Source of the DNA: Clostridium sp. 12(A)
GTDB taxonomy: Bacteria; Bacillota; Clostridia; Lachnospirales; Lachnospiraceae
Assembly (NCBI GenBank): GCA_000526575.1
Contig: JAGI01000001.1
Coordinates: forward strand, 1 to 64,000
Direction: 5' to 3'
Length of the DNA stretch: 64,000 nucleotides
In this document: piece after piece, positions 1 to 64,000 of the stretch
How the letters are laid out: every line of letters starts with the position of its first letter
Position numbering within the stretch: position 1 is the stretch's first letter
The notes under the pieces: model-generated
Databases searched by the model: none
The model's input: the letters and a program-made list of their open reading frames with translations, nothing else
What the model was told of the DNA's origin: nothing
Translations under genes and position numbers: made by a program

Positions 1-1
1 G

Positions 2-529
2 TTAATTTATCCATTGCCCATAGCTTTAATAGGTGCAAAAGTAGATGGGAAAGCAAATGTAGCGCCTATAGGAAATTGTGGAATTGTGAGCGTTGAGCCT
101 GCGGTTGTTTATATATCAATTAGCAAGCAGTCATATACTGCTAAGGGAATCATAAATGAAGGTGAATTCAGCATTAATTTTGCTCCTTGCACTATGATAA
201 AAGAGGTCGATCGTGCTGGTCTTGTTTCCGGCAGAGATGTGGATAAATCAACATTTTTCCATTATTTTTACAATGAAAGTAACATAACACCTATGATCGA
301 GGAATGCGCTGTTAACATTCTTTGCAAAGTAATCTCAACTACAGAAATTTATAATCAGTACATGTTTGTAGCAGATATAGATAAAACGCTTGTAAGTGAG
401 AAATACTGTACAAATGGATACGCCGATACTAAGAAGATCAACCCCATCATTTACGCCATGGACAATCAATATTGGTCTTTGGGTGAACGCTTAGGAACAG
501 GTTTTGGTATAGGAAAAGAATTATTATAA
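2..529 (+). CDS. Flavin reductase-like (split-barrel flavin-binding) protein, 5'-truncated
   Basis: The frame is already open at base 2 (residues LIYP, then a TTG codon at base 14) and runs to a stop at 529, so the gene starts before the window and about 175 residues are visible. The segment PIALIGAKVDGKANVAPIGNCG, followed by a strand with VEPAVVYISISKQSYTAKGI and a GEFSINFAP strand, is typical of flavin reductase-like split-barrel proteins that bind FMN and often use NAD(P)H. No partner enzyme is visible, so the substrate cannot be named. The gene lies 53 bp before a ClbS/DfsB-like gene on the same strand and may share its transcript, which ends at the hairpin near 1,220. Family assignment is fairly secure; the precise role is unknown. 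Confidence 0.75.
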   Translation, partial: LIYPLPIALIGAKVDGKANVAPIGNCGIVSVEPAVVYISISKQSYTAKGIINEGEFSINFAPCTMIKEVDRAGLVSGRDVDKSTFFHYFYNESNITPMIEECAVNILCKVISTTEIYNQYMFVADIDKTLVSEKYCTNGYADTKKINPIIYAMDNQYWSLGERLGTGFGIGKELL

Positions 530-582
530 TTGCTAAAGTAGCCATTATTGATTGGCTATTTATAAATTGAGGAGTAATAATT

Positions 583-1110
583 ATGCAAGAGTATAACAGT
601 AAAAGTGATTTCATTAATGAGATAAATAAAACGGCTAATTTATTTATTCATGAGTTTGACGTTGTAGATGAATTGAATAAAGATACTCGCTATGGAGAAG
701 TCGATCGAACTCCTCAAGAAATGATAGCATATCAACTTGGCTGGATGGGACTGGTACGCAGTTGGGACAAGAATGAGCTTCTGGGAAATGACGTTGTAAT
801 GCCTGAGCCGGGTTATAAATGGAATCAATTAGGCGGATTGTATCAAAGCTTTTATGCAAAATATGAGGACTACTCTCTGGAAGAACTAAAGAAAATGTTT
901 GTTGATACAGTGGATTCTCTTGTTGAATGGTTAAATGATTTTAGTGATGAAGAATTATTTGAACCTGGTGGTAGAAAATGGGCTGCATCAACAAGTTCTA
1001 ATTGGCCTATTTGGAAATGGGTGCATATTAATACCGTTGCCCCATTTAAAACGTTCCGTACTAAGATTAGAAAATGGAAAAAGCTACATGAAACAAATAA
1101 ACTAATATAA
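583..1110 (+). CDS. ClbS/DfsB family four-helix protein (DUF1706-like)
   Basis: This 175-residue protein starts at an ATG with a good GAGGAG ribosome site. It resembles the ClbS/DfsB (DUF1706) family: a helix beginning with KSDFINEINKTANLF, the middle motif RTPQEMIAYQLGWMGLVRSWDK, and a Trp-rich end (SNWPIWKWVHINTVAPFKTFRTKIRKWKK) close to the usual family pattern and length. Known members include ClbS, which protects against colibactin, but most members have no known substrate and this copy has no toxin genes beside it. It follows the flavin reductase-like gene by 53 bp and is followed by a hairpin terminator. I infer an orphan protective or DinB-like fold protein rather than a specific resistance function. 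Confidence 0.8.
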   Translation: MQEYNSKSDFINEINKTANLFIHEFDVVDELNKDTRYGEVDRTPQEMIAYQLGWMGLVRSWDKNELLGNDVVMPEPGYKWNQLGGLYQSFYAKYEDYSLEELKKMFVDTVDSLVEWLNDFSDEELFEPGGRKWAASTSSNWPIWKWVHINTVAPFKTFRTKIRKWKKLHETNKLI

Positions 1111-1219
1111 GGGTATAAATTAGTAACCAAATTTATGATATAGAATATATAAGTCTTTTTTACTGGGGAATTGAAAGTGCTTTAAAAAATTGTATTTGGC
1201 AGCTTTATTATATTATAGA

Positions 1220-1256
1220 ACGCGGTCACATCAGAATGTGGTCGTGTTTTTATTTT
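1220..1256 (+). terminator. Rho-independent terminator after the ClbS/DfsB-like gene
   Basis: Bases 1220-1231 can pair along their full 12 bp with 1236-1247, allowing three G-U wobbles, around a 4-base loop. A T-rich run (TTTTTATTTT) follows at once. It ends the two-gene forward transcript about 110 bp after the stop codon. Confidence 0.75.
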
Positions 1257-1510
1257 ATTAACTTATTTATAATTAGACATTTTATGATTTTGATTTATTT
1301 TACAAGAGGATTTTAATTATATAATAGTTTTCATCTTTTAGGATTCGAGTTGAGTTTTTATATATTACAAGAAATGTACAAGTAATATTAAATAGAGTTA
1401 TAAAATATTTAAAAAGCTAAATAATATTAGGTCATTTATATAAGAGTTAGAAGGAAGTAATATGAAAATTATAAACTATATAGAGAGAAATGTTTTCCTA
1501 ATATAAAGGG
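1257..1510. other. AT-rich intergenic DNA
   Basis: No credible gene is seen. A 14-codon frame at about 1,461 (ATG AAA ATT ATA...) has a weak GGAAG upstream but is too short to support. The collagen-like gene ends at 1511 on the reverse strand, and no clear hairpin with a T-run for its transcript was found here. Confidence 0.5.
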
Positions 1511-4425
<2,915 letters not shown>

Positions 4426-5745
4426 ATGGACTTATTTGATTATATGAGAGCGAATACCATGGAAAAGGAATCCCCTCTTGCGTCCAGGCTTCGACCCACG
4501 ACCCTTGAGGAGGTAGTTGGGCAGCAGCATATCATTGGTGAGGACAAGCTGCTTTACCGGGCTATTAAGGCGGATAAGATTGGATCCGTTATCTTTTACG
4601 GCCCCCCAGGCACCGGAAAGACGACCCTTGCAAGAGTCATCGCCAATACCACCAGCGCAGATTTTAAGCAGTTAAATGCAACGGTAGCCGGTAAAAAGGA
4701 CATGGAAGAGATCGTTAAGGAAGCTAAGGATTCTCTTGGAATGTATGGCAAAAAGACTATTCTGTTTGTAGATGAGATTCATCGTTTTAATAAGGGGCAG
4801 CAGGATTATCTTCTCCCCTTTGTAGAGGATGGAACTCTGATACTAATTGGTGCCACAACGGAGAATCCGTATTTTGAGGTGAATGGGGCTTTGCTTTCCA
4901 GATCCAGAGTATTTGAACTGAAATCCCTGGGAAATGACGACATTAAAGAACTAATCCGCCGTGCCGTATATGACAGGGAAAAAGGAATGGGGTCTTATGA
5001 TGCGGTAATTGAAGAAGACGCGTTGGAATTTCTTGCAGATGTGGCAAATGGCGACGCAAGAGCAGCCCTTAATGCAATTGAGCTGGGGGTCATGACGACC
5101 GGGCGGAACGAGCAGGACGGAAAAATTCATATTGATATGGAAGTGGCCCAGGAATGCATTCAAAAACGAGCTGTCCGCTACGATAAAAATGGAGATAATC
5201 ATTATGATACCATTTCTGCATTTATTAAAAGTATGAGAGGATCTGATCCGGACGCAGCAGTATATTATCTGGCAAGAATGTTATATGCAGGAGAGGATTT
5301 AACATTTATCGCCAGAAGGATCATGATTTGTGCTTCAGAGGATGTTGGAAATGCTGATCCTCAGGCCCTTGTGGTAGCAGTATCGGCAGCTCAGGCTGCG
5401 GAGAGAGTGGGGCTGCCTGAGGCTCAGATTATACTATCCCAGGCAGTTACTTACGTAGCATCAGCTCCTAAAAGCAACGCGGCCTGCAATGCAATATTTG
5501 AGGCACAGCAGGCAGTCAGGGATCATAAAACCATGCCAATACCAGTGCATTTGCAGGATTCCCACTATAAGGGATCCGCCAAGCTGGGCCATGGACAGGG
5601 ATATCTTTATGCCCACGATTACCCCAATAACTACGTAAAGCAGCAATATCTGCCTGATGGGATGGAGGGAAATCAATTCTACCGCCCTACGGAAAATGGT
5701 TATGAAAAGAAAATAAAAGACCACTTAAGCTTTCTGAAAAAATAA
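4426..5745 (+). CDS. rarA: Replication-associated recombination protein A (RarA/MgsA AAA+ ATPase)
   Basis: A 439-residue AAA+ ATPase of the clamp-loader-like RarA/MgsA/WRNIP1 family, which acts at stalled replication forks. Visible features are the RLRPTTLEEVVGQQHI box near residues 21-36, Walker A GPPGTGKTT at 59-67, Walker B LFVDEIHRF, sensor motif GATTENP, and the RarA-specific C-terminal part (DNHYDTISAFIKSMRGSDPDAAVYYLARM; later HLQDSHYKGSAKLGHG). Length matches the family. The start at 4426 is preferred over the ATG at 4420 because AGGAG at 4414-4418 is correctly spaced only from 4426. It appears to be transcribed alone, with a new promoter-like region before rho. Confidence 0.95.
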   Translation: MDLFDYMRANTMEKESPLASRLRPTTLEEVVGQQHIIGEDKLLYRAIKADKIGSVIFYGPPGTGKTTLARVIANTTSADFKQLNATVAGKKDMEEIVKEAKDSLGMYGKKTILFVDEIHRFNKGQQDYLLPFVEDGTLILIGATTENPYFEVNGALLSRSRVFELKSLGNDDIKELIRRAVYDREKGMGSYDAVIEEDALEFLADVANGDARAALNAIELGVMTTGRNEQDGKIHIDMEVAQECIQKRAVRYDKNGDNHYDTISAFIKSMRGSDPDAAVYYLARMLYAGEDLTFIARRIMICASEDVGNADPQALVVAVSAAQAAERVGLPEAQIILSQAVTYVASAPKSNAACNAIFEAQQAVRDHKTMPIPVHLQDSHYKGSAKLGHGQGYLYAHDYPNNYVKQQYLPDGMEGNQFYRPTENGYEKKIKDHLSFLKK

Positions 5746-5809
5746 CTTTTCTTTTTTTCTGTTAAGGTATATAATAGGCGTATCGTACGACCTGATTCAG
5801 TTTGATTTG

Positions 5810-5831
5810 GGCCGGAATTACACTTCCGGCC
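5810..5831 (+). promoter_or_regulatory. GC-rich hairpin in the rho leader
   Basis: An 8-bp perfect stem (GGCCGGAA with TTCCGGCC, 6-base loop) lies about 80 bp before rho. No T-run follows, so it is not a normal terminator. A TATAAT at 5770-5775 upstream is a possible rho promoter, although its -35 is poor. The hairpin would then be in the 5' leader of the rho transcript, where autogenous control of rho is known in other bacteria; that link is inference. Confidence 0.4.
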
Positions 5832-5910
5832 ATCTGTTTGCGATATTCTATCGTGAATCATTCCCAAGATTACGAAAAATGTGTTATAAGGAATCATGAA
5901 GGAGAATAAT

Positions 5911-7659
5911 ATGCGTGAAAAATTACAGACACTCCCCCTAGCGGAATTGAAGGAGCTAGCCAAAGCCAAAGGGATTAAAGGCTGCAGTTCCATGCGAAAA
6001 GCTGAAATTATAGATTTACTTTGTGAAAAGGAAGAAGAAAATTCTCCGGTTCGTGTTTCAGACGGGAATGCTTCACAGGAAAATAAAGAAGATAATAAGG
6101 ATATAATGAAATCAACCATAGCATCATCTACGTCAAATATATCATCTTCACCCGTACCAGCACCTGCAACTACACCTGCAACTACAACTGTACCTACATC
6201 TGCAACTGCGCCTACAACTTCATCTACACCGGCACCGGCACCGGTAAATGCGCCTGCATCAGCATCAACGGGTCAAAGCCAGGGTATGGTGGATCAGCAA
6301 GGATATTCCTCTGGAAACAGCCAGAGAAAGACAGTTGTTCGATCTTATCGGCCAGAAACACAGCAGAGACCTGCTCCATACCGTTCTGCGCCAGCTAACT
6401 CATCCTCAGCAAATTCCGCACTTGCCTATACTTCAGAAGCTCCGGTTCGCAATGAGTCACGTTTAGACTATAATGCAGAAGAAGTAAAGCCTGATTTTCA
6501 GCCCAGCCCTGAACTGCAGGAATTAGACAGCGGAATCGATGCACATGGTATTTTAGAAGTTATGCCGGACGGATTTGGATTTATCCGCTGTGAAAATTAT
6601 CTGCCTGGGGAAAATGATGTTTATGTGGCACCGTCCCAGATCCGCCGTTTTAATATGAAAACGGGAGATATCATTCATGGAAGCAGAAGAGTGAAATCAG
6701 CGACTGAGAAGTTTGCTGCTTTGCTGTATGTAAAGAAAATCAATGGTTTTCCAGCCAGTGTGGCAGAACGCCGTCCAAATTTTGAAAATATGACTCCCAT
6801 TTTTCCGGATAAAAGACTTCATATGGAAACACAGGGAGGAAAGAATACCACAGCCATGCGTGTTTTAGATCTTCTGGCCCCCATTGGAAAGGGACAGAGA
6901 GGAATGATCGTATCTCCTCCAAAAGCCGGTAAAACCACATTGCTGAAGCAAGTGGCAAAGGCCATTACCCTTAACCATCCTGAGATTCATCTTATGATTC
7001 TTCTCATTGATGAGCGCCCGGAAGAGGTTACAGATATTAAGGAATCCATTGTGGGAGATAACGTTGAAGTTCTATATTCCACCTTTGATGAGCTTCCAGA
7101 GAGACATAAGAGAGTATCCGAAATGGTAGTGGAACGTGCGAAGCGTTTAGTAGAGCATGGGCGTGATGTGGTCATTTTACTTGACAGCATTACCCGTCTA
7201 GCCAGGGCCTATAACTTAACTGTGGCGCCAAGCGGACGTACCTTATCCGGTGGTCTTGATCCGGCCGCTCTTCATATGCCCAAGCGCTTCTTTGGCGCAG
7301 CCAGAAATATGAGAGAAGGCGGAAGCCTTACCGTTTTAGCTACCGCCCTGGTGGATACAGGAAGCCGTATGGATGATGTCATATATGAAGAATTTAAAGG
7401 AACCGGAAACATGGAACTGGTTCTTGACAGAAAGCTGTCTGAAAAGAGAATATTCCCTGCCATTGATATCTTAAAGTCTGGTACCAGAAGAGACGACTTG
7501 CTGCTAAGCAGAGATGAGGCAGAGGCAGTGGACAATATCCGCAAGGCTACCAATACGTTAAAGCCAGAGGATGCAGTAGAAAAAATTCTCGATTTGTTCT
7601 CCAAGACAAAAAACAACTGGGAATTTGTCGAGGCTTCCAAGAAAATGCGGTTTTTCTAG
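5911..7659 (+). CDS. rho: Transcription termination factor Rho with a disordered insertion
   Basis: A 582-residue Rho hexameric RNA helicase. The N-terminal Rho-N helix bundle (LQTLPLAELKELAKAKGIKGCSSMRKAEII) is followed by a long low-complexity insert rich in Pro, Thr, Ala, Ser, Asn and Gln at roughly residues 50-205. Next come the cold-shock RNA-binding domain (GILEVMPDGFGFIRCENYLPGENDVYV) and the ATPase core with Walker A PPKAGKTT, Walker B DVVILLDSITRLARAYN and the QR-loop region (GSLTVLATALVDTGSRMDD). The start at 5911 is chosen because AAGGAG lies 7 bp upstream; the ATG at 5896 is itself part of that region. The insert makes it longer than the roughly 420-residue standard Rho and is common in related anaerobes. 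Confidence 0.96.
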   Translation: MREKLQTLPLAELKELAKAKGIKGCSSMRKAEIIDLLCEKEEENSPVRVSDGNASQENKEDNKDIMKSTIASSTSNISSSPVPAPATTPATTTVPTSATAPTTSSTPAPAPVNAPASASTGQSQGMVDQQGYSSGNSQRKTVVRSYRPETQQRPAPYRSAPANSSSANSALAYTSEAPVRNESRLDYNAEEVKPDFQPSPELQELDSGIDAHGILEVMPDGFGFIRCENYLPGENDVYVAPSQIRRFNMKTGDIIHGSRRVKSATEKFAALLYVKKINGFPASVAERRPNFENMTPIFPDKRLHMETQGGKNTTAMRVLDLLAPIGKGQRGMIVSPPKAGKTTLLKQVAKAITLNHPEIHLMILLIDERPEEVTDIKESIVGDNVEVLYSTFDELPERHKRVSEMVVERAKRLVEHGRDVVILLDSITRLARAYNLTVAPSGRTLSGGLDPAALHMPKRFFGAARNMREGGSLTVLATALVDTGSRMDDVIYEEFKGTGNMELVLDRKLSEKRIFPAIDILKSGTRRDDLLLSRDEAEAVDNIRKATNTLKPEDAVEKILDLFSKTKNNWEFVEASKKMRFF

Positions 7660-7688
7660 GAATTACGGGTTTTTATAGAAATAAATGC

Positions 7689-7717
7689 TTGCATTAGAAA
7701 ATTTTCTATGTTATACT
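7689..7717 (+). promoter_or_regulatory. Sigma-A promoter for rpmE
   Basis: TTGCAT (7689-7694), a 17-bp spacer and TATACT (7712-7717) sit 77 bp upstream of the rpmE start codon in the rho-rpmE gap, so rpmE probably has its own transcript. Confidence 0.7.
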
Positions 7718-7793
7718 ATACAAGCTGTTTATTAGACAAAGTCGGTTTAAGTACCGCGATTTAATAGAAATCAGATTATGCGAGGTGAAAATC

Positions 7794-8000
7794 ATGAAAG
7801 AGGCAATCCATCCAAATTACTATCAGGCAAAAGTTGTTTGCAACTGTGGTAATGAATTCGTAACTGGTTCTACAAAGGAAGATATCCACGTAGAAGTTTG
7901 TTCTAAATGCCATTCATTCTACACCGGACAGCAGAAAGCTGCTTCCGCACGTGGACGTATTGATAAATTCAATCGTAAATATGGCGTTAATGCTGAATAA
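7794..8000 (+). CDS. rpmE: 50S ribosomal protein L31 (zinc-binding form)
   Basis: A 68-residue L31 with the type-A four-cysteine zinc site: Cys16, Cys18, Cys36 and Cys39 (VCNCGN and [10 protein letters not shown]). It ends in the usual basic tail ([12 protein letters not shown]). The ATG at 7794 is used because GAGGTG lies at the right distance; the GTG at 7785 is inside that ribosome site. In bacteria with paired L31 forms, the zinc-containing one is used when zinc is plentiful; the zinc-free paralogue is not in this window. The gene is flanked by its own promoter and a strong terminator. Confidence 0.97.
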
Positions 8001-8009
8001 GTTTGGAGC

Positions 8010-8056
8010 AAAAAAAGGTTGAGTTTAGTGGAAACACTTTAGCTCAACCTTTTTTA
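8010..8056 (+). terminator. Strong Rho-independent terminator after rpmE
   Basis: AAAAAAGGTTGAG and the following bases pair with CTCAACCTTTTTT around a GAAA-type loop, giving a stem of about 19 bp with a T-run. It separates rpmE from the DUF1385-prmC-prfA operon. Confidence 0.88.
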
Positions 8057-8107
8057 AAATTTTAAAAAGGCAAAAGCTTCCATTTTAAATAGAGAGGTGG
8101 TTGGCGT

Positions 8108-9052
8108 ATGAAGTATTCAGGAATCGGCGGTCAGGCCGTAATTGAAGGCGTTATGATGAAAAACGGGGATGAGTATGCCACAGCAGTCCGTAAGCCGGAC
8201 GGTGCCATTGAAGTAAAAAAAGATTCTTATGTCAGTATGGGGGAAAAGGTGAAATTTTTCTCGATTCCATTTATCCGGGGGGTCTTCAGCTTTGCAGATT
8301 CCATGATTCTTGGAATGAGAGCTCTGACATTTTCTGCCAGCTTTTTTGAAGATGATGAAGAAAATATGGAACCATCTAAATTTGAAAAATTTCTTGAAAA
8401 GATATTTGGAGAAAAGATGGAAAAGGCTCTTATGAGTATGGTCATGGTCTTTTCCGTGGTGATGGCCATTTGTATTTTTATGGTGCTCCCTATGTTTCTG
8501 GCCAGTATTTTTCAGCGTTTTATAAGTTCTCATACGGTGATGGCTATTTTAGAGGGCGTGATCCGAATTGGAATTTTTATTGCTTATATTAAGTTGGTCT
8601 CCCGTATGGAGGATATTAAAAGAACCTTTATGTATCATGGAGCGGAACATAAATGTATCAATTGTCTGGAACATGGCTTAGAGCTGACTGTAGAAAATGT
8701 TAGAAATAGTTCTAAAGAACATAAGCGGTGCGGTACCAGCTTTCTTTTGATCGTTATGATTATCAGTATTTTATTTTTTATGGTAGTACAGGTGGATACA
8801 GTCCCCCTTAGAGTTCTTAGCAGAGTCGTATTAATCCCTGTGATTGCAGGCGTTTCTTATGAATTATTACGCCTTGCAGGACGCAGCGATTCTGCTCTGG
8901 TAAACCTTTTAAGCCGTCCTGGAATGTGGATGCAGGAGCTTACCACAAAGGAACCTGATGATTCCATGATTGAGGTTGGAATCTCTTCGGTTGAAGCTGT
9001 TCTTGACTGGCGTGCATTTTTAGCTAAGAATTTTCCGGAGAAATACTCATGA
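8108..9052 (+). CDS. DUF1385 family membrane protein
   Basis: A 314-residue integral membrane protein of the DUF1385 family. The N-terminal signature GGQAVIEGVMMKNGDEYATAVRKPDG is clear. Hydrophobic segments lie near residues 115-140, 145-165 and 215-260, separated by a His/Cys-rich loop (HGAEHKCINCLEHG...HKRCGTSF) that could bind a metal. Function is unknown. It overlaps prmC by 4 bp (ATGA), and the placement before prmC and prfA is widely conserved in Firmicutes, hinting at a link with translation or simple co-expression. A GAGGTGG ribosome site precedes the ATG. Confidence 0.92.
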   Translation: MKYSGIGGQAVIEGVMMKNGDEYATAVRKPDGAIEVKKDSYVSMGEKVKFFSIPFIRGVFSFADSMILGMRALTFSASFFEDDEENMEPSKFEKFLEKIFGEKMEKALMSMVMVFSVVMAICIFMVLPMFLASIFQRFISSHTVMAILEGVIRIGIFIAYIKLVSRMEDIKRTFMYHGAEHKCINCLEHGLELTVENVRNSSKEHKRCGTSFLLIVMIISILFFMVVQVDTVPLRVLSRVVLIPVIAGVSYELLRLAGRSDSALVNLLSRPGMWMQELTTKEPDDSMIEVGISSVEAVLDWRAFLAKNFPEKYS

Positions 9053-9915
9053 GCCTGACATTGGATTTATTACTGACAGAGGGTGTAAAGGTGCTGACAG
9101 AGGCAGGAATAGAGGAAGCCACTTTAGATGCCAGGTATCTGCTTTTTGAGGTGTTTCATACGGATATGACCCATTTTCTACTGGATAGAGGAAGAGTAAT
9201 ATCTGAGGATGACCAGGTCTTAGATCAGGTGAAACAATACCGTCTCATGATTGAAAAAAGATCTCAAAGGATTCCCCTACAGCATATTACGGGAAGCCGG
9301 GAATTTATGGGATTGGAATTTTATGTGAACGAACACGTTTTGATTCCAAGACAGGATACAGAGACCCTGGTAGAACTGATTTTAAAGGATTATAAGGGCA
9401 GAAAGCCTGTAATTCTTGATATGTGTACCGGAAGTGGCTGCATTGCAATCAGTCTTTCAAAAATCGGTGGATTTGATGGTGTGACTGCTGTCGATTTATC
9501 CAAAGAAGCTCTAAAAGTAGCAAAAAGAAATGCTGACGTCCTTTTAGGACCAGGCAGAATTACCCTGATAGAAAGCGATCTGTTTCAGGCGATTGAACCT
9601 AAGAGCAGGTTTGATATCATCGTTTCTAACCCTCCTTATATTCCAACAGAGATTATAAAGGAGCTTCAGCCGGAGGTACGGAATTTTGAACCTATGCTTG
9701 CCCTTGATGGCAGGGAAGACGGACTGTTTTTTTACAGACAGCTTGTTTCAGAGGGACGCAGATTCTTAAATCCCGGGGGATCGATATATTTTGAGATCGG
9801 ATATGATCAGGCAGAGTCAGTCAGTGCATTGCTTGAAGATGCAGGCTTTGCTGAAATACGGGTAGTAAAAGATGCGGCAGGATTAGACCGTGTGGTTTGT
9901 GCCGTTATGAAATAA
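9049..9915 (+). CDS. prmC: Release factor glutamine methyltransferase PrmC
   Basis: A 288-residue SAM-dependent methyltransferase that methylates the glutamine of the GGQ motif in release factors. Visible are the helical N-terminal substrate domain, the [13 protein letters not shown] segment, the SAM-binding motif DMCTGSGC (residues 124-131, usually D-x-GTGSG) and the catalytic NPPY at 194-197. It overlaps the DUF1385 gene by 4 bp and is followed closely by prfA, whose product is its substrate. Confidence 0.95.
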
Positions 9916-9956
9916 GTTTGGGCGAGGCCCGTTTTGTAAGATTCAGGAGGTTACCT

Positions 9957-11030
9957 ATGTTTGACAGGTTAGATGATATTTTGGTTCATTATGAAGAATT
10001 AATGCAGGAGCTTAACAATCCTTCCGTTGCTGAAGATCAGAATCGTTTTCGTAAGCTGATGAAGGAGCAGGCAGATTTAGCAGATCTTGTTGAGACCTAT
10101 ACCCAGTATAAGAAGGCAAAACAGGCCGTGGAAGACAGCCTTTTGCTTCTCGAGGAAGAAAGCGACGAAGATATGCGTGAAATGGCAAAAGAGGAATTAT
10201 CCGATGCCAAGAAGCGTATAGAAGAATTAGAGCAGGAGCTTAAGATTTTACTATTACCAAAGGATCCAAATGATGATAAAAATATCCTTTTGGAAATCCG
10301 TGCAGGTGCAGGCGGCGATGAAGCTGCCTTATTCGCTTCTCAGTTATACCGTATGTATGTTAACTATGCGGAAAGTCAGCGCTGGAAGGTGGAGCTGATC
10401 AGTGTCAATGAAAATGGAATTGGCGGTTTTAAGGAAGTAGTTGCAATGATCACAGGAAAAGGCGCATATTCCAAGATGAAATATGAAAGCGGTGTGCATC
10501 GTGTTCAGAGAGTTCCTGAGACAGAGAGTGGCGGAAGAATTCATACATCTACAGCTACGGTTGCAGTTATGCCTGAGGCCGAGGAATTCGATGTTGTGAT
10601 TGAGGATAAGGACGTGAGAATCGACGTAATGCGTGCTTCCGGAAACGGTGGGCAGTGCGTCAATACGACTGACTCCGCAGTACGACTGACTCATAATCCT
10701 ACTGGAATCGTTATTTACAGCCAGACAGAAAAATCACAGCTTCAGAACAAAGAAAAGGCATTTCGCCTGCTGCGTTCCAAGCTTTATGATCTGGAGCTGG
10801 AAAAACGCCAAAACTCTGAGGCAGAGGAAAGAAGAAGCCAGATCGGAACGGGAGATCGTTCTGAGAAGATTCGTACCTACAATTTCCCTCAGGGCCGTGT
10901 AACGGATCACAGAATCAAGCTGACACTTTATAAGATTGATAATATTATGAACGGGGATATTTACGAATTACTGGATTCCCTGATTGCAGCAGACCAGGCA
11001 GAAAAGCTTGCAAGACTGAACCAAAATTGA
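9957..11030 (+). CDS. prfA: Peptide chain release factor 1
   Basis: A 357-residue class I release factor recognising UAA and UAG. The PxT tripeptide that reads the stop codon is PET at residues 187-189 ([17 protein letters not shown]), which marks it as RF1 rather than RF2. The catalytic GGQ is at 231-233 in the context SGNGGQCVN. The start at 9957 follows an AGGAGG; the upstream in-frame codons (from 9897) overlap prmC and have no ribosome site. It is the last gene of the DUF1385-prmC-prfA operon. Confidence 0.97.
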
Positions 11031-11165
11031 TAAAACAATCAGAAATAGCTTGTAATTCCTGAAATAATAAAAATCAGAGAAAATGACGTTTATGGCAGGC
11101 ATCCTTCTATAATCTTGTCAGTGACACTGGAAATTAAGAGGTGTTTGAAAAACTATTTCATTTAC

Positions 11166-11193
11166 TTGTAATAAATCAATTATTTGTTATAAT
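11166..11193 (+). promoter_or_regulatory. Promoter for a small convergent RNA
   Basis: TTGTAA (11166-11171), 16 bp, then a perfect TATAAT (11188-11193). Transcription would start near 11,200 and reach the T-run at 11,279-11,284, giving an RNA of about 85 nt with no gene in it. Confidence 0.6.
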
Positions 11194-11199
11194 ATACTT

Positions 11200-11284
11200 A
11201 ACATAGGCAATCGCCACAGGGTGGTTGACCGATCGAAATTTTAGAAAACCTTCCCTACCGGCCAAAGTACAGGGGAGGTTTTTT
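11200..11284 (+). ncRNA. Candidate antitoxin small RNA of a type I module
   Basis: Bounded by the promoter at 11,166-11,193 and the hairpin and T-run at 11,245-11,284, this RNA would run towards the 28-residue peptide gene and be antisense to the 3' end of its message. Its first 26 nt are nearly identical to the 5' end of the peptide message, because the DNA carries them as an inverted repeat (11,205-11,230 and 11,404-11,430). A convergent arrangement with a shared terminator is the known layout of Fst/RNAI-RNAII-type systems. The exact pairing surface is inferred, not shown. Confidence 0.5.
11245..11284. terminator. Bidirectional terminator between toxin-like gene and small RNA
   Basis: AAAACCTTCCCT...AC pairs with GT...AGGGGAGGTTTT. 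A run of six T follows on the forward strand, and a weaker TTTTCTAAAATTT follows on the reverse strand, so both convergent transcripts could end here. Confidence 0.7.
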
Positions 11285-11286
11285 AC

Positions 11287-11373
11287 TTATTGACATGTCA
11301 TAAAAATGAATGTCAGTAGTGCTAAGATGAACATGCCAAAAGACATCATGTCTTTAAAGTCAAAATTCTTCAT
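11287..11373 (-). CDS. Small hydrophobic peptide, putative type I (Fst/holin-like) toxin
   Basis: A 28-codon gene read leftwards. It starts with MKNFDFKDMMSFGMF, continues as a strongly hydrophobic helix (ILALLTFIFM) and ends TCQ. This is the size and shape of the membrane-acting 'putative holin-like' or Fst/TxpA-type toxins that accompany antisense RNAs in Firmicutes. A strong GGAGGGG ribosome site sits 8 bp upstream of the ATG. In the message that site lies inside a 10-bp hairpin (11,382-11,405), so translation would be self-limited. A good promoter (TTGTAT-17-TATAAT) lies upstream and a convergent small-RNA unit lies at its 3' end. Toxicity is inference from this architecture and from family resemblance. 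Confidence 0.7.
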   Translation of the reverse strand: MKNFDFKDMMSFGMFILALLTFIFMTCQ

Positions 11374-11381
11374 AAGCAACC

Positions 11382-11405
11382 CCTCCATTCTATGTAGAAT
11401 AGAGG
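11382..11405 (-). promoter_or_regulatory. Hairpin hiding the toxin ribosome site
   Basis: In the leftward message CCTCTATTCT pairs with AGAATGGAGG (10 bp, one wobble) around ACAT. The right arm contains the GGAGG ribosome site of the 28-residue peptide gene, a common way to keep type I toxin mRNAs silent until processed. Confidence 0.65.
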
Positions 11406-11452
11406 CCAACCACCCTATACACGATTGCCTGCAGATATTATCTGCTGATATA

Positions 11453-11481
11453 ATTATATGCAGACAAAGTTAATAATACAA
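11453..11481 (-). promoter_or_regulatory. Promoter of the toxin-like gene
   Basis: Read leftwards: TTGTAT (complement of 11,476-11,481), a 17-bp spacer and a perfect TATAAT (complement of 11,453-11,458), about 80 bp upstream of the ATG. Confidence 0.65.
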
Positions 11482-11539
11482 TTAATTTGTAAATTGTAAC
11501 AAAATAATAAGATTTTAAAGTGATTTGTTAGAAGAATCT

Positions 11540-11760
11540 TAATGTTATGGGGGTGATAGGGGGCTGATTTCTTGCGTATGGGTTTGGGAGAGAATCTGGT
11601 AGAGGGTTTTAGGGGAGATGAGTGGTTGGGTGAATAGATAGTTGTAGGGGGGACAAGTTCAGTTTTTTGGGGGATTTTGGGAGAGGAGTGAATGAAATGA
11701 GTAGAGATAGGGCTGGGAGGAGAATATGGATGTAAAGCTTGGTAATTGATGGAGGAAGGT
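11540..11760. other. G-rich, C-poor island of unknown function
   Basis: The forward strand is full of G-runs and nearly free of C; for example, bases 11,641-11,700 contain 25 G and 2 C. Runs such as GGGGG (near 11,549), GGGGG, GGGG and GGGGGG recur at short distances, so G-quadruplexes are possible in the forward strand or its RNA. No reading frame with a ribosome site was found. Confidence 0.6.
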
Positions 11761-12007
11761 TGAGTGCTGCAAACTTATTTTGATTCTATCTGTTAACGGT
11801 AGTTAATGTTGATATAATATTTTCTCTATCGGAGTGTAAATATTTTTGTTATATAAATGAAAAAAGATAATTGATTATTTTTGTAAAATGGATTATACTT
11901 ATCACAAGTTTTAATTTCTACCATCATATGATTATTCTGTAAAAGTGTTATTTCGCTGTTTATCTGTTTCTTTCGAATTATATTCCTTATTCTGTTTTGT
12001 TTTTTAG

Positions 12008-12058
12008 TTGTAATTCTAGATTGTAATTCTAAGAGATTTATAATTATAGTATACTATA
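12008..12058. promoter_or_regulatory. Tandem 11-bp direct repeats and a 14-bp palindrome
   Basis: TTGTAATTCTA occurs at 12,008-12,018 and again at 12,021-12,031 (13 bp start to start). It is followed by the perfect palindrome TATAGTATACTATA at 12,045-12,058. This looks like a regulator-binding region, possibly for the surface locus whose first gene starts about 490 bp downstream. Confidence 0.45.
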
Positions 12059-12251
12059 GTTATGAACGTACATGAGCATCTGACGATTTTTGTGTCTAAA
12101 GTTGTTGCTGTTGTTGTTAACTTTATATTTTTAGTAATATTCTTATCTGTTTATAGATGCTGACAGATGTTGTTTTTTGAATGAGTCAAAATTTCATAGA
12201 CAATTTATTGTTATAGGCTTGTGGATTTTTTACATTACATAATAATAATTT

Positions 12252-12285
12252 GTGGGCTGTGGGCTGTGGGCTGTGGGCTGTGGCT
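12252..12285 (+). repeat. Heptanucleotide tandem repeat (GTGGGCT)4
   Basis: Four perfect copies of GTGGGCT (12,252-12,279) and a fifth with one base missing lie about 265 bp upstream of the first surface-locus gene. Short tandem repeats of this kind change copy number by slipped-strand mispairing. Confidence 0.9.
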
Positions 12286-12544
12286 AAATGTTGTATTAAT
12301 TATTCTATATTTCTTTTTTATATCATTTTATATCTCTTTCATTTTTATTATCAAATTCCATTCCATAAGTAATTTTTTTTTGTCTTTCATTAGTTGTTTT
12401 ATAACAGATGTTATTAGTTCAATATATTGGTATTTTATTTCTATCATTTTATCTCTGTTATATCTTTTGCTATTCTTATTTATTTCTGAATCACTCAAAA
12501 AAATTCTCAACACATTTAAATAAAGCGGGAGGTGTTTTATTGTT

Positions 12545-13513
12545 TTGCTAAAAAAGCTTTTATTTTTACTTGCTGTGATTGTATGTGTTTTTCAAGGGGA
12601 GTCGTATGAAAAACACATATGGGCAGCAGAGTATCCTGAAATAAAGGTGGATACTCAAAAATCAGAGGTAATCATCAGATCTCAAATCGCCATTGATGAA
12701 AATGACAACTATATACCAGATGAGAGTTATACAGACCAAGATGGAAAAGAATTTTGGTTAAAGGAGTGGCATATAGAACCTCTTTATTTACCAGAAAGGA
12801 AGGAGTGGGCGGTACAAACGGTAGATTATAAAGAGGTGGAGTGGGCGGCGCAAATTCCTGAGCAGACTCCTATAACTATTAAAGATAAAGTTACTGGACA
12901 AACTGTGAAGCGAGATATCCCCATTTACCAAATGGAACCTGGTAATGAGCAGTGGGTTCCTGGATTTTCTTTTACTGCAGTATTTCACTCCTATGACGCG
13001 GATTACTATCAGCTGGGTGGTAAAAAAATTCCATTTGACAATCAAAAACCTCAAATAAAGGATTGCTACACGGAACTACTTAATGAAATACAGGTTGATC
13101 CTGAAAAATACAGGATTACGGATGCCGCATGGGAAGGAGATCCTTACATAGGTGATGGAGGTGTTATTTGTAGAAATGCTTTGGTGACAGGAGAAAAAAA
13201 AGTATCTGATTATCATGTGACTTATGGTGGAGAAGCAATATTACCTTCTTTTCAAGGAAATCAATGTGTAGCTGTTTATCGAGGGTTTAATTCTGTGACA
13301 GATGGTTGGGATCAGGCAGGAGAGCACCTTGTAAACTCAGGAGATTTCACTGGAAATGACAAGAAAGGAAGTTGGGTTATTTTTCGTAGAAGTGTTGTTG
13401 TAACATTTTCCATTTTATTAATAATTGGTTTGATTGTATTGGCGATATCCTTGAAACGAAGATTAAAACATATCAAAAAAAGAAAGGAGATAGATCATGA
13501 GGAGCTTTACTGA
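12545..13513 (+). CDS. Exported membrane-anchored protein, first gene of surface locus
   Basis: A 322-residue protein beginning at TTG (12,545), the only start that keeps the signal peptide (LKKLLFLLAVIVCVF...) and lies within reach of GGGAGGTG at 12,527-12,534. The large middle part is extracellular and rich in acidic and aromatic residues. It contains two short similar stretches (RKEWAVQTVDYKEVEWAAQIPEQTPITIKDK). A single membrane segment (about residues 282-303, VVVTFSILLIIGLIVLAISL) and a basic cytoplasmic tail (KRRLKHIKKRKE) close it. No LPXTG-like motif precedes that segment, so it is probably a fixed membrane component rather than a sortase substrate. I do not recognise the family. It overlaps the next gene by 17 bp, which indicates translational coupling. 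Confidence 0.8.
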   Translation: MLKKLLFLLAVIVCVFQGESYEKHIWAAEYPEIKVDTQKSEVIIRSQIAIDENDNYIPDESYTDQDGKEFWLKEWHIEPLYLPERKEWAVQTVDYKEVEWAAQIPEQTPITIKDKVTGQTVKRDIPIYQMEPGNEQWVPGFSFTAVFHSYDADYYQLGGKKIPFDNQKPQIKDCYTELLNEIQVDPEKYRITDAAWEGDPYIGDGGVICRNALVTGEKKVSDYHVTYGGEAILPSFQGNQCVAVYRGFNSVTDGWDQAGEHLVNSGDFTGNDKKGSWVIFRRSVVVTFSILLIIGLIVLAISLKRRLKHIKKRKEIDHEELY

Positions 13514-15755
13514 CAAGAAGAACAAGGGCAGATTAATTATTCTGACCATGTGCCTGACCTGCTTGCTTTTGCAAATGAACGTAAAGGCCAGTGAGCCTTT
13601 AACAGAAGGGAGTTGGAAGTGCATAGATGAAAATTGGTTTTATTTCAATAAAAATGGAGAGGCGCTAACTGGTTGGCAACAAATTAACGGTAGATGGTAT
13701 TTTTTAGCTTTCGGATTAAATGGTTTATCAGGGAAAATGCTGACCGGTTGGCAATGGATTGATGGCCGATGTTACTACCTTTCAGTAAAAACAGAAGAGA
13801 AATATCCCGAAGGAGCCATGTTTCTAAATGATTTAACTCCAGATGGATATCAAGTAGGTGAAACCGGAGCCTGGCTTGAGGGAACACAAATAATGGAGGT
13901 TCCCGGAAAAGGCATACAAACCGAAAGAAAGAATTCTGCTGCTGTATCAAAGTTCATCACAGGAGGAGGTGGAGGAGGCAATAGAAAAATCAGGGATTTC
14001 AATAGTTCAATTGATCAAGAACCTAAGTCAAATCCGGTAACGCCTTCTGAGCAGCCGTCTGAAACCAAACCCGATAAGAGTGAAAGTGAAATTCCGAAAA
14101 ATCCAGAGGGTCAATGCATTTATACCATCAAATATATGGACATAGATGACAAATCTACACTACAGGTAGTAACGGGATATGGGAAGGAGGGAGAAACCAT
14201 TCAGATAACACCAATAGAGATTGATGGTTACAGGATTTGTAAAGGGCAAAAAGATGGTCTTATTCTTACTGGCAACCACACAAATGTATCTGTTTATTAC
14301 CAAAAAGAAGCTCTTTCTTCTCCGTCGGAAGCAAAAAAGATTAGCTGGAATTTATATTTTATTGAAGGGGGAAGACCAGACAAAGAAATTTTAAAAGGAC
14401 AGAAAGGAGAGACTGAGGAAGGGAAAGAGCTTGTCATAGATTTTCCTGAAACATTTATAGGGACGGACAGATATTATTACCATTCCCTAGTATCAAGTCC
14501 CTGGAGTGTTGAGGTAAACGGCAATGGGATACAAAAGTACTATATTGAATTTAGAAAAGGAGAACAGATCCCAGAGGAAGCCGATCCAGATGATGAATCA
14601 AAGGAACGGTTACTAGACTGGCTAGAAACCGCAAGGATGGCAGATTATCTTATAACTGGTGAGTATCCAACGGAAATACAGCTCATTTCAACGAGTCAGA
14701 CCGAAGGAAATGAGCGGCTCCTCAACCTGGTCTCCATGGCTGAAGGGACAGAACGGAAAGAAATTTATCTGATTGCTAAGGGGTATTATCCAAGCGCTGG
14801 AATTATCAGTCAAAGGTTACCAATGATAAAGAATATTTCGGAGCTTCCAGTGGAGCAATTAACTATTTCAGGGACTACATACACTGTTTTGCGGGTTGGA
14901 TTTGAAAAAGCATATGATGAAAACATTTGCAGCCATGAGTATGAAATGATTGATAAAGTAGCTGCTACATGTATAGAGAACGGTCATCAAACCGTTGGAT
15001 GCAAAAAGTGTGGAAAGGAGGAAACAGTTATATTACCGGCTACCGGTCATATAGATGAGGACCATGATGGTACCTGTGATATTTGTCAAGAGCCGTCAGA
15101 TGAAGCTCCGGAAGCAGTACATTACAGTATTGGAGATGTACAGGTAAGAGCTATCGGAGACAAACTATACTTGTTCCGCTGCATTGACGATGATTATGAG
15201 GATGCCTTGGGAAAAAGCCAAAAGCTTGCTTTATTTATCTGTGACAGTGTAATAAGGTCTGATGTCCAAGGGTCTTCTAAAAAATTGAACTTTGGGGATA
15301 ACAATAATTATAAATATTCCAAAGTCAGGGGGTGGCTCCTTGAAAATGCCAAAGCTGATTTTGTTCATGATACTTACATAGGTATAACAAACTCTTATAT
15401 GGGATCAACGAGTACGGGAGCATATGAGCAGTTTTCAGAGAACAGCTTACAGGGAAAGGCAAGGTTATTTCAGCAGTTAGAGGACCGGGTGTTTATCCTG
15501 TCTGTGGATGAGGCAATTAAGTATAAGGATTACTTATGGAAGTTTAACGGGAGTGTAAATAACAATCCAGAATCTCAAGTTTCAGCTTACTCTAAAGGAT
15601 ATTATCTTCGTACACCGCAGGATAGTGGAAATTTAGATATTCAGTACGGGGATGCCATTTATACGGTTAGTTTGGTAGGTGGTAATATTCGGCCTGTGGA
15701 GGTTTCTGAAACAAACATAGGAGTCCGACCTGTAATGGCAATTCCACAAGGATAA
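13497..15755 (+). CDS. Exported wall-binding protein with MucBP-like and DUF6273-like domains
   Basis: A 752-residue exported protein. After a signal peptide (residues 1-33) come choline-binding-type repeats at about 38-130 (NWFYFNKNGEALTGWQQINGRWYF; GKMLTGWQWIDGRCYYL) ending in LTPDGYQVGETGAWLEG. Next are a Gly6 and Pro/Ser/Lys linker, a MucBP-like domain at about 205-270 (YTIKYMDIDDKSTLQVV...ISVYYQKE pattern) and a middle part of unknown fold. A Cys-rich segment at about 478-535 (CSHEYEMIDK, VGCKKCGKEE, LPATGH, TCDICQ) could form a small zinc- or disulfide-stabilised unit. The C-terminal domain (540-750: FRCIDDDY, YLRTPQDSG, GVRPVMAIP) resembles DUF6273. The binding module is N-terminal here, whereas its relatives in this locus carry it at the C-terminus. 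Confidence 0.82.
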   Translation: MRSFTDKKNKGRLIILTMCLTCLLLQMNVKASEPLTEGSWKCIDENWFYFNKNGEALTGWQQINGRWYFLAFGLNGLSGKMLTGWQWIDGRCYYLSVKTEEKYPEGAMFLNDLTPDGYQVGETGAWLEGTQIMEVPGKGIQTERKNSAAVSKFITGGGGGGNRKIRDFNSSIDQEPKSNPVTPSEQPSETKPDKSESEIPKNPEGQCIYTIKYMDIDDKSTLQVVTGYGKEGETIQITPIEIDGYRICKGQKDGLILTGNHTNVSVYYQKEALSSPSEAKKISWNLYFIEGGRPDKEILKGQKGETEEGKELVIDFPETFIGTDRYYYHSLVSSPWSVEVNGNGIQKYYIEFRKGEQIPEEADPDDESKERLLDWLETARMADYLITGEYPTEIQLISTSQTEGNERLLNLVSMAEGTERKEIYLIAKGYYPSAGIISQRLPMIKNISELPVEQLTISGTTYTVLRVGFEKAYDENICSHEYEMIDKVAATCIENGHQTVGCKKCGKEETVILPATGHIDEDHDGTCDICQEPSDEAPEAVHYSIGDVQVRAIGDKLYLFRCIDDDYEDALGKSQKLALFICDSVIRSDVQGSSKKLNFGDNNNYKYSKVRGWLLENAKADFVHDTYIGITNSYMGSTSTGAYEQFSENSLQGKARLFQQLEDRVFILSVDEAIKYKDYLWKFNGSVNNNPESQVSAYSKGYYLRTPQDSGNLDIQYGDAIYTVSLVGGNIRPVEVSETNIGVRPVMAIPQG

Positions 15756-15765
15756 GGAGATTAAG

Positions 15766-15930
15766 ATGCTACTAATTATGTCTTTGCTTCTTTTAATTAT
15801 CGTTATCTTCTCTGCAATATTCTTAGGTAATATCCTTAAAATAAGTCCAGAACAAAGGGAATTCAATGATAAGGAACAAATGATTTGGATAAGAGAATTT
15901 AAACAAAGAGTACAGGAGAAAAAAACATGA
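15766..15930 (+). CDS. 54-residue membrane peptide between surface genes
   Basis: This small gene lies 10 bp after the 752-residue protein gene, with AAGGAG before its ATG. It overlaps the next gene by 4 bp (ATGA at 15,927-15,930), the usual sign of translational coupling. The N-terminal half is one membrane helix (LLIMSLLLLIIVIFSAIFLG); the rest is a charged tail (SPEQREFNDKEQMIWIREFKQ) likely to be cytoplasmic. No family is recognised. Its size, coupling and position suggest an accessory of the export or assembly of the surface proteins, which is inference. Confidence 0.75.
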   Translation: MLLIMSLLLLIIVIFSAIFLGNILKISPEQREFNDKEQMIWIREFKQRVQEKKT

Positions 15931-18900
15931 AAGGGAACGGAAAAAGAATATTAAGTCTTTGCCTTGTTGCTGTGATTGCAGTGACCACAGTAGGTTATGC
16001 ACCTCCATTTACGGCTTCAGCCTTGTGGAAGACAAATATGGAGAAAGCATTGGAATTACTTGCGTCTCCGTCTGAAGCGTTCAAGCAAGGAGTAATGGCA
16101 ACACAATCAGAGGCTGAACGTCCGGAGCGGGAAGCAACACCATCGGAAGCTGAGATACCAGATGGAAAGGCAACACCTTCAGAGGCTGTAAAAAAGTTTA
16201 TGAAAGTTGAGCCAGAAGAAATTCCGGAGTATTATGACCAGGAATCAGCGTCAGGAAAGAAATTTTGGAAGTTTGAGGATCGTAATGGAATGATTCAGTA
16301 CCGGGATTATGGATATGTAGATGGTGAAGCGGAATTTCCGCTATGGTATGAAGCAGATCAAGTAGGAAGTGTTGGAGATATGTTCTCCTCCGTCAATTTG
16401 GATGAGGAATATTACAGCTTAGCACCGTACATATTTGAAAGTGTTGTTCCGGACAAAGAAGCCTGGACAGATTTATCCTGGAGACTGTTTTTTGACAGCT
16501 TTAGTATTGAAGATTATGACAAAAAAAAGATAACCGTGTTTAAAAACTGGGATACATCTGCCTATGATATCTGGCAACTGACTGGTTCAGAAGATGAATT
16601 TGAATATCATTTTTACGGAACGATTCTAAATGAGTCAGAGGCGAGAGAACCAAATTGGTATGATTCGGATAAGGAAGGAAATGTAGTATATATCCGTAAT
16701 TTGTTAAGGACAAGCCTGGCTACAAGTGAGATTTTACATAAATTATATTATAGCAGTATGAGGATTATAAATGACAACGTATCCGTAGCAGATAACACAA
16801 GTAATCCTGGTACTTATGATACGGAAGATACTCCAGTTACTTTATGGACACCGAGTTGGAGTGGATATACTTTTTTGGGCTGGGCAGACTACTATAATTA
16901 CCCAGGCGGAAGTCCATTTAGCAATAATACAGTCGTTAGTAGTCCACAAAACCATAAATGGTTATTATATGGGGGAGGATTCTTTAAAGCTGGGACAACA
17001 ATACGTAGAGGTGATGTGAAGAATTCAGCAAATCTCTATGGCATGTGGAAACCAAATGGTACGTATACTCTTCAGCTAGTAGGGCAACCAGCCGAGGAAT
17101 ATTATCCTAGTTTATATAAAGGAAAGGCTTTGGGTAACTGGTATTTGATAGTAGGAAATCCTGGTAGAATCATTGACTTGAATGATTATAAAGATCCTAC
17201 ACTTGATGGGTATACGTTTGCGGGGTGGTATTCAGGAACGCATGGCACTGGAATACGTTATACTGAGCCTATAACTCTTAATTCTAATATAGTGTTGTAT
17301 GCAAATTACACTGCCAATACAAATACTATCGAATTTTTAGATTACTATGGAAATGTCATTGGAGAACCGCAAAGTATTATAACTGGAGATAGTGCCATAC
17401 CTCCACAACCACCTGAAATAGATGGAATGGATTTTGTTGGTTGGGATAAGAGTTTTACAAATGTAAATAAAGATATGGAAATAAAAGCACAATATAAAAA
17501 GATCCCCAATATTACAATTAAATACATGGATACTGGGTCCTCCGGTGCTAATGTCCTTAAAACGGAAACAATAATTGCAAGGGGAAAGGCAACTCCTCCG
17601 GAGGTAGATCTTTCAAGTTTACCAGTACCTAAGAATGGTTATCATTATACTGGTACCTGGTATGGTTCGGGTGGTACAGGTATACCTAATGTGAATTTGG
17701 ATTGTGTAGAGACATATGATTCAAAGACCTATTACAAAGATAGTACTGTGTATTTGTACCCAAAGCAAGAAGGTAATATGGTGAAGGTAACGTTGCATTC
17801 CAACGATGGGCAAGATGTCACCAAAGTGATTGATGTTCAATATGAAAGTGGATTATATTGGTTAGATGTAATTGATTCGGAAACATATAAAAAAGGACTT
17901 GTAAATGAAAGAACTGGGTACACCTTTTTAGGCTGGGATACTAAACCAGACTCAACATACCCGAATCTTCCGACATACTATAAATTAGATACACTGGATA
18001 TATACCAAGTTTGGAAACCAAATCCATACTACGTTATATTTGACAAGCGTGTTTCTGGTGAAAGCAACCCTTCAAATGTCCAGGTGATTTATGATAAGCC
18101 AATAGGCAAGTTACCAGAAGTAACCAGTAAAGGATTAGATTTCTTGGGATGGTACACATATTATACTGGCGGAACCCAGGTAACAGAAGAAACATTGATG
18201 CCTAACCGTGATTTCAATCTATATGCTCGGTGGTCAAGGTATCCTACAAACATAACATATGATTACAATTATGAGGGGTCACCAAATACATATACGTACA
18301 CAATGTATACGGCAGATTATACATATCAGCAAATATACACCAATATCGCAAATCGTTCTGTGCCAACCAGAAAAGGATACACTTTCACGCGTTGGAATAC
18401 AAAACAGGATAATAAAGGTAGTTCATTTTATCCAAATACATCATCCAGTTCATATTATTATATACCGGAAAGTAGGGATTTTACTGTGTATGCCATATGG
18501 AATCCTTTGGATGTTTATTTAAGACTTTACAAAAATACAAGTAGTTCGGACACATCTACGTTGTCCTCCATATCGTGTAAATACGATGATCAGGTTGGTA
18601 CATTACCAGTAGTTCAAAATGGAGATAAAATTTTTAAAGGATGGTACACAGAAAGATCCGGAGGCAATAAGGTAAGCGAAACAGATAAAGTTATTTATAC
18701 AGTTCCAGGATCATTGAATTACTGGTATTTGTATGCGCAGTGGGCAAATCCCCAAAGCAAAGTGACTTTCAAAGATTGGGATGGTTCCATACTATGTGAA
18801 CAATCCATTCCTTATGGAGAAAAGGTAGAAGTTCCGGAAACGCCAGCTCGTGATAGATATCGTTTTACTGGTTGGGATAAATCTTATGAAAATGTTGAGA

Positions 18901-21900
18901 CCGATACGGTTATAACCGCTCAGTATGAACTAAGTTCACCCATCCTTACGTTAGATGCCAATGGCGGCAGCTTTTCAGATAAAACCAGTCTATTGTTTGA
19001 TGTAAAAGCTGGGGATTCTCTGGATCAGATTCTCGCAGATGAGAAAAGTAAGGTGTCCCGTAAATATTATACATTTGATGGCTGGTATACAGCAGCTACT
19101 GGGGGAACCAAGTTACCGGAAAGCGGAAATATTATGCCACCATCAACGGACTTAACACTTTACGCCAGATGGGTGAAAAGCTCCTGCGAGGTCATTTTTA
19201 AAGACTGGGATGGGGCTGTGCTGGAAGTTCAGGAAGTACCAATCGGAGGAGATGCGGTCAACCATATTCCGGAGAGAACCGATTATGAGTTTATGGGGTG
19301 GAATCGCTCTTTAACCAATATAAGGTATGACACAACAATCACAGCTACTTATATTTTAATATCAAAACTTGAATATGGATATAACATATTCTTTTCTAGA
19401 TTTGGATACAACAAGTATACAAGTTACGTACAATCCATTAAAAATCATCAAAATGTGGCTTATTTACATAGGAAATTACTTCCTGGAAAAAGTACAGATA
19501 ATTATTATTTGGATACGGATTATTATAACACATCAAGATATACTACAGAAATTGATTTTCCAAATGAAGTAAGTGATGATAATAATTATTTCCTTGGCTG
19601 GGGAACATCTGTTAATGTTCGCCAAGTACCCATTGGCGGATTATATGCTTACCAACACCTATTTCCTTTAAGAGGTCAAATAGATGTAGATGAGACAAAT
19701 CGGCTATATGGTTTTCCTTTGTTTAATTCGAGAGAAAAAGTGAAAGTAAGGGAGTTTATGGGGCTAGATCAGGGAGGAATGGGGTCAAATAATGAAGGTT
19801 TAGGAGTTACATCATTATATGCCCTATATTTACCTCAAGATAAAGCGAGTTTAGTCTTAGTAAATGGATTTAAAGATTACTATTCAACTTTCCATACAAC
19901 GTATAGTAATGATTGGGATCATAGCAATATTGGAGAATCCAATTTCACCACCGTGTTCCAGGAAGATACTCCTTTATTGGAAAGTATCAGTATAGAAGAT
20001 TTTGGCAGTAAGGTAAATATTTATTCTTCTTCAAATTATCCCGACCAGAGAATTTATATTCGGAATAATAAGGAAGAAATTATTGCTTTCAGAGACACGT
20101 CTAACGCTAACAAATACTGGTATAAAACTCATAAATTAGTAGGATATTTTTCTGAACCCGATGGTAAGGGAAAGGAGTTATTGGGAGAGTATACGTTCAA
20201 TAAAGTTGATGACAGATACTATGCATATTGGGCACTGAAAGACGCAGAGTTTCATGTGACCTTTAAAGATGATAATGGAAATGTTCTTGGCAGTGAAAAT
20301 GTAATTGCAGGAGAAGCGTGTAAGAATGTACCAATTGCATCCAATAAATCGGGATACAAATTTATAGGGTGGCAACCAGTGGACTCAGATAACAATTCTT
20401 CTACAGATAAGATAATAAGAGACACTACTTTTATTACTGCCTATGAAAAATTAGCCACTTATCAGCTGATTTTAGATGGAAATGGTGGAACCCTGAATGG
20501 AAGTCCTAAAAAAGAACTGGAAGTTGCTTTTGAGCAATTGTTTGATCAGACACTTAAAAATGGTAGAGATGCGATAGAACGTCCTGGATATCACTTTGAT
20601 GGTTGGTACACCAGTGAGGCAGGAGGAAATATTTATTCCTATAGCGGTAACCAAATGCCAGCTGCTAACGTGACAGTCTTTGCGCACTGGACACCTAATA
20701 TTTATCAAGTAACCTTTGATCCGGATCATGAGAGATGGTCTGGAGGAGTAACGAAGAAAGAAATTACATTTGATACGCAACAGGGGAGTTTACCAGCACC
20801 AGAAATATATGGTTGGAACTTTTTGGGTTGGTGGACAGGTAAAAATGGAACTGGGACAAAGATCACAGAACAGTCCAAAGTTGAACCAAAGGACGCAGTA
20901 TATTACGGTAACTGGGAAGCTGTGACTTATGAGGTACGATTTGTATCGTCTGTTGAGCAGCCAACTGGAGAATCCGTACAAACATTTACAATGAATCAGA
21001 AATATGATCAGGCGTTTGGCAGTCTGCCTCTTCCCGTAGAAAAGGGATATACCTTTCACGGATGGTATGATTCAGATAATAATAAAATCAATCCTCAGTC
21101 CATTTTTCAGCCAAAATCCGGAGCGGAAGAATATATCTATCATGCAGAGTGGAAAGCAAATCCATATAAAATCCGTTTTGTTTACACGGATGCAGATGGA
21201 AAACAGAAAGTAATAGAAATAGACCGGAATTATTTTATGCAGCTTGGAACACTTCCGGTTCCAGAAAAACCTGGCTATACATTTGTTGGCTGGTTTAATG
21301 ACAGAGGAGAAGAAATCACTTCTGAAAGCTGGGTAGAATCAGGAAATATGGAATATAAGGCTAAGTGGATAGCAAACCAGTATACAGTTCACTTCAACAG
21401 TAATTTGGACTCCATGAGTGATCCACAAGATAAGATTGTAACGTATGCGCAACCTATAGGAGATTTGCCATTATTACATGCATCAGGATATGTCTTCCTG
21501 GGCTGGTATACGGAAAGCTCAGGAGGAAGCCTAATCAAAGAGACCACACTGGCAGCACTGGGAGATCAGACCTATTATGGCCGCTGGTCTACGGGTCTAA
21601 TTGATAATGGGAATGGTACATATAGAAAACCAGGATTAGATGGCAAATGGAATACAGCAGATGATGAACTCTGGTGGTATGGACCGGATGAAATTATAGG
21701 TACTGATGATGACAGGCAAATTTATCTTATGCTCGGAGGAAATGGTTATTACGTAAACTATGGAAATGGCACTTACTTAAGACCGGGAGCCGGAGGAAGC
21801 TGGACAAGCGGAACCGAACTCTGGTGGTATGGATCAAATGGAAAGCCAGGAGCTGGTGACCACCCAATCTATCTTATGCCTGGAGGAAATGGTTATTACG

Positions 21901-23567
21901 TAGACTTTGGAAATGGTTCTTACTTAAGGCCGGGAGCCGGAGGAAGCTGGACAAGTGGAACCGAACTCTGGTGGTATGGATCAAATGGAAAACCAGGTGC
22001 AGATGATCGCCCTATCTACATCATGCCGGGAGGAAACGGCTACTATATCGACAATGGAAATGGAACTTACACGAAGCCGGGACCAGATGGAAGCTGGACA
22101 AATGGAACTACGTGGGTGTATGGCCCAGGTGGGAAGCCGGGAGCGAATGACCGCCAGATTCACATCATGCCGGGAGGAAACGGCTACTATATCGACAATG
22201 GAAATGGAACTTACACGAAGCCGGGACCAGATGGAAGCTGGACAAATGGAACTACGTGGGTGTATGGCCCAGGTGGGAAGCCGGGAGCGAATGACCGCCA
22301 GATCCATGTAATGCCGGGAGAAAATGGTAACTATATCGATAATGGAGATGGAACTTACACGAAGCCGGGACCAGATGGAAGTTGGACAAATGGAACTACG
22401 TGGGTGTATGGCCCAGGTGGGAAGCCGGGAGCGAATGACCGCCAGATTCACATCATGCCGGGAGGAAACGGCTACTATATCGACAATGGAAATGGAACTT
22501 ACACGAAGCCGGGACCAGATGGAAGCTGGATAAATGGAATTACGTGGGTGTATGGCTCAGGTGGGAAGCCAGGAGTAGATGACCGCCAGATCCATGTAAT
22601 GCCGGGAGGAAACGGCTACTATATCGACAATGGAAATGGAACCTACACGAAGCCGGGACCAGATGGAAGCTTGACAAATGGAACTACGTGGGTGTATGGC
22701 CCAGGTGGGAAGCCGGGAGTAGATGACCGCCAGATTCATGTAATGCCGGGAGAAAATGGTAACTATATCGACAATGGAGATGGAACTTACACGAAGCCAG
22801 GTGTAGATGGAAGTTGGACAAATGGTACGGAACACTGGTCGAGCGGCCCAGATGGGAAAATCGGTACTTCTGATGATAAAAAGATTGTTAATGAGAATGT
22901 TGATCCGGAACCCACAAATCCGGAACCCACAAATTCGGATCCTACAAATCCAGAGCCCACATACCCAGAACCAGCAAATCCAGAGCCGATAAAGCCAGAT
23001 TCAGATGAATGGGAGGAAGAGGAAATCGTAAATGCTCCAGTAATTCCGGTTATTGACAGTACTGTAAAACCAGTAGTACCTGATACCGGAGGAACATTCA
23101 ACGTCAACCCCAATAATCCCCTTGAAGTCACCTATACCAAACCAGATGGTACTGCAGCTAAAAATGAGTGGGTTGGTAATGGAAAAGACTGGTACCACGT
23201 CGATGAATCCGGAAATCTTAATTATGACTGGTATCTGGAGGGAGAAAGAACTTGGTATAAGCTTAACAAAGAGCCTGGTGACAGATTTGGTGCTGCACTG
23301 ATTGGCTGGAATTACGAACCGATGGATGATAAAAGGTATTTCTTTAATCCCAGTTCGACAAAAATGCTTACCGGTTGGCAACATATTGACAATAAGTGGC
23401 ATTACTTTACAAAACAAAATGAGTCACAGACTTATTTTGGAAGTAATACAGAGGGCTGGAAGTATGATCCAACAAAGCCAGGTAAGCCTTATGGATCGAT
23501 GTATCAAAACGAAATAACTCCAGATGGATACCTGGTAGATGAAAATGGAGTTTGGAAAATTAAATAG
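15927..23567 (+). CDS. Giant InlB-B-repeat surface protein with tandem and wall-binding repeats
   Basis: A 2546-residue exported protein. A signal peptide (1 to about 32) is followed by a segment with repeated PSEA motifs (SPSEAF, ATPSEAE, ATPSEAV). About eighteen InlB B-repeat (Listeria-Bacteroides, Flg_new-like) modules then span roughly residues 290-1890; each has a GYTFxGWY core and ends in an aromatic strand such as LYARW. Nine tandem units of about 48 residues follow (about 1890-2320; DNGNGTYTKPGPDGSW type), then a Pro/Glu linker with NPEPTNPEPTNSDP-like repeats. The C-terminal wall-binding module includes MLTGWQHIDNKWHYF and ends EITPDGYLVDENGVWKIK. There is no C-terminal membrane anchor, so wall attachment is presumably non-covalent. 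B-repeats in internalins extend the protein and can engage host receptors; here an adhesive role is inferred. Confidence 0.88.
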   Translation: MKGNGKRILSLCLVAVIAVTTVGYAPPFTASALWKTNMEKALELLASPSEAFKQGVMATQSEAERPEREATPSEAEIPDGKATPSEAVKKFMKVEPEEIPEYYDQESASGKKFWKFEDRNGMIQYRDYGYVDGEAEFPLWYEADQVGSVGDMFSSVNLDEEYYSLAPYIFESVVPDKEAWTDLSWRLFFDSFSIEDYDKKKITVFKNWDTSAYDIWQLTGSEDEFEYHFYGTILNESEAREPNWYDSDKEGNVVYIRNLLRTSLATSEILHKLYYSSMRIINDNVSVADNTSNPGTYDTEDTPVTLWTPSWSGYTFLGWADYYNYPGGSPFSNNTVVSSPQNHKWLLYGGGFFKAGTTIRRGDVKNSANLYGMWKPNGTYTLQLVGQPAEEYYPSLYKGKALGNWYLIVGNPGRIIDLNDYKDPTLDGYTFAGWYSGTHGTGIRYTEPITLNSNIVLYANYTANTNTIEFLDYYGNVIGEPQSIITGDSAIPPQPPEIDGMDFVGWDKSFTNVNKDMEIKAQYKKIPNITIKYMDTGSSGANVLKTETIIARGKATPPEVDLSSLPVPKNGYHYTGTWYGSGGTGIPNVNLDCVETYDSKTYYKDSTVYLYPKQEGNMVKVTLHSNDGQDVTKVIDVQYESGLYWLDVIDSETYKKGLVNERTGYTFLGWDTKPDSTYPNLPTYYKLDTLDIYQVWKPNPYYVIFDKRVSGESNPSNVQVIYDKPIGKLPEVTSKGLDFLGWYTYYTGGTQVTEETLMPNRDFNLYARWSRYPTNITYDYNYEGSPNTYTYTMYTADYTYQQIYTNIANRSVPTRKGYTFTRWNTKQDNKGSSFYPNTSSSSYYYIPESRDFTVYAIWNPLDVYLRLYKNTSSSDTSTLSSISCKYDDQVGTLPVVQNGDKIFKGWYTERSGGNKVSETDKVIYTVPGSLNYWYLYAQWANPQSKVTFKDWDGSILCEQSIPYGEKVEVPETPARDRYRFTGWDKSYENVETDTVITAQYELSSPILTLDANGGSFSDKTSLLFDVKAGDSLDQILADEKSKVSRKYYTFDGWYTAATGGTKLPESGNIMPPSTDLTLYARWVKSSCEVIFKDWDGAVLEVQEVPIGGDAVNHIPERTDYEFMGWNRSLTNIRYDTTITATYILISKLEYGYNIFFSRFGYNKYTSYVQSIKNHQNVAYLHRKLLPGKSTDNYYLDTDYYNTSRYTTEIDFPNEVSDDNNYFLGWGTSVNVRQVPIGGLYAYQHLFPLRGQIDVDETNRLYGFPLFNSREKVKVREFMGLDQGGMGSNNEGLGVTSLYALYLPQDKASLVLVNGFKDYYSTFHTTYSNDWDHSNIGESNFTTVFQEDTPLLESISIEDFGSKVNIYSSSNYPDQRIYIRNNKEEIIAFRDTSNANKYWYKTHKLVGYFSEPDGKGKELLGEYTFNKVDDRYYAYWALKDAEFHVTFKDDNGNVLGSENVIAGEACKNVPIASNKSGYKFIGWQPVDSDNNSSTDKIIRDTTFITAYEKLATYQLILDGNGGTLNGSPKKELEVAFEQLFDQTLKNGRDAIERPGYHFDGWYTSEAGGNIYSYSGNQMPAANVTVFAHWTPNIYQVTFDPDHERWSGGVTKKEITFDTQQGSLPAPEIYGWNFLGWWTGKNGTGTKITEQSKVEPKDAVYYGNWEAVTYEVRFVSSVEQPTGESVQTFTMNQKYDQAFGSLPLPVEKGYTFHGWYDSDNNKINPQSIFQPKSGAEEYIYHAEWKANPYKIRFVYTDADGKQKVIEIDRNYFMQLGTLPVPEKPGYTFVGWFNDRGEEITSESWVESGNMEYKAKWIANQYTVHFNSNLDSMSDPQDKIVTYAQPIGDLPLLHASGYVFLGWYTESSGGSLIKETTLAALGDQTYYGRWSTGLIDNGNGTYRKPGLDGKWNTADDELWWYGPDEIIGTDDDRQIYLMLGGNGYYVNYGNGTYLRPGAGGSWTSGTELWWYGSNGKPGAGDHPIYLMPGGNGYYVDFGNGSYLRPGAGGSWTSGTELWWYGSNGKPGADDRPIYIMPGGNGYYIDNGNGTYTKPGPDGSWTNGTTWVYGPGGKPGANDRQIHIMPGGNGYYIDNGNGTYTKPGPDGSWTNGTTWVYGPGGKPGANDRQIHVMPGENGNYIDNGDGTYTKPGPDGSWTNGTTWVYGPGGKPGANDRQIHIMPGGNGYYIDNGNGTYTKPGPDGSWINGITWVYGSGGKPGVDDRQIHVMPGGNGYYIDNGNGTYTKPGPDGSLTNGTTWVYGPGGKPGVDDRQIHVMPGENGNYIDNGDGTYTKPGVDGSWTNGTEHWSSGPDGKIGTSDDKKIVNENVDPEPTNPEPTNSDPTNPEPTYPEPANPEPIKPDSDEWEEEEIVNAPVIPVIDSTVKPVVPDTGGTFNVNPNNPLEVTYTKPDGTAAKNEWVGNGKDWYHVDESGNLNYDWYLEGERTWYKLNKEPGDRFGAALIGWNYEPMDDKRYFFNPSSTKMLTGWQHIDNKWHYFTKQNESQTYFGSNTEGWKYDPTKPGKPYGSMYQNEITPDGYLVDENGVWKIK
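21595..22880 (+). repeat. 144-bp tandem coding repeats
   Basis: Nine in-frame units encode about 48 residues each. The central five or six are nearly identical at the DNA level, for example the TATCGACAATGG strings near 22,046 and 22,190 exactly 144 bp apart. The outer units are more diverged (YVNYGNGTYLRPG and GTEHWSSGPDG types), a gradient expected when arrays grow by recombination in the middle. Confidence 0.92.
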
Positions 23568-23575
23568 GAGGAACA

Positions 23576-26500
23576 ATGCGAAAAAAAAATGTGAGAGGGT
23601 TGGCATGCATCATGTGTGTCACCCTGACGATTACTGCAATACCGCCTTGGGCAGTATATGCGGAATCATGGATAGAAGTTTCTGGTTCAAAAGTGACCAC
23701 GCCTTCTGAGGCGAGCCGTGACATAGAATCAGAGGTAGAAGAACCCGTTAATGATGAGGACGTAGAAGAAAATCTACCAGAAGTAGAAGCCGAAGAGATT
23801 CCACCTGCAGACCCAGATCCGATTGAAGTACCGGTAACGGAACCGGTTAATATTGCTACACCATCTGTAGTAGAACCAACTTTTACAGATGTTAAAAAAG
23901 CTTTAGCAGCTTCCCTTATTTCTTCAGTTCCTTCTTCCAGTTCCCTGGGAGATATCTGGGATTCCTGGTCTGGAAAGACCAGTTTTGAATTCTTAAGTGG
24001 AAGCCAGGGAGAGGGAACGGAAGATAAGCCATACCTGATCAAAAACAGGGAGCAGCTTATGGGACTATCCGAGCTTACAGCTATGGGAATGATGGTGCCG
24101 GAGGCGGAGGGAGCCAAGTATGCCGGGGATTATTCCGGATGTTACTTTGCCCTGGGTGCGAATATTGATCTTCAGGGAGTGGACTGGATTCCCATTGGTT
24201 TTTATCAGGATTCTTCTGAAAAGGCTTGGGAAGTTCCCCATACATTTAATGGAATCTTTGATGGGAACGGAAAGACCATTAAGAATTTAAAATTGACTTC
24301 CTTTGCCAATTATAACAATGTAGGACTCTTTGGTTCGCTATCTAATGCAAGCATTTATGATCTGACCATAATTCCGGAAAGCAGTTCTATAAAAGGAAAT
24401 GACCGGACTGGTGTGGTGGCAGGATATGCAGAAAACAGTGAAATCCGTAATATAACCGTAAAAAATGCTGACATCAGCTCCACTGGTATTTCCGGAGGAA
24501 TTGCAGGAGAGATCAGTGGTACTGTCATTGAAAATGCCATCTGCGATAAAGTCGTGATTGATGCAAAAGGAGGAAGTGAAGTCATTTATGCCGGTGGTAT
24601 CGCCGGAATGGCTTCTAATTCAACCATCGTAAATTGCGAGGTATCTACCGGCACAGGGACCACGGCGAGAATCCAGGGAACCGGATACATTGGCGGAATC
24701 GTAGGCTATCAGAATGCCAGCAATATATTTAATACTTATGTAAGTGGAACCATCGGAGGTTATCATTCCACCTCAATAGGTGGTATTACAGGAAAATATG
24801 CAGCTGGAAAATTAAAGGTAGCCCGTTTTGCTGGAACCATCGGAAATTCTCAGCTCGGTTCCATGGCAAGGGAAGGAACCTTTATCGGAACCAGACAGGG
24901 AGCAGCGACTAACTTTAATTACATTGAAGATGTGGCATATCTGTTTGCCGATACGGAAAGTAAGATAAGTGCCAATATCTGCGGTTCAGAGATTGAAGAT
25001 GATAATGATTATACCTACGCCGCCCATATTGGATACTGGCATACAGGAAACCTTTATTATACCTTGGTGCAGGGCGGTGCCAAAAAGACCATATCGGATC
25101 AGTACTTTTATGAAGAACTGGAAAAGGGAATCCTGACCGTTCTTGATGAAGAGTCCGGAGATTATATCCTGGATCACTTTGCACCGGATTCCCTGGGACG
25201 GCCCGTAAGAGGGTATCTTTTAAATGTCAATCAGATTGATACCATAGCAAACGGTCAGAACTATTATGACATTGCCACCTTAGAAGTCCGTGGAAGTTCC
25301 CTGTATTCCAAGCCCATGGATAAAGAAAATAGGGGAGCTATTGCAGCTGGTAGTGCGGTCACCGTAACAACAGCGCCGAACAATACGGATATGGAAAAGT
25401 TTCAGATCGAAGGCTCTCCTTTCTACGTAAATAGTAAGGGAATCAAAAAGAACAGCACCTATTCAGATAGTAGCCATGCCTATACCTTTACCATGCCAGA
25501 GGACAACATTACCCTATCGGCCCTCTATAAAAAGGTAGCGGTTTCCGTAAAGGTAGATCCAGAAAGTTATACCTTTGCAGTGGTTCAGACAAGAAGTGGA
25601 AACCGAAAGGCTCCCGTTATAACAACAGAAATTAAAAATAAGGAAGGTAAGCTGATTGCCCGGTACATCAACGGCGTGTTAGAAAAGGGGACTGAAGTAC
25701 AGCCGGTAAATATCAAAGCGGTGATCGATGCCAACAATGACGTAGCAGATAACCGGGTGAAGTGGAGCATTGATGATCCTCAGCTCATCACTCTGGAAAA
25801 GAATATTGACGAAGAAACAGACGGTTACACTGCAAAGTCTGCCAGCCTTTCCATCAATCTTTCCTCCTCTTTCTTTCAGACAATCATAGAGGATGCAGAA
25901 AAGAAACAGGCAGATGAAAATTACCAGTATAAGATCCCTAATACGATTTACGGCGCTGGGCACCAAAACGGAGGCGTTGCAGTTTTAACGGCACAGACCA
26001 GACCTTCTACTTCTTTTGAAGGAAAGCCCTGTACCGCCAACAGCCGGATCAATGTCACCTTCCAGATAATTGACAATACACTAGTTGCAACAGAAGGTGC
26101 AGTTCTTGATAAACAGGCGCTTACCTACACCGTCAAAAGGACCCTTACCGGGGACCGAAAAGCTCCAAGCGAAACAATAACGGTAACAGCTCCTCAGTCC
26201 TTGACGGCAACATTCACCCCGGACTTCTTCTCAAAGGATGAAGTGGTATGGACCAGCTCCGATCCGGCAGTCGTACAAGTGACGCAGGATAACGAAGCCT
26301 ACCGGGAAGCATCGGTTTCCGCTTTCAAGGATGCTGCCTGGATTCGTAATATCATAGCGACCGACAAAGGAATCAAAAGTAATGACCCTTATGCCAAAGT
26401 ATCAGGAAATGGAAGCCGGGATGTAGTCATTACCGTAGACGGAAAAGATAAGTTGGGGAATAAAGCTTCTGCTGTCTGTCAGGTAAGCATCAACTTTGTG

Positions 26501-27760
26501 ACAGATGACCAGACGAGAGTAGTCCCGGAAGGCGTTACGCTGGATCAGAACGAGTTATCTTATCACCTTGGCTATCAGATGGCCGGAGATGTCCATTCAC
26601 AGATCAAAGATAAAAAGGGATTTACTTCACAGAAGCTATCTGCAACGGTCTTTCCGGATCTTGATGAGTCAGCTGAACATAAGCCCTACGATCGTACTAT
26701 AACCTGGGCTTCCTCTGATCCGGAGGCGTTATCTGTAGATGAACAAGGAAACGTGACTCCAGTTAATGGGGCAGCCTGGATCAAGGAAGCGCTTCGGAAA
26801 GCTCCTTATACGGGAGAGAAAAATGTAGAGATTACAGCCACTACAAGGGACGGAAAGAAAGCGGCCACTTGTCTGGTGCAGCTTACGTTCCAGGCAGAAT
26901 GTCTGGAAGTAGACCGAGACAATGAAAACTTTGATATTGTCCTTACAAAAACAGGAAGAAGAAATAGCCCTGCTTATTCTTGGAGCGGACTGGAGGGAAG
27001 GAAATTTTCCGCTTCTGTATATCCGGAAAATCGGGAGAGCAAAAAAATACAGTGGAGATCTTCAGATGCAGGAATCCTTTCTGTAGATGCAGATGGAAAT
27101 GTAAAGGCTGTGGCGATCAATGAAAAGCAGGAAGTCATTGCTGGCTGGATGAACCAGGTCATTGGAAAATCACAGTATTCCGGAAGTACAAACGCTTTTA
27201 TCTATGCAGAAAGTATCAATGGAAAGCTCTCTGATCCAGTACAGGTAAGAGTGAACTTAAAAATCATTGATAACACCACTTCCGGAGGCAGCTCTGGTGG
27301 AGGTGGTGGCGGAGGCGGCGGTGGAAGCCGATCCGTAGGAGTAACGGCCGCAGGAAATATCAAAGGTCCGGCAGCTCCTTCCGGTGCGATTACCGGCACA
27401 TGGACCCAGGTAGGAAATGGAAAGTGGATCTTTGCTTCCAACCGGACTTATACCGATGAATGGGCCTACATCAGTAACCCGTTTGCAACGGGAGAGCAGG
27501 AAACGGCTTCCTGGTTCCGGTTTGATAAAGATGGGTTTATGGTGACTGGCTGGCAGAAAGATGTTGACGGGAACACCTTTTATTTAAAGACAACTACCGA
27601 TGGTACCCAGGGGCAGATGCTTACCGGATGGCAGAACATTGAAGGAACCTGGTACTATTTCAATTCGGTTTCCGATGGTTCAAAAGGAAAGTTAATGACA
27701 AACACTACAACACCGGATGGATACCTTGTAAATGAGAAAGGCCAGTGGATACAGTCATGA
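23576..27760 (+). CDS. GLUG / Big-like repeat surface protein with wall-binding C-terminus
   Basis: A 1394-residue exported protein with AGGAGG before its ATG. Order: signal peptide (1-30); acidic Pro/Glu segment with a TTPSEAS motif; a domain starting GSQGEGTEDKPYLIKNREQL; GLUG-type repeats at roughly 250-450 (GVVAGYAENSEIRNITV, GGIAGEISGTVIEN, GGIVGYQNASNIFNTYVSG); and four Ig-like Big-type domains at about 650-1230 (WTSSDPAVVQV; WASSDPEALSV; WRSSDAGILSV). A poly-Gly linker follows (ten consecutive Gly codons near 27,300), and the C-terminal wall-binding module ends NTTTPDGYLVNEKGQWIQS. Base composition becomes markedly richer in G+C after about 24,000 than in the first 400 bp, hinting at a mosaic origin. 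Structural or adhesive function is inferred. Confidence 0.85.
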   Translation: MRKKNVRGLACIMCVTLTITAIPPWAVYAESWIEVSGSKVTTPSEASRDIESEVEEPVNDEDVEENLPEVEAEEIPPADPDPIEVPVTEPVNIATPSVVEPTFTDVKKALAASLISSVPSSSSLGDIWDSWSGKTSFEFLSGSQGEGTEDKPYLIKNREQLMGLSELTAMGMMVPEAEGAKYAGDYSGCYFALGANIDLQGVDWIPIGFYQDSSEKAWEVPHTFNGIFDGNGKTIKNLKLTSFANYNNVGLFGSLSNASIYDLTIIPESSSIKGNDRTGVVAGYAENSEIRNITVKNADISSTGISGGIAGEISGTVIENAICDKVVIDAKGGSEVIYAGGIAGMASNSTIVNCEVSTGTGTTARIQGTGYIGGIVGYQNASNIFNTYVSGTIGGYHSTSIGGITGKYAAGKLKVARFAGTIGNSQLGSMAREGTFIGTRQGAATNFNYIEDVAYLFADTESKISANICGSEIEDDNDYTYAAHIGYWHTGNLYYTLVQGGAKKTISDQYFYEELEKGILTVLDEESGDYILDHFAPDSLGRPVRGYLLNVNQIDTIANGQNYYDIATLEVRGSSLYSKPMDKENRGAIAAGSAVTVTTAPNNTDMEKFQIEGSPFYVNSKGIKKNSTYSDSSHAYTFTMPEDNITLSALYKKVAVSVKVDPESYTFAVVQTRSGNRKAPVITTEIKNKEGKLIARYINGVLEKGTEVQPVNIKAVIDANNDVADNRVKWSIDDPQLITLEKNIDEETDGYTAKSASLSINLSSSFFQTIIEDAEKKQADENYQYKIPNTIYGAGHQNGGVAVLTAQTRPSTSFEGKPCTANSRINVTFQIIDNTLVATEGAVLDKQALTYTVKRTLTGDRKAPSETITVTAPQSLTATFTPDFFSKDEVVWTSSDPAVVQVTQDNEAYREASVSAFKDAAWIRNIIATDKGIKSNDPYAKVSGNGSRDVVITVDGKDKLGNKASAVCQVSINFVTDDQTRVVPEGVTLDQNELSYHLGYQMAGDVHSQIKDKKGFTSQKLSATVFPDLDESAEHKPYDRTITWASSDPEALSVDEQGNVTPVNGAAWIKEALRKAPYTGEKNVEITATTRDGKKAATCLVQLTFQAECLEVDRDNENFDIVLTKTGRRNSPAYSWSGLEGRKFSASVYPENRESKKIQWRSSDAGILSVDADGNVKAVAINEKQEVIAGWMNQVIGKSQYSGSTNAFIYAESINGKLSDPVQVRVNLKIIDNTTSGGSSGGGGGGGGGGSRSVGVTAAGNIKGPAAPSGAITGTWTQVGNGKWIFASNRTYTDEWAYISNPFATGEQETASWFRFDKDGFMVTGWQKDVDGNTFYLKTTTDGTQGQMLTGWQNIEGTWYYFNSVSDGSKGKLMTNTTTPDGYLVNEKGQWIQS

Positions 27761-28007
27761 TGAGGAAGTGAGTAAGAGTAATAGTGGTTATTCCAATCAG
27801 AGACAATGAAGTTTTTAATGGAATAAGAAAGACAATGATTTAACTTGAAGAAAAGAAGAAATGACCAGTAGGCAGATGGGAAAATGGTTACTTCGTTTTA
27901 GTAACTTTCCTGTCTGGCCAAATGGTCGCATCGTACGTTGACAACCGAATATGTTTAACCGATAGATAAAATCATGTGAACTGAACAAAATAAGAAAGAG
28001 ATTCCAT

Positions 28008-28214
28008 TTAAGAATCCCCTTCTTCGATAAACTCCATGATATCACCTGGCTGCAAGTTTAAGTGTGAACAGATCTTACATAGTATATCCGTAGTGACACT
28101 TTCCCCCTTTGATAATTTTGCAAGTGTAGGGCTGGAGAGGATATCCAGTAGATCAGTCTTTTTCATACCTTTGCGGTTGAGTAGATCAAATAATTTATAA
28201 TATTTCATTCCCAT
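28008..28214 (-). CDS. Small XRE-family helix-turn-helix regulator
   Basis: A 68-residue protein read leftwards, with a strong AAGGAGG before the ATG at 28,214. It is one Cro/C1-type DNA-binding domain: KLFDLLNRKGMKKTDLLDILSSPTLAKLSKGESVTTDILCKICSHLNLQPGDIMEF, matching the YozG-like single-domain group. It is the only reverse-strand gene inside the 32-kb surface locus. The AT-rich region upstream carries repeated CTAATATAATGTTA elements that could be its operators, so it may control itself and the small gene and exported protein to its right. That regulatory target is inference. Confidence 0.88.
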   Translation of the reverse strand: MGMKYYKLFDLLNRKGMKKTDLLDILSSPTLAKLSKGESVTTDILCKICSHLNLQPGDIMEFIEEGDS

Positions 28215-28265
28215 GGCAATAACCTCCTTTTAAATAAGTATATACTAATAAAAATTTAGAATAAA

Positions 28266-28361
28266 CTAATATAATGTTAATTTATATGAATATATGTGCT
28301 GGCATTAATATAAGAATATGCTAATATAATGTTAGTAAATGAAGAAAAAATATTAGCATAT
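28266..28361. promoter_or_regulatory. Repeated operator-like elements between the XRE gene and the next gene
   Basis: The 14-bp element CTAATATAATGTTA occurs at 28,266-28,279 and again at 28,321-28,334. The second copy overlaps one arm of a perfect 12-bp inverted repeat: ATATGCTAATAT at 28,316-28,327 and its complement at 28,350-28,361, 22 bp apart and just before a GGAGG ribosome site. These lie between divergent genes, a usual place for autoregulatory binding sites. Confidence 0.55.
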
Positions 28362-28373
28362 GGAGGAATCTGA

Positions 28374-28602
28374 ATGAGAATTAATAGAAAAAATCCAATA
28401 TTTAATGCCAGGAGAGATAATTAAGTTAACAGCAAGAGAGAGAGGTAAGGAGATACCGGTTATGGTGATTTCTGAAAATATGATAAGATATGGTGCTGTT
28501 ATAGGAACCAGTGACAATGTTGTCGGAATCCTACTAAATACCGGAGATTACATAGATGAACTAGCCAATAGAGTAAAAAGGGTGCATAAGTTAAAAAAAT
28601 GA
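28374..28602 (+). pseudogene. Small conserved-looking protein with a frame break at its start
   Basis: GGAGG (28,362-28,366) is perfectly spaced from the ATG at 28,374, but that frame ends after 16 codons at 28,424. Shifting by one base after this ATG opens a frame reading ELIEKIQYLMPGEIIKLTARERG that continues to 28,602 (ending DELANRVKRVHKLKK). Its first internal ATG, at 28,405, has no ribosome site and would cut off what looks like a natural N-terminus. So either one extra base has broken the gene, or there is a +1 shift, or the 16-codon frame is a leader peptide. The body of about 65-75 residues matches no family I can name. Confidence 0.5.
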
Positions 28603-28620
28603 GAACTATCCTTAAAATGA

Positions 28621-28684
28621 GATGATAGCATATATTAAGGCATTTACCAGTGCCTTGCTAAGTGGATTAATATATGTTATCATC
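28621..28684 (+). other. Long hairpin (18-bp outer stem with inner stem)
   Basis: Bases 28,621-28,638 pair with 28,667-28,684 over 18 bp with one G-U wobble or mismatch. Inside, AAGGCA (28,637-28,642) pairs with TGCCTT (28,651-28,656). No T-run follows. It lies between the broken small gene and the next exported protein, so it may be a processing or attenuation structure, or a trace of a small repeat element. Confidence 0.55.
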
Positions 28685-28711
28685 ATAGTATGAAATAGGA
28701 GGGCAAAGAGT

Positions 28712-29443
28712 ATGAAAAAAAGATTGTTAGGGGCAATATTATCCACGTTACTTACTGTAACGATGGCAACACCAGCTTTTGCGGAGATTATTTGGACGGC
28801 AGATAAGCTTCCGGCAGGATATTCGACGAATGAGTGGGAAAATAAAAACTTCTTCTTGAATGCAGGAAATGCAGTTAAGAGGGATACTTATACTTATTAT
28901 GTGAAGGATTTACATGGAAATCTAATGAAGAATGCAGTTTTTGCTGGAGGATCTAAAACAGATGGTAACGGAGCCATAACATTCGCAGATGGGTTTGTTC
29001 CTGCATTTGGTACAAGTGATGCTGAAGTTAATTATATAGTTACTCAAACATTTGTACCAAATTCCTGGCATATAGATTCACAGAAACCATTAAATCAGAA
29101 TGGAATAAGTAATTATTGGTACGGGGATAACAAAACTTGCTATAAAAGCAACTGGAATTGGCTTATGGTATCTCCAGATGGAAAGAAAGACGGATTAAAG
29201 TATGCTTACTGCTTTAATGAGTATGGATATCTTTATACAAATACAATCACACCAGATGGATTCATGGTCAATGAGTTGGGGCAACTCATGATTGATGGCA
29301 TGGTGAAAACTATAGATCCAAATAAAAATATAGGTAACAAATGGTATGGTTATGCGGACTTCCCGATAGGAGCATTAGGATATGATTATGACTCTTGTGG
29401 AAGGGCAGCTCAGCTTTGGGGTACGCCAAATCCATTCTTCTAA
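28712..29443 (+). CDS. Small exported protein with a partial wall-binding tail
   Basis: A 243-residue protein with a classic signal peptide (KKRLLGAILSTLLTVTMATPAFA) and GGAGGG before the ATG. No family is recognised for the central part. One stretch (LHGNLMKNAVFAGGSKTDGNGAITFADG) resembles the 'T-D-x-x-G' turn of Cna-B-like folds. The C-terminal region (YAYCFNEYGYLYTNTITPDGFMVNELGQL) is clearly related to the end of the wall-binding modules in the neighbouring giants, but the GWxxxxxxWYYF repeats are missing or degenerate. Four cysteines could form disulfides. A terminator follows, so it ends a short transcription unit before the giant gene. Confidence 0.78.
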   Translation: MKKRLLGAILSTLLTVTMATPAFAEIIWTADKLPAGYSTNEWENKNFFLNAGNAVKRDTYTYYVKDLHGNLMKNAVFAGGSKTDGNGAITFADGFVPAFGTSDAEVNYIVTQTFVPNSWHIDSQKPLNQNGISNYWYGDNKTCYKSNWNWLMVSPDGKKDGLKYAYCFNEYGYLYTNTITPDGFMVNELGQLMIDGMVKTIDPNKNIGNKWYGYADFPIGALGYDYDSCGRAAQLWGTPNPFF

Positions 29444-29465
29444 TACAATAAAATAAATAAAAAAT

Positions 29466-29506
29466 AAAAGACTATCGGTTAATACATAATCGGTGGTCTT
29501 TTTTTG
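29466..29506 (+). terminator. Rho-independent terminator before the giant gene
   Basis: AAAAGACTATCGGTT pairs with AATCGGTGGTCTTTT (several wobbles) and is followed by a run of seven T. It lies between the 243-residue protein gene and the 4668-residue gene. Confidence 0.75.
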
Positions 29507-29530
29507 TTACAAAAATGAGGATAAAAGAAA

Positions 29531-32500
29531 ATGAAAAAACTTTTGCAAAAGATGGAGTTAAGGAGAAAAACTGCTGGAGTTATGGCTGTAATACTAACAA
29601 CTATGGCATTCCTACCCTACGTTCCACCAACCATGGTATCCTTTGCAGACTATGCACAGCTAATTGAAGCAGTATCATTTCCTTCCTGGAATGCCGCTAG
29701 ATACGAAGCAGATAACAATAAAAACTATACAGCTACAGGTTTAATGTATGAAAATAAGGTGTTTCACCTGGGATCGTCAGTCAGTGAAGGCAATTTCCCG
29801 GCTGGGGCAAAACAATATCTCGTTGAAAATAAACAGTATAGAAAAGGTGAGTTTAAGGAGTTTGATAAAACCTTTATTTACTGTGTACAAGGACACAATA
29901 GAAATACCATGATTCATTTGGGAAGTCAGGCTTTTTTTGAAAAGTACTGGACTGCAACAAGCAGACCTGAAGAGTTCCCAAAGGATATCGGAAATGAAGA
30001 TTTAGAGAAATTTAACTTTCTCATGAACGTATACGGCAGCTACATGGGTAAAAATGACAGCATAGAGGCTTGCAATGATGCGAATGCGGGGACAGCAAAA
30101 TATATTGTTGCTTCTGTTATTAACTGGATTGCAGCTGATGAGTGCGCTTTTACTGGCATAAATTTAGCAACCGATTTAAAAATATTCCAAGAGAGTAAAA
30201 ATTATCAAGCCGTCATGAAACAAATGAACCCCAATGCAGTGGGAGATCGTTCTGTTTACAATCAGCTATCCAGTACTCAGATTCCAGAGGAATATAAAGC
30301 CAAAGGCTGTACCAACTGGGCAGAATGGATGTTTGGACAGGTATGGGATGCCGCAACTGTAACAAGAACGTTAGATGTGGATGCAGAAGAAACCATTTAT
30401 CATGCCAAAGTTGACCATGCCACTGAAACTTATACAATTACTGTTCCTTATTCTAATGCAGCGGTAAATGATTACTATCAAAGATTTTCAGCCAAGGACC
30501 TTTATGGAGATTGGACCTACAACGGGCCAACAGATGCCGGTCTTGTGTTTTCTTCTCAGTCTGGAGACGTTCCAACGGATGGTAAGGGAATCGGTGTTTT
30601 ATACTGGGCAAATCCCGGCCAATATGGATTAGAACTGGCGAAAGATATTGGTTCCGCAAAACTTGCAACCTTTAAATTCTATACCCAAGTACAAGGAAGT
30701 TATCAATATGCATTTGATGTGTCTCAGACCTATTTCGTAGCTAAACTTGATAAAGAATTAGAGATACATGTAGTCCCAGGTTCCTTACCAAACGGAGTTA
30801 AGCGCTATAAGCATACGGAAGCCTTTGGTGCCAATTATAACGTGTCACTCTCAACGTTTGATTCTGAGACAGGAAAACCTCTGGCTGGTTCCAGGTGGGA
30901 TATTTTAGAGAAATTCGATGATTCCCAGCTTGATAATACGGACCTTGATCTTGATGGTCCAGAGAGCTATTCCTCCAACCTTGGCTCCTTGACCGGAGCT
31001 TCATGGGAAGAGGATGCAGGAGGGGATGAAGAAAGGATCTCTACTAATTACAGCGGAGATACCGGACTGAACGATTTTGGAGCAAATCTCTATAACCAGG
31101 GGAATTCCTCTGGTTCCCAATTTAAGCGCTGGAGTAACCCGGAAAATGATCCATGCTCGGCCGATGACCATATTACCAATCAAAACGGGGAACTTCACTA
31201 CGTGGATTCTCTGGGACGAATGGTAAATAAGAAAGCCCATTCCGATGCTAAGAGTTATACCTATGAAAAGGGATATTGCTCTGGTCACCCAGCTCCAGTC
31301 ATTGAATACGAAGAGGTTCCAGAACCAGAGTACGACGAAGAAACCGGAGACCCGACAAATGAAGATGATATAGAAAGAGTAGAGGAAGAGAACCAGGCAC
31401 TTCATGATACCAAATGGGCCGAGTGGCTGTCCGGAGTGCAGGAATGTGAGCGTTTGGTAGAAAAAGGCGGCTTCTTTCATGCCATTGATCCAAGCGGTGC
31501 ACCGCAAAAGGAAGCCTTAGAACAGGACCGAGATCAATTTTATAAGGACTTCATTTCCTTAGATTATGAGTACTCGGCAAAGGAAACTACTCCAGCTCCA
31601 GGCTATGCCCTTCATGGCAGCCATCCTGATGATATCCCGTTAGAATGGAGAACCGTATCATCCAGTGAGTATAAGAATTACCGTTCTTCTGGTATGCGCT
31701 CTGTCAACTTGGAGGAAGATTCTATTTCCCTTGATACGTCCCTTCTTCAGAAAGATGATTTCACTTCCAGACAGGACTTACTCATGGGCTTTGGTACCGT
31801 AGAGCAAGTAGATATGGTTAATGAAAAGGATTTCATTGTTTCTGACTATGAGGAAGAAACGGAACGTGAGACAGAAGTAGAAGTATCTTCCGAGAATGAA
31901 GCAATAGAACAACAGGAAGAAACACAGCCAGAAATGGAAGCGGAGAATCAAAAGGAAACAGAAGCAGAAGAGGTGGAAGAAGCATCATCAGAAGCCATAG
32001 AAGCCACAACAGAAGCAGAAATACAGCCAGAAATCAGTGCAGAAGTACCGGAAGAGACAACGGCACAGGAAGAGACTCCGCAGTCCCAAGCGGAAACGCT
32101 TAAAGAGACCATTCCCGAAACACTTCCTTTGGAACTTCCACAGCCAGTGAAAAAGAAAAAGGCCACTCTTTCCCAGGCAGATGCTATAAATGGAGGAATC
32201 TCCTTTACCGGCTTTTTAGAACAGATTAAGGCAAGTATTACATCAAGTCTGCGAATGGTGGCAGACAAAACAAACTCCCTATTCAAACTGACCAGTAAGA
32301 AAAAGGGGGCGGGAGGAAGCTCCTCCTTATCCTCCCTTCCAGAATCAACGGAGACCAGCCGGATCTCTCCCCCAAGCTCATCTACCATTGACTGGACCTT
32401 TATCGTTTATGATCACCGTGTCGAGGGAGATATCCATATCAATAAAAAGGACATGGACTTAGAGAAAGGGGAATCCGGGAATTACAACGCCTATGGCGAT

Positions 32501-35500
32501 ACTCAAGGTGATGGCAGCATGGAGGGAGCTGTATATGGGCTATTTGCCGCTACCGATGTTTCCCATCCAGATGGCCATTCCGGAGTAGTATTTCAAAAGG
32601 ATGACCTGGTTTCCATAGCGACCACGGACCGGAACGGGGAAGCCAGTTTCCTGACCATTACCCAGACACCGGGACATACCTTTAACTATCAAACGGGAGC
32701 CATTGAAAAGAGATCTGGCGGTTTTGCAGATCGTGCCCCCACGAATCTCTATACCTCCATGGGAAAGGCTGTGAGTAAAGAGTCTGATATAGAACGGTTT
32801 GAGGGCCATACCTCCGGTGGGAGCAGCATTTCCATGACAGACAGCCGAAGTGAGACCGCATCTGGATATCAGAAGCTTTCCTCCAACCAAGGACGGGATG
32901 GCACCGGAGAGAGCAGTCATTTCTACCCCATTGAAAACAATGAGACACTGAACGGTAATGCCTGGATCGGCCGGCCGCTTCTTGTTGGCGCCGACGGTAC
33001 CCAGTATTACATCAAGGAGTTGACTCGGTCGGAAGGCTATGAACTTTCCGTGTATGGAAAAGATGCAGCTCATACCAACCGGGAAGCCTTTGAAGCCGGA
33101 GGGAACCCATCGGCGGAGGGGACTGTTTCCGCAGGAAGCCTGGAGGTAGACCGTTTAAAGAAAAGCAATACCTTTACCATTAAGAGCAGTGGGGCCACAA
33201 ACGGGTATCAGATCTACGCACTGGGAATCCCGGCAGGAGCTTCCTTTTACGAAACAAGAAGCCAGATCGTGGAAGATCCCAAGGGGACCCATACGGAGTA
33301 TGTATCCAGGGAAGAAACGGCCCTGGCAGAAGAAGCGGGAGCCAAGGTCATTATAAACGGCCAGAGCGTGGCTGCAAAGGCAGGGGATACCATAACCCTT
33401 CCCAATGGGGAGAGTGTGGTGGTAAGTCTGGTATCTGACCCGGAGTATGACTATACCGCCGTCCGTCCGGACAATGCCCTGCGCTATACCATTCCTACCT
33501 TTGAGGATAAGAAGAATACCGAGGACTTAATGGAGGATGCCAATGCAGCACTAAAGAAGGCTTCCTTTAAGGAACCAGATGAGGGTGCACCCTGGATGTT
33601 AATTCCCGTGGAGGGAGAGACCTTTGAGGAACAAGCGAAAAGTTTGTATGAAGGCATGGAGGAAGCTGGACTTTCTGTTTTTAACTGTTTACGAATTGAG
33701 GAAATCACGGATGGAAATGCAGTGATCTGTTATTCCTACCGGGTAGGTACATCCATTTCTACCGGTATCTACGATGAAGCCAGAAAAATAGTCTTAGTCA
33801 AACAGCCAATTACTTACAAGATCAAGGGAGCTGAAGTTAATGGATATATATATCTTTCCTACCCTGTGGATCGGCTGGAGGATTATAAGGAAAATAGTAA
33901 TGGCTTTCTTACCTTTGCCAAGGTAAAGGCCGGGGAGCTTTCAAAGAAACAGGCTGTTTTTCCAGAAGATTTATCAAAGATCACCCTACAGGAAAGCCCA
34001 GAGCGTACCTATTGGGTCTATGACCAGGGCGAACCCATCCGGAACAATGACGGAAGTATAAAAAAGGTCATGGTAGAAAGTGAAATCCAGGTAGCACCAG
34101 GCTATGAGTTAAAGGACGTGGACACACCCGTGACAGCCGTATATGACGGAACAGGTTATACTATAGAAGCATCTGGAGGTGAGGGAACAGAAACAAAGGA
34201 GTACCGGATCAAATATAATACGGAGCTGATGGAAGGGACCTATACCACACCCCAGGAGTATGCAGAGTACTATGGTAACATTTCTGTGACACCAAAGATG
34301 GCCAGTGCTGGTAGCTACATCGAATCCGTGACGCTCCGTTACGACCGGACCCGGATCGATTCTGATGGCGGGACCAGACAAGCCCCTGTTTCCTTACAAG
34401 GACGGCCCATCATGCAGAAGGTTAAAATCACAAAGGACATATCAGTCCAGGCGGATGGAACTTATGAAGATAATACCTTTGCAAAGGCTGGAGGAAAGGA
34501 TAACTATACCAAACAGGGAGGGGGAACCAAAGACAACGCAGCATATATGAAAAATTTTCGGTTTAAAGTCTACCTAAAGTCCAACTTAGAACGGCTCTAC
34601 CGAGCAGAGGATGGAAGCATTCTCTGGCAGGACCGGAATGGAAATATCGTGGATATCAAAGCTTACCGGACTTCATTCCCGGAGAAAGCACAAAAGCTAT
34701 ACACCAACGTAGACCATGAGACCACTCCTCTGAAAAAAGATTCCAACCAGGCAGCAATTGCAAACACGGAACTTTACAGTTATACAGACGGCCTAATTGG
34801 AACAGATCAAAATACCGGGTATACAGCCATTTTAGAAAAAGGTTTGCAGAAGGTGAAGGATGAGGCCGGAAACGACCGGGAGACCAGCGGTTACAATTAT
34901 GAGAAGTTTTTTGATGGAATCAAAGTAGCTAATGAAGATAAATGGGACCGGACAGACAATGGCAGCACTTCCTTTAAACCATTTGCCTGGATCAAGCAGC
35001 TACTGTTTGGAACGGGAGGAGGACAAAAGGAATACCCGGCCATCCATAACAATCCAGACATGAAAAACAATATTAACACCTCTCCTAAAGCTGAAAGTAA
35101 TTCCCAGCGTTCTGATCATGTCCGCCAGTTTGCAATTACCTGGTACTTGGATGATGAAGTGGCAAAGCTGGTAAAACAGAATCCGGCCGGAGAAAGGGAG
35201 GGGGCTTTCGAACAGAAGAAATATCCGGATGAACTTTATGATAAGGCTTTGTCTGAAGCCATTAAAAAAGCGGAAAATTATTTAAAACCGTTCTTTAGCT
35301 ACGACCTTGATGAAATTTATTCCATTCACTGGGACAGTGAAGAAGAAGGAGGAAAAGACAAAGATACCACGACCCTAAGCGCCGATCACGAAGATGCAGA
35401 GGCGGGATATTGCTATGGAGTGTCAGAATATCTCCCCTACGGAACCTACGTGGCCGTAGAACAGCAGCCTTTTAATAAGGAATTAGGAGATCTTTTCAAT

Positions 35501-38500
35501 AAGCATTATAAGACAGATGCTCCAAAAGAAATTGAACTTCCAGCGGTATACGAAGGAGGGAAAGCCGGATCAGATCAGACGCCAGAAGCAATGAGTCACT
35601 ATTACAACTATAATGCTTCTGACAGTGTGGCAGCACTTTCTTCCAAATATCATATTCGATTTAATGAGGAATGGCCGGGAGAGAATGGAGAGGACAAGCG
35701 AAAATATGTCATCCGGGCGCACAGCCGGTTAGGAGATTATGAAATTTATCCTTATGGCTTAGACCTTCAGGCAATTTCAGGTTCTTCTCCTGGAGATCCG
35801 TCCGGAAAGGGACACTTTACCATCACCCAGGAGAAGAACGATCCGGGAAAAGATTACTATAACACCCTGGTCTACTCCAAAGAAGCCGGAGGCAGTCCAG
35901 ATAGCCATTACCTGGCTGACGATGGAAACGCCGGAAAGAGAACGCCAAACGGTTTCACCTATGAGACCGATGGAGTGGAAAAAATCTACCGTTACGGCTC
36001 TATCTCAGAGGACAAACAGATCTATGACCAGGTGGCTTTTCCATCCGGGAGCGGAGTGGTCTATCAAGACCATGTCACAGCCATGGAGGGAATGCAGACC
36101 GCCTATGATGGCAAGTACGCTTCCATGTTAGTTCCCTGGTCTATGACAGAACCGGCCAATGAGCAAACGGATGCGGTCCAAAATAAGGATGGCACCTCCA
36201 GCTACAAAGGGTATGGATACCGGAAGTTCACAAACACCTTTTATAAAAGCCGGCTGCGGATCGAAAAGCTGGATTCCGAGACAGGAGAAAATATCTTACA
36301 TGATGGGGCCATCTTTGCCCTGTATGCCGCTTCCAGAGAGGACGGAGAAACCACGGATGGTCTGGTGAAATTTTATGAGACAGATACCAGAATCAAAGGC
36401 TCTAAAGAGTTTTTAGAAGCCATGGGAGCAGATAAGATAGATAATTCAAGATTGCTGGGTGAAACGGGGCAGACTCTATGGACCGGAATCGTCCCGGCAG
36501 GAACCCCTATCTGCGAGGAAGCAAAACAAGTAATCCTTTCCGATCAGGAAGGACGGAGAACTGGACAGTTCGAAGCCTTTACCACCACCAGGGACGGCCT
36601 TCAGGCCAAGGAGGAGGATAACGGAAAGACGGAGTATCAGGATCAGAACACCGGATATCTTGTCACTCCCCAGCCTCTTGGCGCAGGGACGTATGTTCTT
36701 TGTGAAATTATGCCTCCTGCTGGTTATGTGAGGACAAAGCCGGTGGCCATTGAAGTCTATTCCCATCAGACTACTTATTACCTGGACGGAAACCGGGATG
36801 AGAGAGTGGCCGCAGCCATTTATGAGAATAAAGATTTAAAGGAAAAAACTTCTAGAATCTATGTGGGAAATACCCCGGTCCGCTTAGAAGTATCCAAAAT
36901 CAAGGATTCAGCCCAGACTGTTACCTATCAGACCAAAACCAGAGTGGAGGGAACAGAACTGGAATTAAAGCAAAGATACGGAGCGGAAAACCTGGAGTTT
37001 GGCTATAAAAATGGAACCTACTTAGGATATGGCTGGTTCAAAGGAACCTTAGAGTCACTTCTGGCCAGAAAAGAAGCAGGAGAAGATGTGGAGCCAGTTT
37101 ACTTGAATGGTGTGTTTGCTGGATATGGCCTGGTCTCCAGACCACTGGATACCGCTGACGATAAGAACCGCTACGCAGCTGGAGCAAAAATGGCGCTATA
37201 CGATGCCATTGAAATCAAAGAAAACGGAGACAGCGGAGATTACGGGTATGATGGCGTGGAAGTGACCAGGGACCGTAACAACAACGTCCAGTCCATAAAA
37301 CTGAAAAAAGGATACGCTGGAACTACCGTAGAATTTATTAATAAGGAAAATCAGGAAGGAAGCCTTTTGGGAGAGACCGGAGAAGGAACCTGGACGTATC
37401 AGACCGTTGACCGGGAGGATACCGATATTCTCTTTTATTCTCTGGCAGATCTTACGGTTACAGAAACAGGCGCCGATGGAGCAGTCTACGGCTATGACAG
37501 AAACAGCAATAAGGTATCTGTAAAGAACCGGGAATCCATCTTTGTGTTAAAGGCAGGAAACCCAGTCTTTGAACTGGCTGGGGGAGATTTAATCAAGGTC
37601 CGCTATACAAAGGTAGACAAGCTCCTCACGCTACCGTCTGGAACAACACTTTATCACTTAGATTCCGAAGGGAACCGGGATTCACTTGTTAATCCTAGCA
37701 CCGGAATGGCCTATATCCGGAGTAGCGAGGCAGACCCCAAAGATAACAACAAGCTTATGGTATGGCCGGTAAAGCTTTCAAAAAATAAAACTGGGGCTAT
37801 TATAGCCAGGGAAAAGATAAGAACCTTTCGAATTGCTACCGTGAATGCAGATACCGATCAGGAGTACACCACTGGAACGTACCAGGGAAAAACCTTTCAA
37901 AAGAGCATGAATCCGGTATTCAACGGCCATGGCCTACCGGAGTATTATCAGAAATCCAATGAAACCTATAAAAAGGGAGATCCTATTTATGACATTGACG
38001 GGGATTATGTGAGATACAAATACGATGATCTCTTGGAGGCTTTTAACCGGGTCGCTTACCAGATAAATCATAAGGCCGAAAGAGATGCTATCGGTTCGGA
38101 AGAGGATATCACCGATGATCCGAAGCTCTACTACCGCCAGGGAGAAGCCTGGGTCATGGAAAATACCTGGATCACTGGAGAAACCTATCCCAATGATCCG
38201 TTCCAATCCGAAAAATCCGTGGGACAGGCAGATATGTTAAAGCGTGTGATTCCAGGAACGTACATCATGGAAGAGGTAAAGGCCCCTTCCGGCTATCAAA
38301 AAGGCTTCCCCCAGGGAATTACCGTAACGGAACATAGAGAGGTGCAGACCGCTTCTATGGAAGATCCAAAGATTAAAGTGGAGATTACGAAAACCGATGC
38401 CTCTAGTCAGTACCGGATTCCAGTGATTAGTGACTATGACCAAGGGTCAGACTATAAGTCTTCTCTAATAGTAACGGAACCCAAAGGCACTTACAGCTAT

Positions 38501-41500
38501 CAGCAGATCACAGGGGCGCACCTGGTGCTTTATAAAGCAAAGAGAGTTTCCACCACCGACAGTAACACCTATCCCAAAGGTTATTATCTGGTAAAAGCAG
38601 AAGACAAACCGGCTGAGTGGACCGTAGAAAATACGGAAGATAATGCACCGGTGCGTATTGTAGCCGACTGGATCACGGATGGGAAAGCCAAGTATTTTGA
38701 AGGCATCCCGGCTGGAGACTATATCCTGGAAGAAACGGAGGCAGCAAGTGGATATGTCAGAACTTCCATGGAGATTACCGTAAAAGCAGCTGGTGACGTT
38801 CTGACCTTTGACCTGACCAATGATCACACCAAGCTTGATATCTATAAATACTATTTAGACAGTAAAGGAAATCGGTTGCTGTTACCAAACGACCACGCTG
38901 CAGGTCTTGCTCTTTACGAAGCAAAGACAGACCAAGACGGAACCATTTTGATGGAAGGAGGAGTACCACAGTACGATGAGTCAAAAAAAGTAGGGGAATG
39001 GACCACGGACAATTTAAGCGATTATACAGAGCTGACAGAAAAGAGTACGAAATTCGCGGACCGCATGAAAGGCTTCTTAGGGATAACGGATAATAGATCC
39101 AGCTTCTTAACAGACTTTGAGGCTGCTTACCGGGAAAAGGGAGAGGAACTTACCTATCTTACCTGGTACACCAAAAGCGGAATACGGAGTGCGGACCGGA
39201 CCGGGAGCATCTCAACCGGAAAGGGAGAGAGCATGACTCAGACCTGGACAACCGACACAGGGGCAACAATCCGGATCACCATTTACCGGAACGTCACAAA
39301 TGGCGCTTTGGATACGGATGGAAAGCTGCCTTTGATCTTTGAATACCAGTTCAATTATAAGGAAAATGACGGTATAAAATCCTATGACACCTTAGAGGGA
39401 ATGCACCGTTTTGATTATCTGCCTTTGAATGCAGAAACAAACGGGAAAAAGACAGGAGCCTATGTCCTGGTAGAAGAAAAGGTTCCGGATGGATTCGAAC
39501 CAGCTGATCCAAAAGCAATCACCTTAACGGAAACAGGAGCCGTACAACGAGTCAGCTTACAAAATGAAGAGAAGTTCATCAATGTCTTAAAAGTTGTCAC
39601 AGATGGAACCAATCAGTATGCAGCCGAAGGGGCAGAACTTGCCCTATATCGGGCTGATGAAGACGGAAACTTTATAAAGGATGAAAATCACTTTGTAGAG
39701 ACCTGGATCTCCGGATTAGACGGACGGTATACCAAAGAAGATCAATTTAACGACAAAATCATAGACGGATTCCAAGTGGGAGATCGAAAGCCCCACCAGA
39801 TCAGTAAGGTCGCATATGGAACATACTATATTTTAGAAATCACCCCACCGGCTTATATGCAGAAAGCAGATCCAGTAAAAATCGAAGTGGGAGCAGAAAA
39901 AATTCCAGTTTATCGTTTCATCAATCACCCCACCGTTGGAGCGTTAGAAATCAATAAAAAGGCTTCCGACACCACAGAAGGCTTAGAAAATGCCAGATTT
40001 AAAGTGACAAACAAGGAAACAGGAGTTATCTGGTATATGACAACCGGCACCAAAGGAAACGCCGTTTTGAGAGATCTTCCAGTGGGAAAGGTTCAGACAG
40101 ATGGAACCATAAAAGCCTACACTTACACCGTAGAAGAAATCTCTCCTCCTGATTATTATCAGATCACCGCAGGAGTGAAAAAGTTCCAGTTTGATGGGGC
40201 AGAGAGTGGAACGGAAGTGAAATACAGCTATGAGGTACTAAACAACCCTACAGAGATCCAGTTTAGAAAAACGGACTTTAATACCGGTATAGCCGTAAAG
40301 GGGGCAGAGATTGCTGTTTATGAGGCAGCCGTGGTAGATGGAGAATATCAAAAGAACGGAGGGGCCATTGCAACGGTTGTTTCCGGAGAGAATGGTTTTA
40401 TCTTAAAGAAAAAACTTAAAGCAAACCAGGTCTACATCATGGAGGAGTTAAAAGCTCCAGCTGGATATGCGCTATCAAAACCAGTGATCTTTACGGTAAA
40501 TAAAGCTGGAACGGGAATCAAAAATGTATCCAATAATTTCAATGTATTAAAACTGGCCAGCGATAACGGAGCCATTGAAGCACTTACCATAACTGGCCGG
40601 GTGCCCGTAAAAGTATATACCGTGATAAAGGACCTTGACACTGGCTATGAATTGCCAGCCTTAATCGGAACTGGAGAAAATCAAAGAGTAACAGTAAGGG
40701 ACGGCATTACAGAAGGCCACTTGTATGAGATTACAGAGTATACCAAATATTCCGATGGAAGGTCAGAAAAATCATTTAAGGAAACCAGGCGAATCTACTT
40801 CAATGAAAATGGGGATTATACCCTCCCTTCCCGGACGTATCTGGGAACCAGACAGGAATTAAAGGATGGGAATGGGAACATCCTGGCAAGCTGGGCGGTG
40901 AATAATGATAATCACGATTACACGATTTTAAATCCGGTAATCAAGGAAGTTCCAATCGCCAAGGTAACTAGCAGCATTGGAGCGAATCATGGAGCTGTCA
41001 AGACAGGAAGTGTTATAAAATATTCTATCACATATACAAACACCTATGACAAACCGACCGATATTCACATAAAAGCAGTTCTAACAGATGGACTGGAATA
41101 TTTAAGATCCACGGACTATGGAACGGAGCGGAATGGCATTATCACGTGGAATCTTACCGATGTAGCTGCCCATGAAAGCGGAACGGTAGACGTAGTTGTA
41201 GTTGTAAACGGTGAGACAGGATCACAAGCAAAAGCATGGTTTGAAACAAGCGTAAATGCTGTATCAAAACGTACCGTCCTGTCAAATCCGATTGTTCCAG
41301 ATGGATCAATCACCATTATAAATAAGCTAACAGGTACCGGAATACCCAGTAGTGCGGGGCACACTGCGAATCAACCGGATACATTTACATACCACGTAAG
41401 GCTTACAGACCAGAATGGAGCAATTTTATCTGGCTATCAGGCATTTAAAGGTTCCTTAGAGGGACGAATCAAGGGAGAAAGAACCATTACTCTTTCAGGA

Positions 41501-43537
41501 GATGGATATATAACATTTACCGGACTCCCATACGGAACCAGATACGAAATCAGACAGGAACCAGCAGACGATTACGAACTGGAAGGAGAAATCAGAACCG
41601 GAGAGATACAAAAGACGTTGCAGAGTGCTGTCTTTATAAATAACAGAAATGATTATACTATTCGTGAAATTCTAACAGCAGGGGGTAACTATTGTCTTAC
41701 TGAGACTACTGAATACAGCGATAAAAACAGTATTACAAGTGGAATATATAGATTCTCCATAAATAATCTGGGAATGGTTGATAATCTGGATATGGAAGAT
41801 CGTCCAGTGAAATTAAATTTTCTTAAAGTTAGCAGAGAGACTGGACAAATCATAATAGGCGGACATTATAGCCTCATTGATGCCATTAGTAATAAGGTTT
41901 TGTATGAATTTACAATGACAGAAGCAAAATTAGTGGAAATACCTTCTCAATTAATAAACTCAGGTCAGCCGTATATTGTCCGTGAGGATATAGCTCCAGA
42001 TGGTTACTCTTATGAAAATGATATACTTTTTACAGCTGATAATGCTGGTATTTCAGAAACCATTGTTATGGAAGATAAACAGACTGAAGTGTATATTCAA
42101 AAAACAGATGAAGAGGCAGGAACGATATTATCTGGAGGCCGCTTTTCCCTCTTGGAGAAAGATACCGGGAAACTCATAAAGTCCTTTACATTTGAAGGGA
42201 AACAAATCCTAATAAAGGGGCAGCTCATTGCCGGAAAATCCTATGAATTGATAGAAGAGGAACCCCCTGCGGGATATGCTTATAGTGAGAAAATAGAGTT
42301 TATGGTCCCCAGAGAGCCAACGAAGCTTACGGTAACAATGAAGGATAAGAAGACAACAATTTTCATAAAGAAAACTGCAAGAGTGCATGCAAATGGAACT
42401 CCATCGGAAGCCGAGTCTCTCTTACCAGGCAATATTCTTCAGATATTAAATGAAGACAAATCTCCAGCAAAAGCCATTAGAAATTCAGATACTTATAAAA
42501 TAGGTGAGGAGCTGATTTTTACAACAACAGAAGAGATGAAGGTAATAAAAGGTCAGCTATTAGCTGGTCATCAATACTGGATTCATGAGGTAAAACCTGC
42601 AAAGGGTTATTCCTATGGAGAAGATGTTCCCTTTACAGTGAGCTTGGACGGAAAATTCGATGAGGTTTTAATGGTTAATGATGAGACTCATGTAATATTA
42701 TCTAAAAAATCTATCAAGGATCAAAATGAACTCCCAGGTAATCTAATGAGTATAAGAGATCAAAATGGTGCAATCATAGAGCGGTGGATATCGACTCAAG
42801 AACCTCATCATATATTTGGAAAGCTGGCAGCAGGAGAATCATATTTTCTATGTGAAGATAAGCCTCAAAAAGGATATGCGTACGCAGAATCTGTCTTATT
42901 TACTGTAGAGATGCAAAATGAAATCACACCAGTAGAAATGGTCAATGATACAACAAAAATTAAAATACATAAGGTAGATTCCAAAGGAAGGCAGCTTAAA
43001 GGCGCTGTACTTCGAATCGTAAACATGCAAGGGAAAGTTATAATACCTGATTTTACAACAGGACCAACAGAAACCATAATAGAAGGGCAGCTGGAAGCAG
43101 GAGAAAAATACATACTTAAAGAAATAGAACCTCCTGAGGGATATCAATTTTCTGAACCGGTTGAATTTAGTGTACCAAGAGCCAATATAGTTGCTAATGT
43201 ATTCATGACAGATTTAAAAACTCCGGGAAAAACGGGAGGAGATCCAATACCATTACCACCACCACCCCAGCCAGATCCACCCAATGAGCCTTCAAAAGTT
43301 GGTAAAGTTACTGCCTTTTATCAAAAAGTCCCCTTAAATCCTTCCTGGCTGGAACTGATTTATGGTAAAAAAGGAAAGATAAAAGGGGAGAAAACGGGAG
43401 ATCATTTTTCTTTTCTCATTTGGACCATGGGGGTATTCATCAGCCTGACAGGTACAATTATTACATTGAAGATAGGAAAACAAAAAAAGAACAAAAAAGG
43501 CCAAACAGAAAACGTGATTGGAACTACAAGTAAATAA
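29531..43537 (+). CDS. 4668-residue SpaA/Cna-B-type giant surface protein
   Basis: One uninterrupted frame of 14 kb. A signal peptide (about 1-40) leads into an N-terminal domain with Cys118 in FIYCVQG, a context reminiscent of thioester adhesin domains, although the matching Gln was not certain. SpaA/Cna-B-like modules recur throughout (LAGSRWDILEKF, GAVYGLFAATD, GAIFALYAAS, GAELALYRAD, GAEIAVYEAA), often followed by EExxAPxGY-type ends typical of isopeptide-bonded domains. A Glu/Thr-rich segment lies at about 770-885, and a DUF11-like domain at about 3805-3925 (IKYSITYTNTYDKPTDI). Five or more Cna-B repeats occupy about 4090-4560 and a poly-Pro stretch lies near 4573. The end is GEKTGD, a membrane segment (about 4625-4650) and a Lys-rich tail. 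That is a sorting-signal layout, but the motif is not LPXTG. A class B sortase gene follows. Likely a sortase-attached stalk-like adhesin. Confidence 0.88.
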   Translation: MKKLLQKMELRRKTAGVMAVILTTMAFLPYVPPTMVSFADYAQLIEAVSFPSWNAARYEADNNKNYTATGLMYENKVFHLGSSVSEGNFPAGAKQYLVENKQYRKGEFKEFDKTFIYCVQGHNRNTMIHLGSQAFFEKYWTATSRPEEFPKDIGNEDLEKFNFLMNVYGSYMGKNDSIEACNDANAGTAKYIVASVINWIAADECAFTGINLATDLKIFQESKNYQAVMKQMNPNAVGDRSVYNQLSSTQIPEEYKAKGCTNWAEWMFGQVWDAATVTRTLDVDAEETIYHAKVDHATETYTITVPYSNAAVNDYYQRFSAKDLYGDWTYNGPTDAGLVFSSQSGDVPTDGKGIGVLYWANPGQYGLELAKDIGSAKLATFKFYTQVQGSYQYAFDVSQTYFVAKLDKELEIHVVPGSLPNGVKRYKHTEAFGANYNVSLSTFDSETGKPLAGSRWDILEKFDDSQLDNTDLDLDGPESYSSNLGSLTGASWEEDAGGDEERISTNYSGDTGLNDFGANLYNQGNSSGSQFKRWSNPENDPCSADDHITNQNGELHYVDSLGRMVNKKAHSDAKSYTYEKGYCSGHPAPVIEYEEVPEPEYDEETGDPTNEDDIERVEEENQALHDTKWAEWLSGVQECERLVEKGGFFHAIDPSGAPQKEALEQDRDQFYKDFISLDYEYSAKETTPAPGYALHGSHPDDIPLEWRTVSSSEYKNYRSSGMRSVNLEEDSISLDTSLLQKDDFTSRQDLLMGFGTVEQVDMVNEKDFIVSDYEEETERETEVEVSSENEAIEQQEETQPEMEAENQKETEAEEVEEASSEAIEATTEAEIQPEISAEVPEETTAQEETPQSQAETLKETIPETLPLELPQPVKKKKATLSQADAINGGISFTGFLEQIKASITSSLRMVADKTNSLFKLTSKKKGAGGSSSLSSLPESTETSRISPPSSSTIDWTFIVYDHRVEGDIHINKKDMDLEKGESGNYNAYGDTQGDGSMEGAVYGLFAATDVSHPDGHSGVVFQKDDLVSIATTDRNGEASFLTITQTPGHTFNYQTGAIEKRSGGFADRAPTNLYTSMGKAVSKESDIERFEGHTSGGSSISMTDSRSETASGYQKLSSNQGRDGTGESSHFYPIENNETLNGNAWIGRPLLVGADGTQYYIKELTRSEGYELSVYGKDAAHTNREAFEAGGNPSAEGTVSAGSLEVDRLKKSNTFTIKSSGATNGYQIYALGIPAGASFYETRSQIVEDPKGTHTEYVSREETALAEEAGAKVIINGQSVAAKAGDTITLPNGESVVVSLVSDPEYDYTAVRPDNALRYTIPTFEDKKNTEDLMEDANAALKKASFKEPDEGAPWMLIPVEGETFEEQAKSLYEGMEEAGLSVFNCLRIEEITDGNAVICYSYRVGTSISTGIYDEARKIVLVKQPITYKIKGAEVNGYIYLSYPVDRLEDYKENSNGFLTFAKVKAGELSKKQAVFPEDLSKITLQESPERTYWVYDQGEPIRNNDGSIKKVMVESEIQVAPGYELKDVDTPVTAVYDGTGYTIEASGGEGTETKEYRIKYNTELMEGTYTTPQEYAEYYGNISVTPKMASAGSYIESVTLRYDRTRIDSDGGTRQAPVSLQGRPIMQKVKITKDISVQADGTYEDNTFAKAGGKDNYTKQGGGTKDNAAYMKNFRFKVYLKSNLERLYRAEDGSILWQDRNGNIVDIKAYRTSFPEKAQKLYTNVDHETTPLKKDSNQAAIANTELYSYTDGLIGTDQNTGYTAILEKGLQKVKDEAGNDRETSGYNYEKFFDGIKVANEDKWDRTDNGSTSFKPFAWIKQLLFGTGGGQKEYPAIHNNPDMKNNINTSPKAESNSQRSDHVRQFAITWYLDDEVAKLVKQNPAGEREGAFEQKKYPDELYDKALSEAIKKAENYLKPFFSYDLDEIYSIHWDSEEEGGKDKDTTTLSADHEDAEAGYCYGVSEYLPYGTYVAVEQQPFNKELGDLFNKHYKTDAPKEIELPAVYEGGKAGSDQTPEAMSHYYNYNASDSVAALSSKYHIRFNEEWPGENGEDKRKYVIRAHSRLGDYEIYPYGLDLQAISGSSPGDPSGKGHFTITQEKNDPGKDYYNTLVYSKEAGGSPDSHYLADDGNAGKRTPNGFTYETDGVEKIYRYGSISEDKQIYDQVAFPSGSGVVYQDHVTAMEGMQTAYDGKYASMLVPWSMTEPANEQTDAVQNKDGTSSYKGYGYRKFTNTFYKSRLRIEKLDSETGENILHDGAIFALYAASREDGETTDGLVKFYETDTRIKGSKEFLEAMGADKIDNSRLLGETGQTLWTGIVPAGTPICEEAKQVILSDQEGRRTGQFEAFTTTRDGLQAKEEDNGKTEYQDQNTGYLVTPQPLGAGTYVLCEIMPPAGYVRTKPVAIEVYSHQTTYYLDGNRDERVAAAIYENKDLKEKTSRIYVGNTPVRLEVSKIKDSAQTVTYQTKTRVEGTELELKQRYGAENLEFGYKNGTYLGYGWFKGTLESLLARKEAGEDVEPVYLNGVFAGYGLVSRPLDTADDKNRYAAGAKMALYDAIEIKENGDSGDYGYDGVEVTRDRNNNVQSIKLKKGYAGTTVEFINKENQEGSLLGETGEGTWTYQTVDREDTDILFYSLADLTVTETGADGAVYGYDRNSNKVSVKNRESIFVLKAGNPVFELAGGDLIKVRYTKVDKLLTLPSGTTLYHLDSEGNRDSLVNPSTGMAYIRSSEADPKDNNKLMVWPVKLSKNKTGAIIAREKIRTFRIATVNADTDQEYTTGTYQGKTFQKSMNPVFNGHGLPEYYQKSNETYKKGDPIYDIDGDYVRYKYDDLLEAFNRVAYQINHKAERDAIGSEEDITDDPKLYYRQGEAWVMENTWITGETYPNDPFQSEKSVGQADMLKRVIPGTYIMEEVKAPSGYQKGFPQGITVTEHREVQTASMEDPKIKVEITKTDASSQYRIPVISDYDQGSDYKSSLIVTEPKGTYSYQQITGAHLVLYKAKRVSTTDSNTYPKGYYLVKAEDKPAEWTVENTEDNAPVRIVADWITDGKAKYFEGIPAGDYILEETEAASGYVRTSMEITVKAAGDVLTFDLTNDHTKLDIYKYYLDSKGNRLLLPNDHAAGLALYEAKTDQDGTILMEGGVPQYDESKKVGEWTTDNLSDYTELTEKSTKFADRMKGFLGITDNRSSFLTDFEAAYREKGEELTYLTWYTKSGIRSADRTGSISTGKGESMTQTWTTDTGATIRITIYRNVTNGALDTDGKLPLIFEYQFNYKENDGIKSYDTLEGMHRFDYLPLNAETNGKKTGAYVLVEEKVPDGFEPADPKAITLTETGAVQRVSLQNEEKFINVLKVVTDGTNQYAAEGAELALYRADEDGNFIKDENHFVETWISGLDGRYTKEDQFNDKIIDGFQVGDRKPHQISKVAYGTYYILEITPPAYMQKADPVKIEVGAEKIPVYRFINHPTVGALEINKKASDTTEGLENARFKVTNKETGVIWYMTTGTKGNAVLRDLPVGKVQTDGTIKAYTYTVEEISPPDYYQITAGVKKFQFDGAESGTEVKYSYEVLNNPTEIQFRKTDFNTGIAVKGAEIAVYEAAVVDGEYQKNGGAIATVVSGENGFILKKKLKANQVYIMEELKAPAGYALSKPVIFTVNKAGTGIKNVSNNFNVLKLASDNGAIEALTITGRVPVKVYTVIKDLDTGYELPALIGTGENQRVTVRDGITEGHLYEITEYTKYSDGRSEKSFKETRRIYFNENGDYTLPSRTYLGTRQELKDGNGNILASWAVNNDNHDYTILNPVIKEVPIAKVTSSIGANHGAVKTGSVIKYSITYTNTYDKPTDIHIKAVLTDGLEYLRSTDYGTERNGIITWNLTDVAAHESGTVDVVVVVNGETGSQAKAWFETSVNAVSKRTVLSNPIVPDGSITIINKLTGTGIPSSAGHTANQPDTFTYHVRLTDQNGAILSGYQAFKGSLEGRIKGERTITLSGDGYITFTGLPYGTRYEIRQEPADDYELEGEIRTGEIQKTLQSAVFINNRNDYTIREILTAGGNYCLTETTEYSDKNSITSGIYRFSINNLGMVDNLDMEDRPVKLNFLKVSRETGQIIIGGHYSLIDAISNKVLYEFTMTEAKLVEIPSQLINSGQPYIVREDIAPDGYSYENDILFTADNAGISETIVMEDKQTEVYIQKTDEEAGTILSGGRFSLLEKDTGKLIKSFTFEGKQILIKGQLIAGKSYELIEEEPPAGYAYSEKIEFMVPREPTKLTVTMKDKKTTIFIKKTARVHANGTPSEAESLLPGNILQILNEDKSPAKAIRNSDTYKIGEELIFTTTEEMKVIKGQLLAGHQYWIHEVKPAKGYSYGEDVPFTVSLDGKFDEVLMVNDETHVILSKKSIKDQNELPGNLMSIRDQNGAIIERWISTQEPHHIFGKLAAGESYFLCEDKPQKGYAYAESVLFTVEMQNEITPVEMVNDTTKIKIHKVDSKGRQLKGAVLRIVNMQGKVIIPDFTTGPTETIIEGQLEAGEKYILKEIEPPEGYQFSEPVEFSVPRANIVANVFMTDLKTPGKTGGDPIPLPPPPQPDPPNEPSKVGKVTAFYQKVPLNPSWLELIYGKKGKIKGEKTGDHFSFLIWTMGVFISLTGTIITLKIGKQKKNKKGQTENVIGTTSK

Positions 43538-43540
43538 ACA

Positions 43541-43560
43541 ATGCTCCCTTCGGGGAGCAT
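43541..43560 (+). promoter_or_regulatory. UUCG-tetraloop hairpin after the giant gene
   Basis: ATGCTCCC pairs perfectly with GGGAGCAT around TTCG, an exceptionally stable RNA tetraloop, starting 4 bp after the stop codon. No T-run follows, so it is more likely a 3' stabiliser or partial attenuator between the giant gene and the sortase gene than a terminator. Confidence 0.65.
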
Positions 43561-43756
43561 CAAACAGAATGCCAAACAAAAGATCGAACAGGAAAGCTGA
43601 AAGAGAATTAAAAAGAGCATCATAGAAAGAACCAAAGAGAGTAACAAAGAGCAAAAAAATAATCAAAAATAGTAGGAATAAGAGAATAAACAGATAAAAT
43701 AGAGTAAGGAGAGTAAGCGGATTAAGGAAAGCTAAAAATAAAAAAGAAAATCATAT
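43561..43756 (+). other. Purine-rich spacer before the sortase gene
   Basis: About 195 bp composed mostly of A and G with few pyrimidines and no evident ribosome site for the sortase ATG at 43,757. An 18-codon basic frame begins near 43,569 but cannot be supported. An unstructured A-rich leader of this type may itself recruit ribosomes. Confidence 0.5.
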
Positions 43757-44644
43757 ATGATTCAAAAAGATCAAAAAAGGTTAAAAAGTCGAAAGGAGAG
43801 TCAAATAGAGATTCCAAAAGAACATAAGAAAAACCAATATAAAAGAAACCAATATAAAAGAAACTATCAAATCCAATTTTCATATCCCAAGCTATTGCAT
43901 TTAGTCAAAAATCTCAGACCGCTAAAAGTATGCCTCTTAGCATTCTGGTTTTCTGTATTTCTTATATCTTCAATAAAACTAACCAATAAAGCAAATCTAT
44001 ATATGTCCTCCAATAAAGAATACGCAAATCTGAACCAAGCCATTTGGAGCACTCAATCTGACAACATAAAACCAACCACTAATATAAAATCCAGTTATAA
44101 ATCACCTATTGAAATCAATCCAGATTACCTCATGTGGTTATCCATACCGGGGACGTCTATTGATTATCCGGTAGCAAGAAACCAACAGCCTGGTTATTAC
44201 TTAAATCACACCTTTATGCGAACTAAAAACCCAAGTGGCTGCTTATTTGTTCAAGAAGACGCGCCTGACCCCGGAGATGGCAATACGGTAATATTCGGCC
44301 ATAATATGAAGGACGGAACAATGTTTGCAGACTTAAAGCGATACATAAAGCCGGAATTTTATAAAGCTCACAGTATAGTCCAACTACATTACAAGGGCAA
44401 ATGGTATCAAGCAGTTATCTATTCCATCCAACTTAGAAATGAAACTGATCTTACATGCTATGAAACAGAATTTTCACTACCATCGGAAAAAACAGAATTT
44501 ATCTATAAGATGAAAAATAGCTCCATGTATGAGACGTCCTATTTGCCAACCTCCAACGATGGTTTAATCACCTTATCAACCTGCTATGGATCAATGGAAC
44601 GAATGATTGTACAGGCTGCTTTGATATGCTATACTAATGATTAG
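43757..44644 (+). CDS. Class B sortase
   Basis: A 295-residue membrane transpeptidase. A long basic cytoplasmic N-terminus contains a duplicated NQYKR NQYKR unit, followed by one membrane segment (about 55-76), then the sortase fold (MWLSIPGTSIDYPVARNQQPGYYL). Catalytic residues are visible: His182 in FGHNMKDG, Cys276 in LSTCYG and Arg282 in MERMIVQAAL. The GHNM-x-DGTMFADL pattern marks class B. The Cys-to-Arg distance (6) is shorter than in many SrtB enzymes. Lying directly after the 4668-residue gene, it probably attaches that protein to peptidoglycan or to another subunit; the substrate is inferred from position only. No AGGAGG precedes the ATG. Confidence 0.9.
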   Translation: MIQKDQKRLKSRKESQIEIPKEHKKNQYKRNQYKRNYQIQFSYPKLLHLVKNLRPLKVCLLAFWFSVFLISSIKLTNKANLYMSSNKEYANLNQAIWSTQSDNIKPTTNIKSSYKSPIEINPDYLMWLSIPGTSIDYPVARNQQPGYYLNHTFMRTKNPSGCLFVQEDAPDPGDGNTVIFGHNMKDGTMFADLKRYIKPEFYKAHSIVQLHYKGKWYQAVIYSIQLRNETDLTCYETEFSLPSEKTEFIYKMKNSSMYETSYLPTSNDGLITLSTCYGSMERMIVQAALICYTND

Positions 44645-44680
44645 CAATTGTATAGTTAAAAATACAAGGAGGTCAAAGCT

Positions 44681-45658
44681 ATGGACACAATAAAAATTGG
44701 AATTATAGGAGCAGGGAGAATTGCCTCTATATTAGCTGATACGATGGTAAAGATGCCTGGAGTTGAGCTTGTTGGTATTGCTTCCAGAAGTCTCGAAAAA
44801 GCCCAGGAGTTTGCAGAACGTTTCTCCATTAAAAAGGCCTATGGTACTTATGAGGAGATTGTAAAAGACCCGGAAATTGAGCTGGTCTATATCGCAACGC
44901 CTCATTCAGAACACTGCAATCATGCAAAGCTATGTCTGGAAAACGGGAAGCATGTTCTTTGTGAAAAGTCTTTTGCAGCTAACGCGACACAGGCGAAAGA
45001 AATGATTACTATAGCAGAAGATAAAAAGCTCCTGATTACAGAAGCCATGTGGGTGCGATATATGCCAATGGCTAAGACCATTAAAGAGGTCTTAAATTCT
45101 GGTGTTATCGGGGAGCCTATGACGCTTACGGCCAATCTCTGCTATCTGGTTTCTGATAAGCCCCGTCTGATAAAGCCTGAGCTTGCCGGAGGTGCGCTGC
45201 TTGATGTAGGCGTCTATACTTTAAATTTTGCTTCTCTCATTTTTGGTGATGAGGTTACAGATATAAAGTCCAGTGTAATAAAGACTGAAACCGGAGTGGA
45301 TGCACAAAACAGCATTACACTTTGCTATCCCGACGGGAAAATGGCCATCTTAAACAGCTCTTTGCAGGTCCTCTCAGACCGTCAGGGTATTATTTATGGA
45401 ACAAAAGGGTACATGGTGATTGAAAATATCAATAATTTTGAGTCCATCAAGGTTTACGATAAGGACCGAAAAGTGATTGAGACCCATGAAAGACCTGAGC
45501 AGATCTCAGGATATGAATATCAGATTACGGCCAGTGCGGAAGCTATAAAAAATGGCTGGACAGAATGTCCGCAGATGCCTCATAAGACGACCCTTGATAT
45601 TATGAAGATCATGGACGAGCTTAGAAACCAGTGGGGATTACGTTACCCATTTGAATAA
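44681..45658 (+). CDS. Gfo/Idh/MocA family NAD(P)-dependent oxidoreductase
   Basis: A 325-residue oxidoreductase with an N-terminal Rossmann fold (IGIIGAGRIASILADT), the family's HCNHAKLCLENGKHVLCEKSFAAN segment (EKS where EKP is most usual), and a C-terminal substrate domain with ELAGGALLDVGVYTLNF. It most resembles the dihydrodiol/1,5-anhydrofructose type, acting on a sugar or related polyol, but the exact substrate cannot be read from the sequence. AAGGAGG precedes the ATG. It follows the sortase gene by only 36 bp, yet its metabolic role looks unrelated to the surface locus. A structured terminator follows. Confidence 0.88.
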   Translation: MDTIKIGIIGAGRIASILADTMVKMPGVELVGIASRSLEKAQEFAERFSIKKAYGTYEEIVKDPEIELVYIATPHSEHCNHAKLCLENGKHVLCEKSFAANATQAKEMITIAEDKKLLITEAMWVRYMPMAKTIKEVLNSGVIGEPMTLTANLCYLVSDKPRLIKPELAGGALLDVGVYTLNFASLIFGDEVTDIKSSVIKTETGVDAQNSITLCYPDGKMAILNSSLQVLSDRQGIIYGTKGYMVIENINNFESIKVYDKDRKVIETHERPEQISGYEYQITASAEAIKNGWTECPQMPHKTTLDIMKIMDELRNQWGLRYPFE

Positions 45659-45659
45659 C

Positions 45660-45755
45660 AAAAAGACTGCTGAAGTAATATGAATGCCAGAGCTTAATTG
45701 CAGATATTTCATGCAAGCTCCAGTATAAATATTTACTTTCAGCAGTCTTTTTTAT
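45660..45755. terminator. Large bidirectional terminator between convergent genes
   Basis: An outer stem AAAAAGACTGCTGAA / TTCAGCAGTCTTTTT encloses about 60 bases that contain a second stem (GAGCTT...AAGCTC) and further AT pairing. T-runs follow on both strands. It can end the oxidoreductase transcript (forward) and the 178-residue wall-binding gene (reverse). Confidence 0.8.
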
Positions 45756-45811
45756 TATAGAATTAGAAACCCATTCATTTCGGCTACCGTAATAGATTGC
45801 GTAACAGACTA

Positions 45812-46348
45812 TCACCGAACCTCATTCATACGGCCATTGGCATCCACGTAAGATCCTTCCACCATTCGGTTGGTAGCCATAAGTCCGAGTACTCCGTCCT
45901 GGTTCTGGTTAAAATAGTACCAGAATCCGTTGATACGATGCCAGCCGGTAGACAGAATACCATACTCGTTGGTATAGAACCAACCGTTATAATCAGGATC
46001 ATATACCCAGCCGATTACCATAGAGCCTTCCTGCTTGCCTTTGTCTTTGTTAAAGAAATACCAGTGGTTGTTTAAATATTTCCAACCGGTGACCATGTAT
46101 CCATTGTCCATAAAATAATAGGAATATCCTTGATATTCTGCCCAGGTACCTGCTGGGGAAGAAGAATTCCAATGATTGACAAAACGCCAGCCCACTTCAT
46201 CCTCGACCCACTGGCCCGAGATATAAACGGATTCATCCTTTGTATGGGCAAAGCTCAAGGTATGGCTGGAGCCTGCAAGGAGAAATAAAAATAGGGCGGT
46301 CATTGCCACAATGGAGCGCATAATAAGCTGGCGTTTAATTGTTTTCAT
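45812..46348 (-). CDS. Small exported protein made almost wholly of wall-binding repeats
   Basis: A 178-residue protein read leftwards, with AGGAGG 14 bp before the ATG at 46,348. A signal peptide (about 1-35) is followed directly by choline-binding-type repeats: AEYQGYSYYFMDNGYMVTGWKYLNNHWYFF, then WFYTNEYGILSTGWHRINGFWYYF, ending MVEGSYVDANGRMNEVR. There is no separate catalytic or adhesive domain, so the protein is essentially a binding module. It could cap, compete with or cross-link wall sites used by the giants of the surface locus 1.2 kb away; this is inference. It has its own promoter with a dyad over the start region. Confidence 0.85.
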   Translation of the reverse strand: MKTIKRQLIMRSIVAMTALFLFLLAGSSHTLSFAHTKDESVYISGQWVEDEVGWRFVNHWNSSSPAGTWAEYQGYSYYFMDNGYMVTGWKYLNNHWYFFNKDKGKQEGSMVIGWVYDPDYNGWFYTNEYGILSTGWHRINGFWYYFNQNQDGVLGLMATNRMVEGSYVDANGRMNEVR

Positions 46349-46373
46349 AAGGACAGTAACCTCCTGACTTTTG

Positions 46374-46425
46374 TAATAATAGTATTATTATTTACGATTA
46401 TAAGTGATGAAAGTATAAAATACAA
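46374..46425 (-). promoter_or_regulatory. Promoter with operator-like dyad for the 178-residue protein
   Basis: Read leftwards: TTGTAT (46,420-46,425), 17 bp, TATAAT (46,397-46,402). Just downstream, in the predicted start region, is the perfect dyad TAATAATA-G-TATTATTA (46,374-46,390), a likely regulator site. Confidence 0.6.
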
Positions 46426-46486
46426 TGCAGGTTAGTGAACCGTAAGGTTTTCGACTGAAATCCTTTCGATTTTTGCGGAAAATATC

Positions 46487-46515
46487 TTGACACCTTTAAA
46501 ATGGTTTGTTATATT
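46487..46515 (+). promoter_or_regulatory. Sigma-A promoter of clpB
   Basis: A perfect TTGACA (46,487-46,492), a 17-bp spacer and TATATT (46,510-46,515) lie 58 bp before the clpB ATG. I found neither a CIRCE inverted repeat nor a CtsR-type direct heptamer around it. Confidence 0.8.
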
Positions 46516-46572
46516 ACATATAGAACAAAAAACAATGCTTCTATTTATGTCAGGAAAGAGGAGGAAGCTATT

Positions 46573-49161
46573 ATGAACATTAATAAATTCACACAAAAAT
46601 CCATGGAAGCGGTACAAAGCTGCGAGAAGCTTGCCTACGAATATGGAAACCAGCAAATCGAGCAGGAGCATTTGCTCTACAGCCTTCTTACCATTGAAGA
46701 CAGCCTGATCTTAAAGCTTATTACGAAAATGAACATACAAAAAGAACAGTTTTTAAATGAGACGGTTCAAGCGATTCAAAAGCTTCCTAAAGTTAGCGGA
46801 GGTCAGCTCTATATCAGCAATGATTTAAATAAGGTTTTAATCAGTGCTGAGGATGAGGCAAAGGGAATGGGAGATGAATATGTTTCAGTCGAGCATTTAT
46901 TCCTTGCCATTTTAAAGCAGCCATCAAGAGCGGTGAAAGAGCTGTTAAGAAGCTACGCAATTACTAGGGAAAGCTTTTTACAGGCGCTTTCCACTGTCAG
47001 GGGAAACCAGCGGGTGGTGAGTGATAATCCCGAATCCACCTATGATACCCTTAATAAATATGGGTATGACATGGTAGAGCGGGCAAGGGATCAGAAACTG
47101 GATCCTGTCATTGGCAGGGACAGCGAGATTCGAAATGTAGTCCGTATTTTATCAAGAAAGACAAAAAACAATCCGGTTCTGATTGGTGAGCCTGGAGTTG
47201 GTAAGACTGCAGTGGTAGAGGGACTTGCCCAGAGAATTGTCCGGGGTGATGTACCGGAAGGCTTAAAGGATAAAAAACTGTTTGCACTGGATATGGGTGC
47301 TTTGCTTGCAGGTGCTAAATACAGAGGCGAATTTGAGGAGCGTCTAAAGGCTGTACTTGACGAAGTGAAAAAGAGCGATGGGCAGATTGTTCTTTTTATT
47401 GATGAGCTTCACACCATTGTGGGAGCCGGTAAAACAGAAGGTTCTATGGATGCAGGAAACATGTTAAAGCCAATGCTGGCCAGAGGAGAGCTGCATTGTA
47501 TTGGAGCTACGACCCTTGATGAGTACCGTCAGTACGTGGAAAAGGATCCGGCTCTGGAGCGGCGGTTCCAGCCGGTCATGGTAGATGAGCCTACGGTCGA
47601 GGATACCATTTCTATTTTAAGAGGGTTAAAAGAAAGGTATGAGGTCTACCATGGGGTGAAGATCACAGACTCTGCCCTTGTTTCAGCTGCTACCTTATCT
47701 GACCGGTATATCAGTGAGCGGTTTTTGCCGGATAAAGCCATTGATCTGGTGGATGAAGCCTGTGCCATGATTAAGACAGAGCTTGATTCCATGCCAGCAG
47801 AGCTTGATCAGTTATCCAGAAGAATCATGCAGATGGAAATCGAGGAGGCAGCTCTCAAAAAAGAAACCGATCGATTAAGCCAGGACCGCTTATCTGAGCT
47901 TCAGAAAGAACTTGCTGAACTTCATGATGAATTTGCATCTCAGAAGGCTCAGTGGGAAAATGAAAAAGCTTCCGTAGACCGTTTATCCTCATTAAGGGAA
48001 GAAATTGAAAGCTTAAACCGTGAGATTCAGGATGCCCAGCAAAAATATGATCTAAACCGGGCTGCAGAGCTTCAGTATGGAAAGCTTCCACAGCTTCAAA
48101 AAGCTTTGGAAGAGGAGGAAGAGCGGGTAAAAAATCAGGACCTCAGTCTTGTTCATGAAAATGTGACAGAAGAAGAGATTTCAAGAATCGTATCCAAATG
48201 GACTGGGATTCCAGTATCCAGGCTGACGGAAAGTGAGAGAAACAAGACGCTTCATCTGGATAACGAGCTTCATAAACGTGTCATCGGCCAGGAAGAGGCA
48301 GTAATTAAAGTGACGGAGGCAATCATCCGTTCCAAAGCTGGAATTAAAGATCCCACAAAGCCCATTGGTTCCTTCCTGTTTTTGGGACCTACGGGAGTTG
48401 GTAAGACAGAGCTTGCAAAGGCATTGGCTGAGAGCTTATTTGATGATGAAAACAACATTGTCAGAATTGATATGAGCGAATATATGGAAAAGCATTCCGT
48501 ATCCCGTTTGATTGGAGCTCCTCCTGGATATGTAGGCTATGATGAGGGAGGCCAGCTGACGGAAGCTGTGCGCAGAAAACCTTACTCTGTGGTATTGTTT
48601 GATGAGGTGGAAAAGGCTCACCCCGATGTATTCAATGTACTTTTACAGGTATTAGACGATGGTCGTATCACAGATTCCACAGGAAAGACGGTAGACTTTA
48701 AGAACACCATTATCATCATGACTTCCAATATCGGATCCCAGTATCTCCTTTCCGGAATTGATGAAAATGGAGAAATCATGGGAAATGCAGAAGCAATGGT
48801 AATGAATGATCTAAGAAGTCATTTCCGCCCGGAGTTCTTAAACCGTCTGGATGAGATCATTCTGTTTAAGCCTTTGAGCAAGGAAGATATTACCGGAATC
48901 ATTGATCTGCTCATGATGGATTTAAATAAACGGTTACAGGATCGTGAACTAAAAATTGAACTTACAGATTCTGCAAAAGATATCGTAGTCGATCAGGGGT
49001 ATGACCCAGCATACGGAGCCCGTCCATTAAAACGGTATCTCCAAAAACACGTGGAGACACTGGCAGCTAAAATAATTCTTGGTGACGAGATAAAAGCGGG
49101 TGATCTCATCGTAGTTGACGCCTCTGAGGATGGCAGCAAACTAATTGCTTACTTGGAATAG
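46573..49161 (+). CDS. clpB: ATP-dependent disaggregase ClpB
   Basis: An 862-residue Hsp100 protein that, with DnaK, pulls apart protein aggregates. It has the N-terminal double ClpN repeat (to about 145), first AAA+ domain with Walker A GEPGVGKT at 205-212 and Walker B FIDELH, a middle coiled coil (about 400-530, rich in Glu/Gln/Lys) that separates ClpB from ClpC, then the second AAA+ with Walker A GPTGVGKT starting at 605 and the C-terminal cap. No ClpP-docking IGF-type loop was noticed. The start at 46,573 is chosen because AGAGGAGGAAG precedes it; the frame is open further upstream but that part overlaps the promoter. Confidence 0.97.
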
Positions 49162-49181
49162 TCAAACACTTCCATAAAATC

Positions 49182-49229
49182 TTACCCCTATATAGGACCA
49201 ATAATTTTAAAAGTCCTGTATAGGGGTAA
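49182..49229. terminator. Hairpin terminator between convergent clpB and asparaginase genes
   Basis: TTACCCCTATATAGGAC pairs with GTCCTGTATAGGGGTAA over 17 bp (one wobble) around a 14-base loop. The T-tail is short on the forward side. It is well placed to stop clpB read-through and possibly also the leftward transcript. Confidence 0.7.
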
Positions 49230-49291
49230 TTTCATATCTATGTCCTTCATACCAAAACATGGGAAGGCGTGCGTGCGCATGTGTACCTCGT

Positions 49292-50296
49292 TTAAGATTT
49301 CCAAAGAATATCCCTGTTAACCGTCTGGTAAAACATTTCACGAATCTTCTTCTGGTCCTCTGTCTGTCCAAGAATCCACATAAGCTTAGTAACCGTTGCT
49401 TCCAGAGTCATATCATAAGCCTCTAAAAGCCCGAATTCCTTCTTTATAGAATGTCCCACCTCGTATACGGACATATTGCTGCCTTCATTGGTCACCTGGG
49501 TGGTCATGACAACTGTTTTCCCAAGAGAGATCCATTTTTCAATGGCATTATAAAAATCACCGGAATCATAGGAGGGAAGGCCGCCGACACCAAAGGATTC
49601 AATGATAACGGCATCATAATGCTCTGCCATATAATCAAGGACATGGGCGCCCATGGAAGGGATCAGCTTCATAAGAGCCACATTTGGATTCAAATCATGA
49701 AAAAAATGGAGCTTGCCGGAGTATGTTTTTTTATCATCAAGGTAAAATATAACATGGCCATCCTGTATGGTCGCAATATACGGAAAGTTGATGCTTGAGA
49801 AAGCATTATAGCTTTTGGTTCTCACCTTTTTGCCTCTGGTTCCGGCTATGGCTTTGCCGTCAAAAACAATGGTCACCCCGTGGGCTCTGTCATCGCTTGC
49901 AAAACGGAGGCTGTCGAAAAGGTTGGTGCGGGCGTCTGTATTTTCCATATCTATGGGCTTTTGTGCACCGGTAATCACAATGGGCTTTTGAGAATTTTGA
50001 ATCATGTAAGACAAAGCAGCCGCCGTATAAGCCATGGTGTCAGTGCCGTGGCAGATTACAAAACCGTCGTAGTCCTCGTAATGGCTTTCAATGGCTTTTG
50101 AGATAATAAGCCAGTGTTTGGGCTGCATATTGGTACTGTCGATATTTAAAATTTGCAGGCTGTCGGCCTGGCAGAATTCTTTGGCATCCGGAACGTATGA
50201 GAGCAGCTCATTGGAAGTTAAAAGGGGTTTTAGTCCGGAATCGCCTCGCTTACAGGCTATGGTTCCACCAGTGCCCAGCATTAGTATTTTTTTCAT
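49292..50296 (-). CDS. ansA: Type I (cytoplasmic) L-asparaginase
   Basis: A 334-residue enzyme read leftwards, hydrolysing asparagine to aspartate and ammonia. Both catalytic motifs are present: MLGTGGTIA (Thr12) and ICHGTDTMAY (Thr85, Asp86). PIVITGAQKP and the ARTNLFDSLRFA segment fit the family, as does the C-terminal TQVTNEGSNMSVYEVG. No signal peptide is present, which fits the cytoplasmic type. AGGAGG lies 9 bp before the ATG at 50,296; a longer frame from 50,362 has no ribosome site. The gene stands alone on the reverse strand between clpB and the DUF4250 gene. Confidence 0.93.
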   Translation of the reverse strand: MKKILMLGTGGTIACKRGDSGLKPLLTSNELLSYVPDAKEFCQADSLQILNIDSTNMQPKHWLIISKAIESHYEDYDGFVICHGTDTMAYTAAALSYMIQNSQKPIVITGAQKPIDMENTDARTNLFDSLRFASDDRAHGVTIVFDGKAIAGTRGKKVRTKSYNAFSSINFPYIATIQDGHVIFYLDDKKTYSGKLHFFHDLNPNVALMKLIPSMGAHVLDYMAEHYDAVIIESFGVGGLPSYDSGDFYNAIEKWISLGKTVVMTTQVTNEGSNMSVYEVGHSIKKEFGLLEAYDMTLEATVTKLMWILGQTEDQKKIREMFYQTVNRDILWKS

Positions 50297-50424
50297 TGAG
50301 ATTACCTCCTGCAAGATTCTGAACAAGATTGTAGCACTTCTTTTTCCATTCGTACAGGCCATTTATTGAAAAGTAAGGATAACTATGCTAAAATCATATA
50401 TAATTAAGAGGCAGGAGAAAATTC

Positions 50425-50604
50425 ATGACTAATATACCAAAGGACCCGGTTATCTTATTAAGCTATATGAACACTCAGTTAAGAGACTTTTATCCCTCGT
50501 TAAAGGATTGCTGTCAGAGTCTTGGAATTAAGGAAGAGGATATTATTCATACTTTAAGTTCCATAGATTATCATTATAATAGAGAGAAAAATCAATTTAT
50601 ATAA
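50425..50604 (+). CDS. DUF4250 family small protein
   Basis: A 59-residue protein beginning MTNIPKDPVILLSYMNTQLRD, which is the DUF4250 signature; the rest (CCQSLGIKEEDIIHTLSSIDYHY) is helical and close to the family's usual length. AGGCAGGAG lies before the ATG. Function is unknown; the family is common in Lachnospiraceae and relatives. It is a single-gene unit with its own terminator. Confidence 0.88.
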   Translation: MTNIPKDPVILLSYMNTQLRDFYPSLKDCCQSLGIKEEDIIHTLSSIDYHYNREKNQFI

Positions 50605-50635
50605 ACTGGGATTTTTCCCGTAAGGGAAAAGCTTT

Positions 50636-50664
50636 GGGTCGTCGCTGATGCGGTGGCCCTTTTT
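50636..50664 (+). terminator. Rho-independent terminator after the DUF4250 gene
   Basis: GGGTCGTCGC pairs with GCGGTGGCCC (three wobbles) around TGAT and is followed by TTTTT. A second small stem, TTTTCCC-GTAA-GGGAAAA, sits just upstream. Confidence 0.8.
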
Positions 50665-50695
50665 GGAAAAAACCATTTAGACAGGAGGGATTTTC

Positions 50696-52207
50696 ATGCA
50701 GACCATAGGAATGCAGGCAGTGGAAGTGTGGAAGTGGATGATGACGCATTTAATCTATATTAATCTGGTTCTTTCCATCATTATTGTCTTTTTTCAGCGC
50801 AGAGACCCAAAGGCCGTCTGGACGTGGCTTCTTGCCCTTTATTTTATTCCCGTATTTGGAATCCTTTTTTATCTTCTTTTGGGCCAGGATATGCGAAAGA
50901 ATAAGATGTTCCGTGTAAAAGAGATCGAGGACCGGATGCGGTATTCCATAAAGAACCAGGAAGAATTTTTAAGAAACAATGATATGAGTCTGGTAACCTC
51001 CTTATCCCGTGATTATTCGGATTTGGTGTATTATAATTTAGAAACCTCTGGTTCCGTTCTTACCGTGGACAATGAGGTCACTATATTTACAGACGGAGAA
51101 GAAAAATTCAGTGATTTAAGAATGGAGCTTTCCCAGGCCACCCAATTTATTCATCTCCAATATTATATCATAAAGGATGACGAGGTGTTTGATTCCATCA
51201 TTCCCATTCTCATTGAACGGGCACAGGCAGGGGTTGAGGTTCGAATCCTCTGCGACGGAATGGGCGGTCGTTTTATGGGAAAATCCAAGTGGAAAATCCT
51301 TAAGGATAATGGCGTTAAGGTGGGAATCTTTTTCCCTCCTATTATGGGACGTTTGCAGCTTCGGGTCAACTATAGAAATCATAGGAAAATCGTAATTATA
51401 GATAACAGAGTTGGCTACGTGGGAGGCTTTAACATCGGACGGGAGTATATTTCCAAAGACTCTAAATTTGGTTATTGGCGGGATACTCATTTGAAGTTAA
51501 GCGGCGGTTCTGTGTTAAGCCTTCAGATTCGGTTTGCTCTGGACTGGAATTATGCAGCAGGGGAAAATCTGTTTAAGCACATGAGATATTTTTGTGAAAG
51601 TGATGACGGTAACTGCTTAGAATGTCTTGGTGTGGTTGATTTAAGCAGGGAAAAGAAAAAGCTTGGAATTCAGATCATAGCCAGTGGCCCTGATGCAGGA
51701 AACAGACAGATCAGGGATAATTATATCCGGTTGTTTTCAAAGGCAAAGGACCATATCTATATTCAGACTCCCTACTTTGTTCCCGATGATGCAGTACTTT
51801 CTGCTCTGATTATTGCAGCCAGATCTGGGGTTGATGTAAGACTTATGATACCCTGCAAACCAGACCATCCGTTTGTTTACTGGGCTTCTTATTCCTATGT
51901 AGGGGACCTCCTTTCGGCAGGAGCCAAATGCTATACCTATGAAAATGGTTTCCTTCATGCAAAAGGGGTGATGACCGATGGAAAGGTCAGTTCCTTTGGA
52001 ACGGCTAATATGGATATCAGAAGCTTTGAGCTTAATTTTGAAGTCAATGCAGTCATTTATGATGAAGAGACATCGAAGAAGCTTGAAGCACTGTTTATAG
52101 AAGATCTTAAGGTGTGCAAGGAAATCACAAGAGAAAGCTATGGAGAAAGAAGTATCTTTATCCGGATTAAGGAACAGGGCAGCAGACTTTTGTCTCCTCT
52201 TTTATAG
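50696..52207 (+). CDS. cls: Cardiolipin synthase (phospholipase D family)
   Basis: A 503-residue membrane enzyme that joins two phosphatidylglycerols into cardiolipin. Two N-terminal membrane segments (YINLVLSIIIVFF and WTWLLALYFIPVFGILFYLLLG) are followed by two PLD motifs: HxK at His229 (HRKIVIIDNRVGYVGGFN) and His421 (HAKGVMTDGKVSSFGTANMD). Length and layout match bacterial Cls. A clear AGGAGGG precedes the ATG. It heads a lipid-related group with the CmpB-type membrane protein and plsC. Confidence 0.93.
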   Translation: MQTIGMQAVEVWKWMMTHLIYINLVLSIIIVFFQRRDPKAVWTWLLALYFIPVFGILFYLLLGQDMRKNKMFRVKEIEDRMRYSIKNQEEFLRNNDMSLVTSLSRDYSDLVYYNLETSGSVLTVDNEVTIFTDGEEKFSDLRMELSQATQFIHLQYYIIKDDEVFDSIIPILIERAQAGVEVRILCDGMGGRFMGKSKWKILKDNGVKVGIFFPPIMGRLQLRVNYRNHRKIVIIDNRVGYVGGFNIGREYISKDSKFGYWRDTHLKLSGGSVLSLQIRFALDWNYAAGENLFKHMRYFCESDDGNCLECLGVVDLSREKKKLGIQIIASGPDAGNRQIRDNYIRLFSKAKDHIYIQTPYFVPDDAVLSALIIAARSGVDVRLMIPCKPDHPFVYWASYSYVGDLLSAGAKCYTYENGFLHAKGVMTDGKVSSFGTANMDIRSFELNFEVNAVIYDEETSKKLEALFIEDLKVCKEITRESYGERSIFIRIKEQGSRLLSPLL

Positions 52208-52251
52208 AATTCATTTTTCGCCGAACATAATTTTAAAAGATCCGGCGCATA

Positions 52252-52728
52252 ATGAAGATTATGAAGACACTAACAAAAATCGATATTAAACAATTACCCA
52301 TCAACTTCTGCAAATGCGGAGTGACAGGCTGGTGCCTGGAGGTTATTTTTACCTCGACGGAATCTATATTACGCCATGACTGGCGGCTCATGGGACAGAC
52401 CTCTCTGTTAATGTTCCCAATTTACGGCTTAGGAGCACTCCTTGGTCCCATTGGAGGCATCATTGACCAGTGGGTGAGCCCGGGGCAGGGGCAGAGACTA
52501 TCTGCAAAGCCCGCAGATCTGGCGATCCGGCATGGATTCCTTTATATGGTTCTTATTTTTGTGGCGGAATATATCGCAGGGACATTTTTAAGGAGCACCG
52601 GAATGTGTCCATGGGATTATACAGGACGAAGCACCAATATTGATGGACTGATCCGCCTGGATTTTGCACCGCTGTGGTTTTTCACAGGACTGTTGTTTGA
52701 ACAAATCACAAAAAAGAGAGGGAGGTAG
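52252..52728 (+). CDS. CmpB-like membrane protein (putative ABC transporter permease family)
   Basis: A 158-residue membrane protein with about three to four hydrophobic segments. The motif TGWCLEVIFTS and, later, GTFLRSTGMCPWDYTGRSTNIDGLIRLDFAPLW are hallmarks of the family annotated as 'putative ABC transporter permease' (CmpB-like). That name is historical, no ATPase partner is nearby, and the real function is unknown. No good ribosome site precedes 52,252. It lies between cls and plsC. Confidence 0.75.
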   Translation: MKIMKTLTKIDIKQLPINFCKCGVTGWCLEVIFTSTESILRHDWRLMGQTSLLMFPIYGLGALLGPIGGIIDQWVSPGQGQRLSAKPADLAIRHGFLYMVLIFVAEYIAGTFLRSTGMCPWDYTGRSTNIDGLIRLDFAPLWFFTGLLFEQITKKRGR

Positions 52729-52782
52729 TATTGTAATTAAAGTCACCATTTTATATAATAGATGAAATGGAGGACGAGATCT

Positions 52783-53550
52783 ATGATACGTTTTATTTTA
52801 GTAGCAGCAACAGTCATATTATTTTTGATTTTCAGTATTCCGGTAATCATTTATGAATGGATAACAGGAAAGAAGAATCCCCGCCAAAGAGATGAGCAGA
52901 GTATTGCAGTGGTGCGGGGAGTTTTTAAAGCACTTCTCTTTATGGCAGGTGTGAAGGTTACTGTAAAAGGAAAAGAAAATATTCCAACGGACCGTGCCGT
53001 TCTCTATGTGGGAAATCACAGAAGTTATTTTGATATTCTGGTAGGCTATGTAACGGTTCCCGGCCTTATGGGTTTCGTAGCCAAAAAGGAGATGGAAAAA
53101 ATACCCCTCCTTTCCACCTGGATGAAATATGTGAACTGCTTATTTCTTGACCGGAAGAATGTAAAAGAAGGCTTAAAAACCATTCTTACAGGAATCGAAC
53201 AAGTGAAACATGGTGTATCGGTATGGATTTTCCCCGAAGGAACCAGAAACAAAAATGAAGATCCCACGGAGCTTCTATCCTTTAAGGAAGGAAGTCTTAA
53301 AATAGCAGAGAAAAGCGGCTGTCCAGTGATCCCCGTAGCAATGACCGGAACTGCGGAGGTCTTTGAACAGCACCTTCCTTTTATCCGGCCGTCTAAGGTG
53401 ACCATTACCTTTGGTGAGCCCATCTACTTAAAGGAACTGGAGCCGGAGCTTCGTAAGTTCCCGGGAGCCTATGCCGAAAAGCGGATTAAGGATATGATCA
53501 GGGAAGAATTGGGACAAGAGAGCAGCCAGGAATCATCATACAACGGATAA
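52783..53550 (+). CDS. plsC: 1-acyl-sn-glycerol-3-phosphate acyltransferase
   Basis: A 255-residue membrane acyltransferase that adds the second acyl chain to make phosphatidic acid. Family motifs are visible: NHRSYFD at 78-84 (catalytic His and Asp), FLDRKN in block II, FPEGTRN at 149-155 and VIPVAMTG in block IV. A hydrophobic N-terminal helix (about 3-24) anchors it. The ATG at 52,783 follows TGGAGGA; the in-frame ATG at 52,762 does not. pheA follows after 16 bp. Confidence 0.93.
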   Translation: MIRFILVAATVILFLIFSIPVIIYEWITGKKNPRQRDEQSIAVVRGVFKALLFMAGVKVTVKGKENIPTDRAVLYVGNHRSYFDILVGYVTVPGLMGFVAKKEMEKIPLLSTWMKYVNCLFLDRKNVKEGLKTILTGIEQVKHGVSVWIFPEGTRNKNEDPTELLSFKEGSLKIAEKSGCPVIPVAMTGTAEVFEQHLPFIRPSKVTITFGEPIYLKELEPELRKFPGAYAEKRIKDMIREELGQESSQESSYNG

Positions 53551-53566
53551 AGGGAAAATAAGACCT

Positions 53567-54703
53567 ATGAAGAATTTAGACTTGCAGGAAATCAGAAAAC
53601 AGCTTGACGGAATTGACCAGGAGATGGTCGCCCTTTTTGAGAAGCGCATGGAGCTGTGCAGAGAAGTGGCAGAATTTAAGATCGGTACTGGAAAGCCGGT
53701 CTATGACGGAGTGCGGGAACAGCAGAAGATAGATTCAGTGACAGGAATGGTGGAAGGGGAGTTCTTAAAGCAGGCAGTCAGAGAACTTTTCACCCAGATG
53801 ATGACCATCAGCCGGAATTATCAGTATAAACAAATGGCTGAAAACGGGCTGCAAGCCAATCATTCTTTTCAGTCCGTAAAGAATTTAAGGTTAAACGAAG
53901 TACGAGTGGTATATCAGGGAGTGGAAGGTGCTTACAGCCATGGAGCTGCCTTAAATTACTTTGGTAATGGGGCCAGCCTGTATCATGTATCCACATGGGA
54001 AGATGCCATGAAAGAAGTGGAGCTTGGGAATGCTGATTATGCCGTACTTCCCATTGAGAATTCCTCTGCGGGTGCTGTGACGGATAATTACGATCTATTA
54101 ATGAAATACGAAAATTACATTGTGGCTGAAACCTTTTTGACCGTGAATCATGCGCTGTTAGGGTTACCAGGAGCGGAGGAAAAGGATATAAAGACTGTAT
54201 TTTCTCACCCTCAGGCATTGATGCAGTGCCAGGAGTTTCTTAATTCAAACCGTAACTGGAAACAGATCAGCGTTGAGAATACAGCGGTGGCGGCAAAGAA
54301 AGTCATTGAAGAAGGAGACCTTACCCAGACAGCCGTAGCCAGTGAGATCGCTGGAGAGCTTTATGGGCTTAAGGTATTAAGAACCCAGATAAATACCAAC
54401 AAAAATAATACCACCCGGTTTATCATTCTTTCCAGAGAAGCAGTATACCGGGAGGAGGCAGGAAAGATAAGTTTAAGCTTTGAGCTTCCACATAAGAGCG
54501 GTTCCCTCTATAATATTTTAAGTAACTTTATCTATAACGGAGTCAATATGTTCATGATTGAATCCAGACCAGTCCCGGGCAGAAACTGGGAGTATCGGTT
54601 CTTTGTAGATATTGAAGGGAATTTAAGCCATGCATCCATTCAGAATGCGTTAAAGGGCATTAGTGAGGAAGGGCGCAATGTAAGAATTTTAGGAAATTAT
54701 TAA
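53567..54703 (+). CDS. pheA: Bifunctional chorismate mutase / prephenate dehydratase
   Basis: A 378-residue enzyme for two steps of phenylalanine synthesis. Residues about 1-90 form an AroQ-type chorismate mutase (LQEIRKQLDGIDQEMVALFEKRMELCREVAEFK). Residues about 110-285 form the dehydratase (YQGVEGAYSHGAALNYFG, NSSAGAVTDNYDLL, and the catalytic-site TRFIIL near 283). Residues about 295-375 form an ACT domain with LPHKSGSLYNIL and ESRP, where Phe binds for feedback inhibition. It is closely spaced after plsC, but the functions are unrelated. No T-box or leader peptide was seen. Confidence 0.95.
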   Translation: MKNLDLQEIRKQLDGIDQEMVALFEKRMELCREVAEFKIGTGKPVYDGVREQQKIDSVTGMVEGEFLKQAVRELFTQMMTISRNYQYKQMAENGLQANHSFQSVKNLRLNEVRVVYQGVEGAYSHGAALNYFGNGASLYHVSTWEDAMKEVELGNADYAVLPIENSSAGAVTDNYDLLMKYENYIVAETFLTVNHALLGLPGAEEKDIKTVFSHPQALMQCQEFLNSNRNWKQISVENTAVAAKKVIEEGDLTQTAVASEIAGELYGLKVLRTQINTNKNNTTRFIILSREAVYREEAGKISLSFELPHKSGSLYNILSNFIYNGVNMFMIESRPVPGRNWEYRFFVDIEGNLSHASIQNALKGISEEGRNVRILGNY

Positions 54704-54713
54704 GTACATTATA

Positions 54714-54742
54714 AAGTTCGGTCTGATTCAGACCGGACTTAA
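54714..54742 (+). terminator. Hairpin after pheA
   Basis: AAGTTCGGTC pairs with GACCGGACTT (one wobble) around TGATTCA. There is no proper T-run after it, so termination may be partial or read-through into the DUF815 gene may occur. Confidence 0.5.
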
Positions 54743-54764
54743 ACTTTACATGAGGAGGAGATTT

Positions 54765-56066
54765 ATGAAATCCCAGGAACTGATCCTTTACCGCAATTTC
54801 GAATTTAGAGAACTTTTTGACCAGATTGCAGCACTCATTTCCAAATCAGGAGAGGAGTTTCAAAAAGCAATGCCGGATTCCTATGCCTGCGCCGGACGGC
54901 TGACCCAGATAGCTTCTGTTTATGGGTTTCATGGGAATCTTTGGCATTGCTTTTTAACATTATGCCTGGTAAGTCATGAAAACCCATACAGCACTGCCTG
55001 TGAGATTACCGGTCCAGTCAAAGGCACATTAAATGAATTGGCAGCTCATGATTTTTCCATCTTCCGGGAACTATTTCAGTATGATTTAAGCCTTTTGGAT
55101 GGAAGCTCTGGCTTAAGTATCTGGACAGCCTTAAAAAGCTATGAGGCACCGGATGAAGGGAATGGAGTTTATGACGGTGAGATCAGGGATCAGATTCTGT
55201 CATTGGCTAAAGTACTTTCAAGCACTTTAGATGTGCAGGAATTTAAGAATGCTGTTACTGAATTCTACCGTGGATTCGGAGTTGGAACGTTTGCCTTAAA
55301 TAAGGCATTTCGAATCGAAGACGAGGGAGGGGAGCTTAGAATCCTTCCCATTACCAATATAGAACCGGTACGCCTCTCTCACATCATTGGATATGAGCGC
55401 CAGAAGCAGAAGCTTGTGGAAAATACAGAAGCTTTTTTAGATGGAAAGGCGGCAAATAATGTCCTTTTATTTGGAGACAGCGGTACTGGTAAGTCCTCAA
55501 GCATCAAAGCCATTTTAAATGAATATTATGACAGAGGCCTTCGAATTATAGAAGTCTACAAACACCAGTTTCAGATGCTTTCAAAGCTACAGGAGCAGTT
55601 AAAGGACCGGAATTACAAGTTCATCATCTATATGGACGATTTATCCTTTGAGGATACGGAGCTGGAATATAAGTATCTAAAAGCAATCATAGAAGGAGGA
55701 CTTGGGATCAGGCCTGGCAATGTGCTGATTTATGCCACCTCCAACCGCCGCCATCTGATTCGGGAGAAGTTCAGCGATAAGAGACAACTGGATGATGAAT
55801 TACATAACAATGACACCGTCCAGGAAAAGCTTTCTTTGGTTGCCCGCTTTGGCGTTACCATCTATTATGGCTCTCCAGACAAAGCAGAATTTCTAAATAT
55901 CGTAAAGGAGCTGGCAGATCGTTATGAGTTGGATTTACAGCCGGAAGAGCTTTACGCCAAGGCAAATATATGGGAGCTTCAGCATGGAGGACTATCCGGA
56001 AGGACGGCCAGTCAGTTCATCACTCATATATTGGGGAAAAGGGAAGAAAGTGGAAGAAATTTGTAA
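54765..56066 (+). CDS. DUF815-family ATPase
   Basis: A 433-residue protein of the DUF815 AAA+ family. The N-terminal 200 residues are helical and unassigned. The ATPase domain starts at about 205 (LSHIIGYERQKQKL) with Walker A GDSGTGKSS at 237-245 and Walker B-like FIIYMDDLSFED, then IYATSNRRHLIREKFSD. Function is unknown across the family. The start at 54,765 follows GAGGAGGAG; the ATG at 54,750 is part of that ribosome site. It precedes ppx and ppk1 on the same strand. Confidence 0.9.
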   Translation: MKSQELILYRNFEFRELFDQIAALISKSGEEFQKAMPDSYACAGRLTQIASVYGFHGNLWHCFLTLCLVSHENPYSTACEITGPVKGTLNELAAHDFSIFRELFQYDLSLLDGSSGLSIWTALKSYEAPDEGNGVYDGEIRDQILSLAKVLSSTLDVQEFKNAVTEFYRGFGVGTFALNKAFRIEDEGGELRILPITNIEPVRLSHIIGYERQKQKLVENTEAFLDGKAANNVLLFGDSGTGKSSSIKAILNEYYDRGLRIIEVYKHQFQMLSKLQEQLKDRNYKFIIYMDDLSFEDTELEYKYLKAIIEGGLGIRPGNVLIYATSNRRHLIREKFSDKRQLDDELHNNDTVQEKLSLVARFGVTIYYGSPDKAEFLNIVKELADRYELDLQPEELYAKANIWELQHGGLSGRTASQFITHILGKREESGRNL

Positions 56067-56153
56067 GATTTTACCTGGATTTAACACAAAAATCATTGGG
56101 ATAGAGTAAAATAGGTGTAAACGCCCGCTACATGGGCGGTAAGGAGGACAAGT

Positions 56154-57722
56154 ATGGCAATCAAGATATTTGCTGCCATCGATGTGGGATCGTTTGAACT
56201 GGAGCTGGGCATCTATGAGATATCTGTCAAAAATGGAATCAATAAGATCGATCATGTTCGCCATGTTATCGCCCTTGGCAGGGATACCTACAACAATGGG
56301 AAAATCAGCTATGAGCTGGTGGAAGAGATGTGCAGCGTAATCAAGGACTTTGCCGGAATCATGCAGTCGTATAAGGTAATTGGGTACCGTGCTTATGCCA
56401 CAAGTGCCTTACGGGAGGCTAAAAACAGCCAGATCGTACTGGACCAGGTCCGTGTCAGGACTGGAATTGAGGTACAGATCATAAGCAATTCCGAGCAGCG
56501 TTTCATCAGTTATAAAGCCATTGCATCAAAAGATGCGGAGTTCAGCAAAATCATAGAAAAAGGAACCGCTATTGTTGACGTGGGCTTTGGCAGCATGCAG
56601 GTATCTCTCTTTGATAAGGATGCCCTAGTGTCCACCCAGAATCTGATGCTTGGGGTACTGCGGATTCGGGAAATGATGGCTGACGTGCAGGTCAGTGCCA
56701 AAATGCAGAACACTCTCATTGAAGAGATGGTGGATAATGAGCTTTACACCTTTCGAAAGGTATATTTAAAGGACCGCCAGATAAAAAGTCTCATTGGGAT
56801 CGGGGAGAGCATACTCTATCTCTCCAGAGGCAGCAATGGCGGCAAGGCGGTGGAACGGATTACCGCAGAGGAGTATGGAGAATTTTACGAAAAGCTGTTA
56901 AAGATGTCAGTGGAAGGGATTTCCGAACGGTTTGGAGTCAATGCAGAATATGCCGCCCTTTTAGTTCCAGCGGCCATTATCTTTAAACGCGTGCTAGAAA
57001 TCACGGGAGCAGACATGTTCTGGATTCCGGGAATACGTCTTTGTGACAGCATAGCAGCGGAATATGCCGAGGAAACGAAGGCTGTTAAATTTCATCACGA
57101 TTTTTCCGAGGACATCTTGGCTGCCTCCAGAAATATGGCAAAACGGTACAAATGTCATGGTCCGCATACCGCTATTATGGAAAAATATGTGGTCGATCTT
57201 TTCGACAGCATGAAAAAATATCACGGCATGGGAAAAAGAGAACGGCTTCTTTTACAGATTGCCGCCATTTTGCACGCCTGCGGAAAATTTATCTCCATGA
57301 AAAAACCCAGCGAATCTGCTTATAATATTATTATGTCCACAGAGATTATAGGATTGTCCCATATGGAACGGGAAATCATAGCCAATGTGGTCCGGTATAA
57401 TGGAGTGGAATTTGATTACAGCCGTATGCATCTTAATGAAGAGCTGTTTCGTAATACAAAAGGGGAACTATCCAAAGAGGATATTACCATTCTTATGGCA
57501 AAGCTGACCGCCATCTTAAGACTTGCCAATTCCATGGATCGAAGCCATAAACAAAAGCTGTCAGACAGCCGGATGAATGTGAAAAACGGGCAGCTTTTGG
57601 TGACCACTTCCTATGAGGGAGATATAACTCTGGAATCTGTTTCCTTTAGCCAGAAGGCGGAATTCTTTGAAGAGATTTTTGGAATAAGGCCAGTCTTAAA
57701 GCAGAAGAGGAGGTTGACCTGA
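56154..57722 (+). CDS. ppx: Ppx/GppA family exopolyphosphatase
   Basis: A 522-residue phosphatase of the Ppx/GppA family, which removes terminal phosphates from polyphosphate or the gamma phosphate of pppGpp. The N-terminal actin-like fold has AIDVGSFELELGIYE (usually GSNS), YATSALREAKN, the SEQRF segment and IVDVGFGSMQVSLF. The C-terminal third has an HD-like helical domain (LLLQIAAILHACGKFI). A TAAGGAGG precedes the ATG, and the stop overlaps the ppk1 start (TGATG), so the two are translationally coupled. Whether it acts on polyphosphate or pppGpp is not decidable from the sequence, but the partner argues for polyphosphate. Confidence 0.9.
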   Translation: MAIKIFAAIDVGSFELELGIYEISVKNGINKIDHVRHVIALGRDTYNNGKISYELVEEMCSVIKDFAGIMQSYKVIGYRAYATSALREAKNSQIVLDQVRVRTGIEVQIISNSEQRFISYKAIASKDAEFSKIIEKGTAIVDVGFGSMQVSLFDKDALVSTQNLMLGVLRIREMMADVQVSAKMQNTLIEEMVDNELYTFRKVYLKDRQIKSLIGIGESILYLSRGSNGGKAVERITAEEYGEFYEKLLKMSVEGISERFGVNAEYAALLVPAAIIFKRVLEITGADMFWIPGIRLCDSIAAEYAEETKAVKFHHDFSEDILAASRNMAKRYKCHGPHTAIMEKYVVDLFDSMKKYHGMGKRERLLLQIAAILHACGKFISMKKPSESAYNIIMSTEIIGLSHMEREIIANVVRYNGVEFDYSRMHLNEELFRNTKGELSKEDITILMAKLTAILRLANSMDRSHKQKLSDSRMNVKNGQLLVTTSYEGDITLESVSFSQKAEFFEEIFGIRPVLKQKRRLT

Positions 57723-59863
57723 TGGCAGACATCAATGAGATATTTAACAATCCGGATAATTATGTTAACCGAGAACTGAGCTGGATCGAGTTTAATTACC
57801 GGGTTCTTGGCGAGGCGAGAGATAAAAGCCTTCCTTTACTTGAAAGAATCAAATTTTTAGGCATCACAGCCTCCAATTTAGATGAGTTCTACATGGTCCG
57901 TGTGGCATCGTTAAAAGACATGGTCCATGCCAAATATACAAAGCCTGATATCTCTGGCTTAAAACCAGGGGAGCAGCTGGAAAAAATCAGTGAGAAGACT
58001 CATGAGCTGGTTGCTCTCCAGTATTCCACCTATAACCGCTCCTTACTTCCAGCTTTAAAGCAACATGGAATTCATGTAATTTTAAATCATGAAGATCTAA
58101 ATGAAGAAGAAGGAAATTTTGCAGATAACTATTTTGAACGTGATGTTTATCCGGTTCTCACCCCAATGGCAGTGGATTCCTCCAGACCATTTCCACTGAT
58201 TCGGAATAAGTCCTTAAACATTGCAGCACTTCTTAAGAAAAAGAGCGGGGAAGAGGAGCTGGAATTTGCCATGGTCCAGGTCCCAAGCGTGCTTCCAAGG
58301 ATTGTTAAGTTCCCTAAAAAAGAAGGGGAAGAGCAAAAGGTAATCCTGCTGGAACAAATTATCGAGCGGAATATGGGAAGCCTGTTCTTAAATTACAACG
58401 TAGTCACAGCCAGCCCTTTCCGGGTCATGAGAAATGCGGATCTGTCCATTGATGAAGAAGAAGCTGTGGACCTTTTGGAAGAGATTCAAAAGCAGTTGAA
58501 AAAAAGACAGTGGGGCGAGGCCATACGCCTTGAAGTAGAAGAAAAGATTGATAAAGGTCTCCTAAAAATATTAAAAAGGGAGCTTAATATCAGCTCCAGT
58601 GATATCTTTTTAATCAGTGGCCCTTTGGACCTTACCTTTCTAATGAAGCTGTATGGAGTGAAAGGATTCGAGCACTTAAAGGCCGTTCCCTATGTCCCTC
58701 AGCAGGTGCCGGAGTTAATGAATGAGGATGATATCTTTACCAATATCAGAAAGGGAGATATTTTACTTCATCATCCATATGAGACCTTTGACCCTGTTGT
58801 AAATTTTGTAAAGGCAGCGGCAAAAGATCCTGAAGTATTGGCTATCAAGCAGACGCTTTACCGGGTCAGCGGCAACTCTCCCATTGTAGCTGCCTTGGAA
58901 GAGGCCGCAGATAACCGGAAGCAGGTTTCTGTACTGGTGGAATTAAAAGCCCGTTTCGATGAGGAAAATAATATTAACTGGGCAAAGAGACTTGAAAAAG
59001 CAGGCTGTCACGTAATTTATGGGCTGGTAGGCTTAAAGACTCATTCAAAGATTACCCTGGTGGTCCGAAGAGAAGAAGATGGCATCAGACGATACGTTCA
59101 TCTGGGAACAGGAAACTATAATGATTCCACAGCAAAGCTTTATACGGATTTTGGGTTAATGACCTGCAATCCCCAGATCGGAGAGGATGCCACGGCAGTC
59201 TTTAATATGCTATCCGGATATTCTGAGCCTTTGCAGTGGAACAAACTGGTGGTTGCCCCCATCTGGCTGAGAGCCAGGTTTTTAAAGATGATAAGGCGGG
59301 AAACAAAGAATGCAAAAACAGGAAAACAGGCTCATATCATCGCAAAGATGAATTCCCTTTGTGATAAGGATATTATCGCGGCTCTTTATGAGGCTTCCTG
59401 TGCAGGAGTGAAAGTTCAGCTCATTGTAAGAGGCATCTGCAGTTTAAGGGCAGGCGTCCCTGGATTAAGTGAAAATATTACCGTCCGCTCCATTATTGGA
59501 AATTTCCTGGAGCATACCAGAGTCTTTTATTTTGAAAATGATGGAAGCCCGGAGCTTTACCTGGGAAGTGCTGACTGGATGCCAAGAAACTTAGATAAAC
59601 GGGTGGAAATCATGTTTCCGGTAGAAGATGAGGATTTAAAAGAACGGATTATCAAGATCCTTTTGATACAATTAGAGGATAATGTAAAATCCCATATCCT
59701 GTTACCTGATGGAACTTATGAAAAACCGGACCGGAGAGGCCGGGTCCAGAGAAACAGCCAGGAGGAGTTCTGTGAGGAAGCAAAGCTAGCGGTCAAGGAA
59801 GAACTTAAGAAATTAAACCCTCAGGCAAGCCGGGTATTTATCCCCAATGAGAGCCAGAGCTAA
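57722..59863 (+). CDS. ppk1: Polyphosphate kinase 1
   Basis: A 713-residue enzyme that polymerises the gamma phosphate of ATP into polyphosphate. It starts NPDNYVNRELSWIEFNYRVL, the typical N-domain. His441 in KTHSKITLVVRR matches the histidine that carries phosphate in the E. coli enzyme, and His460 lies in YVHLGTGNYND. The C-terminal PLD-like half includes LEHTRVFYFEN and LGSADWMPRNLDKRVE. It overlaps ppx by one base, so making and breaking of polyphosphate are expressed together. Confidence 0.96.
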   Translation: MADINEIFNNPDNYVNRELSWIEFNYRVLGEARDKSLPLLERIKFLGITASNLDEFYMVRVASLKDMVHAKYTKPDISGLKPGEQLEKISEKTHELVALQYSTYNRSLLPALKQHGIHVILNHEDLNEEEGNFADNYFERDVYPVLTPMAVDSSRPFPLIRNKSLNIAALLKKKSGEEELEFAMVQVPSVLPRIVKFPKKEGEEQKVILLEQIIERNMGSLFLNYNVVTASPFRVMRNADLSIDEEEAVDLLEEIQKQLKKRQWGEAIRLEVEEKIDKGLLKILKRELNISSSDIFLISGPLDLTFLMKLYGVKGFEHLKAVPYVPQQVPELMNEDDIFTNIRKGDILLHHPYETFDPVVNFVKAAAKDPEVLAIKQTLYRVSGNSPIVAALEEAADNRKQVSVLVELKARFDEENNINWAKRLEKAGCHVIYGLVGLKTHSKITLVVRREEDGIRRYVHLGTGNYNDSTAKLYTDFGLMTCNPQIGEDATAVFNMLSGYSEPLQWNKLVVAPIWLRARFLKMIRRETKNAKTGKQAHIIAKMNSLCDKDIIAALYEASCAGVKVQLIVRGICSLRAGVPGLSENITVRSIIGNFLEHTRVFYFENDGSPELYLGSADWMPRNLDKRVEIMFPVEDEDLKERIIKILLIQLEDNVKSHILLPDGTYEKPDRRGRVQRNSQEEFCEEAKLAVKEELKKLNPQASRVFIPNESQS

Positions 59864-59904
59864 CTGGAAAATTCAGGTGTGAATTACCGTTTTATAGGTT
59901 TTTT

Positions 59905-59921
59905 GTAAGAAAATAGTAAGG
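59905..59921. promoter_or_regulatory. Direct-repeat operator candidate before the two-component genes
   Basis: GTAAG occurs at 59,905-59,909 and 59,916-59,920, 11 bp apart and therefore on one face of the helix, as OmpR-type regulators bind. It lies about 90 bp before the response regulator gene, so autoregulation is possible. Only two short repeats support this. Confidence 0.35.
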
Positions 59922-60011
59922 CAAAGATACCTTTCTTGTGGTAGAATGGATGCAGGCTTTTCTGTGTAAAAAGAAGAGCCGCTTACATAACGACAAGGGA
60001 GGTATTTTTTC

Positions 60012-60719
60012 ATGTCCGAGACAATAAGCATACTGGTTGTGGATGATGAGAAGGAGATTGCAGATCTGGTTGAAATCTATCTGGTTAGTGATGGATATAA
60101 AGTATATAAGGCAAACCACGCAGAGGAGGGCCTTGAGATACTGGAAAAGCATCAGATTCATCTGGTTCTTTTAGACATCATGATGCCTGGAATGGATGGA
60201 CTTTCCATGTGCAGGAAGATACGAGAGACAAATAATATCCCCATTATCATGCTAAGTGCAAAATCCACTGATTTAGATAAGATACTTGGCCTTGGTACCG
60301 GGGCAGATGATTACGTAACAAAGCCGTTTAACCCTCTGGAGCTTACGGCGCGTGTAAAATCACAGCTTCGCCGCTATACCCAGTTAAACCCCAACAGCTC
60401 AGTCAATGAAGCAGCCAAGAACGAAATTGCTATTCGGGGGCTGACCATTAATAAGGATAATCACAAGGTAACCGTTTACGGAGAAGAAATTAAACTGACT
60501 CCCATAGAATTTGACATTCTATATTTGCTGGCTTCCAATCCAGGCAGGGTGTTCAGCACCGATGAGATCTTTGAAAAGGTTTGGAACGAAAAGGTTTATG
60601 AAGCCAATAACACCGTAATGGTACATATCAGACGTCTGCGCGGCAAGATGAAGGAAGACACCAGACAGAATAAGATCATCACCACTGTTTGGGGGGTAGG
60701 TTACAAAATTGAAAAGTGA
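60012..60719 (+). CDS. OmpR-family response regulator
   Basis: A 235-residue regulator. The receiver domain has the acidic pair VVDDEKEIADL, phospho-acceptor Asp55 in LLDIMMPGMDG, and Lys in VTKPFNP. The C-terminal winged helix (from about 140; LTPIEFDILYLLASNPGRVFSTDEIFEKVW, VHIRRLRGKM) is OmpR/PhoB-type. AAGGGAGG precedes the ATG. It overlaps the kinase gene by 11 bp. The receiver and effector resemble the VanR-like group, but the regulated genes are not evident. Confidence 0.95.
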   Translation: MSETISILVVDDEKEIADLVEIYLVSDGYKVYKANHAEEGLEILEKHQIHLVLLDIMMPGMDGLSMCRKIRETNNIPIIMLSAKSTDLDKILGLGTGADDYVTKPFNPLELTARVKSQLRRYTQLNPNSSVNEAAKNEIAIRGLTINKDNHKVTVYGEEIKLTPIEFDILYLLASNPGRVFSTDEIFEKVWNEKVYEANNTVMVHIRRLRGKMKEDTRQNKIITTVWGVGYKIEK

Positions 60720-61845
60720 TATCAATCGCCGTTTTCATGCCAGGGTCGTAGCCAACATTTTTTACAGTGCTGTGGTCACGGTCCTGATAGAACTTTTTCT
60801 TGTAACCAATATTTCCCTCATCGCTTCGTATATGCGTAATACAGACAGGGACAATGCATTTGTGGAGCTTCTTACCACCTTTGATGCCGTAGTGATTCTT
60901 ATTTATGTTGTTTTCGGAATCGGTATTTTTACGGTTACCTTTCTTTTATTACAGGAAAAATCCATGCGATATATTGCCAAGATATCCAGCGCCATGCACA
61001 GCATTTCCGAAGGAGATTTAAACATCACGGTAGATATTGAAGGGGATGATGAATTTTCCGTTATGGCAGCCAGCTTAAATAAGATGGTGGGCGATTTAAA
61101 AGAGCTGATGGATAAGGAAAGAGAGGCAGAGCGGACGAAGAATGAGCTGATTACCAACATCGCTCATGATTTAAGGACTCCTCTTACCTCCATTAACGGT
61201 TACTTAGAGCTTTTATCCGGTGATACGAAGCTTGATCCTGAGGTTCAGAAAAAGTACATAGGAATCGCATACGTAAAGACAAAACGGCTGGAAAAGCTGA
61301 TTGAAGATTTATTCGGATTTACAAAACTAAATTACGGAAAGATGTCCATGCACGTATCAAGAGTGGATGTGGTAAAGCTTTTAAGCCAGCTTTTAGAGGA
61401 GTTTTATCCCAGCTTTGTGGATAAAAACTTATCCTATGAGCTTCAAAGCAATGTCCCCGCTATGGTAATCGCGGCGGATGGAAATCTTTTGGCGCGCCTG
61501 TTTGACAATCTTATCAACAACGCCATCAAATACGGAGCCGATGGGAAACGGATTCTGGTAAAAGTGAATGGCAACGAAGAACAGGTGACAGTCTCTGTGG
61601 TCAATTACGGTTATGTGATTCCAGCAGACGAACTGCCTCTGATCTTTAATAAATTCTACCGGGTGGAGCAGTCCCGCTCCACAGATACAGGAGGAACTGG
61701 TCTTGGTCTTGCCATTGCAAAGAACATTGTGGATATGCACGGCGGAGCCATAGACGTTACCAGTGATTTGTCCGGCACTGTATTTTCGGTTAAGCTTAAG
61801 GTTGATTTTGATGTGAACAAAGAGAACTTTGGAAAGATAGGATGA
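60709..61845 (+). CDS. Sensor histidine kinase
   Basis: A 378-residue membrane kinase starting at TTG (60,709) inside the end of the regulator gene, with GGGGGGTAGG upstream. Two membrane segments (about 14-42 and 59-82) enclose only a short outside loop of roughly 15 residues, so sensing is probably in the membrane. A HAMP domain (about 83-135) is followed by the H-box with His153 (NIAHDLRTPLTSINGYLELL), N-box NLINNAIKYG and G-boxes (GGTGLGLAIAKNIVDMHGG). The layout is VanS-like. It may sense the envelope state, possibly through the next gene's exported protein, which is inference. Confidence 0.93.
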   Translation: MKSDINRRFHARVVANIFYSAVVTVLIELFLVTNISLIASYMRNTDRDNAFVELLTTFDAVVILIYVVFGIGIFTVTFLLLQEKSMRYIAKISSAMHSISEGDLNITVDIEGDDEFSVMAASLNKMVGDLKELMDKEREAERTKNELITNIAHDLRTPLTSINGYLELLSGDTKLDPEVQKKYIGIAYVKTKRLEKLIEDLFGFTKLNYGKMSMHVSRVDVVKLLSQLLEEFYPSFVDKNLSYELQSNVPAMVIAADGNLLARLFDNLINNAIKYGADGKRILVKVNGNEEQVTVSVVNYGYVIPADELPLIFNKFYRVEQSRSTDTGGTGLGLAIAKNIVDMHGGAIDVTSDLSGTVFSVKLKVDFDVNKENFGKIG

Positions 61846-61851
61846 TACAGG

Positions 61852-64000
61852 ATGAATTTCAAGAAGATATCCCTGATTTTTGCCATAGCGCTTACCATAG
61901 CAGGCAGCATGAAGCTGCCTGCTTTCGGCATGGTAGCCACAGATGCCAATTCTCAGGAAAATGAATTTAATGCAGTTTCTGAATCAGAAATCTCCATGGA
62001 TGTTTCCTATGGATATGATGGAAATGCAAAAAGCGGACGTTTTGTACCCGTGAATGTAACCGTAAAAAGTGACAAGGACGCCCCATTTACCGGTACACTT
62101 CGGGTGGAAGCCATGGAATCAGATTTTGATATTTACCAGTATGATTATCCGGTGAGTTTAAAAGGGATGGAAATCCTTGATCAATCCCTGGATATTCCTG
62201 CGGGAAGGGCAGACACCCTCTATGTGAAGCTTTTAGATCAAAGTGGAAATGAGCTGATTCGAAAACGATTAAAAACCAATGTCACTCCGGAAACAGCAGA
62301 ACTCTTCGTAGGCATTTTATCGGATAATGCTGATAAGCTTTCTTATATGGAGGGAGTGGGAGTCAATTACAGCTCTGTCCGTATCAAGACCTTTAACATG
62401 AAGACGGAAAAGATGCCGGATCATGTAATCGGACTGGGTGTTCTTGATGTCCTTGTTATCACCGATTACGATACCAAACAGCTTTCCAAAGACCAGGTGT
62501 CAGCAATTTGGGCGTGGGTAAAGGAAGGCGGCACCCTTCTTCTTGGCACTGGAGCCAGAGCAGATGATACACTTTTTGCATTTCAATCGGACCTTTTGGA
62601 GAAGCAATATGCACCTCCAGCGGAGCGGTCTGTGGATATGGGTGTAGAATATTCCACCAACGGACCTGGAGACTCCTTTTTAAATCTTGTGTGTGCTGAT
62701 GTTTCCTTAAAAGGAGGCACAGGTGTTTTTTCCAATGACCAGTTCTCAGTCCTTACTTCCGTATCCAAGGGAAAAGGCATCGTTGGAGTGGCTGCCTATG
62801 ATTTTGCAGACATTACCTCCTTTTGTGAGACCCACCGCTCCTATGTGGATAAGCTTTTTACCACCATTTTGGGAGATACCAGATTAAACAACTTATCCTC
62901 ATACTTATACAGCGGAAATTCCGGCCAGTTCTGGTCCGTTCAGAACATGCTCAATACAGGCAATGTAGATAAGCTTCCAAAGCTTGCTCTTTATATCGTA
63001 TTAATCCTGGGATATATTATCCTGGTGGGACCTGGGCTTTATCTCTATTTGAAAAAGAAGGAGAGAAGAGGATATTACAGGACCGCAGTGGTGGTGATCT
63101 CCTTTATCTTTACCGCGGTCATATACTTGACAGGAATTAAGACCCGGTTTAAGGATACCTTCTTTACCTATGCCACTATTTTGGATTCCACTAAGGATTA
63201 TGTGGATGAATATACCTATATTAATATGAGGACTCCTTATAACAAGGCTTATACCATTTCCCTGGATCCTTCTTATATGATTTTGCCCATAACAAGGAGC
63301 AACAACTATGAAATGTCTCCTGTCCCCAAGTTTCTTGGAGATGAAGATTATAAAGTAAGAGTAGGATACGGAAATGGAGATACAAAGGTTTCCGTTCAGA
63401 ATGCAGCAGCATTTACGCCCAAATACTTCTCTCTGCAAAAACGGACTCCCAATACAGACCACAGAGGACTTCTTGGTGATATTACGCTGTCAGACGGAAA
63501 GGTCTACGGAACTGTGACCAATGAATACCCCTTCCCCGTAGAGAAGGTCGGAGTTCTTATGTACGGTAAGATGATTCTGCTAGATGAATTAAAGCCTGGG
63601 GAGACTGTTAAATTAGATGGTGCTCCAGTCATTAATTATCCCATTAACAACGCCTTTAACGTATCAGCCAGAGTAACAGGCAGCTATCAGTATCCAAAGG
63701 CAGATATTGACAATCCAGATTATATGCTGGCACTGTCCAGAACCAATATTTTAAGCTTCTACCTGGATAAATATTCCACCGCCTATAACCAGGAAGCCAG
63801 AATTGTAGCCTTCAGCAGCAATCAGACTGACAGCCAGTTCCTGGCCAAAGGAAACTATGAGACCTTTGGAATGTCCATGTTTACCTCCACTCTGGATGTA
63901 AACACAAGGAAGTTTGGAGTTGTCTCTCATTCTGCACTGATAAAACCGCCAAAAGTAATCAGCGGTCAGTATTACTCTGATTCCAACGCAACCTATGCGG
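61852..64000 (+). CDS. Large exported membrane protein, 3'-truncated by the window
   Basis: The frame from ATG 61,852 is open to the window end (716 codons). A signal peptide (NFKKISLIFAIALTIAGSMKLPAFG) is followed by an Ig-like extracellular part (YGYDGNAKSGRFVPVNVTVKS) and a glutamine-amidotransferase-like fold segment (VLDVLVITDYDTKQLSKDQVSAIWAWVKEGGTLLLGTG). Two membrane segments come next, separated by KKKERRGYYR (LYIVLILGYIILVGPGLYLYL; AVVVISFIFTAVIYLTGI), and then a second large outside domain. Similar proteins in Firmicutes sit beside ABC-type or moxR-like membrane systems; those genes would be beyond the window. It begins 6 bp after the histidine kinase stop. Family name not assigned. 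Confidence 0.8.
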   Translation, partial: MNFKKISLIFAIALTIAGSMKLPAFGMVATDANSQENEFNAVSESEISMDVSYGYDGNAKSGRFVPVNVTVKSDKDAPFTGTLRVEAMESDFDIYQYDYPVSLKGMEILDQSLDIPAGRADTLYVKLLDQSGNELIRKRLKTNVTPETAELFVGILSDNADKLSYMEGVGVNYSSVRIKTFNMKTEKMPDHVIGLGVLDVLVITDYDTKQLSKDQVSAIWAWVKEGGTLLLGTGARADDTLFAFQSDLLEKQYAPPAERSVDMGVEYSTNGPGDSFLNLVCADVSLKGGTGVFSNDQFSVLTSVSKGKGIVGVAAYDFADITSFCETHRSYVDKLFTTILGDTRLNNLSSYLYSGNSGQFWSVQNMLNTGNVDKLPKLALYIVLILGYIILVGPGLYLYLKKKERRGYYRTAVVVISFIFTAVIYLTGIKTRFKDTFFTYATILDSTKDYVDEYTYINMRTPYNKAYTISLDPSYMILPITRSNNYEMSPVPKFLGDEDYKVRVGYGNGDTKVSVQNAAAFTPKYFSLQKRTPNTDHRGLLGDITLSDGKVYGTVTNEYPFPVEKVGVLMYGKMILLDELKPGETVKLDGAPVINYPINNAFNVSARVTGSYQYPKADIDNPDYMLALSRTNILSFYLDKYSTAYNQEARIVAFSSNQTDSQFLAKGNYETFGMSMFTSTLDVNTRKFGVVSHSALIKPPKVISGQYYSDSNATYA

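Follow-up and report, generated by a model that had tools for sequence, protein, structure and literature searches.

The window analysed here, the first 64 kb of contig C1 in the three-contig, 4.6-Mb genome of Clostridium sp. 12(A), contains eight plus-strand genes for surface or membrane proteins, which are referred to below by the lengths of their products (Table 1). All eight had been proposed by a sequence-only reading of this DNA and were found with the coordinates and lengths given there. The first five genes form a tight block: the 322 and 752 genes overlap by 17 nt, the 752 and 54 genes lie 10 nt apart, the 54 and 2546 genes overlap by 4 nt, and the 2546 and 1394 genes lie 8 nt apart. 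These distances, taken from ORF coordinates, bear out the suggested translational coupling for this block. A spacer of ~950 nt separates the 1394 gene from the 243, giant and sortase genes that come after it. The small HTH gene that had been placed among the eight is present, but it lies on the minus strand inside this spacer, so that the locus looks like two blocks. A "broken small frame" was also mentioned, and no such frame was recognised; two small plus-strand ORFs in the spacer (28036-28200 and 28405-28602) match no Pfam family. A short element 3′ of the 1394 gene, at 27932-27985 (around TTGACAACCGAATATGTTTAACCGATAG), recurs slightly changed in L097, L099, L100, L105, and L110, and its position near the HTH gene makes it a possible promoter or operator.

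Table 1. Features of the locus, with positions in the window.
Feature	Position	Strand	Basis
322-aa membrane-anchored protein, unnamed family	12545..13513	+	Sequence, homologues
752-aa secreted protein, wall-binding repeats, DUF6273 C-terminal domain; core gene	13497..15755	+	Pfam, gene-order survey
54-aa protein, single hydrophobic segment	15766..15930	+	ORF list, hydrophobicity
2546-aa protein, variable cargo	15927..23567	+	Pfam, repeats, relatives
1394-aa secreted protein, Big_2 domain and C-terminal wall-binding repeats	23576..27760	+	Pfam
68-aa HTH_26 (Cro/C1-type) gene	28008..28214	-	Pfam, E 7.8e-12
243-aa secreted protein, wall-repeat-like tail	28712..29443	+	No Pfam match
4668-aa giant: predicted thioester tip, stalk, sorting signal	29531..43537	+	Pfam, tip alignments
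Cys118 codon, motif YCVQ, predicted thioester Cys	29882..29884	+	69/69 tips, every alignment
Gln399 codon, motif SQTYF, predicted thioester Gln	30725..30727	+	69/69 tips in four refined MAFFT modes
Sorting motif GEKTGD without proline, then hydrophobic segment and basic tail	43385..43402	+	Giant C-terminus
Class B sortase, N-terminal hydrophobic segment	43757..44644	+	Nearest structures, residues

Four of the products had been credited with wall-binding modules. By Pfam, choline-binding repeats pass the cut-off in the 752- and 1394-aa proteins; the C-terminal repeat of the 2546-aa protein is weak (22.1 bits vs. a cut-off of 27), and the 243-aa protein has no match in Pfam or NCBIfam, its tail being tied to wall repeats solely by similarity to repeat regions of other proteins of the locus and of relatives. 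The 752-aa protein also has a MucBP-like segment just under the Pfam cut-off, the 2546-aa protein contains 12 Flg_new (InlB-type) repeat stretches together with 48-aa tandem repeats, and homologues of the 54-aa protein occur in L098 and L103. Since the wall repeat has 66 matches genome-wide, such repeats alone are not special to the locus. The genome has one LicD-family gene (C1:84955-85650), which is no proof of a choline ligand for the repeats. A 178-aa wall-repeat protein is encoded at 45812-46348 (minus strand) between the Gfo/Idh and clpB genes, and similar ORFs oppose these genes in L026, L089, L194, and L197.

Upstream of the locus lie DUF1385, PrmC and release factor (PCRF/RF-1) genes; a Gfo/Idh/MocA oxidoreductase gene and clpB follow downstream. 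One side or the other of this setting (DUF1385-prmC-prfA or Gfo/Idh) is also present in G033, G046, G132, G201, G214, and L101, which indicates that the window site is an old chromosomal position. The 368-nt stretch between prfA and the 322 gene (11149-11516) has DNA identities of 95% (L198) and 87% (L101). A weak Rfam match to BsrG at 11185-11429 on the minus strand (E 0.02, 20.9 bits vs. a gathering threshold of 55) suggests, at most, a type I toxin-antitoxin module in this spacer. At 12251-12283, about 260 nt before the 322 gene, a perfect tandem repeat of a 7-bp unit (4.7 copies) might be a phase-variation tract. The prfA-322 spacer of the close relative L198 has a 40-bp tandem repeat in twelve copies (3639-4120). 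Elsewhere in the window, a 773-aa protein with collagen-like triple-helix repeats is encoded at 1511-3832 (minus strand).

Gene order in relatives

The 1394-type gene served as the marker for finding the system elsewhere. A scan of named genomes with a profile of this type gave 238 matches, the best 80 of which correspond to 76 loci; the closest relatives of the 1394-aa protein among these 80 include those of [Clostridium] aerotolerans and Lacrimispora xylanisolvens (93% in the best segment). Within the same best 80 matches a 752-type gene lies upstream at 61 of 65 testable loci and a giant downstream at 70 of 72, testable meaning more than 3 kb of upstream or more than 2.5 kb of downstream sequence, with profiles built partly from the same species. 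Loci with a miss in this core order are L140, L148, L156, L165, L166, and L170. Because the core order holds at these testable loci, the genes cannot be described as scattered and never co-occurring. Its retention in other species indicates that the locus is more than a chance assembly. At L132 and L168 the 752-, 1394- and giant-type genes are broken into many frames, through either decay or sequencing error.

The 322 family follows the system closely. It was present in 45 of the 47 genomes with a 1394-type gene that were searched for it (covering 50 of the 76 loci), and in two of 291 genomes across the class, one of them the source genome itself. In a 200-genome sample of the family, 322-type sequences occurred in 16 genomes and the giant N-terminus in 13, with 12 in common where about one would be expected by chance. 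At 57 places of a 1394-type gene (57 of 67 rows, ten weaker or partial ones being left out), the 322-type sequence was a separate upstream gene in 8, a separate downstream gene in 13 and part of a fusion in 13, while 23 had none near. "Near" here means no more than 15 kb upstream or 30 kb downstream on one contig and strand, a count that contig ends lower.

Other components vary. L096 has a full-length 2546-type gene; L097, L103, and L110 carry diverged or shorter versions, L114 keeps a remnant, and in L098, L101, and L120 the slot lacks the gene. The giants of close relatives have two tip types: in bins across residues 46-420, identity is 54-91% within the window type (eight relatives) and 9-17% between the window tip and the other type, whereas residues 2271-3470 are 77-83% identical even across tip types (L192, L195). 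Tip divergence and the presence/absence pattern of the 2546-type gene fit a core that stays fixed while the tip serves recognition and the cargo is exchanged. An adjacent sortase was found for few giants: none was detected near 31 of the 40 for which the C-terminus and 2.8 to about 12 kb of downstream DNA were available, in a search with a seven-sequence profile of class B-type sortases (E 0.001), which other sortase classes could escape. Left out of the 40 were L171 (contig ends), G220 (1385-aa frame) and L041, a 926-aa relative without a TG motif that has a sortase about 1.4 kb past its 322-type gene; the L193 giant was counted although split into two frames. The earlier interpretation holds in part: a conserved surface apparatus is supported, with the 2546-aa protein as variable cargo and with no adjacent sortase found for most of the giants examined.

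Varying cargo between core genes, giants with no adjacent sortase found and sharply different tips in close species are also what a hotspot of independent surface genes, neighbours by accident, would produce. We consider such a hotspot very improbable given the order kept at the testable loci among the best 80 matches. The same order occurs at L191, L192, and L195, which show no prfA or Gfo/Idh neighbours, and parts of the locus are fused to one another in relatives, as described below.

The giant protein, its tip and the adjacent sortase

The giant has a SpaA/CnaB-type stalk with 8 Pfam SpaA stretches and one DUF7601, and the sortase-type tail ascribed to it is present as a C-terminal sorting signal. 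Stalk domains of this type would suit a pilus whose many subunits are joined by the class B sortase, with the giant as tip or shaft. According to the available parts of the literature, the pilus polymerase of S. pyogenes is a class B sortase, and a C. perfringens pilus operon encodes another (PMC8088525), so that the contrast drawn earlier between this locus and known pili with class C sortases is weaker than claimed. A sortase-polymerised pilus is nevertheless improbable, since among the eight locus proteins a TG directly ahead of a hydrophobic segment and basic tail occurs in the giant alone. Neither a small major pilin nor a second pilin with a sorting signal is seen, and a chain of 4668 aa is long without polymerisation.

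Across 69 tips in 11 groups under 40% identity (L121, L132, L168 and frames <900 aa left out), identity falls to about 15% and Cys118 and Gln399 are nevertheless kept, being the sole fully invariant columns of residues 1-427 in the four refined MAFFT modes. In an unrefined MAFFT alignment the Gln399 column holds for 46 of the 69 tips while Cys118 holds for all 69, so the invariance of Gln399 depends on good alignment; in a 42-sequence tip alignment Gln399 is conserved at 90% or more. The window's YCVQ agrees with the [YFL]C-phi-zeta pattern of thioester domains, with Ala, Trp or Gln before the Cys in some relatives, and SQTYF fits the Gln-flanking pattern in part. The TQXX-phi-W motif is not found in the window tip, where the corresponding VASVINW keeps the Trp and has lost the Gln; both residues are kept in 5 of 15 aligned tips, and this Gln is not required for the thioester bond according to the available text of PMC6194298/PMC8092201. 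The spacing of Cys and Gln is 281 in the window and at least 211 in the 11 group representatives (with L145 misplaced by a few residues), as against 171 and 204 in known class II thioester domains, values computed from residue numbers in the accessible part of PMC6194298. A profile of the five tips that keep TQXX-phi-W had SaTIE-TED (6fx6) as its top PDB match, at E 0.21, with the tip Cys and helix Gln both aligned. The 42-sequence profile retrieved no thioester structure from the PDB, a Pfam search of eight tips gave no thioester domain, and the AlphaFold model of the window tip has a mean pLDDT of 46.5. Conservation of Cys118 and Gln399 fits the published thioester-domain signature, and a thioester in the giant tip is likely.

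This signature bears on whether the locus might instead make a protective or matrix coat, a layer of wall-binding proteins and giant with no specific target. Several wall-repeat proteins adjoin one another, and the 2546-aa protein is repetitive and variable, as a coat component could be; that coat-like protein is not core, however, and the conservation of a Cys and a Gln while the rest of the tip has diverged suggests that the tip is reactive, so we regard a coat as unlikely. The locus had been read as a composite adhesive or protective layer, of which the adhesive part is favoured by the tip signature and the protective part finds no support either way.

The enzyme at the end of the locus had been called a class B sortase, and its nearest solved structures are indeed sortase B (best E 5.6e-31), although it scores 143.3 bits against TIGR03064, under the cut-off of 153.75. 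His182, Cys276 and Arg282 stand where the catalytic residues are expected; His182 and Cys276 are invariant in seven of seven sequences, and Arg282 in six, with Lys in L027. Sortases are near universal in the family (175 of 200 genomes at E 1e-10), and the source genome has two matches to the sortase family. The four best non-self matches of the window sortase come from G033, G046, G132, and G119, all relatives with this system.

Known motifs of class B sortases usually contain proline (NPQTN, NPKTG, (S/P)PXTG), and GEKTGD of the adjacent giant, the putative substrate, has none; NVQTG, likewise proline-free, has been proposed for C. difficile CbpA in the available part of PMC4155245. Proline is absent from the motif in each of the nine giants whose class B sortase is adjacent or fused (GEKTGD, GARTGD, GRKTGD, LTKTGD, LIRTGD, and SAKTGD), compared with 3 of the 31 without such a sortase. 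Fisher's test gives p 8e-7 if the rows are independent, which they are not, and tree-based comparisons yield two to three independent pairs, none opposite, which is not significant. Among 20 downstream or giant stretches, such a sortase was found solely behind the SAKTGD giant, and the L210 and L219 giants have a proline-free motif with no such sortase nearby. Because the pattern comes from about three lineages, the pairing of a proline-free motif with an adjacent class B sortase is suggestive.

The 322-aa family and its fusions

In the 322-aa protein a mostly beta domain is flanked by an N-terminal signal-like segment and a C-terminal TM, the latter followed by a short basic tail. The protein matched no family in Pfam or NCBIfam, signal peptidase families included, and Foldseek and VIA-align searches with its structure model gave no convincing match, so that its role is deduced from genetics. 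The TG of the window protein (FTGND) lies more than 10 residues ahead of the TM and is unconserved. Lone 322-type genes lie shortly upstream of clpB, with giants elsewhere, in L031 (7817-8836) and L032 (8891-9679), and L028 (5113-8452) has one two genes upstream of an EcoRV-type restriction endonuclease gene.

The 322-type domain lies inside a far longer frame, of 1175 to 5268 aa where the whole frame is known, in 20 chains from 18 genomes (eight read first, twelve in a second set). Each runs in the order stalk, internal motif, hydrophobic segment with basic residues, second hydrophobic signal-like segment and 322-type domain, the hydrophobic segments being assigned visually and with a Kyte-Doolittle scan, which misses some; a last TM after the 322-type domain ends nearly all of them. 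The internal motif has TG in 18 of the 20 (8/8 in the first set, 10/12 in the second), the exceptions being L175 with KVGD and L182 with QFGD. One chain only, L077 (G119), runs on through a further TM into a class B sortase. In a tree of the 322 domain, fused and separate forms require at least four changes, two of them forced by well-supported branches. These fusions suggest that the stalk, the 322 domain and, once, the sortase act together. A different family, of 1633-1653 aa, joins a PQTGD motif, a TM, a second TM and a class B sortase domain in one frame (L084 3223-8184, L085 7084-12006, and L092 3111-8012).

Keeping this arrangement in mind, it is conceivable that surface fibres are made as membrane polyproteins comprising adhesin, internal sorting signal, second signal-like segment, accessory domain and, once, sortase, which would then be cut by sortase (and perhaps also by signal peptidase) to give a fibre linked to the wall and an assembly unit that stays in the membrane; the window would be the split form, with a matched sortase reading the proline-free motif. 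We offer this tentatively, giving it slightly less than an even chance. Internal translation starts in the fused chains are a possible alternative to cutting.

The 322-aa protein could also be a sensor or anchor rather than an assembly factor, with uncut fusions anchoring the fibre in the membrane. Its extracellular-type domain, C-terminal TM and short basic tail would serve that role, as would the two fusions without TG at the internal motif. We find it doubtful, since TG lies between stalk and 322 domain in the other 18, as expected if the chains are cut there, and since the proteins are separate in the window.

A proposed surface fibre and known systems

Taken together, most likely this conserved cluster of gut and environmental Clostridium relatives builds a very long wall-anchored surface fibre. 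With moderate confidence, we propose that the window locus encodes a fibrillar adhesin of giant size and thioester-isopeptide type, together with a matched class B sortase, an accessory membrane protein of a new family and companions bound to the wall non-covalently. The thioester bond, the sortase pairing, the role of the 322-aa protein, wall binding and adhesion, which we infer, would combine as follows. The 4668-aa chain would be exported, its SpaA/CnaB-type domains forming a long stalk that projects the tip. The class B sortase would cut at GEKTGD and join the giant to peptidoglycan, and the Cys118-Gln399 thioester would bond covalently to an amine on the target surface. The 322-aa protein would stay in the membrane beside the sorting site and help the sortase by holding the sorting signal or presenting it. 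This role is proposed by analogy with SipA, which class B sortase pili of S. pyogenes need and which, in the available part of PMC4049620, is proposed as a sorting-signal recognition aid or scaffold; the 322 family may be its counterpart without being related to it. The 752-, 1394-, 243- and, optionally, 2546-aa proteins would coat the wall through their repeats.

Several parts of this scheme are already known, namely thioester adhesins, class B sortase pili, SpaA stalks and choline-type repeats. As described in the accessible parts of PMC6194298 and PMC8092201, the TIE adhesins with class II thioester domains (BaTIE, SaTIE, EfmTIE86, and TIEpLS20) likewise have a tip with conserved Cys and Gln and a CnaB/SpaA-type stalk, and three of the four have a sortase anchor. 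The giant differs from them in length (4668 residues vs. 778 for TIEpLS20), in its wider Cys-Gln spacing and in having no Pfam thioester match, and on the same partial evidence the window locus differs in its class B sortase, new membrane family and wall-repeat partners. The S. pyogenes FCT-2/3/4 regions (with SipA) and C. perfringens VR-10B (with a signal peptidase), to judge from the available descriptions, also place a class B sortase beside surface subunits and a further membrane protein; the window has instead one giant chain, a non-proline motif and a 322-aa protein without a signal peptidase family match. C. difficile SrtB is another clostridial class B sortase, and several of its predicted substrates end in ...TGD plus a TM, but in the accessible part of PMC4155245 it cleaves (S/P)PXTG, whereas GEKTGD has no proline; strain 630 has a single sortase, compared with two in the source genome. 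Fibrillar adhesins are likewise long, with stalk domains and often a sortase anchor, but the available part of their survey, which uses LPxTG, IPxTG, LAxTG, NPxTG and similar motifs, would not count GEKTGD and does not describe companion genes (PMC9210967). Our literature search did not meet the conserved combination, the 322 family, the polyprotein forms or the xKTGD pairing.

If this interpretation is true, sorting signals need not be C-terminal, class B sortase specificity would extend to motifs without the usual proline, and gene fusions would provide evidence for an unnamed sortase-linked membrane family. The predicted thioester adhesion would be directly testable through one Cys and one Gln, and predicted covalent adhesion would be extended to a conserved giant fibre in Lachnospiraceae, among them Lacrimispora, Hungatella, and Enterocloster.
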